Shown one piece after another: positions 1 to 64,000 of a stretch of 64,000 nt of DNA. A model generated the notes under the pieces. The model searched no databases, was not told the origin of the DNA, and was given only the letters and a program-made list of their open reading frames with translations. The translations under genes were made by a program, and so were the position numbers. The stretch comes from Plumapathes pennacea (taxonomy: Eukaryota > Cnidaria > Anthozoa > Antipatharia > Myriopathidae): the NCBI GenBank assembly GCA_964036295.1, contig OZ038472.1, positions 3,983,501 to 4,047,500 of the forward strand, written 5' to 3'. Numbering within the stretch: position 1 is the first letter of the stretch; every line of letters begins with the position of its first letter.

Positions 1-313
1 TTCGGAGTCATGTGAGTCATGTGAAAAGTCACTGCGCATGCGGGTAAAATAGCTCACGAGTTTAAAGGCCTTAAAATAGTACTTCTAATTGACTCAAGTA
101 CACAAGATTGTACTTGAGATGAATATTATCTTAGTTAAAGAGAAAAATATTTTAGTCTCACCGTAACTTACCAATTTTTCAATGGTTAACTAAAGTGCGG
201 ATTCTGAACGTCGCTTTGAGTGTTAATCTATTGTGATAAGTCAAGTTCGAGCAACTTTGCTGTCGTTTTTTAATGTTGTTAGGTAACTATCAAATAGAAG
301 AATATTATAGTAC

Positions 314-3300
314 CTTTGTTTGTGGAGGAATATGTTGGTGGTTCTATTATTGTGGAGGAATCCGGATTGAACGAAGTAGCTCCTACAGAAATTATGTTTC
401 GTGTTAGTAAACAAGGGAAAGGAGGGTGTGTATATTGCGCATATAAAATTGAGATTTCAATTGTTCCGTTTCATTGCTGGCTGGACAACGTGGTAGAAAT
501 ATTAGAAGACTGGTGTCAGTTTTTCGCAGGAGGAAGAGGCGACGATGGGAAAATAATTCCTGATGTTTTTTTATCTTGGGAACCAGTTCCACTTTAGTGC
601 AAACGTAACTGAATAAAGCCTGACCAAAAAGTCATATTTTAAATTTCCTTTTTTGTTAGGTAAAAACTCATTCAAATTCAACTAAAAGGATTTGGTGCAA
701 CATTATTATCGTATAGTAATCATATTTAGTACCGAAAACGAAAAAATATTTTTGGAGATTGCTGCATGCGCAACTCTAAAATTTGCTCACCTGGTTTAGA
801 GTTAACCAAAACATTTTGAAACTCGCTGCAGCTCTGTGTTGGCATGACGGAAATCTCGCTTTGACCGTCTAGGAAGATTTTACTTTGACCTGACGGGTCC
901 TGGGCTTTGAACGTAACTTGTTGGTGCAGTTCCGGGTGATGAACGGGGATTCTTAGTTTGAAATGTTCCCCTTTCACAAGATAGTTATCGTATCTCAGAC
1001 TCGACGTGAGCTTGTACGGACTTCCGGCTTGATTAATGAAGTTCAAAGCAACACACATCTCTAAAATGATAAAAACACGAAGTGTTGTAGCTACTTACGA
1101 AATGTACAAGTTTGAAGTAACCAACAGCTTAATTACCACTAAAAATTTGCAGAGTGGGGAATCGCATTATATGTATGCTCAAGGGTAATACATCTAATAG
1201 ACGCCACAGTCACATTACCCAAAAGAAATCAGTATTTCAGATGAATAGACAGATTCGTATTTTGTTTGTATTCGTATTTGGTCAATCATAATGAGTGATT
1301 ACAATGAGTGATTTTTTTTTTTTTTAGTTTTAGAAAGAAATGCAGCATTGAAATCCTTTGGTATACTCTAAGGTGAAAAAAAAGCTCATTTTAATGCATC
1401 CCATTACAACGTACCTCCAGCATGGATGCGCGATAATTCTGCCACTAGTTTTTGAGATTTGGCAGTTTTATGAGTAGAAGTCGCGAGGAACTTGGAGTGT
1501 TGTCCAGGGATTGTTTTAGGATTGTAAGGCGAGAGGACCTTCTTGCAATTCATTTTCGGATTTTCGTCTTCCCGTATCGGCATAAAGACGTACGAACATG
1601 GTGCTGATCGATCGTATGCGAGGTTGATAAACATGTTGTTCTTACGGACAGGATCTGTGCGGCAGGGGCCCCAAAAGTTATGCAAGGAATCCAAGAGAAT
1701 ATTTCGCGGGAACTGCACTGGTTTGATCACAAGCATAGAGGCATCACGGTCTAAAGTAACGAAAACAATTTATAGAACAATGATCATGGACTAATAAATC
1801 TCAAGTTAGGCAGTAGAGAGCACTTGTAACTAAGTTCAGTTGCAGCATAAATTCTGCTCTTGGAGTACGGCCTGGTCACATGACACCATTCATTTTCTAT
1901 TTCAATAACGTTCTGAGACTCACCAAATACAGAAGAACCATCCCTCTTTTCCAATATGTATCGGTAGTTCTTTTGCCTCAAATAGTATCCAGGAAAACAC
2001 GTTGACTCAAGAGAGACACTCGGCCTTATTTTATTGCCAAGTGATGGAGCGTGGGCTTTGAAAACCTGACATTTTGCAAGAAGCATTAACCGACCATATC
2101 TTGACGCCCAACAGAAATTCAAGTCAACATCTATTTGACGCTCTGGCACATCCCAGGCATAGATTTTATAGAACGCACCATTCACCACTGTGGAAAAAAT
2201 AATATAGAATATAACAAAAATAATAAGAACAATAATGATAATAATAACAAGATTGTATACTAATGCTCTAATAATATTATGTGAAGAATATGTTACAAAT
2301 ATGAATAAACCTTTTTTTAGGTTAATTTTAAAATTGACTGTTTCGGAAATGGGATTCAAAACTTTTGCCTGTTTCTTTCAATAATTTAAATTACACCTAC
2401 TTTTCCGGTACTCGATTGAATGAACTAAATACCGTGTCAGGTGACACCCTTGGCATCGAGGAAAGTATCTAACTAAACGATTACCCGTTTTGGCGCCACC
2501 AGTGTCGTAGACCTCGGCTCTTGCTAAAACGTTGGGGTCCTGACCATCTTTCGGGTTCAAAATAGCAGCAAAACCATTCTCCACAGCACGCGACCCTGTT
2601 AAGGGACGAGTGGAACCTCCTCCTACGAGAATTGATGCAGAAGTTGCTCCTGCTTTTGCTCCTGCAGCTTGACCCGTTGCTCCTCCTGCACTCCTTCCTG
2701 TCCCTGTCCCTGGAAGAACCCCTCCTCCTACGCCCATTCCTATCTCTGGATGAACTCTTCCTCCTACGCCCATTCTTGTCCCTGGATGAACGCCTCCTTC
2801 TGCGCCCATTCTTGTCCCAGGATGAACGCCTCCTCCTACGCCCATTCTTGTCCCTGGATCAATGCCTCCTACACCCATTCCTGTCCCTGGATCAACGCCT
2901 CCTGCACCCATTCCTGTCCCTGGATCAACGCCTACTCCTGCACCCATTCCTGTCCCTGGATCAACGCCTCCTACACCCATTCCTGTCCCTGGATCAACGC
3001 CTCCTACACCCATTCCTGTCCCTGGATCAACGCCTCCTGCACCCATTCCTGTCCCTGGATCAACGCCTCCTCCTACGCCCATTCTTGTCCCTGGATCAAT
3101 GCCTTCTACACCCATTCCTGTCCCTGGATCAACGCCTCCTCTTCCTCCTCCTTCCTGTGCTGCTCCTCCTTGACCTCCAGGATCTGTGCTTCCCTCAGTT
3201 CTAACAGGCTTGGTCACTACTGTTCCGTTATAAAAGTAGATTCTGAATATGTGTCCGTGTATCGGGATCTCCTTCAAACCATCGTTTAGTGTCTTCAGAG

Positions 3301-6300
3301 TCATTTCAACTGCTGCTTTCTCGCCGGCTTCACCACCAGCCTCGGCCCCAGCCATCCTGCCTGCTTGAGCACCCGCAATCGCACCTGCTCTTGTTGCGGA
3401 GCGTGACGCCGCTCTTATTCCTACAGAGGCGCCGGCTTTGGCTCCAGCTCGCGCTGCTACCTTCATGAGACTCCAGTTAATAGTAGAGTCCAGGCCTAAG
3501 AACGGGAACTTCTTTAGTGCTGATGGCTTAGGTTAGCTTAAGATGTCTGCTTAATACAAGTTTAGACTTTTTTGTGTCTTTTGCTTCTGTGGAGATGTAG
3601 ACACTATGCTATTGTGTATATGTAAGCGTAAGAATTGTTAAGTTGTCGTTTCAGCCAAAATCATTGAATTTAATGTCGTTTAAAACTCTGGATTGCCGAT
3701 GAGCTAGCAGCCACACGTTAAACGTACGACAAAAACAATGTTGATTGCAAGCGTAAATTACTCCGGGATTTTTGTAAGCTGTACCACCAAAATTACTACT
3801 TACTTGTGGAAGGCGAATGTGTATATTATTAATTTGTGCATTTTTGGAGATGAAGTGTAAGATGACGCTTGCTTAGGGAGTTTACGAGTCATATTGCATT
3901 ATCGATTCTCTAAAAGTCGACTATTGATGTAATGACCTAAAATAGCATGTTTGTACTGCATGATGAGCGCACAAAGCGGCGAAAGGGGAAGAAGGGAAGC
4001 TGTGAGTAGTAACATATAACTTTCCATGGCCAGGCATGGTCTCAAATCAGTAGACACATGTACCCATTGGGTACCTAATAAGAAGAGAAATTCAAATCTT
4101 ACTTGGTGCGGATGGCGTGTCAGTCCAAAGGAATTGCGAGGGAATTGGACCATAAAACTTCCCATCCGGTGTACGTACTGCGACGTCCAGGTTATTTAAG
4201 CCATACTGTTCTTTCTGTAACGCCTCAATGTAGTAATACTTTCCTTTTGTCAGCATGAGATCGTGTGAACGTTGATTTTGATACCTGTACTCATGAATAA
4301 ATGTAAAAAACTTTACATCCCAAGTTACAATGCAAGAATCCAAACTAGATTTTTTTATTTTCTTCGTTTTTGACCTCTGACGAAAACTCAATGAAGCTGA
4401 ACTTTAGTAAACGGCTTATTTAGAATAATTTCAACTGTTAAAAATGTTCATTTAATGATCAATATGAAAAGGTTGCTCGTGTTAGTGATTTAGTTGACGA
4501 AATAACCTGACACTCTGTATATGTTAACCTTTTCACTCCCAAGTTCAAACTTCACAGGAAGAAGATGTACAAATTATGTGATGAGAATTGATAGTTTAAT
4601 CAGGTTTTATCTAAGCATTATTGTAGCAAAAACCAACTTTTCATTGCTGTACATGAAATATTTCTGGTGAGGAAACGAAGGAGAAAATTGAAGTTGATCA
4701 ATGCACTTACTTGTACCATTCCCTGTATTTAGTACTCTGAGCACCAAGCACATATGCAATTCTGACTTTGTTATCAGGATTCTGGTCGTAGCTGAGGTAA
4801 AGATTTCCAGTGTCGTCCGCAGCTGAAATAAGAGATCCACCAATGTCCAGTCGTTGAACAGTTTAAATACATGTTGTTTTTATTTTTACTTCAGTTCTGT
4901 AGTTCAGCTGAACGTATATTTAAGTAATAACTCATTGCAGGTATACACTTGGAATTTTAAGGAGCTTTACACTCACCTTACATATGTTAAACTCGCAGCT
5001 GAAACTAGCTCTCTTTCAAATTTAATATAGCGCAAGGAAGAAGTCCACAGAACCAGTTCAAAGTGTAAAACGGAAAACAAGAAACAAAAAACACTCGTTT
5101 GTGTATCTTAACCATATATAGAAGGGGTATTATCTCATTTGCCTGCATTATGAGTCTTTAAAGCTTGAATATTAAGTTATTAATATTAATCCTAGCTAAC
5201 TCACCTATGTAGAATGCATGATTTCCAGATTGTTTTGGCACAAAGTAAGCCCTTATTCGCGCACCAAAGTTGGAACCCCAATTACTTGGGCTTGAGAATG
5301 ACGGTAAATATCCGCTGTACGTTGGCATGCTTGGAAAGCGAGGATTCTGTATCAGGTATTTTATTTTGTAATAGTCGATGTTGGTCCATGCTTCGAAGAA
5401 AACTCCTGGTCTTCTCTCGATTGCTGAAACATAAACGGAATAGTACTATGAACAATTTGCGATGAAAGCCAAAATTGAAAGCGGGACAACAAAAATGTGG
5501 CCGGCCAAGACTTGACAAATGCTAAGTACAATTTCTAATTTTCTAATTTTCTAATTTCTAATTCTATTTCTCGTGAGCGGTCGGACACCGCGAGAAATGC
5601 GTTGTGCGGTCGTGCGGTCATCCAATTTTTGAGTCAGCGGTCACTGTACAAAACTGGATTCAAGTGCAGATTTTGTAGTTCTGTATATAAGAGTTTGTAA
5701 ATCCTCAAGACTTAGCCAAGAAACTCAGTATTAGGAATCGGTATCCAACTATAGATTAGTTCAGTGCATTTTATATAACATGAGTCATGCAAAGAAAAAT
5801 GAGGCTTGCACAGTTGTTGCGGAATTTTACGCTGACTAAGATAAGTGGTGTATTTCTCGGTAGTTTATACTGGTTACATATATATGCCTGACTTCTTCCT
5901 GTACCGTGAGAAATCAACTCAGACCGGTCTCACGTAATCGCTTGATACTTTCTCACCGGTATCTTGCACCTAAACGTTTCTGTCACGATAATATTTGAGA
6001 AGTCACGCGATCTGTCTCAGTAAAAATTGCTCATGTGTGATTTTAACTCTAAGTGCAAGAAAGAAGGGTCGATAAAGAAGGCGTGTCTGGACCTGTTAAA
6101 ACTCAGGTTTTCTGTCGATCGTAAAACAAAGAAAACGTTCGAACCGAACAAATATACGAACAAACTTAAATCGAGAAATCTTTGATATTATAGTACTACA
6201 GCGACTCTCAAGCGATGTAATTTTCCTCTATTGCAGTCTCATTTCATCTGTGTATATGCTTTTCTCGTCCTGGAATGGTTTAGTGCGAAATTGAGTACGT

Positions 6301-6963
6301 TACAAGATGGGAATTAAATTTCAGTACAGGAGCGGCGCCATAAAGGAAACACGCGACTATAAGCAGAACATTATAAAATGGTTTGAGCTCTCACGTTTTC
6401 TTGTTTGTCTCATGCGACCCCGCACATGAGAGTAAGCTTCAGAAAAACTGGTTTTGGTGACCTCTGTCTCGACCTTTGAGCTCTTTGTTATCGTCAAACA
6501 AGTCAAATTATTTGTGATCATAGGATCCGTTATGTATATGACCACCGTCTTGATAACCTGAGTTGTTTGTTATCGAGAAATAAGTCATAATATTTGTGAT
6601 CATAGGGTTCGCTATGTGTATAAAACGTTTGAAATAAAAATAAAGACTATGAGTGGACATGATCGACTGTCCTGGGGCAATTTTAAAGCCGTTGGCTAAA
6701 TGGTCGATCTTTATGAAATAGGAATGATCAATGTCTCACTGACTAATGGGTCTTAAAGGTTTGACATTGCAAAATATAAATCCTTGTAACACAATCTCTT
6801 AAAGTAAGAGCGCTTGTAGAACAAAGTGTAGAACGTCACATAGGTACTTACTGTTTCCAAATCCTGTAGTCATGCTTCTTCTGGATTTCTCACAGTTTAC
6901 AACCGCACAAAATTGACTTAACCAATATATAATTGTTATCAGGTTTTTAAAGCGTATTGCCAT
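314..6963 (-). CDS. Gene A: secreted PA14 / silk-like / AbfB-like / CRD-family protein, 3' end off the window
   Basis: Predicted exons, in transcript order: 6963-6852, 5423-5205, 4822-4711, 4284-4103, 3495-2485, 2187-1924, 1750-1415, 1060-791, 382-314. They join in frame for 858 residues, ending in phase 1. The CRD exon found in the other paralogs must lie left of base 1. Residues 1-37 are a signal peptide ([20 protein letters not shown]), then KSRRS. Residues 38-208 are PA14: [28 protein letters not shown], the DD of [12 protein letters not shown], and NPDNKVRIA. Residues 209-545 hold the GAKAGAS...GEKAA zipper block, LKTLNDGLK, then 11-residue units of the type [11 protein letters not shown], and the tail [16 protein letters not shown]. 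Exon 6 is AbfB-like (FPGYYLRQKNY, KRDGS). Exons 7 and 8 are conserved modules of unknown family. An AG acceptor directly precedes the ATG, so the 5'UTR is probably spliced. Extracellular structural protein by inference; the exon structure is well supported. Confidence 0.8.
2700..3160 (-). repeat. Coding minisatellite of gene A, 33-36 bp units
   Basis: About 13 units of 33 or 36 bp inside exon 5. They encode [15 protein letters not shown] repeats, with Arg and His variants (GTRMG, VHPGTRMG) towards the C-terminal end. Degenerate units lie at the plus-strand left side and near-identical ones in the middle, the usual picture of unequal exchange homogenising the centre of an array. Confidence 0.85.
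4528..4706. repeat. Dispersed ~190-bp element (AACCCTTTCACTCCCAAG family), intron 3 of gene A
   Basis: Starts near AACCTTTTCACTCCCAAG and ends GAAGGAGAAAATTGAAGTTG-ATCA, touching the exon 3 donor. Other copies: 14694-14880, 48583-48785, 49055-49252, 51045-51195, 54517-54728, 55819-56012, and inverted at 43120-43330 and 50608-50827. Confidence 0.7.
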
Positions 6964-8209
6964 GCTAATAACACACGCTCTTTAGAATATTGCCAAAGTA
7001 CACAAACAGAATACAAATCATGAATACAAAATGGTTATAGCAGTTAATAATTTAACGTTGCGTTTGAAATCTCTAAATATCAAATACGTACTAGTGATTG
7101 TGTTAAACTGGTTGATGTTTACTAAAAAGTGTACTAGATAATGCCTGGTGAGCAAGACTGCTCTTGTTTCAGCCTTACTAAAGGTAAATCCCGTTTTTTC
7201 CACTCGTCTAGTATGGAATAATTATGAAAATTTTGGTACAAATTTCAAATATGATTATGAGGGGTGATATGCCTTTATGAAGACATTCTTCTTTCAAAGT
7301 AATGAGAGAGGATATGATACAAAGTTCAGTTGAAACATGGGATGAAGATCGTAACTGTTTCTAACGTTCGTGATGTGTTTACTTATCCACAAGTCAGTCA
7401 GCAGTCTAAGAATAATGGGATACCTGCTTTAGCTAAGCATATAGGTATGGAGATCGAGATAGCGGGGTTTTACCGAGGAAAATTTCTACCAAGTTCACTT
7501 CCAGGGAAATTGTATTGTGATCGAGATAGCGGGGTTTTACCGAGGAAAATTTCTACCAAGTTCACTTCCAGGAAAATTGTATTGTGGTCGAGTTAGCAGG
7601 GAGTTCGAGATAACCGAGTTCGAGATAACAGAGTTCGAAATAACAGGGTTCAACTGTAATAATCTTTATTGTTTGTTTCAAACCGTTATTTGTATACAAT
7701 ATTTCATTTTTATATTAACTGTATTTTTAAGCAGGAGATATTAGGAAGTACTATTCTAGGGGATCTTCCTTGCTTATACAATTGTTTCCCTGATATTTCA
7801 ATATCTGATAGTCTTGAAGAATAGTTATAATTTGCCAAAATAGATGTTGGCGCTGCATGTCATCATGCGTACTATCTATGGTATAGTCAGCCTTTCGTGC
7901 AATGGGAAGATGTCAGGTCGCAAGCTCGTCAGAAAAGCGTTTGTTTATGAAATAAGAACTTGTATATTCTTCCGGAATGTATAACGAACGAGCTCTAAGA
8001 AAAAAGATCATTGATTTGTTTGTCTTGCCCAATAAACCACTTTTACAATCACGCGAAGTTCGTGAGGCGGAGACGTTTTGTCAAGCCATCTAATGGTTAA
8101 GAAGAATAGAGAACTACTTCATTGGCCACAGTGTGGTTAATTATGTAAAAAAAAAAAAGTAAAGTAAAATTCGAACGAGCGCCATTTCCAAGCGAGTAAT
8201 CGTTTTTGG
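6964..8209. other. Intergenic spacer between genes A and B
   Basis: 1.25 kb, holding the 5' flank of gene A, the 68-bp tandem duplication (7446-7585) and a segment (7655-7750) that recurs at 17885-17965 in the next spacer. No gene was seen. Confidence 0.7.
7446..7585. repeat. Tandem duplication, about 68 bp unit, between genes A and B
   Basis: ATCGAGATAGCGGGGTTTTA through GGAAATTGTATTGTG occurs twice in a row (about 7450-7516 and 7518-7585). It is followed by three short GAGATAACCGAGTTC-like units to 7650. Confidence 0.75.
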
Positions 8210-9110
8210 TCAGCGGCCACTGCTTGAACAACAATGGCCAGGGCACAAAGTTTGACAAGAGGCTTGTACCCGACAGGTGGCAGGACAACCTGCGAAAAAG
8301 AGAGTATAATAGATAAAGTAAACTAACAACCGTTATACAAATAATAAGATTTGCTAGTAAAACTTTTGATCTAACGATTTTGTTTCAGATAGAACTTTTC
8401 ATTTGGAAGAGCATTCTATAAATTTTCTCGACAGTGAAAGCGAATCATAAAACCGTGTCCTTGCAGTAGGTAACCCAATTTATTATATACATACTGAGAC
8501 ATACTCACGAAAAAGCCATATCGTAAAATTTCGTACGCAAATGAGTTCTAGCCAATGAGAGGCCGCGAACGACGCTTTTCACACGTGAAAAAAATCGTTC
8601 GTCCAATCACAAGCTGCGAACGACGATTTTTCACTACTTTTAAAGGGTTTCCCGGTCCCATCATAAATGTCTCAGTATGTATATAATAAACAGAAAACAT
8701 CATGGAAAGTGCTTTGTACAGTTTTTATTCACTCGTTGTTTCGTATCATAAAACTCACTCGCTCGCAAAGCCTCGCTCGTTCGTTTTATGATACTTCACA
8801 ACTCGTGAATAAAAACCGTACGCGCGCACTTTCCATGAAGTAATCTCTATGTACTGTATTTTTTACGATGCTAAATATTTTGTACGCAGCGTACAATCCA
8901 ATGTGTTTTAGTTTCTGTGTGACTTTGCGAGAATATTATGCTGGCCAATATAATTTCAAGGGTGTCTTTAGGTCGAGGATAACCTCTTACGCATACAATT
9001 TTTGTGCTCGTCACGCAATTTCCTCCCTCGCGAACGTCTGCTTAAACGAGTAGCCAATTCCGTCCGCCGATGTTCAAACACACCTCGTTTATCAATTTTG
9101 TATTCAAATA

Positions 9111-9182
<72 letters not shown>

Positions 9183-12100
9183 GGATATGTAATAGTTAAA
9201 TTTGGTTATGGAAATTGGTTAAATCGTTAGTAATATTTGAACTCCTTTTCTCGTTGTATCATTTACTCAGTGTGAAGTTAAATCGCTCCACACGCGGAAT
9301 AAAAGTAGTGTCAGCAGTGAATTAGCTTTTAAATTTAAAAATATCTCAAATAAAATACTGATAATTGATTGAAGTACTCAAACTACTTTGGATTTGGATG
9401 GATATTTCACCCAGTCGAAAAAGGAACCACATATTTATTAACGTTTACCGACGTGCAGCTAGAAATGAATGAAAGATTTGTCTTACAAACGCTGTAATTT
9501 AACTTCATTTTGAAAGCTTTCATAATTGCGGCTGCTGGACTTGTTCTTAAAGAGAATAGTTTTTGGACTTCGCTTTTGATACTAATTTATGATTACCATC
9601 ATGATAAAACAAGTTTACTTGTTTGTTATGTGAAAATCAAATGGAAAATTGGCATTTACCTTTAGTAGTAGAGGAAGATGCGGGTGGTTGTGATGGATTG
9701 AAAGAAGTAGATGGAGGAAAAGTCTTTGTAGTTCCTGCACGGAAATCAAGTTTTGTGTTAATAAACAGGGAGAAGTTGGGCGTACTGTATATACTGCGCA
9801 AATAAAACTTATATTTCACTTGTTCCAGTTAATTTTGGTAGCAGTCTCAGAAACCCAGAAAAATAGGGGAAAAAATCCGATGTTTGTTTAAACTGGAAAC
9901 AAATACAACATGCTTAACTGTCCTGGAAACCAATTTTACTGTACAAACTTAACTGAATAATATGAATGGAGCTGACTGGAGTAAGTCACATTATAAAAAG
10001 CTGTTTAACTGTTAAGAATGTAAAAGTTCAAGCACTAAAATGGTTTGACGCAACTAAGGTATGTTGTGGCATATAATGTCGAAAACTTTTAAAATTCTAA
10101 AAATTGCTGATTGACATTTGGCCGCCAACGGCAAGCGTATCAGGCTGGAAGCAAATTGCTGCATGCGCAACTCTGAAATTTCCTCACCTGGTTTAGAGTT
10201 AACAAAAACATTTTGAAACTCGTTGCAGCTCTGTGTCGGTATGACGGAGATCTCGCTGTAACCGTCTAGGAAAATCGTATTTTGACCTGACGGGTCCCAA
10301 GCTTTGAACGTAACATGCTGGTGTAGTTCAGGATGGTGAACAAGGATTCTTAGTTTGAAGTGTTCCCCTTTTACAAGGTAGTCCTCGTGTTTCAGACTCG
10401 ACGTGAGCTTGTACGGACGTCCGGCCTGGTTAATTAAGTTCAAAGCAACACACATCTCTGAAATGATAAAAACAAGTGTTGTAGCTACTTACGAAATGTA
10501 CAAGTTTAAAGTAACCAACAGCTTAATTACCACTAAAAATTTGCATAGAGGGAAATCGCGTAATATGCATGCTCAAGAGTAATAAATTTAATAGTAGATA
10601 TCACAGTCGAATTACCTAAAAGAAATCAGTATTTCAGATCTATAGACAGATTCGTATTTTACTTTTGGTCAATCAAAATGAGTGACTATAAAACATGCAG
10701 CATCGAAATCCTTTGAAAAATGTGCTCATTTTAATATCTCCCATTACAACGTACCTCCAGAATGAATGCGCGATAATTCTGCCACTAGTTTTTGAGATTT
10801 ATGAGTAGAAGTCGCGACGAACTTGGAGTGTTGTCCAGGGATTGTTTTAGGACCGTAAGGCGCGAGGACCCTCTTGCAGTTCATTTTTGGATCTTCGTCT
10901 TCCCGTATTGGCATGAAGATGTACGAACACCGATCCAAATATTCTGATGCTGATCGATCGTATGCGAGGTTGATAAACATGTTGTTCTTACGGACAGGAT
11001 CTGTGCGGCACGGACCCCAAAATTTATGCAAAGAGCCCAAGAGAATATTTCGCGGGAACTTCACCGGTTTGATCAAAAGCATAGAGGCCTCACGGTCTAA
11101 AGGAACGATAACAGTTTAAAGAACAATGATTAAGGACTAAATCTTAAGTTAGGCAGTAGAAAACAATTGTTTTAATTGAGTTCAGTTCCAGCATAAATTC
11201 TGTTCTTGGAGTGCGGGCTGATCCCATCTGATCTATTTTTGTGTAGTGTTTATGTAATCGTTTGCTATTTACCGAACGTAGTGTTAAATATTGGTGATAC
11301 CATCCATTTTCTATTTCAATAACGTTGTGAGACTCACCAAAGGCAGAAGATCCATCCCTCTTTTCCAATATGTAGTGGTAGTTCTTTTGTTTCAAATAGA
11401 ATCCAGGAAAACACGTTGACTCAAGAGAGACACTCGGCCTTATTTTATTGCCAAGTGATGGAACGTGGGCCTTGAAAACCTGACATTTTGCAAGAAGCAT
11501 TAACCGACCATATCTTGACGCCCAACAGAAATTCACGTCAACATCTATTTGACGCTCTGGCACATCCGAGGCATAGATTTTATAGAACGCACCATTCACC
11601 ACTGTGGAAAACATAATATAGAATATAACAAAAATAATAAGAACAATAATGATAATAATAACAGGATTGTATACTAATGCTCTAATAATATTATGTGAAG
11701 AATATGTTACAAATATGAATAAACTTTCTTTTTTAGGTTACTTATAAAATTACTGTTTCGGAAATGGGAAGCAAAACTTTTGCCGGTTTCATTATATAAT
11801 CTTAAATTAACAATGTTTCCAGTACTCGATTGAGTGAACTAAGTACCTTGTCATCAAAATCGGAAGTTTACAAGCATGATATTTTCTGCTGCATTTTATA
11901 TTTTTTTTATCAGTATACTTTGAGGTGTCACCCTTGGCATCGAAAGTATCTAAATAGCCGATTACCCGTTTTGGCGCCACCAGTGTCGTAAACCTCGGCT
12001 CTTGCTAAAACATTGGGGTCCTGTCCATCTTTCGGGGTCAAAATGGCAGCAAAACCTTTCTCCACATATTGCGATTTGGCTGGCATTGTGAGAGTTGATG

Positions 12101-15100
12101 CAGAAATTGCTCCTGCTCCTGCTCCTGCAGCTTGACCCGTTGCTGCTCCTGCACTCGTCTCTGTCCCTGTCCCTGGACCAACGCCTCCTCCTACGCCCAT
12201 TCCTGTCCCTGGACCAACGCCTCCTCCTACACCCATTCCTATCCCTGGACCAACGCCTCCTCCTACACCCATTCCTACCCCTGGACCAACGCCTTCTCCT
12301 ACACCCATTCCTACCCCTGGACCAACGCCTTCTCCTGCACCCATTCCTACCCCTGGACCAACGCCTCCTCCTGCACCCATTCCTACCCCTGGACCAACGC
12401 CTCCTCCTGCACCCATTCCTACCCCTGGACCAACGCCTTCTCCTGCACCCATTCCTACCCCTGGACCAACGCCTCCTCCTGCACCCATTCCTACCCCTGG
12501 ACCAACGCCTCCTCCTGCACCCATTCCTACCCCTGGACCAACGCCTTCTCCTGCACCCATTCCTACCCCTGGACCAACGCCTCCTCCTACACCCATTCCT
12601 ACCCCTGGACCAACGCCTTCTCCTGCACCCATTCCTACCCCTGGACCAACGCCTTCTCCTGCACCCATTCCTACCCCTGGACCAACGCCTCCTCCTACAC
12701 CCATTCCTATCCCTGAACCAACGCCTCCTCCTACACCCATTCCTACCCCTGGACCAGCGCCTCCTCCTCCCTCTCCCTGTGCTCCTCCTCCTTGTCCTCC
12801 AGGATCTGTGCTTCCCTCAGTTCCAACAGGTTCAGTCATTACTGTTCCGTTATTAAGGTAGACATTGAATACCTTTCCATTTATCGGGATGTGCTTCAAA
12901 CCATCGTTTAGTGTTTTCAGAGTCATTTCAGCTGCTGCTTTCTCTCCTGCTTCACCACCAGCCTCAGCCCCAGCCATCCTGCCTGCTTGAGCACCCGCAA
13001 TCGCACCTGCCTTTGCTGCAGCGCGTGACGCCGTTATCATTCCAAATGAGGCGCCGGCTTTGGCTCCTGCTCGTGCTGCTACCCTCATGAGACTCCAATT
13101 AATAGTTGAGTTCAGGCCTAAGAACGGGAACCTCTTTAGTGCAGGGCCCGGTTTTTCGAAAGCCGATTAAGCTAATCCAGGATTAACGAAATTCTTTCTC
13201 TCGACCCCTCTGCCAATAAACTGCGGAGTTTTGTTCGAAGATGGATTAAAAAGCTTGTTCCAGCTTAAAAACGCATAAAGGAAGTTGTTGTGGACGAACC
13301 CTTCACATTTTCAGGCATATAAATGACATGAAAGTTAAGACCTAATCCAGGATTAGCCTAATCGTGCTTTGAAAAACCGGGCCCTGATGGCTTAGGTTAG
13401 CTTAGGATGTCTGCTTAATACAAGTTTAGACTTTTTGTGTCTTTTGCTTCTACGGAGATGTCGACACTATGCTATTGTGCATATGTAAGCGTATAAGTTT
13501 TTAAGTTGTGGTTTCAGCCAAAAGCAGTGAATTTAGTTTAGCTCTGGGCCCGTTTTTTCAAAGCACGATTAGGCTAATCCTGGATTAGGTCTAAAGTTTC
13601 ATGTCATTTATATGCCTGAAAATGCGAAGGTTTCGTCCCTTTATGCGTTTTTAAGCTGGAACAAGCTTTTTAATCCATCTTCGAACAAAACTCTGCAGTT
13701 TATTGGCAGCGGGATCGAGAGAAAGAATTTCGTTATTCCTGGATTAGCTTAATCGGCTTTCGAAAAACCGGGCCCTTGAGTGCCGATGAGCTAGCAGCCG
13801 CGCGATAAACGTACGACAAAAACAATGTTGGTTGCAAGCGTAAATCACTCCGGGATTCTTTTAAGCTTTACCACCAAAATTCCTACTTATCTGTCGAAAG
13901 CGAATGTGTATACTCTTTGTGCTTTTTGGAGATGAATTTTGAGATGAATTTGTGCATAAAACTAAGCATTACAGTGTAGTTAACCGCACGCTTGCTTACG
14001 GAGTTTACAAGTCGTGTTACATTATCAATTCTCTAAAAGTCGACCATTGATGTGATGACCAAATATAACATGTTTCTGCTGCCTGATGTGCGCACAAAGC
14101 GGCGAAAGGGGAAGAAGGGAAGCTGTGAGTAGTAACATGAAACTCTGCATGGCCAGGCATGGTACTGAAATCAGTAGACACGTGTACCCATTGGGTACCT
14201 GATAGGAAGAGAATTTCAAGTCTTACTCGGTGGGGGTGACGTGTCAGTCCAAAGGAAATCCGAGGGAATGGGACCATAAAACTTTCCATCTGGTGTTTGG
14301 ACTGCGACGTCCAGGTTATTTGAGCCATATTGTTCTTTCTGTAACGTCTCCATGTAGTAATACTTTCCCTTTGTCAGCATGATATCTTGTGAACGTTGAT
14401 TTTCATACCTGTACTCATGAAAAAATGTAGAGATTAAAAAAAGAACTTTACATTCCGAGTTACAGTACAAGAATCCAAACTAGATTTTGTATTTTCTTCG
14501 TTATTTACCTCAGAGAGAGAGAGAGGGGGTACGCGAGTATTAAGTATTTGACGAAAACTCAGTGAAGCTGAACTTTAGTAAACGGTTTATTTAGAATAGT
14601 TTTACCTCTTAAAAATTTTAATCTAATGACCAATAGGAGACGTTTGCTCGAGTTAGTGGTTTAGTCGAAGAAATAGCCTGACACCCTGTGTATGTTAATT
14701 AACCTTGCCACTTCCAAGCTCAAACCTCACACGAAGAAAGTGTACAAACTATGTAATGAGAATTGATAATTTAGTCAGGTTTCGTCTGAACATGGTATCA
14801 AAAACCAATTTCTCCTTGCTGTACAGGATATATTTCTGGTGAGGAGATGAGGAGAAAATTGAAGTTGATCAATCCACTTACTTGAACCATTCCCTGTATT
14901 TAGTACTCTGATCCTCTTCCACATGTGCAATTCTGACTTTGTTGTCAGGATTCGAGTCATAGCTGAGGTAAAGATTGCCAGTGTCGTCCGCAGCTAAAAC
15001 AAGAAAAAGATCTTCAAATAAATCTACCAATGTCTAGTCGTTGAACAGTTCAGATACTTGTTGTTTTTATCTTGAATTCCTGTGGTTCAGCTAAAGGTAT

Positions 15101-16887
15101 GTAAACGTGTTGCTCTTTTTTTTCCTCTAAAACCTACTTAAAAACAAAAACAAAAAAAAAACACTCATTTGCATACCTCAACCATATATAGAGGGGATGT
15201 TATCTTAGTTGTCTCCATTGTGAGCTTTTAAAGCTCGAATGTTAGCCTATTAATGTTCAATCTAATTAACTCACCTATGTAGAATTTATGATTTCCAGAT
15301 TGTTTTGGCACAAAGTAAGCCCTTATTCGCGCACCAAAGTTGGAATCCCAATTGGTTGGACTTGAGAATGACGATAAATATCCAATGTACGTTGGCATGT
15401 TTGGGAAGCGAGGATTCTGTATCAGGTATTTTATTGTGCGATAGTCAACGTCGGTCCATGCTTCAAAAAAAGCTCCTGGTCTTCTCTCGATTGCTGAAAC
15501 ATAAACGGAATAGTATGAATAATTTGCGAGAAACCAAAATGTTCTCTTCAGACTGAAACCAACACAACATAACTGTGGCCGGCCAAGACTTTGCTAATGT
15601 TAAATACAATTTCTAGTTTGATAAATTTTCTAATTTCTAATTTAGTCTCGTGAGCGGTCGGACACCGCGAGAAATGCGTTGTGCGGTCGTGCAGTCATCC
15701 AGTTTTTGAGCCAGCGGTCACTGCACAAAACTGCATTTAAGTGCAAACTTTGTAGTTCGGTGTACAAGAGTTCGTAAAAGACGTTTTTGACATGAAAATA
15801 TTTGAGAAATCACGCAATCTGTCTCAGTGAGAAACTGTGTGACTTCGCGAGTTGCTCATGTGGGAGTATAACTCTAAGTGCGAGCAAGACGGGTCGACCT
15901 GGGGATCTGTAAGTGAGATAACATAGTACTACAGCGATTCTCAAGCGATGTAGTTTTCCTCTATTGCAGTCTCATTTTATCTGTGTATCTGCTTTTATCG
16001 TCCTGTAATGGTTTAGTGCGAAATTAAGTACGTTACGAGAGGGAATAAAATTTCAGTGGGGAGCGCGCGTGAAGGAAACACACGACTATCAGCAGAACAT
16101 TAAGAAATGATTTGAGCTCTCAAGTTCTCTTGCTTGCCTGATGCGATCGAGAGAGAGAGAGAGAGAGAAATACTGTATTTATCCTCGGAAACTAAAATCA
16201 ATTTAATACCATTGCTTTACATGTAAGCCGAGCTAAAATATGTATAAGACAAGTAATAAGCTATATACAAAATGTATTAATATACCACTATCTAATATAT
16301 TATAGAAACTAAAATGACTATCGTGATAGAGAGGATGAGAGTTTCTTTTTAAAGGTTGCAAGACTTTTGTCACTTCACACACATGAGAGTAAGCTTCAAA
16401 AAGACTGGTTTTGGTGACCTCTGCCTCGACCTTTGAGCTCTTTGTTATCGTCAAACAAGTCAAATTATGTGTGATCATAGGATCCGTTATGTATATGAAA
16501 CGTTTGAACTAGAACTAACGAATAGGAGTGAACATAATCCAGTCACAGTCCTGGGACAATTTCAAAGCCGTTGAAAGGAAAACCTAAAGAAATATCTAGG
16601 CTTCAATGGATTTAAAGCAAAATGGTGGATCTTTATGAAACAGGATTGATCAATGTCTTACTGACTAATGGGAGTCTTGAAGGTTTGACATTGCAAAATA
16701 TAAATCCTTGTAACACAATCTCTTAAAGTAAGAGCGCTTGTAGAACAAAGTGTAGAACGTCACATAGGTACTTACTGTTTCCAAATCCTGTAGTCAAGCT
16801 TCTTCTGGATTTCTGGCAGTTTACAGCTGCACAAAATTGACTTAACCAATATATGATTGTTATCAGGTTTTTAAAGCGTATTGCCAT
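8210..16887 (-). CDS. Gene B: complete PA14 / silk-like / AbfB-like / minicollagen-CRD protein, 935 aa
   Basis: Exons: 16887-16776, 15493-15275, 14993-14882, 14408-14227, 13117-11966, 11601-11338, 11096-10755, 10457-10188, 9734-9660, 8289-8210; sum 2808 bp, 936 codons with stop. Signal peptide 1-24 ends near CAAVNC and is followed by the dibasic QKSRRS. PA14 spans about 38-208, with [12 protein letters not shown] and NPDNKVRIA. Exon 5 (209-592) has the alanine/glycine zipper block, then about 16 units of 12 residues ([12 protein letters not shown] and variants), which resemble elastic silk or elastin motifs, then the [16 protein letters not shown] tail. Exon 6 (593-680) is AbfB-like; exons 7 (681-794) and 8 (795-884) are unrecognised Cys-containing modules. 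Exon 9 is a Pro/Ser/Thr linker. Exon 10 encodes the CRD, with six Cys as C-x3-C-x5-C-x3-C-x3-CC, then SSSGR and stop. Introns closely match gene A. By CRD analogy it should be a disulfide-cross-linked capsule component; that role is inference. Confidence 0.88.
8485..8685. mobile_element. MITE in intron 9 of gene B (ATACATACTGAGACAT ends)
   Basis: About 200 bp with inverted ends ATATACATACTGAGACAT and ATGTCTCAGTATGTATAT, and an internal inverted pair (GCGAACGACG). The matching intron of gene C (near 18848) lacks it. Confidence 0.7.
8697..8838. mobile_element. Fold-back element in intron 9 of gene B
   Basis: CATGGAAAGTGC with GTTTTTATTCAC on the left is mirrored by GTGAATAAAAAC and GCACTTTCCATG on the right, and TCATAAAAC / GTTTTATGA also pair. 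Like its neighbour it is absent from gene C at the matching position. Confidence 0.62.
9104..9182. repeat. (AAT)n microsatellite in intron 9 of gene B
   Basis: About 25 AAT units, followed by CGGATATGTAATAGTTAAAT. The same repeat and flank occur in gene C. Confidence 0.95.
12165..12765 (-). repeat. Coding minisatellite of gene B, 36 bp units
   Basis: About 16 units of 36 bp (12 codons) inside exon 5, encoding [13 protein letters not shown]. Two alternating third-position variants (GCCTTCTCC and GCCTCCTCC on the plus strand, giving Glu or Gly) are interspersed, so higher-order shuffling has taken place. The units do not match those of gene A in length, although the flanking introns are nearly identical. 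Confidence 0.88.
13144..13384. mobile_element. MITE family 1 (GGGCCCGGTTTTTC ends), copy 1, in intron 4 of gene B
   Basis: 241 bp with imperfect terminal inverted repeats of about 40 bp: GGGCCCGGTTTTTCGAAAGC at the left and the reverse complement of GGGCCCGGTTTTTCAAAGCA at the right. The matching place in gene A (near 3520) is empty: GTGCTGATGG there, GTGCA-element-TGATGG here. Confidence 0.8.
13546..13775. mobile_element. MITE family 1, copy 2, opposite orientation, in intron 4 of gene B
   Basis: 230 bp, same family as the copy 160 bp to the left but inverted; ends GGGCCC at both sides. Gene A has uninterrupted sequence at the matching place (near 3690). Confidence 0.8.
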
Positions 16888-18590
16888 GCTAAAAGACACG
16901 CGCTTTCTAAAATATTACCAAAGTACACAAATAAAGTACAAACCATGAATACAAATATGGTCATAGCAGTTAATAATTTAACGTTCCGTCTAAAGCCTCT
17001 ATTTCAAATGCCAAATACGTATTAGTGCTTGTTTTAAACTGGTTGATGTTTACTAAAAATTGTTGATAATGGTGAACAAAACTGCTCTTGTTTCAGCCTT
17101 ACTAAAAGTTAAATCCCGTTTTCTCCACTCGTCTAGTATGGAATAACTATGAAAGGCATGGTACAGATTTCAAATATGTTCAGTTGAAACTTGGAATAAA
17201 GATCGTATTTCTAACGCTCGTGACATGTTTACTTATCCACAAGTCAGTTAGTTCTACGAACAATGGGATACCTGCTTTATCTTAGTTTTTACTGTAGGTA
17301 TAGTTCTCAATATTGTATGATATATTTTTGGTGAGAAACTAAAGGAGAAATTTGAAGTTGATCAGTAAAGAAAACCCATCCAAGACATTCCAGCGAAAAT
17401 CGAAGCTTGGATTAACATTATGCGTACAGTAATGTAAAATTGTTTGCGATATACTGGCGATAAATGCTTTTTCAAAACTGGTCTAACATTTCGCCTTGTT
17501 TTTTTTTATATATTTTGATGCGTTGACGCCCAGTAAAGATACAGTCTATGTGATTCTTTTCGCGGAATGTAATCATGCTCTTTCAATGTAATCATGTTCT
17601 TTCACCTGTAAATAGAAGGAAAGCCTGTAAGCCATCAAAATTGTATCTCCACCAGTATAAAGCTATCATATTTTTTCATATCAAAGTTCATTCTGACAAG
17701 ATGGTGGGCAGGGCACGTGGATTACCAAGAAGCCTTTGCGAGGCAGGGAGTTGGGCAGCACCGCGGAGTGATACGTTTTTCGACCGTGCAGTCACCTTAT
17801 CTTTTAGTCAGCGGTCATTGCATTCTTAGGTTTGAAATGTTCCCCGTCAACAACAACAACAACAACAATAATAATAATAATAGTAACAATAATCTTTATT
17901 GTTTGTTTCAAACCCGTTATTAATATACAATGTTTCATTTTATATTGACTATAATTTTTAAGAGCGGTCAAAATTACAGGGCGCAGAGGATCCCTTGCTT
18001 TCCATTATGTAAAACCCTACACACTGTACCTACGAGAAGGATACCGCAAGACTATATAATCGCGGGCGCGCAAAGGCATACATACAAAAATATAATATGA
18101 CAACTGGACGAAAGAATTTTTAGTACGTATGCCTTTGCGTACCCGCGATGAATTGTCCTGCGGTATCGTTCGTGTAGGCACAGTATATAAGGTTTTAAAT
18201 AAAGTAAGTGAACCCTGCGCCCTGTGCTCTTTGCTCATGCGCATAACTGTGAACGTGGCTCACACTGCATTAACAAAAGAAGTTTCAACTCCAATCCTTT
18301 GCACACCGCCTTATTTTAGAGCCCCCAGGAAATATGGACCGCAGTCTATAGATCGCAAGTCTTTGGAATCATTCTGACGTTGTGGTGCATACATTTGGTG
18401 TGAACGAAGAATTATTTTGATGCAGATGAATGCCGTAATCTCAGTTAATCACAAAATGGAAAACTTTGTGGGATATTTCACTTGTTGTGCCGCGTCGCCA
18501 GAAAATTCCAAGCACACACATTAAACGCCACGAAAATCTCGCGAGTAAAATTCGAATGAGCTCCATTTCCATATAAGTAATCATTTTCGG
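16888..18590. other. Intergenic spacer between genes B and C
   Basis: 1.7 kb. The first 400 bp align with the 5' flank of gene A, as expected of a duplicated promoter. It also has an (AAC)n(AAT)n stretch at 17850-17885 and the fold-back element at 18004-18198. No gene was seen. Confidence 0.7.
18004..18198. mobile_element. Fold-back element between genes B and C
   Basis: An inverted pair of about 55 bp: GTACCTACGAGAAGGATACC through GCGCAAAGGCATAC on the left, and its inverse GTATGCCTTTGCG through GGTATCGTTCGTGTAGG on the right, with a 50-bp loop. Confidence 0.65.
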
Positions 18591-19451
18591 TCAGCGGCCA
18601 CTGCTTGAACAACAATGGCCAGGGCACAAAGTTTGACAAGAGGCTTGTGCCCGGCAGGTGGCAGGACAACCTGCGAAAAAGAGATTATAATGATAAAGTA
18701 TACTAACAGCCGTTATGCAAATAATAAAATTTATTAGTAAAACTTTTGATCTAACGATTTTATTTCAGATAGAACTTTCCATTTGGAAGAGCATTCTATA
18801 GATTTTGTTGACATTGAAAGCGAATCATAAAACCGTGTTCTTGCAGTATGTAGCCCAATGTACTGTATTTTTACGATGCTGTACGCAGCGTACAATCCAA
18901 TGTGTTTTAGTTTCTGTGTGACTTTGCGAGAATATGTTGGTCTATACAATTGTAAAGGTGTCTTTAGGTCGAGGCTAGCCTCTTACGCAGACAATTTTTG
19001 GGCTCGTCACGTAGTTTCCTCCCTCGCGAACGTCTTCTTAAACGAGCAACCATTTCCGTTTGCGTTGAGATTGGCCAATCACATCTCGTTTATCGATTTT
19101 CGAAAAGCTGGACATTAACCTCATGTTAATTTCCACTCCGCGTGTATCAATTTCCATTCTTTCGTAGCTTATGAATGGCTATCTGTAACACAATGAGTGC
19201 GGGATGCTGATTGGTTCCTACAATGGGCGAACGGAAGTGGGAGTTCGTGGGACAGGGATTTGCCTGACGAACCCAAAGAACGTCTGCGTAGGAGGTTAGG
19301 TAGAGGCAAGACAGCCACATATAATGACTGTGACTTTGGTTACATTGGCTTTCTTTTACATAAATTCTTACCTGGTGGACCCATTTCCGGAGCTGGATGG
19401 TAGTGGAAATGATAGTGAGGGCCTGTTGTATTCAATAAATAAATAAGTAAC

Positions 19452-19521
<70 letters not shown>

Positions 19522-22500
19522 GGATATGTAATAGTTAAATTTGCTTATGGAAAATGGTTAGGTCGTTAGTAATACTTGAACTCCTTTACTTCGCTTTTAA
19601 TTCTAATCCATGATTACTGTCTTGATAAACCAAGTTTACTTGTTTGTTATGTGGCAATCAAATGAAAAATTGGTATTTACCTTTAGTTGTGGAGGAAGAT
19701 GCGGGTGGTTGTGATGGATTGACGGAAGTAGATGAAGGAATAGTCTTTGTAGCTCCTACACGGAAGTCATGTGTTTGTGTTAATAAACAGGGAGAAGTTG
19801 GGCGTACTGTATATACTGCGCAAATAAAATTGAGATTTCAATTGTTCCAGTTAATCTTGGTAGCAGTTTCAGAAACCCAGAAGAATAGGAAAAATCTCTG
19901 ATAGTTGTTCAAATTGGAAACAAATACAAAATGTTCCATTGTACTGGAAACCAATTCAGTGTGCAAACTTAACTGAATAATTTGAATGAATTGACTGAGG
20001 AGATGTAAAAGTTCAGGCACCAAAATGTTGATTAACTATGTTATGTCGTGGCGTATAACGTCGAAAGCTTAGATTTTAAAAGCTGCTGATTGACATTTGG
20101 CCGCCAACGGCAAGCGTATCAGGCTGGAAGCAAATTGCTGCATGCGCAACTCTGAAATTTCCTCACCTGGTTTAGAGTTAACCAAAACATTTTGAAACTC
20201 GTTGCAGCTCTGTGTCGGTATGACGGAGATCTCGCTGTGACCGTCTAGGAAGATCGTATTTTGACCTGACGGGTCCAGGGCTTTGAACGTAACATGCTGG
20301 TGTAGTTCAGGATGGTGAACGAGGATTCTTAGTTTGAAGTGCTCCCCTTTTACAAGGTAGTCCTCGTGTTTCAGACTCGACGTGACCTTGTACGGACTCC
20401 CAGCTTGATTAATGAAGTTCAAAGCAACGCACATCTCTGAAAAGAACGTAAAAAACGTGTCAGTGGTAACGAGTTACGAAATGTCCGAAAACGGCTTCTA
20501 ATATAGTACCAGACACAAAAGCCACATTACCCAACGGTAATACATATTTTTAATATATACATTTCAGACAAATAGAAACATTCCTATTTTACTTTTAACA
20601 AACTACATGACTCGGTTTCAATTTTCTTCAGTTGTAAGAAGAAGATGCACAGCAATGAAATATTTTGGTAGGGTAGTATATAGGAAAAAATGAAAACGTT
20701 AACTCGTACCCCCAGCGTTGATGCGAGATAATCCAGCCACTGGTTTTTGAGATTTAGCAGCTGGTGCCCTATGTGTGGAGGTCTCAAGGAACTTGGAGTT
20801 TTGTCCAGGTATTGTTTCAGGACTGTAAGGCGCGAGGACCCGCTTGCAATTCATTTTTGGATCTTCGCTTTCCCCTATCGGCAAGAAGACGTACGAGCAG
20901 CGTGCCATTCGGTCTGATGACGATCGGTCGTATCGGAGGTCTATAAACATGTTTTTTCTGCGGACAGGATCTGTACGGCACGGCCCCCACATCGAATGCA
21001 TGGAATCCAACAGAATATTTCGCGGGTACATTATTGGCTTGATCAGCATCATAGAAGCGTCTTGGTCTATACAATGAAAATAGTTGAACAACAATGGCTA
21101 AAGACTGCATGCGTTTCAAGTTTGTGGACAGTTAGTTGAGAAGTAGAAAACGTGTCCGTAACTGCAACTGGCCATTTATGACTGTGTGAATACGGGGTTT
21201 GACTGAGCTAGAGTTAAAACATGGTTTCGTACAGGCGTCTGTAAGTAGAGCTTTCCGCTTACGAGAGTGTCCGCTCAGAGAGCTTCAGAGTACGGAGTTT
21301 GACTGAGCTAGAGCGTAAACGAGGTTTTGTGTAGGCGTCCTTAAGAGGTGTCCACTTACGAGAGTGTCAGAGAGCTTCGATTGTAGTTCGAGTTCAGATT
21401 GAACTTAAATTCTGTTCTTGGAGTATGGAATGATCACATCTATTTCTATAATTTAATTTTTGTGTTTTATACCGTGAGGTACACAGACTAGCAAATAATT
21501 ATACGCAGACGTCGGAGATAATTCATGTTTTTTCTCAACAAAGCTTTGAAACTCACCAAATATAGAAGAGCCATCTCTCTTGTCCAATATATAGTGGTAG
21601 TTCTTTTGCCTTAAATAGTATCCAGGGAAACACGCTGACTCAAAAGAGGCCGTCGGAATATTCCGATGCTCAAACAGTGAAGGGGTGTGGGCTTTGAAAA
21701 ACTGGCAGTTTTGAAGAAGCATCAAACGACCATATCTAGAAGTCCAACAGAAATTCAAATCTACTTCCGTTTGACGCTCTGGCACATCCCAGGCATAGAT
21801 TTTATAATACGCACCATTCACCACTGTAGCAAAAAATAACAAAATGAAAAATAAATAAATATAACAATAAATAGTAACAGTACATATTATATGGCACAGA
21901 TACTACGCACGCTACGATTGGTTAATTTACCAGTCCATACTTTCCTGTACGAGCCGCGCACTCGGTTAATAAGATAATAACAGTAGTCTGACAATGTTGT
22001 ATATGAATAGCTTAAAACCTTTTTCTTTAAGCGATAGGTTTTCCTGTCTGTATAACCGAGCGAACTTACGGTACAAAGTTTAAAATTAAGGCGGCTATCA
22101 ACAGTTAATGCACTGCTGTTTTCGCCAATTATCACGGCCATTTGGCTACTGATGCTAATGATGAAATTTTAGTGAAACTTTGTAGTAGTATCATTGTCGA
22201 TGTGTGGGCCCCTTAATGTGAAAACAGTTACCACATTTACCAAGCAAAGTATTTCTATAATTATCAATTACCCGTTTTTGCGCCTCCGAGTTCATAAACC
22301 TCGTTTCTTGCTAAGACGTTGGGGTCCTGACCATCTTTGGGAACCAACGTAGCAGCATAACCAGAGTTTAAAGCAAACGGAGCTGCAGCACTCGACCCTG
22401 TAGAGGGACCACCAGTAGTTGTATTTCCGCCTACAAGAGTTGACGCAGAGCTTCCTCCTGCTCCTACTCCTGCCCCTACTGTTGCTCCTGCCGTCCCTCC

Positions 22501-25500
22501 GGCTCCCGCACCTGCCCCCGCTGCTGCAGCTGCACCCGCACCCACACCCGCTCCCGCTCCCGCGCCTGCTCCTGCTTTTGCTCCTGCCGTTCCTGTTCCT
22601 GTCCCTGTCCCTGGATCTATTCCCCCTCCTCCTCCTCCCCCTCCCTGTGCTCCTCCTCCTCCTTGTCCTCCAGGATCTGTGCTTCCCTCAGTTCCAACAG
22701 GTTCAGTCACTACAGTTCCGTTATTAAGGTAGACATTGAATATCTTTCCATTTATCGGGATGTACTTCAAACCATCGTTTAGTGTTTTCAAAGTCATTTC
22801 AGCTGCTGCTTTCTCGCCCGCTTTAGCACCAGCCTCGGCTCCAGCCCTTCCTCCTGCTTGAGCTCCAGCAATCGCTCCTGTTTTTATTCCCGCATGTGAT
22901 CCCGCTATCATTCCGATGGAAGCGCCGGCTTTTGCTCCAGCTCGCGCCGTTACCCTCAAGAGCGACCAGTTAAAAGTAGAATTCAAGCCTTAGAACGGAA
23001 TCAACAGTATCTTGTTTAGAAGTTATAGAAGTAGGCCACGAATTAATGGGAATAATGACAAAATATGGGGTATTTCTACGATATGATTTAACCTACCAAA
23101 CAACGGAAGGGTAGGGGAAGTTGTGAGTAGAAATATATATTATGTCAAAGCAGTAGACATATGCACTTACTGGGCACCTACTTTTAAGAGAAAAATGAGA
23201 AGAGAATTTTAAGTCTTACTTGGTGGGGGTGGCGTGTCAGTCCAAAGGAAATCCGAGGGAATGGGACCATAAAATTTCCCATCCGGTGTGCGGACTGCGA
23301 CCTGCAGGTTGTCTGAGCCATATTGTTCTTTTTGAAGGGTCTCCATATAGTAATATTTTCCTTTCTTCAACATAAGTTTCCCCGAGGCTTGATTTCCATA
23401 CCTGCACTCAGGAAAAAATCTAGTACTTAAAAGAGAATTTTACACCGGGGGGGGCACTCATTATAATTTTGCGTAGTGGTGTGCCGCTCGGTCCTGAAAA
23501 CCCTTACCCTATTTCAGACCAAAATACCTGATTTTCTATACCCTATTTCAGACCTGACTCCAAAAATGTATACCCTATTTCAGACCTGACTCCAAAATGT
23601 ATACCCTATTTCAGACCTTTGTTTAGAGAATTTTTGTTCTTTTGCAACGATTTCCGCCCTGTGTTTTCTGCCATTTGCCGTGCAATGTCCGCGGCGACAC
23701 ATTTCTGTTAAAATCAGACCAAAAAGACAAAATCGATACCCTATTTCAGACCAAAAAGGTAAAATCGATACCCTATTTCAGACTAAAAGTGCTTGAAAAC
23801 GATACCCTTTGGGGCGGCACATACCTATATGGATTATATATGGGAGTACCTCTCCCCCCCCCTCCCCCTCCGGGATTTTTACACCCCGAATTATGGTGAT
23901 AATTTTACATCTCAAGAGTGTCTGAGGTAGATATTTTAATTACTTCGTTGTTTGATAGAGAAGAGCCAGGCTGTTCTTATTGCCGAGCAATATGGGAAGA
24001 AATATATTTAGAAAATTAATAACTGGTCCCTTACTTGAACCACTCCTTTGGTCCAGCCGTTTGAGAACCTAAATCCTGTGCAATTCTGACTTTGTTGTCA
24101 GGATTTGCGTCATAGCTGAGGTAAAGATCACCTGAATCATCCGCAACTGAAATAGGAGAAATAAATTCCAAGTAAATCTTTTATTGAATTTAAGGGGGGA
24201 GCACTCTTACCGAGGGGCTCCACCCAAAAGGGGTCCCTTTTCAAGCCTCAGTATAAATATGGGTTTTTAAAAAACAGAACTTTTTGGTGTTTTAAAGGGT
24301 CTGTAAGAACGGCTGGCCAAATAGAAAATCGTGTTTGTATTTCATAGGGGTTTTGCTTGAACTCGTTCCTTGATTGATATCTTCGCAAAGGTCGCGTTGC
24401 TGAGTCAGATGCGTGTGTTCTTTCTTTTTTAGACATCTTGCCGTTCAAAGGCGTAAGAAGGAGGAAAATGTTTACTTGAGGTATATAAAAGGGTCACTAT
24501 TTTACCCCAGAATGGATGTATTCTGACACAGCCTGTACATTCTTGAGATTGTTTTTCTTGCACTCCTTTTAGTTTTTATATTTAATACTCTCCCGTTATT
24601 ATAACTCAGCGCGTAAAGCCCGCATATTGAATAGTTCCTCACTTAAGTAGAATTCATGTTCTCCAGTTTCCTTTGGTACAAAGTAAGCCCTTATTCGGGT
24701 ACCATAGTTGTCGCCCCAATTCTTTTTTATTTCGAATGTGGGCACATATGCACTGTACGATGGCATGCTTGGGAAGCGAGGATCCTTTATCAAGTATTTT
24801 ACTTTGTACAAGTCAATTTTGTCCCATGCTTCGAGGTAAGCTCCCGGTCTTCTCTTTATTTCTGAAAGATGAACGATAATACACTTAAGATAAAACCGAT
24901 TGAGTTGTAAATTTCAAGGATCGCGCTTTACTCTTAAGATTAGTCGAACGTACTTCACTAATCTACGACATGTTTCTACTAGTGAATTTGATATATTTCT
25001 CACATGATTAAAAGTACAAATGAATGTAAGTATCAAGAAAGCAACTAAACAAAAGTGCCGTTAGGTAGTCCATACATGGAAATTGACGACCGTATGACAG
25101 CGAAACGTAACACAAGTTATAGAGCAGCCAGCGCCCGAAGGTGTCATTTTCCCACGCTTGCTGTTGAAAATCTCTACAACGGCCACCTTGGACACATATT
25201 ACTGTCCGTTTGCAAAGAGGTAGCCGTTGCGGAAGATAAAGGTGTAATATGACACCATAGTAATTATGAATTTGATAGTTTCATTCTTGTAACTAAACGC
25301 TTTTTGTCACGAAAAACATTTTTTGAGTCGCACGACCTGTCTTTGTGCAAAGAAATTTACTTTCTCCTCTGTTTGATGCGTGGGTTTGTATTTATTCTTA
25401 AGATTAACAATGGACTTCAAAGGAGGCGTGTTTCGACTATCTATATTGACTGGTCACCTGCTGGAACTGGTTTTCTGGCTGTGTTTGTCAGAAAATTAGT

Positions 25501-26025
25501 GAAGCAAAAAGTTTGAACAGGATACACAAAACAAAGTGAAACATATAAACAAATTAAAACCTAGAAATCTAGTTACAAGGTGTACGAGTCTCTCGCCTTA
25601 ACTAGCCTCAAAGAACGTAACTTCCTTTTATTGTCTCGTTGTCTTCTGGTTATCTGCCTTTCTTGTCGTAGAGCCCGTTTATCTTTAGTAGTTTAGTGAG
25701 AAATAGAGCAAGTGCTTTTCTAGATGGGGATTTAATTTCAGTGCGGGCTCGCTCGCACGCATACGGTTTGAACTCAAACGGTTTTCCTCGTCATCTGGGG
25801 CTTCGGAGGCACTTAAGCAAAAACGTGCGTTTCAACGAAAAAAGAATGACCTTGCTGGCCAGTGTAAATCTTTAAACTCCAACAACAAAATATAGAACGC
25901 AAACAGAAGTACTTACTTTGACCAAATCCTGCTGTCAAGCTTCTTCTGGATTTCTCGCAGTTTACAGTCGCAGACAATTGACTTAAGCAATAAATGATGG
26001 TTATCAAGTTAAAAGGTGTTGCCAT
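18591..26025 (-). CDS. Gene C: complete PA14 / short silk-like / AbfB-like / minicollagen-CRD protein, 795 aa
   Basis: Exons: 26025-25917, 24861-24643, 24146-24035, 23401-23220, 22988-22272, 21823-21557, 21066-20710, 20436-20167, 19755-19681, 18670-18591; sum 2388 bp, open throughout. The signal peptide is MATPFNLITIIYCLSQLSAT, then NCEKSRRS. An upstream in-frame ATG (26085) would add about 20 residues; I chose the internal one because it matches A and B. PA14 (about 37-207) has [40 protein letters not shown] and NPDNKVRIA. Exon 5 is the shorter, less repetitive form: zipper block, a poly-Gly stretch, GTGTGTG, then (Ala-Gly) runs. Exon 6 has SFESACFPGYY; exon 7 has WGPCRTDPV and [13 protein letters not shown]. 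The CRD (18670-18591) differs from B only at one residue (RAQ for RVQ), so the 3' part of B and C diverged recently. Confidence 0.87.
19453..19520. repeat. (AAT)n microsatellite in intron 9 of gene C
   Basis: About 22 AAT units with the same right flank (CGGATATGTAATAGTTAAAT) as in gene B, so the locus predates the B/C duplication. Confidence 0.95.
22445..22660 (-). repeat. Coding Ala/Gly-rich low-complexity tract of gene C
   Basis: A short stretch of exon 5 with Ala-Gly runs, GTGTGTG and a poly-Gly block. There is no clean tandem unit, so it may be an older or contracted form of the repeat region. Confidence 0.75.
23447..23876. mobile_element. Insertion with GGGG...CCCC ends and candidate 9-bp target duplication, intron 3 of gene C
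   Basis: About 430 bp, starting GGGGGGGGCACTC and ending CCCCCTCCGGGAT, with TTTTACACC directly before (23438-23446) and after (23877-23885). Inside are several copies of ATACCCTATTTCAGACC. It sits about 45 bp from exon 4. Confidence 0.65.
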
Positions 26026-26947
26026 GTTTTCACCATTCACGCGTCTGTTGTGAAAACAGAGAGAAAATAGAAGCCATGAATACAAATATGGTTACAATAG
26101 TAAATAATTTAACATTGCACCTATAATGTCTGACTTTTATATATCAGATAACTATCAATGATTTCTAATTTTAATTAGATCAAGGTTCTTATGGTGGTGC
26201 AGTTTGAACTAGTTTATTATCTTAAAAAAGATTATCTTAAAAGAGGTAAAGCTCGTCTGCTCCACGTGTTATGCAGTCAATACTTTAACTATGAAATGTG
26301 TAGTGCCACAGATTTGTGGGGCGATCTGTCTATTTTAGTGGATTATTATATCAATTAGACTGAGTTATAATAGTTTTCAAAATATTAGCATATAAATACA
26401 GATATAAAACTGGTTGATCATCCTTGAAGCGTATGAACCAATTGTTCATAAGAACAATAGGATACCTTCTTTAGCTTCCATTTCACTACTAGGCCATGCC
26501 TTCAGACACCAGAATTGTTTCAAGCGTTTAGCCAGTAAAAAAGACCTCCCAATGTACCCCAGGCGCTCTTTCAAAACTGGTCTGTACAATTTATGTTTAA
26601 GAGCGACTTTCTATAAGAATCGAAAGCTCGCTGACCCAAAAATTTGACCCCCTCATATTTTGTCCCAAAACTTCTTTTGGTGGGCTATTACCAAAAACAA
26701 CATGAAGATGGCGTTTGATAGTTCAGATAAAAACTGATCCAACCACCAAATTCTTCTTTGAATATTAACAATTTTTGGATGTGTGATGAAATTATTTGTA
26801 AACACCTGCGTGTGTATCTCAGAAAGAGCCTGGGATCCAGGTTGGATAGTTGAGCCTGCGGTTTCAGCAGTATAAACACAATATTTGTCTTAAACAAAGT
26901 ATGCAGAATGGCACATTGTAAACTTGTGTTTTTTCCCTGTTTTGGGC

Positions 26948-27184
26948 AGAAAGATCCTTGAGGAAGTTATTGGCAAACAAGATGGCATCAATGGAAAACG
27001 TGGAAGAATCCATCAACCTTTTTAATGCCAAGAACCTTGCGTTCGACTGTGACAGCGTGCTTCGGCCCTGCTTGCACATCCTCCGTTCAAAAGAAAGGAG
27101 ATTCATCGGATGTCGGATCCAACAAGTCACTCCGAGTCGCAAAATGTTTGAAGCAAAACCTTGCCGCTGTTCGAAATATTTTTA
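26948..27184 (+). other. Open stretch behind a splice acceptor, possible orphan exon
   Basis: A pyrimidine tract and CAG just before about 26950 precede about 78 open codons ending in TAA at 27182-27184. The segment includes MASMENVEESINLFNAKNLA and CRIQQVTPSRKMFEAKPC. No family is recognised. A second frame in the same DNA also starts plausibly (KILEEVIGKQDGINGKRGR) but stops early. It could be an exon of a gene now decayed, like the neighbouring RPF1-like fragment. Weak. Confidence 0.2.
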
Positions 27185-27873
27185 AGGTACTGTCACTTTT
27201 GCCGATTTACCGTATGTAATGGCAGGAACTTCACTTATTGATGGTATCATTGATGGTATAAAATTAATTGGGAAAGAGTGTCCGGAAGGGTGAAGTTGCC
27301 AGTTTTTCCTTGCCCATTTCTTGAGAGCAAGATCTTGACCAGGGGCCCATTCAATAAAGCATTATTTCACAAGTGTATTTTACAAGTCGGACCAATTTTT
27401 TCTCCACACATTAAAACACACTTTAATCCAGTACCATGTCCAAATATTGCCTATAAGGCTTTGCTGGAGTAGAGTCCATTTAGTGGTGTTTGAATATGGT
27501 TAATTCAACTTGTTAAATACATGTGTAAATGTTTATTGAATTGGCCCCAGATCTTGGCAAGATTTTACTAAAATTTTACCATAGATAAGATCTTGCCCAA
27601 GATTTCATAGGATGTTGTAAGATCTTGCCAAACTTCTACCAAGAATTTACTGGCAATATAAGATCTGTGGCAAGATTTCTCAAGATCTTAGAAGATCTTG
27701 GGAGATCCTACAAGATCTTGCCAAGACATCTGTTGGGTATGGGCCTCCTCATGCTTTAAGCCAGCAATGACGTAAGGCCACCCTGGCTGGGCATCCTCTG
27801 TTTTCTTTTTGCTTCCTGTAGTGGACAATCCAACATATAATATTCTTTAAACTAATATCTAACAGACACTTCT

Positions 27874-28118
27874 GGGCCCGGTTTTTTGAAAGTCGATTAA
27901 GCTAATCCAGGATTAACGAAATTCTTTCTCTCGACCTCTCTCCCAATAAACTGCAGAGTTTTGTTTGAAGATGGACTTTTTAGTAAGCTTGTTCCAGCTT
28001 AAAACGTTATCAAGAAAGTCGTTGTGGACAAAACTTTCACATTTTCAAGCTTATAAATGACAAGAAAGTTTAGACCTAATCCAGGATTAGCCTAATTGTA
28101 CTTTGAAAAACTGGGCCC
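27874..28118. mobile_element. MITE family 1, copy 3, between genes C and D
   Basis: 245 bp with GGGCCC at both ends and the same internal sequence (TTAACGAAATTCTTTCTCTC), in the same orientation as the 13144 copy. Confidence 0.78.
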
Positions 28119-28429
28119 TGCAGCCTTCTAAATCTTAGTTGGACTCTTCATTATTTAAGGGGCCCTTACTTATTTTTTATTGATCGTTTATTTATTTATT
28201 TATTTAATATTTATTTATTTATTTATTTATTAGGTTTTTTTTATTCAATTATTATTTCATTTTTTTTTGTATTGGGAACCAACTTCAACCTTTTCTAGTT
28301 GGATCTTTTTTGTACACATTTATCAAAGGGGATCCCTTTAATCAGGAGCGTGAAATTGGTTTCAATTAATGTTTGCATGACTGTAAGCCACATGCCTTTC
28401 AGAATCATGGGCCCATGACAATTCACAAA

Positions 28430-29286
28430 CCTCAAATCACTCCGAACAATTTGAGCACCAGACTTGGCCCACTCGACTTAGTGCATCTCTTGGCTTCAAT
28501 GTTTCCTTACAACCCACAGTTGGATGTGTGACATTCCACAACCAAAGAGACTTCATTTTCTTCAAAAGACATAGGTAAGTAGTATTTCCTGCAGTTACAG
28601 TTTGGGTCTCAAAAGTCCTCCTTCTCCTAAACACGTCCCACATGAGCACAGGAAGAGGGTATGGTGTCATCCAATTTGATTTTGCTGACGTGGAATTTTC
28701 AAGTCTTGCAAAACTGACTTCATGTGTTTGCCAGACCTTACTCCCAAATTTTTTTGTATTTGTAATACAGAATAAGTGCAGATGCACAGCCCTAAACTGC
28801 CCAGGACCAATAGATTTTCTTTATAAAGATGTGGATTTTTGTGTCCATTCATGCCATCATGTTTAAAGCAATTTGTAATTGTAACTCCTCAGCTATAGCA
28901 ATTTGTGTATTTCATGGACCTTATGTACAGTAAGTTTGTTTGTCTATTCCGCAATAGGTCGGACTAGCTGGAATAGCACCAACATCTAGTTGTTGGTTCT
29001 CGGGGTAGATCTTATCCCAGATTAGTTTCATTACCATTTCACCCTGCATTGGCATCATAAGAACTGACATCTCAAGTCAAATCAGCTCCAAGCCAAAAAG
29101 ATTTGAACGATCAGCATTGCTATCCCTATTTGGGAATAGCCTAAGCAAATGTGTGTCCTAAGTTGCTGACCTATATTTATTGTGTTGCAGGTATCTTTTA
29201 CAAGAATTCAAAGAAAGATGAACTGCAAAAGCTTGGTCCTAGACTCTCTCTCAGTGTTCACTCCAGAAAGGAATTTTTGACTTCAG
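28430..29286 (+). pseudogene. RPF1-like (Brix domain) pseudogene fragment
   Basis: The plus strand carries pieces that match the end of the Brix domain of ribosome production factor 1, but in broken frames. About 28437-28520 reads NNLSTRLGPLDLVHLLASMF and then PYNPQL. The next match, VTFHNQRDFIFFKRHR (to 28574), is in another frame, so about one base is out of register near 28523. After a GT donor, a second exon (29191-29286) reads IFYKNSKKDELQKLGPRLSL, again shifted by two relative to the expected join at RHRY-IF. RPF1 is an rRNA-processing factor of the large subunit. Introns are kept, so this is a decayed duplicate rather than a retrocopy. Upstream exons of the domain were not found. Confidence 0.5.
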
Positions 29287-29689
29287 GTATGTGGAGTAAG
29301 AATGGTTTCTTAAGGTACAGTACTTACACAGACTTGCCTTAGTTGTTTTCATGATTATCTTAAGGTATCCCCCCCCCCTCCCCTAATATACCATAAGGGT
29401 TTTAATTTTTTACTTGACAAAAAAACATAAAATGCGATGATATCAAAATGTTTGTTGCAAATCAGCACATTGATTCTCGGTGGTGGTAATTGCCATGGAT
29501 ATTGAGCTTGGGGGGAACCTAATGTGCAATCAGTGACATCATATATTTTATATATTTTTTACTTAATCTCCCTCAATTTTTAACTAATCAGAACGAAACC
29601 AACAGCATATGAAAGAGCTAATGGGGGTCTATTGAAATTTTGCTTCAAACGTTTTTTATGAGCTTTTTAATGTAGAAATATTCTGGGAA

Positions 29690-30055
29690 AGGTTCTGGAG
29701 GGATTTTAGTGCACCAAATATAACATGCCATGGCAATGACTAGGTAGATATCAAAGAATGTATATTACAGCAAGAGCAAGCATCAAATTTGTTTACATAG
29801 AATAATTCTGTCACCGTTATTAGCAGGATCCCGGCCATCCTTAGCTGGATCCCGAACATTGGACTTAGAAATATTTAAGGTTCTGGAGGGGTTTTAGTGC
29901 ACCAAATATAACATCCCATGGCAATGACTAGGTAGATATCAAACTTGGAATGTATATTACAGCAAGAGCAAGCATCCAATTTGTTTAGAATAATTCTGTC
30001 ACCGTTCTTAGCAGGATCCCGGCCATCCTTAGCTGGATCCCGAACACTGGACTTA
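29690..30055. repeat. Tandem duplication, about 180 bp unit
   Basis: Two nearly identical copies (29690-29868 and 29879-30055), each with TTTAGTGCACCAAATATAAC and GCAGGATCCCGGCCATCCTT. Copies differ by small indels. Confidence 0.8.
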
Positions 30056-31120
30056 CAGTAAACTGAAAATTTCTCACATCATTAAAATTAAAAAAATCAT
30101 AAAATTTTCAATCCTGCCTGACTCGACTATTGTACTATTTTGTACATGCTGCGAGCCAATCGATAGTGTCTAGTTTTTTACTGGACCACTAATTGACCTA
30201 GACACATTAGCCATCTGACTATTGAAATCTGGCTTTCACAAGCGACGCAAATGCAAGAGTTATTCTACGGTGAAAACAGGCTAGACACAGCTGTAATCAC
30301 AAGGATATCTTTCCCTTTTTTTTCTTGTAATCGAGCTGTTGCTTGATTCACTCTTGAAAATCAGGCTGAATTGCAACTGATATAAAGATCTGACATATTG
30401 CATTGGCAATAGCTCCAATTATTAAGGCTGTGAGTACCAATACCAATGTTGGCGCCGTGTGTGCAGCGCTGTAGTGCTTTGACACGCTGTCATTTCGAGC
30501 GTCGTTCTGGTCGGTCTTAAAATTTGGTTAACTTGTAGGTCGAAATCCTTGTCACATTTTTGATTCTGATGTTAGACAGACGCTGTACTTGGGCAACTGA
30601 AACAACTACTGAAATTGGGCAAAAAATGGCCTTTTTTGGAAAAAATAGTAAGGCTATAGCCCATCCTTTTTTGTCAAAATAGCCGATTTTGACAAAAAGA
30701 AAATCTTCAAACTTTCAGGAAACTTTTTTGGGACTAACTAGACTTTTCGCAGTTCTTTTGTCTTATTTTTCTTCGGTCGTTGACGAGATATAGCAGGAAA
30801 ACTGCGCATTTTTATTTTTATTTTATTTATTTATTTTTTAATTAAAAAGGTTAACTTGTTAAGCAAAGTCTTACTCTTAGTATTCGCGACCCAGACACAG
30901 TTGCTAAGGCCTAGTTTACGTTCGTTCTGTCCATCTGGTTCGACTGTGGTAACTCGTTAAGCATATAGTATAGAACATCTGCACCGTGATTGCTATTTGC
31001 AGGCTTATGCTTGATTGTGAAGTTAGACAGCAAGTTAAGATGCCCAGCGCTGTTTTATGGCTCTTAGATTTGCGGTCTGTAGGCTACTCTGGTACCCAGT
31101 ATATAACTGTGGAACTTTGT

Positions 31121-31526
31121 AGGCCCCGTCCACACGTATCCGGATATTTTTGAATCCGCAACTTTTTCGTTGCGGAGTGGCCTCCCGTCCACACGTATCC
31201 GGTGAATACGGTTGATGAATCCGCAACTTTATGAAAACGCTTCCCAGAGTGGATTTTTTTTTTAATACGCTGTGAATACGGCGTCGAATCCGTATATATT
31301 TTATTACGTTGATCAAAAAGTTGCGGATTTATCAACGGTATTCACCGGATACGTGTAGACGGGAGGCCAATCCGCAAAGAAAAAGTTGCGGATTCAAAAT
31401 ATCCGGATTCGTATGGACAGGCTAAAACGATTAAAATACGCTACACATGGACGCGACTTTTATTTTTAAATCCGCATCGAGAAAGTTTCGGATTCAAAAA
31501 TATCCGGATACGTGTGGACGGGGCCT
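31121..31526. mobile_element. Nested inverted-repeat element (AGGCCCCGTCCACACGTATC ends)
   Basis: About 406 bp beginning AGGCCCCGTCCACACGTATC and ending with its inverse, TACGTGTGGACGGGGCCT. A second inverted pair (CCTCCCGTCCACACGTATCC and GGATACGTGTAGACGGGAGG) is nested inside, so one family member appears inserted in another. Confidence 0.75.
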
Positions 31527-31906
31527 CAGTTACCGTAACCATCCCACCCCCACCCCCTCTAAAAGGTCAAGTTTTAAAATAAGCACGCGTATCCACTTCA
31601 TCGTAAGTTTCAAGTGCGGAGTATTCTGTAGTTAAGCCGACAATAACAGCAGACGACAGATAATCACCAAACTTATTTAATAAGAGAAAAAGGCGGCGGC
31701 CGTTTACTTTTAATCCCCCAACCCACCCCGCGCGCTGTTTTGTTCATGCGTCCCATGTGTATATATTTGGGTGCCAACTGACAAGCGTGCCAAAACCGGT
31801 TTGACTGCATTTTTCACACGTTTCGTTCCATCGTGCACAGAAGCCATTTGTGAGAAGACTTCGACGAAGATGGACGTGTTTGTGAGAAGAGATTTGAAGA
31901 CCAAGA

Positions 31907-34900
31907 ATGGCGGAGCAAGCGAAAGTCAGACTTTCTGGTGAGTATTACTAAGTTGAAACTTGCTACGTACGAACGGACGAAACGGAACGAGCTTACGCTT
32001 CCGTCTTTGAAACATTCCAGGTTATTCAATGTCCTTCTCTCGTTTCTCGCAGAGCTTTCACGCCACGCAGCTTTCAGGACAGTGGAAAAGAGGCATGGCA
32101 CATGGACTTGACTCAAAGTTTACAAGGAATATTTGGCTGGAGATGGCTTCAAACGGAAGACGAATGTAGAAATGTATTAAACAGAAAACCGTAAGCTCTG
32201 ATGTGTGAATGCCATTCTACAGTCATGTATGATGTTATTCATTTTTTCTTAAAAGAGGTGTTCCAAACGTTCTTAGTCAGTTCAATTCGCCCAAAGACTT
32301 TCTTTCACATTAATTCGTGAACATGAACGATTTTAAACGCGAGGGCACTTTTGAATTTTATATTTTATATTTATTTTTTGCTGCACTACGCGGACAAAAA
32401 CCTAATTTGCTATCTGTCGCATGCGAGTGAACAGCATACTATTGCAAGAGAAGGTCGTTGTTTTTTTACTAGATAGATTTAATCCAAATTGCCAAAATTT
32501 CCAGGTCCGTTACGATATTATGCAGAAAAATCCCAAATGATAAATTATGCAAACAATACAGATATTGGCTGCTGAAAACAATGATGTCTAATCAGTTTGG
32601 TTGACAAAGAATTATTGTTTTGCCCGTGTTTTTATTTTTCAAGTGCCAAAGTTTTGTTGTGTTCACGATTGGCACTTGTTTTTGCGCGTAACTTTTTTTG
32701 TTCGTTGTAAAAACGTTGTAGTTACGCAGATATCGATTTAACGTTTTTACTGTTTCCGCCTGTAAATTTATCGTTCTCTTCCTCAACGGTACAAAAAAAA
32801 CCGCTTAACTTCCCTCACAAAATGGTTGTTTTCGCTTTTTCTATCATGTTTGCGTCATTTTCTTCAAAACTTTTCTTTTTTTTGGTCGCCCTCGCGTTGA
32901 ACTTGGCACAAATTTGTACAATATTTCTCCTGTCGCTTTGAAATTTGGTTGGATAAATATATGTTGGACATGTTAGATTTTCTTCCTTGTTCAATTTAGT
33001 CACTACCTGATACAGTGTAGGTTTCTTTGGAACATCTCAAGTTTTTTTTTTTTTTTTTTTTTTTCTGTTAAGTTGGGATGGTTGGAAGAGAATCGCGCGC
33101 TATTTTTTGTCCATTGGATTGGAAAGTCGTTTTGATTTCGTCGAACTTTTAATCTGGCCTCGGTTGTAGAATGTCGCGATGTCAAGCATTATTCTTCAAC
33201 GTTAAATTTTGTTCTTGACGCCGTGTTTGATTTAACTGATGCTTCACGAAGCTGACGCGGTTCAACGAGAGTTTAATCCCAGTTGTTGTTAGCTTTTATC
33301 GTTTTCAAATCCACAGCTTGAAATGTTTTAAGGACTTCATCTGTGATATTGTATTCGGTTTTTGTTGCAAAAACTAATTTATTCACTTGCCTGTTGGGCA
33401 ATTTCAAATCGATTTTTCGTGCGAAAACTAATTTATTCATTGTCTTTGCGAGCAGTGCGCATTTCTCTTCGTCCATCCTTGTTTATCAGATGATCTCTTC
33501 GGTTCAATGATGAGTTTAATGAAGACGTCTGTGTGTCCGTTTGTAGGTGCGTCACATTTAAAAGTTATCTCATGCCTCAAGTTTAATTTGCTTTCACTAG
33601 TGTCGAGGGAGATAAATTGACTCCTTGTGTTTTCGGGAGAGATTTGGAGAATTAGAACCGCGGAAATTGAACGGCAATTCCACTCCAGTTTTTATTGAGG
33701 CATGGTGTATCTTTACTTGTGATGCACTGGATGCAGCATTTCATATATACACCGTCCATTTGGCGCGCGCTTCTTAACTTTACATGGCCGGGATTATTGC
33801 ACGGAGCAACTGATGCAGGCAATCGGTGTCTGTTTTCTTTTGTGAAAGCTCTAAAAGCGTAGTCGGTGTATTTTAAAATGTCTTTATCCTTTAGCTTTTT
33901 AGTGAAGGACTTCTAGTTTGATGCAGGCAATCGGTGTCTGTTTTCTTTCGCGAAGGCTCTAAAAGCGTAATCGGTGTATTTTGAAATGTTTGTAGCCTTT
34001 AGCTTTTTAGTGAAGGACTTCCAGTTTGATGCGTGTATTTTATATTTCTGTTGAATGATGTGCTTAATAAAAATGTCTGTGGGGGGTGGGGAAAGGATAT
34101 GATGTACATGAATATGTAATATGCAGTGTAACCTGCAAAACCTGTTTTATAATTAAAGATGACATAAGACCATGATGCTTTTCAAACTTTATTGACGTCA
34201 CATTCAGAGTGTATATAAGTAAATTTTCCGGTAGGGGAGGTTGGTCGGGGTTAGCGGATGGCACCAGTTATAGGCAAATTTTTTTGCTTACCTAATGAGG
34301 TTAATGATCAGACTTTGAAACAGCAAGAGTAATAGAGTTGTACTAATTCTGTAGTAGTACAAGAGTACTACTACACTGTTACAACCACTATTACTATTAC
34401 TACTTCAAAGCCCATCCGCGAACCAAGTAGTTAAGCAAAGTAAATTGAAGGAGAGGCTCTGAGAAACGGAAAGCTGGTAACGCGAAGGAAAAGGTTGTTG
34501 AAAATTGGTTGATTCAACAATGTTTTGAGGCAAAATAATCTTTTGCATTGCGTCCGTTCATGAAAAATTCCGCGCATAAAGTTTGCACAAGTCTTCAGCC
34601 AAATCAAGAATGTCGGAGCCAACATGAAAGACGTTTCTCAGAGCCTCCCGTTCCAAATCATTTTTGAAATAATGAGGGAAAGTATTCCCTTGCTTCTAAT
34701 AAACACGCACAATATGGGACATGGTTGTTGAATCACTAGAAATCATCAAGGTAGAATAAAAGTTTTAGCTTCGCACCAAATTGTTCAGATGGCTGTTATC
34801 TAGCCTGAAAACCCGAAGTCAAATTGTAAAGAAAATCTGTGCAATTAGTAAAAGAACGTTCCAATTGGCCATCGCAAAGTTCCATTTGAAATATGAGCAA

Positions 34901-35422
34901 GATTCCTATTTCGAACGCAAATTTCCACTTGAAATTTTCCGAGATAAAAATTGCCGTAGCTTTTTCGTTCCTATTTCAGCATCGCAAAGTTCCATTTGAA
35001 ATTTGCGATTAAATTTTCAACAACCATATCCCAATACATGCACAGATCAAGCATACTGAAATGACTGCAATACCGTTAACGCTAAATTGGACGCGATAAA
35101 ACGAAGATGCGTCAATGTTTTGTATTCATTTCGTAAGAAGAAATCGCACGAGAAACCGTTTCGTATAAAAAAGAAAGACTCCGTTCGCTCAACTTGCATT
35201 TGAATATAAAATCAGACACTCAAGCTCAGTTAAACCCTGTATTTACATATTCTTCTAAGCGGGCATTTCCAGTGTACCGTAAATTATCGAATGGTACATT
35301 TACATTTCGCGCTCGATATTTGTGATTGTGCCGAACTCGAGATACAAAAAGGATGAATAATTTTTGTTCAGAAACAATAGATTGAGTATCACGTGTTTGG
35401 TCTCTAAGGAAAACGTTTTCGC

Positions 35423-35456
<34 letters not shown>

Positions 35457-35739
35457 ACTCACTGGCAAGAAATTTTCAAGCCCTGTGACTTGTAAATCGA
35501 AATCGAGTTCAATTTCGACTCTAAAATTTTCCTTCAGAAAAATGACTTTGAATCTCGCGGGTTTGCAGTTGTGCACGGCTAATTTGATTTGAATAGTATA
35601 AAACTAATTAGATATTTCGCGATCTATAATGTTAACAAGTTGTGCTAAGCCCGTTCGTGTAGAAAATCTCCGTTTGAAAATCTATCTTGTTTTTTGTTTT
35701 TTTTTTTTTTTCAGCAACGGCTTGTTTGCAGTCATTTAA
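31907..35739 (+). CDS. Possible small plus-strand gene with SH2-like segment (hypothetical)
   Basis: An ATG in good context at 31907 opens MAEQAKVRLS, with a GTGAGT donor after 31937. A second exon, 32055-32190, follows tandem acceptors CAGAG; using the second AG it is open to a GTAAGC donor and encodes AFTPRSFQDSGKEAWHMDL, then LQGIFGWRWLQTEDECRNVL and NRKP. The stretch GWRWLQTEDECRNVLNRKP looks like the start of an SH2 domain (W-x-W, acidic-EA-like helix, KP-N/D-G-x-F). A strong poly-T/CAG acceptor at 35714 would add NGLFAVI and a stop, in the correct phase, giving 63 residues. That is too short for a full SH2 domain, so it is a truncated or alternative product, or the true third exon was missed. 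The first acceptor gives a stop after 27 or so residues. Function unknown. Confidence 0.33.
33810..34027. repeat. Tandem duplication, about 109 bp unit
   Basis: Both copies start GATGCAGGCAATCGGTGTCT and end with TTTTTAGTGAAGGACTT; the second starts at 33920. Confidence 0.8.
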
Positions 35740-37011
35740 AGTAAGCTTGGCTAACTACGAAACGAGGTGTCTCGATAGAACATATACTTGAAGCACTGAC
35801 TCCTCAACAATGTCCGTTTAGGAGAAATCAAACCAAATTTTCTGACACGAGAAAACACGCGAACCTAGAAGAGTTATCGAAGCACCTCATGCAACAACAA
35901 ATATACAAGGCTGATATGTTCCATGCATCATAAAATAACTGCTCTGGAGATGAGGAATTCGTTTGACGTAAAGACACAACGCGAAGCTCCGTTTTAAAAA
36001 ATTAAATCCAATTTGTTGACAGAAATATAGTCCGTAGTTTTATCAGTACGGAAATGCATGGTATCGATCAGCCTCAATATATCTGTATCAAATTAATCAC
36101 AGTAGTAAGCCCTACTTTGCAGTAGTCTAGCGCTTGCGTCCTTGCAGAAACTGTTGCTTGTTACTATCCATGGTAGGTCAACTGCACTCCTTTCCAGTCC
36201 ATTTTTCACTTCCATTCCGACCCGTCACTTGAGCCTCTGTGTGCAAAGGAACGCATTCTGTAAGCTAATAGTGTCTTTTAGCTGGGTTAAATGTAGACGT
36301 ACTGTACTGAGACGAAACTCTGAGTCATAACGCGAAGAACTTGAAACTCACCCATTTGTCTCGACGCCTGACAGTGTAGTTTCGCTCAGTTTCCGTCCAT
36401 TCTGCCACTTTCTCTTTGCCCCGAAGTCAAGGAACACGTTCTATCAGCTAAACAATCTTCTGGGATAAACAAACAACAGGAATGAACACGAAACGTACCG
36501 AATACTTCGACATTCGACAACAACGTGGAAATAATGATATACAGAAGACAAAGGTGTAAAAATTCTTGCATGCTTCAATTACGTCACAGTCTAGTACAAA
36601 AACTCACCGTGGGGGAAAGGGGAGGAGATGCCGTGACGTTGGAGCGCTATTGGAGGACTAAGCGAGTGGCTTCACTGGCGGATAGGCCTGAAATGAAGAT
36701 CGGAAAATTTAGCGCTTTTGTTCACCACTCCGTGTTATAGTGTATTTTATCTTGAACAACAAGAGAAAATGACAAATGACTTTTCAAGTTGACATATTGC
36801 AAGCCTCCAGCACAAAAGAGGGAATAAAAAGATTTCTTTTTGGTGTTTGGTGTTTTAAAGCGTCGGTAATAAAGGCTGGACTAAAGAAAGCCGCATTGGC
36901 GTTTTATAGGGGTTCGTATTTGAGGTCTTAGTAAAAATCGTGTTGTCGCGTGCGGATTTTCTTTTTCTTTTCTTTCTTTTCTTTTTTTTTTTTTTTTTTT
37001 TTTTTCTTTTT

Positions 37012-37044
<33 letters not shown>

Positions 37045-37729
37045 AAATTTTTACTTGTGTGGTACAATTCGGTTTTCTCGTCATTACATTGATAAGCTGA
37101 GCGGTATAAGTTCAAAAATCCAGCAACAACAATAAAAGCTGCATTGCCGCTGTAAGGTCGGCTCTCTTTTTAACTGGCAGTTTGTCTCACTTTTCAAAAA
37201 CATCCACAGTTTTCACTCAACAGAATACGCATCCGTTTCTGCAGGCCTCCACTCTTGCCGAACCGCGTGTTTGGAAGTCTTAAGGCCTATTTACACTACA
37301 AAATATTTTTGGTACGGCTCGGATAAAAATGGTACGCGTACTAAAAAGAAAAAGGGTTCGGCTCGGATAAACTGTGCCGTGTAAATGATTTTGCCGCTCC
37401 TAATTTCACCCCAATGCAAGGTGCCAAAACTAGTACACCACCTTGTAACAAGGAATTCTCTGCAAATATTCATTGCTTTGATCTGCAAATCATTGTGTAG
37501 AGTTTAATGCACAGTTCTGTGGAATGGTAGATTTGAATTACAAACTCTTATTTATGGAGATATACATAGCAAGAAAGCAACGCATAGATTGAACCTTCAT
37601 TGATTGAAAAGCCGTGAAGTGTTTGTCGATGATTCGCTCTTATTTCTCGCGCCCGGCTATACTGTATGAAATACCAAAAACTGCATAATTATGTAACAGG
37701 AACGGAATCAACATCGCACGGCAACCGCC

Positions 37730-38485
37730 CGAAAGCGGTCACAGCAGGGTGAGAGGCGGTCACATCAGGGTGAGAGACGGTTACAGCAGGGTGAGAGATG
37801 GTCACAGCAGGGTGAGAGATGGTCACAGCAGGATGAGAGGCGGTCACAGCAGGGTGAGAGGCGGTCACATCAGGGTGAGAGACGGTTACAGCAGGGTGAG
37901 AGATGGTCACAGCAGGATGAGAGGCGGTCACAGCAGGGTGAGAAATGGTCACAGCAGGATGAGAGGCGGTCACAGCAGGGTGAGAGACGGTTACAGCAGG
38001 GTGAGATGGTCACAGCAGGGTGAGAGATGGTCACAGCAGGGTGAGATGGTCACAGCAGGGTGAAAGGCAGTCACAGGGTGTGAGACGGTCACAGCAGGGT
38101 GAGAGACGGTTACAGCAGGGTGTGAGACAGTCACAGAAGCTAGGGCAAGAGGCATTAACAGCAGGGTGAGAGATGGTCACAGCAGGGTGAGAGATGGTCA
38201 TGGCAGGGTGTGAGTTGGTCATGGCAGGGTGTGAGTTGGTCATGGCAGGGTGTGAGGCAGTCACAGCAGCTAGGGCAAGAGGCATTAACAGCAAGGTGAG
38301 AGATGGTCACATCAGGGTGAGAGATGGTCACAGCAGGCTGAGAGACGGTCACATTAGGGTGAGAGGCAGTCACAGTAGGGTGAGAGACAATCACAGCAGG
38401 GTGAGAGATGGTCAGATCAGGGTGAGAGAGAGTAACAGCAGGGTGAGAGACGGTCACATCAGGGTGAGAGGCAGTCACAGCAGAA
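37730..38485. repeat. 21-bp minisatellite between genes C and D
   Basis: About 35 degenerate copies of GGTCACAGCAGGGTGAGAGAT, with variants (ACATCAGGG, TCATGGCAGG). A 120-bp higher-order block containing GCTAGGGCAAGAGGCATTAA is repeated at 38135 and 38268. It is open in several frames only because the unit is a multiple of three. Confidence 0.88.
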
Positions 38486-39536
38486 CCAGTAACCCTGGTC
38501 TTGGTCTTGACCTGCCAAAGGCTGATTAAGTATTAAAATGGGAAGATTTGTTATTGGGGATTGAGAATTGGTTCACATTGATTGGTTGGGGCACTGGTCA
38601 GTGACGTCACTTATTGCCATAAATACTGCCATGACTTACAAATGAATGATGTATTAATTGAAATCAGTGAAACGGTATGCAGTAAAACTGCACAACTGCA
38701 TAACTTTGCAATGCACAGAAATGTACGATGAAACAAATGCCCAGAATCTTGAGATGTGAAGACAATCTGAAGGAGCCGGAGAATCCCAGTGAGTGACAAA
38801 ACATGTGGGAAACAACTTTGCCGCTTGGTCGGATAGACTTCACAGATTTGTCCAACTGTTTAACTTCAAGGTACTTTGTGTACTTTTACTCTACATTTTA
38901 TGCTTTGATACAATTAAAGTGTCAGAAAATCTGGCTTATATTTGGTTTGTGCATTTTACTTTTACTGTGACTGTTTCTGTCACCTTAGCTTGCTGTAACT
39001 CACTGCCATACAATGAAACCACTATTGAAAGAAACTGCATTGTTGTTTCACAGCTGTTATATTCCTCAAGGAGAAATAGTTGTTGGTGTCATGACATTAT
39101 ATCAATAAGTTAATCAATGTTAACCACTAACTATAGATCTCTTAAAAATTAAAAAAACACTATATTAATCTTTTCAATTGCTGTGTTTTGCTTCTGCCGA
39201 TGGATTTGAACAATAATTTATCTGGTAGTCTAATCCCCCTCTAAGAATTAAAGATACACTCTATGTCACTACTGAATAGGCCCTTTGCAGCAGGCTGATT
39301 ACAAGCAAGGCTTGCATCCCAGCAATTTTTTCAATACAAATCTTCTTTTAATATTTCTTATTTCAAAATGCTGTCAAATTCAATCTATAAATGCTGTGAG
39401 CCTGAAACTTTGCATTCCCACATCTAATTATAAAACTTTAGTGTGGTGCTTTAACTGGGAGCCTTTGACCTTTTTATTGCCAAAACACTGCAGAAATCAT
39501 TTTGAATTTTTCAATGCCAAATCTCTGAATCTGAAC

Positions 39537-39788
39537 AAAAAATAGTTGAGACATTTTATATTATTTTTGCCCTGTTTTTCGATTTTGGACTTGTTTGCTT
39601 CTCTTCTCCCCTCCTCCTATTGCAATGTTGTTTGAGCGCCCAAATCTGTTACACAGTATTACAGGATCAACATTGAAAAGGGGAGGGGGAAATGATCAGA
39701 TTGAGCGCAATTTTACTTAAAGCGAAAGGAACAAATGCGAAATTTATCATTTTTTAAAGAAAGTCTCAACAATTTTGCAACTTATTGT
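39537..39788. repeat. Dispersed repeat, copy 1 of a 250-bp pair
   Basis: Shares about 245 bp with 41089-41340 (both contain GATTTTGGACTTGTTTGCTT and CAGTATTACAGGATCAACAT). Ends AGTTGAGAC and GTCTCAACAATTTTGCAA are inverted repeats. Confidence 0.75.
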
Positions 39789-41088
39789 CTGAGAGAGTTA
39801 AACTAAGGTATTTCAGCGAATATTTGTTGAATATTTGCAAAACTTTCTGGGAGTATGGTATTTCAAATTGGAAGTTGAAGTATGTTACAAGATTCTCGAA
39901 AAATCTGCTCATAGAAAAATGGAGATCGATTTCCCTAGAAACTTATGTGTCTTGAAACCCACAGAATATTTAACTTGGGGGTTCGTCACCGCTAAACGCT
40001 ATGTTTTGTGGTCAGAATAAAATGCGATGGTCACGAGGATTATACCGTCTTGTTGTCTGGTTGTAGAATAGACTTTGCCAAGCATCAAGTGTAGTTTAAC
40101 ATGCTTTCATTTTCAGAGACCTTTATTTGGTTACCATGTTGTGTGCGTATGAGAAGGCCTGGTACTACACAGGCATCATAAATGTTCAACGCCATGCCAT
40201 TTTACAACAGATGAGATGACCATCAGCTTGTGCGGTCTTTGTACTGTACCACCTTGTCAGTTATACAGAGGAAAGCGTTTTCTTGTTTATAAATTATTTT
40301 TCGGATTTTTGATCGCTAAAGAACACTGCTTTGCCATTTTCGCGCTATTTTTCAATACAAATGAGGTGTAAGACAGAATATATTCAGTGCTATTCATTGA
40401 ACACAGCTAAGCTATGGCAGTTTTAAGGCTGGAAAGCATGCTAAGGTTTTATACAACAAGAACAACGTCATCGAAGAAAACAAAAGGAATCATATTGTGA
40501 ATATGACACACCTGCTATTAATTTTCAACCCGCGGGTATTTGCAGACAAAGAAATCTTCGGCAACACTTGAAACTGTCCGATTTTCTCATTCTAGGAGTC
40601 ACGCAGAGTTTATCATTCAGAAAAACAACGGACTGTACGGTAGATTTCATGTTCATGAACATTTCAACGGTCAACCGCGAAAAATGCCATAAAAGGTTTG
40701 TTTACATTTTCCTTACAGTATCATTGGTTGACCGTAGAAGTCAAAATAGCTTTTATTTCAATGTATCTGCATCGGAACAGTCTCAATTCACCAAACAGAA
40801 CACAAATGTTCAAAAATAAGGACTTTAAGCTTTTTAGTAGAGCTGTATTTTGCCGTGAACGGAGCATTAATTAATAACAGACCAGAACTACTGTACCAAC
40901 CTTTACACGTCATATCCGGAAATCTCCTTCGAGTACCAACTTAAATTTTCTACATTAAAAGCCATCAAAAAAATTCTTTTGTGCGCTTTTCTGATAAATA
41001 AATCATGTACAAATAAATCAGGGCAAAAATCAGCCGGGAAAAAAGAGAGACTAACTTTTAAACTGCATTTTTCAATTACACAAAAATA

Positions 41089-41340
41089 GGTTGCAAAAAT
41101 AGTTGAGACACTTTATATCATTTTTGCCCTGTTTCTTGATTTTGGACTTGTTTGCTTCTCTTCTCCCCTCCCCCTATTGCAATGTTGTTTGAGTGCCCAA
41201 ATCTGTTACACAGTATTACAGGATCAACATTGAAAAGGGGGAGGGGGAAGTGATCAAATTAAGCGCAATTTTACTTAAAGCGAAAGGAACAAACACGAAA
41301 TTTATCATTTTTTAAAGAAAGTCTCAACAATTTTGCAACT
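41089..41340. repeat. Dispersed repeat, copy 2, with complete inverted ends
   Basis: Begins GTTGCAAAAATAGTTGAGAC and ends GTCTCAACAATTTTGCAACT, the inverse, so this is a MITE-sized element of 252 bp. Confidence 0.75.
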
Positions 41341-42106
41341 CATTGTAGTTACCACTTAACCATTTTTATATCAATCTGCATTTTAATCTCGGCCAACAGT
41401 TTGCATCTAACACTCCAATCAGTCTGCCATTCATACTCTTCTGCAGTAACTGAGCATGTACTGTCTTTGTAACAGTTGCCAGGGAATTATTTTCAGTGGC
41501 CTTGCCTTTGTCAAGTAATTATTTAGTGAAGTTCCCGGATGCTACAGGTTAAGATATTGGATAAATGTCACTTTTACAAATTCAAAAGTCGGTTTTGAAG
41601 GATTTTCGGCCAATACAAATTTTCAAGTTTTCCGACCATAAGATTCAGTATTTCTGAAACTGAGGCTCTGTTTTACTCCTCCCTAAGGTTTGTTCAGACA
41701 CAAAAGTGATCCCAGGGAAAAAAAATTTTGTGACTATGTGCATGTTAACAGTATGTGCCGGCCGTTTGATCGATTCTTACAGGAATTCGCTTTTAACCCT
41801 TTCAATCCCAAGAGTTATCAACTCCCCCAGACATATAGAATGGAAACTATGTCAAACACAAACTCACCTTCATTTTTGTGAGGATCCGTGTTCGCTGTAT
41901 TATAGCATCCCTGGGTCCGTCCTCATGCGTGTTCAGTGAGTTCATGAGCGACTATTTTCTTTGCTTGAGCCCTTGTCGACGGCATGAAACTTTCACCCAA
42001 GTATATTCGAGGTTATGCCGAGTCTCTGGTCATAATTTTGTCGCTAAGAATGCAGGTTTAGGCGAAATCTTGGCCGTCACTTTAAACCTGAACATGTCCG
42101 CCATTT

Positions 42107-42375
42107 TGCTGGTCCCCATTCCCCCAAGGGTCCAACCTCGTTCCCAGGGCCATCCGCGGCAGAAGCTTCTGCCGCGGATGGCCCTGGGAACGAGGTTGCC
42201 AAGGGTCTGAAGTTGCTGGTCCTCATTCCTCCAAGGGTCTGAGGTTGCTGGTCGCCATTCTCCCAAGGAGCCTGAGGTTGCTGGTCCCCATTCTCCCAAG
42301 GAGCCTGAGGTTGCTGGTCCCCATTCTCCCAAGGAGCCTGAGGTTGCTGGTCCCCATTCCCCAGAGGGGTCTGAG
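42107..42375. repeat. 33-bp minisatellite interrupted by a 66-bp perfect palindrome
   Basis: Units of the form CCTGAGGTTGCTGGTCCCCA then TTCTCCCAAGGAG, about five copies at 42198-42375 and one at 42107-42132. Between them, 42133-42198 is a perfect palindrome (CAACCTCGTTCCCAGGGCC inwards) flanked by CCAAGGGTC on both sides. Confidence 0.8.
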
Positions 42376-42828
42376 GTGAACCTCTGCGGGAAGCTGGTAA
42401 CAAGTCAAATCATCCTTTTTTTATTTACATTTTGGAGCGATGCTACCTAACACGAACACAGAAAACGGCAACTAGAAAGAAACCACAACAGCGCGAAAAT
42501 TACCGCTGCTTCACGTTTGCTTAGTTATTAATACAGTGGGGCGACCGCTGACATAATATAATCAGACTGCGGGAGGGGGTAACCATCCTTACGTGGGAAT
42601 TGTCAACAAAGCCTTGAAAGAGCGACCGCTGACTGGTCAGCATCCCACGAAACTCGTACCCAGACTCATCCACGTGTTTGGGTCCGTTACGGACCGGCGT
42701 TCATTTTTAGTCCTCGTTTTGTGCTGAGAATAGACAGACTTATTATGAACACTAGGTGGAGTAATAATGCGCAGAAAACGGAGTATATAAAATACGAGTT
42801 GAAATATCTTTTGTTGGTTAGATACATT

Positions 42829-42970
42829 TGTTAGAAGGGTCACCCTTCTCTATTGAAATTCCTTGTTCCGTTTACATGATACCCAGCAGGGACAACTTAT
42901 GGCCATGTAAACGCTCGAGGTAGCGTTACCCTCCCAGGGGATCACCCTCCTTCCATGTAAGCAGGGCCTA
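42829..42970. mobile_element. MITE-like element, second copy of the AGAAGGGTCACCC family
   Basis: Shares AGAAGGGTCACCCTT, TATTGAAATTCCTTG and CAGCAGGGACA with the copy at 44456, and ends CATGTAAGCAGGGCCTA. Its left end is less clear. Confidence 0.55.
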
Positions 42971-43449
42971 AATTACGTCGCGGTTGTAAGTAAAGATTAA
43001 TCTGCAGCAAGAAAGTGACATTTTATTAAAATATGCGTACTTAGAGTAATTCGATGCCATCTTCGATAACTCAAACTCCCGATAACTCGAACCAAACTTC
43101 GTTTCTCTTGGAGACCATACTTAACCCTTTCACTGTCAAGAGCGATCAAATTAAAGACAAATTTCTTCAGTTCTTCACCAGACATTTACGATACAGTATA
43201 ATGAACTTGGCATTTGATACCTTGCCCAGATGAAAGCAGATATTGGAACTATCAATTCTCACCACATCCCTTATACATTTTCTTATTAAAGGACTGGGAG
43301 ATTCTGTATTTTGAGCTTGGGAGTAGAAGAGGTAATAGGATTAGTTGTATATTAAGTGGCATATGCTGTCGAACAACTTCTCAATCCTCTCAATTTCTGA
43401 ACTTTAAAATATAATTGAATCAAACTGTTCTCATGCGCAACATAAAACT

Positions 43450-51743
<8,294 letters not shown>

Positions 51744-52889
51744 GTTGTGAAATAATTCACACCCGACCTGAAGAGAAACAAATAAATCCCATCGCGTCTA
51801 GGGTTTAAAATAGTAAATAATTTATTGAAAGCAAAGAACTGTACGACTTCGTGATTCATGTGTTCGATCTGCCGGTCCTTAATAGAGCACACGGGCGTTG
51901 CAGGAAAATAATGACTGGCAAATGAACCAATCAGAGCGCGCGATTTCACCGGAAGTAGCTCTAGCCATATAATAATAATAAATATTTTAACATCTTCATT
52001 ATTCCTTGTTGCAATTTCTATTGATCTATTTTACAACAACAGTGTGACCACCCTGATAAACGACAGAATCAGACAAGCGTCCTGACAAAAAGGTTCACGG
52101 GGTTTCAATCCAATTTGACTGGTTTTACGTTATCTTTAAGTTCATGGTGCGGTTCTTCGCTACAAGAGTCAAGATATACATACAGATATCCTGCGAGCGG
52201 CTCTCCCGATTCGGAATGGGACGCGGGGGAGAGGGGAGGGGAATAGGAGAAGAGAAGTAAAGGAGAGCTCTCTCTTTCCCCTCCCCCCTACTCCTTGTCC
52301 CATTCCGAATCGGGAAAGCCGCTCGCAAGTTTAAGATACAAATGATATGATAAGATACAAGTAAGACTAAATACGTTGGTAAGACAAAACAATTTACAAA
52401 TACTTTATACTTACACTCCGTGATATTCTGAAATAAAACTGAAACTAAGCAAAGGTTACTCCATCCACCGAAGCCGAAACCTGTGAACAAATTAAAAAAG
52501 AAAGGACACCAAATATTGGACATATTCTAGTAAAGATAACAAAAGATAACAAAAGATAAACATTTAAAATCACTTACCCAGTATATTTATATTATTATTT
52601 CAACAATTATAATCCTAAACTTCGATAATTATTGCTCAATGAAAGCGGTGATCCTCGAGGTAATACATGAGCCTTTAAACTCCTATTATCATAAATAGAT
52701 ACATGGTATACATCTTGTTTTTACTAGATTTTATATTGTAACGAGACATTCGTAGTCCTTGTGTGCAAAGGTCACAGTGAAGCTTAGAAATGGAGGATAA
52801 CCAATTCGAATTTCACGATCTTGGATGCAGTTTTGAAAACAGACAAAAATGTTCACATGTGGTCGACGATTAAAAACCAATCTCTTCAC
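51744..52889. other. Intergenic spacer between genes D and E
   Basis: 1.15 kb with the 52191-52328 fold-back element. A splice-like signal near 52415-52485 was noted, but nothing codes convincingly. Confidence 0.65.
52191..52328. mobile_element. Fold-back element between genes D and E
   Basis: Inverted arms of about 29 bp (TGCGAGCGGCTCTCCCGATT and its inverse AATCGGGAAAGCCGCTCGCA) around a purine-rich then pyrimidine-rich centre (GGGGGAGAGGGGAGGGG against CTTTCCCCTCCCCCCTA). Confidence 0.65.
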
Positions 52890-55800
52890 TTATAATAGGT
52901 TCCTTTTGCAACAGCTGGCAGGGCACAGGGCTTCACAGTTGACGTTTACTGGGCAGGTGCCGGGACAACCTGCTAAAAGACCAAGATTGACAGAGAGTCA
53001 AAATTGACCGCCTAACGCGTTCAAATAAAATAAACGCGCGCCGTGTTTGCACTAGGCTTGGATATATTCTGCCGGCATAATTTCAAGCATAATTCACTAC
53101 TTCGGGCAGCGAGCATTATGCCGGCATAATTCCGCATTTTCAAGCATAAATTAAGCATAATATGATAAAATCAGTAAGACAAAGACATGCAAATTCAAAT
53201 CGAAAATATCTTGTGATTCGCCCAACATTTGCTAAAACGAGCCCGCATCACACGCAATCGGGAGTGGTAATCGGGAATGGTAATCGGGAGTGATAATCGG
53301 GAGTGATAATCGGGAGTGGTAATCGGGAGTGATAATCAGGAGTGATAATCGGGAGTTGCAATCGGGAGTTGCAATCGGGAGTGGTAATCGGGAGAGGTAA
53401 TTGTGAGTGATAATCGGGAATGGCAATCGGGAGTGTCAATTACCACTCCCGATTACCACTCCCGATTACCACTCCCGATTGCAACTCCCGATTGCAACTC
53501 CCGATTACCACTCTCAATTACCACTCCCGATTACCACTCCCTATTACCACTCCCGATTACCACTCTCGATTACCACCCTCGATTACCACCCTCGATTACC
53601 ACTCTCGATTACCACTCCCGATTACCACTCCCGATTACCACTCCCGATTACCACTCTCGATTACCACTCCCTATTACCACCCTCGATTACCACCCTCGAT
53701 TACCACTCTCGATTACCACCCTCGATTACCACCCTCGATTACCACTCTCGATTACCACTCCCGATTACCACTCTCGATTACCACTCTCGATTACCACTCC
53801 CAATTACCACTCCCGATTATCACTCTCGATTATCACTCCAGGTTATCACTCACAATTAACACTCCCGATTACCTTAGGATGAGTAAAGGGGTAAAGCAAC
53901 TCGACTTCAAATAATTGAAGCACCCATTTAAAATGCGTGAATACGTTACTTTGTAATCATTATATGGAAAATAGAAATAGAAATTTTACCTTTAGCTGGC
54001 GGTTTGTTTGACATCGTAGAGCTTGGATTGGATGAAATATATTGCTTCAAAGCTAGGAGAGAGATCCGGGCTTTTTTTTAGCAACGAAACATACGCCTAT
54101 ATTACATTGTCGCACAACACGGGTCATTTTAATGGATGCCTCACCTGGGATTACGGTAACCAAAACATCGTGAAACTCGCTACAGCTCTGTGTCGGCGAT
54201 ACAGAGACCTCATTTTGACCGTCTAAAAGAATTGTACTTTGACCTGATGGGTCCCAAGCTTTGAACGTAACATGCTGGTGTAGTTCAGGGTGATGAACAA
54301 GGATTCTTAGTTTAAAATGTTCCCCTTTCACAAGATAGTCCTCGTGTTTCAGACTCGACGTGATCTTGTACAGACTCCCGGCTTGATTAATGAAGTTCAA
54401 AGCAACACAAACCTCTGAAATAGTAGAAAGAAAACATTGCATCAACACTGATTTATGTTTCTTCATGTTGGGAACCAAAATCTATACATTTCCAGATGTA
54501 TTGTTTGAAAAGGCCCCCTTAACCCTTTCACTCCCAAACTCAAAATGCAGATTCTCCCAACCTTTTAAGAAGAAACTGTATGAATGATGTAGTGAGAATT
54601 GATAGTTCAATCAACTTTCATCTGAGCAAGTTATCAAAAGCCAAGTTCTCCTTTCTGTATAATATATTTCTGGTGAGAAACTGAAGGAGAAAATTGAAGT
54701 TGATCACTCCTGGAAGTGAAAAGATTAAACGTCCAATAAGACTTACCTCTGTTGTCAACCTGAGATAGTTCAGCGGCGGGCTTTTTACGAGAAATGGCCG
54801 TGAAAAATTCTGGGGACTCTCCGGGAATTATGGGAGGACTGTATGGCGCGAGAACCTGCTTGCAATTCATTCTGGGATCTTCGTTTTTCTGTATCGGCAT
54901 AAAAATGAACGAGCAACTTTTCACTCGGTTCATCGCGGATCGATCGAATCTGAGGTTTATGTATGAATTCTTGTAGATCCCCTTGATTCGAGAAGTTCGG
55001 CACGGTCCCCAATAGGCCTTCAATGATTCCACCACAATGTTGCGTGTATAAAGTACAGGCTTGTACAGCCTAATCGACGCGTCATAGTCTGAATAAAAGA
55101 GAATATAGCTTGTCAATAAGGCTACGTCGACAATGCGTTTTCAAAAAGCTTAACTGCACTAATCCTCCGTTTTCGACTCGCCCGTTCACACTAATTCGTT
55201 TCCATTTTAAAACGCATCCGTTCTTGAAAGTATATACTTTGGGAACCGTTTTTGAAAACGTAGTTTTTCAAGTTATCGTTTAGGTGAGGACAGAAGGCAA
55301 AAATGCATTAAAAAATAGGTATGAAACGAAAAACGAAATCGGGTTAGTGTGGACAGGGCCTGAACGTCACAAAACCGATTTTTACGAAAAACGAACAAAT
55401 TGCTATGAAATCCTGCCACCAGTCGAATTGTGTGTGACGAATGTGATACAAATAGTACTTCACATAACGAAGTAGGAAATTACTTAGGAAGTGATGAAGG
55501 CGAGTAGCCACGCTTCTTTTGTCTTTAAGCACTGGCCAAACTGACTCTCAAGTCAAGTCAAGTCAACTTAAGTTTGCAAATTAAATCAGAACTTGCGTGC
55601 GGTTGGCCAAACGGTACTCACAAATCCAGTCAAGTCACAAGAAAACCATCAGTTGCCATAAAGATGCAATCACCGCGCGTTGAATTGGCTCGACTTGGGT
55701 TGACTTGGGTGGACATTTGAACGCGGTCAGAGTCTAATAACTCAAGCAAATCGAACCAAGTCAAACCAAGGGAGTGGCTGAACGATACCCCTCGACTGGG

Positions 55801-58800
55801 AGTCCGTTTTGCCAGGGCTTAACCCTTTCACTCCTGAGCTCAGATTACAAATTCTCCCAACCAATCAAGAAGAAAATGTATAAGTGATATAGTTAGAATT
55901 GATAGGCCAATCAGCTTTCGTCTGAGTCATATATCAAGCAGCAAATTCTCCACACTAAAGAGACTGAAAGAGAACATTGCAGTTGATCACTGCTAGGAGT
56001 GAAAGAGTTAAACACATCAGAATGCGGAAGTGAGGTCATCGATTTGTCTGCCACGCTTCTCTAGCTTGAAACTCACCAAAAATGTGGGAACCATCTCTCT
56101 TGGCCAAGATGTAGCGGTAGTTTTTCTGTCTTATGTAATATCCAGGAAAACATGCAGATTCAAAAGATGCACTCGGTTCGGTCGGAAGCAAAGACGTGTC
56201 TTTTCTGTACAGTGATGGCACGTGAGCTTTGAAGTACTGGCAGTCCTGAAGCAGCATAATCCTACTGTGTCTTGACGTCCAACAGAAATTCATACTCGCA
56301 TCCTTTTGCATCTCTGGCACATCCCAGGCGTGGATTTTGTAGAACGCACCAGACACCACTGCATACATAACGTAATGTTTAGTAATCTAGAAATCGTTCA
56401 TGCTTAAAATACCGTAAATGCTCTAACAAGCCCCCTCCCCTTCCCCTACAAGGTAATTTTTTGACATTGGCCCCTCTTACAAGCCTTATAATAAGCCTCT
56501 CTTTCCTATAAGCCCCTTCTACAAGGTCAGTTTTTGAAACAAGCTCCCCGACTGTCAGCAGCAAACTTAGTAGGGAAAGAATACATATGATGCTGCATTA
56601 GATGCTTGGTGATATCCGTTTTAAGAATACCCCTTGCTGTCATTTCAGCTTTTTAACTAACCCCTCCCCCCCCCCCCTCTATAAAGTCAATATGGGTCAC
56701 ATCATGTGCAAGCCTCACGTTTCTAGAAAATGCATTGAAAGTTGAATAGAGAAGTTGAATTGAGTTTCTTGGCTGAAGTCCTAGCTGTCCTAGGCCTGAA
56801 GTCCTAGCGAGCGCTAACTGAAATGCAAAATCTACATTTCAGTCCACGATTTTGTGCAGTGACCACTTACCCGTTTTTGCACCACCAGTTTCATAAATCT
56901 CGGCTCTTGCTAACGCATTGGCGTCCTGGCCATCTTTGGGAATCATGACCGCTGCTACACCGCTATTGCGGGAAGCAGAGGAAACGCCCGAGTTTTCGGC
57001 TGCCTCTTTGCCTGTTTCTGCTCCCAACACTGCTCCTGCCTTCCCTGCTACCGCTGCCCCCGCCCTTGCTTCTTCTCCCTCTGCTGCTGTCCCTTCGCCC
57101 CCTGTTGCTGCTACTGCTTCTGACGTTTCTTTTCCTGCTGTTACTGTCGTTACTCCTTCACCGGCCCCTGCTTCTTCTCCTCCTCCTCTGTGTTTTTCTG
57201 CTTTCTCCCCCTTTTCACCCTTCATCCCTTCAGGACCAGAATTCCCGCCAGTTTCAGGTTCAGCCGTCACTATTCCATTCTTATATTGGACTTCGAATAT
57301 CTTTCCATTTATGGGCATATCCTTCAACCCATCGTTTAGTGTTTTTAAGGTCATCTCAGCGGCTGCTGTTTCACCCGCTTTGCCACCAGCCTCGGCCCCA
57401 GCCCTCCTGCCTGCTTGAGCACCAGCAATGGCGCCAGCCCTCGTTCCGGTGTATGACGCTGCTGAGCTTCCCATATAAGCACCGGTCTTGGCTCCCGCTT
57501 CTGCTGTTATTCTCAAGAGCCACCAATTGATGGTGGAGTTCAGGCCTAAAGGTAGCAGTGTAACGAAATTTCAACAAAGATATACCATGAAGGTCTAACC
57601 AATGATTTATCCGCTTCAAAGGGAATCCAAACGCATTACCTTGGCTTCCTATTGGTTGAAAGCGTTTCTTTTAGCTTCTGTGATTGGCGGTGTAATTGCT
57701 GGTGTAGCTACGTTTGTTTTGGTTTCACGCCAAACAAAGGTTCAACAAAGATATAACACAAAGGTCTAATCTGGATTTTTACATTTTGTGACTTATCAAG
57801 AGATCCTCAGTAATTACCATCAACATAAAATGAAATTTTGGTAACCAAAAAGAGGGATTACATAAATTGATACCTGCACTGAACGGTTTAATGAAATGGG
57901 GGGAAACATGATATAAAGGTTTAACTGTTTAAAGTGGTTTTTGGCTTATTGTCAAAAGTAATCATATGTCATTGCTTTGGTTTTGCCTTATCGCTTTTGG
58001 ATTGTTCCAAACTTAACTTGGAATCACTTACCTGGTGAAGGTGGCGTGTCAGTCCAGAGGAATTCTGAGGGAATGGGACCATGAAACTTCCCATCCGGTG
58101 TTTTAACTGCAACATCCAAGTTGTCCTCGCTATATTGTTCTTTAACGAGGGCTTCTATGTAATAATACTTTCCCTTCATCAACATGATTTTCTCTGATTC
58201 CTGATGGTTGTACCTACATATACCAAAACGTACGTTATTAATAATACATAATATGTGAACAATGTAAACATCAGTAAACTACAGTCAGATATTACTGCGA
58301 TGTGTAGAAAGAAGAATACTAGGGCCTATTTTTATAGGACTGCATGTAAAGATACCCGGTCCCAGTTATGCAAAAGCACGATTAGAATAATCCTGGATTA
58401 GGACCAAAAGTTTTTGTCTTTTTTTCTTTGAGCCCTGAAAATAGGACGGTTTCGCTCAAAACTCGGCTTCGATTTGAGCTAACACAAGCTTTTCAGCTGG
58501 CCTCCGGCAAACCTTAACAGTTTGTTGGCCAAAGGGTCGAAGAAAAATAATGATTTCGATAACCCTGGATTAGCTTAATCGCCTTGATCCGATAAGCATG
58601 GCTACTGTTTGGACCTTGTTTAGACCAGGACTATATTAACTGCGGCCTAAACCTGGTTTAAAAGGCCCCAACAGTTTGTTGGCCAAGGGGTCGAAGAAAA
58701 TTGTGATTTCGTTAATCCTGGAGTTTAATCGGACTTCACAACTTGGCCCCAGTTGCACGAGTAAGCCGATACTGAGGGATCCTGTTACACTACACAATTC

Positions 58801-60608
58801 TTTAGCAACTTGTCTCTTAACTGCGTTTTGGATTTACTCCCTATGCCCAAGAGCCAGACTTGTTAATAAATAAGTTAAATAGACTTTGCTTACGTAAACC
58901 ATTCTCCAGGCTTAGTTGTCCATCCACCAGTACCGGCGTTTGCAATCTTAACTTTGTTTTTAGGGTTGGTATCTGGGCTGAGGTACAGTATTCCACCAGA
59001 GTTTGCATCTAAAAAGGAAAGAAAAGCCAAAAATCAAAAACGAAAATACCGTCATCATGTAAATACAAGTAACATAGAAAGCATTGAAGAAGCAAAGGTT
59101 ATCTGGATTGCGATAATGAACAGGCATTCAACAGAAGAAAGTCATGCTCAACAATTCGGCACGAATACACTGGCGACAGTCAGGCCCAAGTCAAACGCCG
59201 CACTTCACATGAGCCAAACTCAACTCAGCGAATTAAGTTCATGTGAAGTTCGGTGTTTGACCCAGTTAAGTTCGACCGATTGTATTTGGAGCGGCTGGTC
59301 CGCGATGTTCACGGCTAGTCGCCGTCAGTTTGACTCAACAGGCGAACTTAATAAATTTGGGTCGACCTAAACTGTAATTGAGTTCGGCTTATGTGAAGTA
59401 CGGCGTTTGACCCGGGAAAAGTTCAAGAGTTTCCTGGTTTGATACAATTGTCTTTAGCAGTGGAAGGATTACAGAATGGCAGACTTATTGAAGGGACTTA
59501 CCAATGTAAAATCTATGATATCCAGTTTGCTTCGGCACAAAGAATGCTCGTATTCGGGCACCGAAGTTGTCTCCCCAGTTGATTGGCTCTGAGAAGGTTG
59601 GGTAGTATCCAGTGTATGACGGCAGACGTGGAAAACGAGGATGCTTTATCAAGAACTTCAAGTCGAAAAAGTCTATGTTATCCCATCTCTCGATGAAAAC
59701 GCCTGGTTTTCTCTCGATGGCTGAAACGTATAGTTTAATCACATTCATCAGTTTTGCGACATAATTAATGCCGCTTAGTAAACTACAAGACTGGCTTGGG
59801 TAAACAAGATAGTTGATATGCGATGGATTTGGTACTTTAAGGACTGCGAAAATTTACGTTGTATTGAAAAATAAGATGTTACTAGGGATCAACATAATTA
59901 CTTAATGTTAAGTTTTGTTTTGCCTCCGACAGGCACCTTGTTTGTTTACGGTGATAATAATTTGAAATGGGTCAGACTATGCTCCTTATTTCGGTGAAGT
60001 TTGGATTAGATTGAGTGATCGCATCCAACTCATATTCAACAAACATTCAGTAACTACACATGTGCCCCGGTGAATGTAAGCAGAGTGAATTGAATTTAAG
60101 TAAATTAGTTTGTGTATTTATATACTGCTTCCTGGAAAATACTGAACAATTAACTGTAAGGGACAAAGCAAAAAGTACGACGAAAGATTTGGAGACATTC
60201 TGATGAGGATCGAAAATATACGCATGTTCGTTATGATGTTGCCAGGTGGAAGTGAGACATTACCAAATAACAAACAGTCTCTGCCGTAAAGCCTGGTTTT
60301 CACGAGTGACGTTAACACAAGACTCCTCATTTCCGTTAAAACAGGCTTGACGCAAGCACAAGCACAAGGAGCAAAATATTTTGATCTTTGCGTTTGCGCT
60401 TGCGTCGAGTCTGTTTTCACTGTGAAATAAGGACTATTGTGCCTAGTATGATTACTATCTTATTGTAGAAGTGCATAAACCACACACATAGCTTACCTTT
60501 TCCAAATCCAACCTCAAAACTTCCCATTTTGCTCTGACAGTCGATCATTTCAAACAGTAGTTGGGTCAAGCAAAGAACTAAGGCCACTCCATTATTACGT
60601 TTTCTCAT
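52890..60608 (-). CDS. Gene E: complete PA14 / Glu-Ala-Gly / AbfB-like / minicollagen-CRD protein, 779 aa (most divergent)
   Basis: Exons: 60608-60497, 59720-59502, 59008-58894, 58213-58032, 57545-56871, 56358-56077, 55088-54747, 54414-54145, 54052-53990, 52969-52890; sum 2340 bp. Signal peptide MRKRNNGVALVLCLTQLLFE; the dibasic RR after it in A-D is absent. PA14 has PRFPRLPSYTGYYPTF and [16 protein letters not shown], but the DD position reads DANSGG. Exon 5 keeps the zipper block and LNDGLK, then has no tandem repeat: it carries EGMKGEKGEKAEK, with collagen-like G-x-y triplets, and a Glu/Ala/Gly/Thr region. The exon-9 linker (SSNPSSTMSNKPPAKG) is weaker in Pro; its acceptor at 54053 is my best fit. 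CRD: CPGTC-x5-CEALC-x3-CC, then KRNLL and stop. A likely spliced 5'UTR exon (donor near 60818) lies upstream, joined to an acceptor at 60629. Introns contain many repeats. Confidence 0.85.
53255..53875. repeat. 13-bp satellite with a strand switch, intron 9 of gene E
   Basis: 53255-53430 repeats TAATCGGGAGTGG; from about 53438 to 53875 the same unit runs inverted as ATTACCACTCCCG, with about 33 copies. The two arms could pair over at least 170 bp. Confidence 0.88.
54517..54728. repeat. AACCCTTTCACTCCCAAG-family element, intron 7 of gene E
   Basis: A well-preserved copy: AACCCTTTCACTCCCAAACT to TTGATCACTCCTGGAAGTGA-AAAGATTA. The two ends are roughly inverted (CTTTCACTCCCA against TGGAAGTGAAAAG). 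It lies 20 bp from the exon 7 donor. Confidence 0.7.
58355..58755. mobile_element. Diverged copies of MITE family 1 in intron 3 of gene E
   Basis: One degraded copy (about 58355-58600, with GCACGATTAGAATAATCCTG and GGATTAGCTTAATCG) and a partial second (about 58665-58755). The terminal GGGCCC is lost, so these are older than the copies in gene B. Confidence 0.5.
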
Positions 60609-62101
60609 GATAAAACATGCATTGACATCTGAAAAGTGAAAATAGAATGAAAACCTGACAGGTCATGGTGTTATGGCCGAATCGCTGTAAATAATTCAAC
60701 ACCGGAAAAGGAAGTGCTGTTTTGCTCGCATATCTGATATATGTCTGAGAGAAGCCTTATATAAGCTAACGACGAAAACGTTTCACACAATTAAGAGCAT
60801 TTCTTTTTAACACTTACTTGTGGAACAGTGCTTGTTCTTGTAGTTAAGACTTCGTTGCTGTTCAAAGTCGAAGAAGATGTTTTGATTTACTGGCATGGGT
60901 TAGCACAGTCCTGAACCACTGAAGCTGCGATTTCGTCATTGTATTCAAATCACTTGGAAGTTTTCTTCTTTCGCTTTAACAGTTAGTACTGTGAAGTACT
61001 TGCTCCAATTTATCACCTGCAGTGCAAGTATTGCACTTGCACCAAGCAGGTGAACTAACCGCAAAAAGATGTAGTCATAGCAATGAATCTGATTAACCTG
61101 ATTAACCAAGGCCTTTGCCTCCTTACCACTATTCTAACCAAGAATATGTGCTGTTGTTTTCGTGCGAATTTACAGTTACTACAGTCGAGCAAGCCACGAG
61201 ATACCAATTTCCCGATACAAAATGTGGATATAAAAATGGGTTTATCGCTGTTCCTCCCTGTTCCTTAACATATGCCTCCCAGTTGACTCTCCCCCCGCAA
61301 AGCACTGTGGTTAAGAGTATCCTTTTACCATCCTTAAGACTTTAATAATATTAGCTTTTAACTGTAATTGAGTCAAGAGAGTTAAAATATAGATCCATAA
61401 CGATTATGTAAGAATGCCAAAATTCAATTCACTTCAATTAAGTAGTTTATTAAACTATTAAAACTATTTTACATTCGTGTTTATTCCATTTCCTAACAAT
61501 GCAATCAGAATATTTACCTTAATGACAGAATTTTAAGATTATTTTAAGCTCTTCCTGGTGGTACTTCTTATATAACTTATGTAGCTAACATTGGAAGAGT
61601 TTTGGAGAAATGCAAAGATTGACCATCGAACTCGTATAGTGTTGGTTAACGTTTCCAGCGGCATCGCGGAAATCGTATCATTTACGTTGGACAGCGTTCG
61701 GCGCCGTGTCAAACTCGAAGTATAACTTCATGTCGCGTGCAAACCCAGTTTTTCTTGTACACAACTTATATATTAGAATGTTACTAGCCAAGTGTTTTAT
61801 TTAACAAAACCTTACTACCGATTTGCAGTGCAACCATCAGCAAACAAACTACAGCATTTTGCTGCTCGAAACAAATTAATAACCCCCTTATAAGCCAAAT
61901 GGTAGTTTATGAATGGTTACCACGTGGACGTCTGTCTGGCGACCAAGATTAAGTATTAGCCTCAAAAGTAATCTGTAAAGGACCCTTGATTTATTACTTT
62001 TATTTTTAGCCAAGCTATAGTTTCTTGGTTCACTCTGTCAAACTTGCGTTTTGAGTTGTCAAACAGACGCTCTCTCTCTCTCTCACCCACACAAGAAATA
62101 C
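60609..62101. other. Spacer upstream of gene E
   Basis: Contains a probable 5'UTR exon of gene E (about 60818-60889, donor GTAAGT) and otherwise A+T-rich DNA with no gene seen. Confidence 0.5.
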
Positions 62102-63876
62102 CTGTCTTTCAGCGTCTCCCAGGCGCACATTAAATCGCCTTTATAAAATCTGAACAGGTTTTCATTCGTCATGTAAGAGGCTTGTTTGACGAATGTGAAT
62201 GTGGTGTCCATTGTTGTCGGAAGATGTGGCTGAGAAGTCTTCACAGTTCTTTATGAAATAGACCTGAAGAGAAAGCACATTTCTATATTATAAATATGCA
62301 TCGTGGTCTTAGCAACATTTTCCTTGAAGTTGTTCAGCTAAGGGAGTGTGTGTATGTGTGTGTGTGTGTGGAGGGGAGGGGGGGTGATACTATTTACAGG
62401 AAAGAAGAAAGACTAACTACTCGTTATGTTTCACTTGATTCAAAATATGAGAAAATATGAGACTTTTAACATAATATTATTTTCTTAAATTATTTTGTCG
62501 TACAAAATATTGCATAACTTCAAATAAATGCACTGAATTACCTTATAGTGATCAACCCAGAAGACCTATGGATTTGGCCAGCTTGTTAGCTATGTATGTA
62601 GCAAGAAATAAAACAAACAAACAAACAAACAAACAAACAAACAACAACAATAAGAACATTTTGCAACAATTTGTCACGAGCAAAGGGGCGCGGTCGCTAA
62701 GCTCCCAAGCGAACTATGGTAGTTGTATGGGTACAGGACATACGACGAGCTCAAAACTCAGTAACAAGCCAAACAATGATCGTAATTATGATTGCTCCTT
62801 TTTTAACCGAGAAGAGGAGTCGTCAAAGTAGCACATGACCCTGCTCTTTCTGCTTTCTGCTTTCTCAATTTTTGTTTTTGTTTTTGTTTTTTTTTTTTTT
62901 ACCGTAAGCAAGTGCCCTCCTCCTCGCGAGGGATTCCTCGAGATCGTTTTCTTGCACAGCTTCTTGTCGTTCAGCAGACAGTTCCTCTCGTAATGTAGGC
63001 CTTGGGGCTTTCAAAGGAATAACATGTTATAGGTAAATATATACATCCATGATTTTTTACATCCACTGCAAGATTCCTGTTAACTCTAAAGAAATATTCA
63101 AACTTAAAAAGTCGTAGATGTCCGCATTAATGTCGTTAAATGTCACAAGTGAATTCGTTATGAAAACCATGGTCTCGTCAACCCAACTTGCTCCCTTCCT
63201 CGTATTTATTTACACACCTACCTATGTCAGTGAACGATTTTTGAACCTGCTGTGTCTCAGCGTTGATGACTTTTCCAAGATCGTTCTTTAAATCCTGACC
63301 TAAAACACAGGAAACCAGAGAATTATAAGACAAAGAGACGAGTGACGCTACACTGCAGTAAACGTCAATCTGAATCCTATAAAAGATCAAATGATAATGA
63401 GAAATGTCCCTCGATAAAAACTATCACTTTCCAGTAATTCCTTCCAATAATTCCTGAAATGTTATTTGTCTTAGTTCAGTTTTTCATCTTGTGACACTTA
63501 AGTACTTTTCTCGAGTTATGACTTTATATGATATACAGGGACTTCATGAAGTACCACCTGTGGAAGAGAAAAGTTACACACTTTTCTAGCCCTGGGATAT
63601 GGTCATCTCATCTATTATAAGGAACGTGTATTCAGTCATGATATATAGATTCTGAGTACATGTGTTCATAATCGTTTACAAAGTAATATAATAATATATT
63701 GTGCAATTTAAAATCCCTAGTAATGTGGATAACATTATTCATAAATATGTAGTAATTTTCCAGCTGGGCGTTTTAATATAAAGTAATCCTCTCCACAGTT
63801 GTTATTTTCATATTCAACTTACCCATCTTCTCGTCGTACGACTGCCCAGCCTGGTCGTATTTATATTCGTATAGTC
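62102..63876 (-). CDS. Gene F: unrecognised gene, 3' exons only, continues off the right edge
   Basis: Three small exons with good splice signals: 63876-63823 (54 bp), 63299-63222 (78 bp) and 63007-62903 (105 bp). All are multiples of three and phase 1 on both sides, and they join into one open frame: YEYKYDQAGQSYDEKMG, then QDLKNDLGKVINAETQQVQ, then LREELSAERQEAVQENDLEE followed by SLARRRALAYG. The last part is charged and probably helical or coiled coil. A final exon may be 62234 down to about 62155, giving a Ser/His-rich end and a stop (HIRQTSLLHDE). Alternatively 62211-62102 is a separate first exon starting MDTTFTFVKQASYMTNENLF. I cannot choose between them. No family is recognised, and it does not resemble genes A-E. 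The 5' exons lie beyond base 64000. Confidence 0.5.
62604..62645. repeat. (AAAC)n microsatellite
   Basis: About ten AAAC units, then ACAACAACAATAAG. Short (TG)n and G-rich runs lie nearby at 62345-62385. Confidence 0.9.
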
Positions 63877-63911
63877 CTGTGTTTAAGATAAACGGTTACA
63901 AAAAAAAGTGA

Positions 63912-63915
<4 letters not shown>

Positions 63916-64000
<85 letters not shown>
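63916..64000. repeat. (AT)n microsatellite at the right edge
   Basis: At least 80 bp of pure AT dinucleotide running into the end of the window, so its full length is unknown. Confidence 0.97.

Follow-up and report, generated by a model that had tools for sequence, protein, structure and literature searches.

A five-copy array encoding probable cnidocyst structural proteins with a predicted pVHL-beta-like domain and a C-terminal CRD in Plumapathes pennacea

Results

The window, a 64-kb stretch of Plumapathes pennacea DNA (contig OZ038472.1), contains five paralogous minus-strand genes, c1 to c5, which we rebuilt base by base as 49 exons with the same phases and open frames. Exons 1 to 8 correspond to conserved minus-strand blocks common to the copies among the matches listed, exon 10 came from a cysteine scan, and exon 9 was read separately. 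Copies c2, c3, c4, and c5 have 10 exons each, an ATG start, a stop after the CRD, and no internal stops, and they encode 935, 795, 972, and 779 aa, respectively. Copy c1 comprises exons 1 to 9 (858 aa, frame open), and its exon 10 would fall left of window base 1. All 44 introns within copies are GT-AG, and the out-phases of exons 1 to 9, alike in all copies, are 1, 1, 2, 1, 1, 1, 1, 1, and 1, followed by the stop. The original prediction that all five copies have ten exons and close in frame is borne out by 49 of 50 exons, the splice sites, and the phases, but only four of the five frames close, as c1 runs off the window. The end points given there, 314 and 60608, coincide exactly with where c1 exon 9 ends and with the c5 ATG. 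The exons are as follows; each rests on the gene model, with any further basis in parentheses.

6852..6963, minus, c1 exon 1: ATG and signal-like stretch
5205..5423, minus, c1 exon 2: PA14 part 1 (Pfam)
4711..4822, minus, c1 exon 3: PA14 part 2 (Pfam)
4103..4284, minus, c1 exon 4: PA14 part 3 (Pfam)
2485..3495, minus, c1 exon 5: Ala/Gly tetrad segment and Gly-rich repeat core
1924..2187, minus, c1 exon 6: AbfB-like part 1 (Pfam)
1415..1750, minus, c1 exon 7: AbfB-like part 2 (Pfam)
791..1060, minus, c1 exon 8: pVHL-beta-like domain (fold modelled on c3)
314..382, minus, c1 exon 9: Ser/Thr/Pro linker, gene then leaves window
16776..16887, minus, c2 exon 1: ATG and signal-like stretch
15275..15493, minus, c2 exon 2: PA14 part 1 (Pfam)
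14882..14993, minus, c2 exon 3: PA14 part 2 (Pfam)
14227..14408, minus, c2 exon 4: PA14 part 3 (Pfam)
11966..13117, minus, c2 exon 5: tetrad segment and repeat core (36-bp unit, 16.6 copies)
11338..11601, minus, c2 exon 6: AbfB-like part 1 (Pfam)
10755..11096, minus, c2 exon 7: AbfB-like part 2 (Pfam)
10188..10457, minus, c2 exon 8: pVHL-beta-like domain
9660..9734, minus, c2 exon 9: linker
8210..8289, minus, c2 exon 10: CRD and stop (cysteine scan)
25917..26025, minus, c3 exon 1: ATG and signal-like stretch
24643..24861, minus, c3 exon 2: PA14 part 1 (Pfam)
24035..24146, minus, c3 exon 3: PA14 part 2 (Pfam)
23220..23401, minus, c3 exon 4: PA14 part 3 (Pfam)
22272..22988, minus, c3 exon 5: tetrad segment and short Gly/Ala-rich core
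21557..21823, minus, c3 exon 6: AbfB-like part 1 (Pfam)
20710..21066, minus, c3 exon 7: AbfB-like part 2 (Pfam)
20167..20436, minus, c3 exon 8: pVHL-beta-like domain (structure model m62863d37cbd3)
19681..19755, minus, c3 exon 9: linker
18591..18670, minus, c3 exon 10: CRD and stop (cysteine scan)
51632..51743, minus, c4 exon 1: ATG and signal-like stretch
50305..50523, minus, c4 exon 2: PA14 part 1 (Pfam)
49547..49658, minus, c4 exon 3: PA14 part 2 (Pfam)
48790..48971, minus, c4 exon 4: PA14 part 3 (Pfam)
47090..48268, minus, c4 exon 5: tetrad segment and long GAGAGV-type core
46480..46761, minus, c4 exon 6: AbfB-like part 1 (Pfam)
45717..46076, minus, c4 exon 7: AbfB-like part 2 (Pfam)
44962..45231, minus, c4 exon 8: pVHL-beta-like domain
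44137..44250, minus, c4 exon 9: linker
43450..43538, minus, c4 exon 10: CRD and stop (cysteine scan)
60497..60608, minus, c5 exon 1: ATG and signal-like stretch
59502..59720, minus, c5 exon 2: PA14 part 1 (Pfam)
58894..59008, minus, c5 exon 3: PA14 part 2 (Pfam)
58032..58213, minus, c5 exon 4: PA14 part 3 (Pfam)
56871..57545, minus, c5 exon 5: tetrad segment and non-repetitive Ala/Gly/Glu-rich core
56077..56358, minus, c5 exon 6: AbfB-like part 1 (Pfam)
54747..55088, minus, c5 exon 7: AbfB-like part 2 (Pfam)
54145..54414, minus, c5 exon 8: pVHL-beta-like domain
53990..54052, minus, c5 exon 9: linker
52890..52969, minus, c5 exon 10: CRD CPGTCPVNVNCEALCPASCC and stop (cysteine scan)

The copies begin with a hydrophobic, signal-like N-terminal stretch (judged by eye). 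With dN/dS values of 0.24 to 0.35 in all ten copy pairs (exon 5 left out) and the same order in annotated proteins of other species, the array is more than chance, and the c1 to c5 paralogues are under purifying selection. The Ser/Thr/Pro linker of exon 9 is poorly conserved (32 to 83% identity between copies), and its joining therefore rests on splice sites and phase. In exon 5, the Ala/Gly tetrad segment is conserved, and the Gly-rich core behind it changes fast, differing in length and composition between paralogues. A tblastn search for further copies or remnants, run at E<=0.01 with low-complexity filtering and using the five models and every relative except P0004 (seven of eight), found nothing beyond the named exons. 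Rfam gave no match in the window at the gathering threshold, and no Pfam family passed its cut-off in ten ORFs between or beside the copies, of which seven lie in 26-43 kb and three at 18.8, 58.9, and 62.5 kb.

The domain identities originally proposed for PA14 and AbfB hold in all five copies. For c1 to c5, PA14 (PF07691, gathering cut-off 24 bits) scored 37.4, 41.1, 33.6, 24.3, and 25.6 bits, and AbfB/CBM42 (PF05270, 22.8 bits) scored 37.7, 30.0, 35.8, 44.3, and 35.9 bits. Among the relatives described below, PA14 exceeds 24 bits in P0006 to P0009 and lies just under it in P0003 (23.9), and AbfB falls below its cut-off in P0006 (22.0) and P0008 (17.6). Comparison of the PA14 part with solved structures gave eight chance-level matches (best E 0.2).

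Cysteines are distributed alike in the four complete copies, with none in PA14, the silk-like part, or the linker, six in AbfB, two in exon 8, and six in the CRD; the counts for c1 match, minus its CRD. The minicollagen-type CRD proposed originally is C-terminal in all four complete copies, but its spacing there, CX3CX5CX3CX3CC, departs from the CX3CX3CX3CX3CC by which the minicollagen CRD is defined (PMC3145756, PMC4863159). The canonical spacing is present in the relatives P0006 (two CRDs) and P0007, which supports the identification of the domain as a CRD. A strict CRD scan of the window returned plus-strand matches only, mostly antisense of silk repeats, and a looser scan gave the minus-strand CRDs. 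When the P0006 CRD stretch was compared with PDB, 3 of 177,635 sequences matched at E<=10, two of them NOWA CRDs and the third a mini-collagen CRD; as the best E value was 0.15, this likeness is suggestive only. The window CRD alone had no PDB match at E<=10, and profile A3 gave weak NOWA CRD matches among solved structures (E 6.2 and 6.8). Between the signal and PA14, KR occurs in c3 only among the five copies and in P0006, and RR occurs there in c1 to c4.

Exon 8 is a separate domain, newly recognized here and missed in the original prediction. A structure model of c3 exon 8 confidently predicted a beta-sandwich with the fold of the beta domain of human pVHL. The domain differs from that of pVHL in its 5% identity, its putatively secreted setting, and the lack of an alpha domain and of a conserved tryptophan, and no Pfam VHL model was among the matches listed at E<=10 for window sequences and relatives. 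The hydroxyproline pocket of pVHL uses two tryptophans, W88 and W117. We considered and rejected such a pocket in exon 8, as tryptophans, compared by sequence, are not conserved (0, 1, 0, 0, and 1 in c1 to c5, the one lying within KAWDP of c2 and c5). Exon 8 is unusually uniform between paralogues, both in the window and in Nematostella. Tree discordance of exon 8 was considered and rejected: its topology is different, but grouping c1+c2 (AU p 0.199) or c1+c2+c3 (0.134) is not rejected, and c3+c4 is rejected by exons 6-7 (p 0.0054) but not by exons 2-4 (p 0.211), so that putative gene conversion depends on synonymous differences. In the full-length AlphaFold model of P0005 (mean pLDDT 38.5) the exon-8 part alone is usable, and the PA14, AbfB, and tetrad parts were therefore judged by sequence.

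Eight animal relatives were found, all from Hexacorallia. In four of them (Nematostella P0003, P0005, and P0007 and Montipora P0006), one annotated polypeptide runs from PA14 through to a six-Cys CRD. P0001 (Desmophyllum) joins AbfB, the exon-8 domain, and the CRD without PA14 and silk, and three predicted models lack the CRD (P0004; P0008, labelled partial; and P0009, also without the exon-8 domain). The three Nematostella proteins (LOC116603955, LOC116610670, and LOC116610679, respectively) have the same whole domain order as the window copies, including the terminal CRD, with 42 to 49% identity in the PA14 part and 39 to 42% in exon 8; their linker is longer than that of the window copies, with HYHYH runs, and the P0007 CRD is canonical. 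The open literature searched yielded no description of the PA14-to-CRD architecture, in agreement with the original prediction, and no mention of four locus ids or the Desmophyllum id, but the architecture is already present in these Nematostella proteins, annotated just as "uncharacterized." Of 3638 candidates in a protein profile search, 5 were returned; none was one of P0003 to P0009, of which six are inside its length range (P0006 is outside). The fibroin-like Nematostella thread gene v1g243188 (PMC9205923) was rejected as a family member, as P0003, P0004, P0005, and P0007 contain no match, in any frame, to the oligos printed for it; these oligos may lie in an untranslated part.

Discussion

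We consider it probable that c1 to c5 encode secreted proteins with a structural role in the hexacorallian cnidocyst, whether nematocyst or spirocyst, where they would lie in the wall or the thread and be hooked through the C-terminal CRD to the disulfide network of the minicollagens. The family would probably provide building parts of the capsule and may be previously undescribed. Each chain would consist of a signal peptide, PA14, the Ala/Gly tetrad segment, the Gly-rich core, the AbfB-like domain, the pVHL-beta-fold sandwich, the linker, and one C-terminal CRD, and would enter the growing capsule vesicle. Minicollagen CRDs polymerize through disulfide reshuffling, and the network of the capsule resists as much as 150 bar (PMC4863159). 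During wall maturation the CRD may swap disulfides with minicollagen CRDs, so that the chain becomes anchored at one end in the polymer of the wall or thread. The core could then act as an extensible spacer of paralogue-specific length and composition, and the three folded domains (PA14, AbfB-like, and the sandwich of exon 8) could be docking modules. In Nematostella, minicollagens align with the cnidocyte lineage (PMC12549020). The non-canonical window CRD, which alone has no PDB match at E<=10, the KR site of minicollagen-propeptide type in just one of five copies, the three of eight relatives without a CRD, the lack of PA14 and silk in P0001, and the poorly conserved linker speak against this reading.

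NOWA, to whose CRDs the P0006 CRD comes closest within PDB (E 0.15), has several CRDs and globular domains different from those of the window proteins. Nematogalectin combines Gly-X-Y with a galectin domain and is not known to have PA14 or a CRD tail. What it shares with the window proteins is the pairing of a glycine-rich part with a domain of lectin type, in its case within a thread protein (PMC4944945). Minicollagens (e.g., NvNCol-1, -3, and -4) also have a C-terminal CRD, but the window proteins differ in CRD spacing and have no collagen domain (judged by eye in the five copies, only c5 showing a short GPEGMKGEKGEK stretch, four triplets long). Hydra cnidoin likewise joins a silk-like glycine-rich core to minicollagen-type CRDs in a capsule protein, but its CRDs lie at both ends and its GxGQQ repeats carry a cysteine at x (PMC4321713). 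In the five silk exons there are no GxGQQ repeats and no cysteines, and the window proteins have a single C-terminal CRD (c2 to c5) plus PA14, AbfB-like, and pVHL-beta-like domains. The likeness to cnidoin pointed out originally is one of composition. The proposed polymer family is weakened as well, since one CRD per chain does not imply end-to-end polymerization; the single CRD suggests one-ended tethers rather than self-polymers.

It was originally proposed that both domains bind glycans, and binding to capsule glycans such as chondroitin, a role ascribed to nematogalectin, would fit a thread that contains glycans and nematogalectin (PMC9205923). PA14 adhesins of the Flo/Epa type in yeast bind glycans via the DcisD calcium motif (PMC6218569), and a DD pair is found at the candidate calcium site in c1, c2, c3, and P0006; it is absent in 8 of 12 PA14 sequences, and its equivalence to DcisD is putative. 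The arabinose-pocket residues of CBM42 are His/Tyr/Asp (PMC12493170). In the single Pfam-matching subdomain examined, this triad is complete in none of 13 members, with His replaced by Gln in all 13 and Asp at the exact offset in 5, and glycan binding by the AbfB-like domain is therefore doubtful. The sugar site looks disabled, and we regard a lectin function as rather unlikely.

As generic extracellular modules, PA14 and AbfB, together with the non-canonical window CRD, would suit a matrix or mucus protein secreted outside cnidocytes, whether in mesoglea, cuticle, or coral skeletal matrix, with a CRD borrowed for disulfide cross-linking. However, minicollagen-type CRDs have been described from cnidocyst proteins, i.e., minicollagens, NOWA, and cnidoin (PMC12549020, PMC4321713, PMC4863159, PMC3145756), and the canonical CRDs of P0006 and P0007 also make such a location improbable. 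A narrower form of the cnidocyst reading, in which these are thread or inner-fibre proteins of the spirocyst, the ensnaring thin-walled hexacoral cnida, with paralogues for different parts, is possible but tentative. Spirocytes are restricted in distribution, a fibre network lines their capsule wall, and fine thread rods form an ensnaring web (PMC9935875); moreover, the paralogues of Nematostella cnidocyst genes differ between spirocytes and nematocytes (PMC12549020). All relatives found are hexacorallian, but the protein searches are insensitive, so a limit to Hexacorallia is not demonstrated, and no gene is tied to spirocytes.

Returning to cnidocyst tethers in general, the uniformity of exon 8 may reflect a partner common to all paralogues, which the sandwich would face. 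A more specific idea, which we consider a long shot, is that in hexacoral one-ended tethers the elastic core and PA14 vary to suit different cnida types, and this extracellular pVHL-fold module stays uniform and docks all the otherwise diverging paralogues onto one shared wall partner rich in proline or hydroxyproline, either minicollagen or polyproline. The presence of such a fold in a secreted structural protein, and its uniformity within each of two lineages, makes a specific docking hypothesis testable. Most cnidocyte-upregulated Nematostella genes are reported as uncharacterized (PMC6161364), and a conserved family fusing a CRD tail, a glycine-rich core, and three folded domains supplies named Nematostella genes for knock-down and localization.

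Gene array and domain composition

Among the matches listed, conserved coding blocks recur on the minus strand in an identical order at five places, and splice-site reading and joining gave five gene models, c1 to c5.

Paralogous genes in the window
6963 to 314, minus strand: c1, truncated by the window start
16887 to 8210, minus strand: c2
26025 to 18591, minus strand: c3
51743 to 43450, minus strand: c4
60608 to 52890, minus strand: c5

The 49 exons that lie in the window are separated by GT-AG introns, intron phases are identical across c1 to c5, and internal stops are absent from every frame. Exon 10, which encodes the cysteine-rich domain (CRD), follows exon 9 after 0.6 to 1.4 kb. Its distance to exon 1 of the next copy is just 1.1 to 1.7 kb for three of the four copies and 17 kb for c4. 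Exon 10 was assigned to the upstream gene because phase 1 is continued, a stop stands at its end, and the relatives carry their CRD near the C terminus. With exon 5 excluded, dN/dS is 0.24 to 0.35 in all ten copy pairs.

PA14 reaches the Pfam cutoff of 24 bits in all five copies (24.3 to 41.1 bits, c4 barely), and AbfB exceeds its cutoff of 22.8 bits in all five (30.0 to 44.3 bits). Solved arabinofuranosidase CBM42 domains match the AbfB part of c3, at best with 3.2e-8. Exon 10 reads CX3CX5CX3CX3CC, followed by 5 to 8 residues, in each of the four copies that have it in the window.

Relatives in hexacorals

A search with the part following the silk-like core matched 2 of 1708 candidates: a single animal protein, P0001 of Desmophyllum pertusum (7.7e-60), and a protein combining AbfB with other domains. 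With the PA14 part, 9 of 669 candidates matched: seven hexacoral proteins (Nematostella P0003, P0004, P0005, and P0007, Montipora P0006, Actinostola P0008, and Actinia P0009) and two PA14 proteins from metagenome-type sources. The domain order is complete through the CRD in four of the eight hexacoral proteins; the CRD is missing from P0004, P0008, and P0009, and PA14 from P0001. Some domains score below the Pfam cutoffs, namely, PA14 of P0003 (23.9 versus 24) and AbfB of P0006 and P0008 (22.0 and 17.6, respectively, versus 22.8). P0006 (Montipora foliosa, 1345 amino acids) has two minicollagen CRDs of canonical type and, in addition, a long run of polyproline and three fibronectin type II domains, a composition indicating that the family has expanded through module addition. 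P0005 and P0007 share the same longest contig figure, 17,363,018 bases, and their genes may therefore be linked, like the copies in the window.

Probable function and possible sugar binding

Disulfide reshuffling of CRDs cross-links minicollagens (PMC4863159), and Nematostella minicollagens are assigned to the cnidocyte lineage (PMC12549020). Given this role and the canonical CRDs in two members, the family would most simply be a cnidocyst structural family. With a single CRD, a chain encoded in the window would have just one anchored end. The original prediction also gave the family a lectin function, and this claim is weakened: the CBM42-arabinose contacts are His, Tyr, and Asp (PMC12493170), and in the one AbfB subdomain tested the full triad occurs in none of the 13 family members, all 13 having Gln for His. 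For PA14, where PMC6218569 gives DcisD as the calcium motif, a DD pair stands at the candidate site in 4 of 12 sequences.

In the main texts of openly licensed PMC papers, PA14 together with nematocyst was not found, and the single paper joining PA14 domain, coral, and cnidarian is on thrombospondins. PA14 is absent from two sets of papers, 16 and 10 in number. Among the 12 matches listed of 29 for a cysteine-rich domain, minicollagen, and AbfB (at least two of the three), none has AbfB. Neither four locus identifiers of relatives nor the Desmophyllum identifier is mentioned in that literature; a description in a subscription journal, such as the Hydra capsule proteome, falls outside this scope.

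Uniformity of exon 8

Per synonymous site, the copies differ less in exon 8 than in exons 2 to 4, 6, and 7 in nine of ten pairs, with p<0.01 in eight of these and 0.12 for c1-c3, the p values being nonindependent as the ten pairs have copies in common. The exception is c1-c2, in which exon 8 differs more (0.29 versus 0.14, p 0.016). The c3-c4 pair shows 0.16 in exon 8 versus 0.59 in the other exons (Fisher p 2.6e-9).

Exon 8 in two copies
20167-20436, minus strand: c3
44962-45231, minus strand: c4

Their tract of 96% identity spans 293 bases, that is, exon 8 plus about 6 to 17 bases per side; the next best stretches outside it reach 83%. In Nematostella, P0003, P0004, and P0005 are 86 to 90% identical in the exon-8 domain, 39 to 51% in the AbfB part, and 72 to 78% in PA14, and the exon-8 domain of P0007 is only 37 to 42% identical to theirs. 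Both the pattern in the window and that in Nematostella fit repeated exchange between paralogues, for which the trees are too short to be proof.

Exon 5

A run of Ala/Gly tetrads (AGAx) opens exon 5, in a segment of ~50 residues conserved in copies and relatives. A pattern scan picked out the run in c2, c3, c5, P0004, P0005, and P0007, took the core instead in c4, P0003, and P0008, and returned nothing in c1, P0001, P0006, and P0009; by eye, the tetrads are also present in c1, c4, P0003, P0006, P0008, and P0009. The segment of P0005 is predicted, with low confidence, to be helical, and possibly it is an oligomerization helix. The core that follows is distinct in each copy, with types including GVDPGTGMG, short GA, long GAGAGV, and a Glu-rich nonrepeat; in the five copies it contains neither cysteine nor GxGQQ. 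The c5 core (exon 5, 56871-57545) has four collagen-like triplets (GPEGMKGEKGEK), versus Gly-rich repeats in other copies.

Spacers and dispersed repeat

The 16-kb gap between c3 and c4 (window 27000-43000) yielded no copy remnant, and none of the seven open reading frames tested there reaches a Pfam cutoff. It holds simple repeats, such as one at 37736-38483 with a 21-bp unit. A repeat no longer than about 200 bp is dispersed over the array's introns and spacers in either orientation, at 10 places including the seed, and may be a short interspersed element.

Places of the dispersed repeat
4582-4700
14757-14871
17302-17364
43131-43320
48584-48781
49067-49236
50641-50753
51065-51189
54519-54718
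55848-55925
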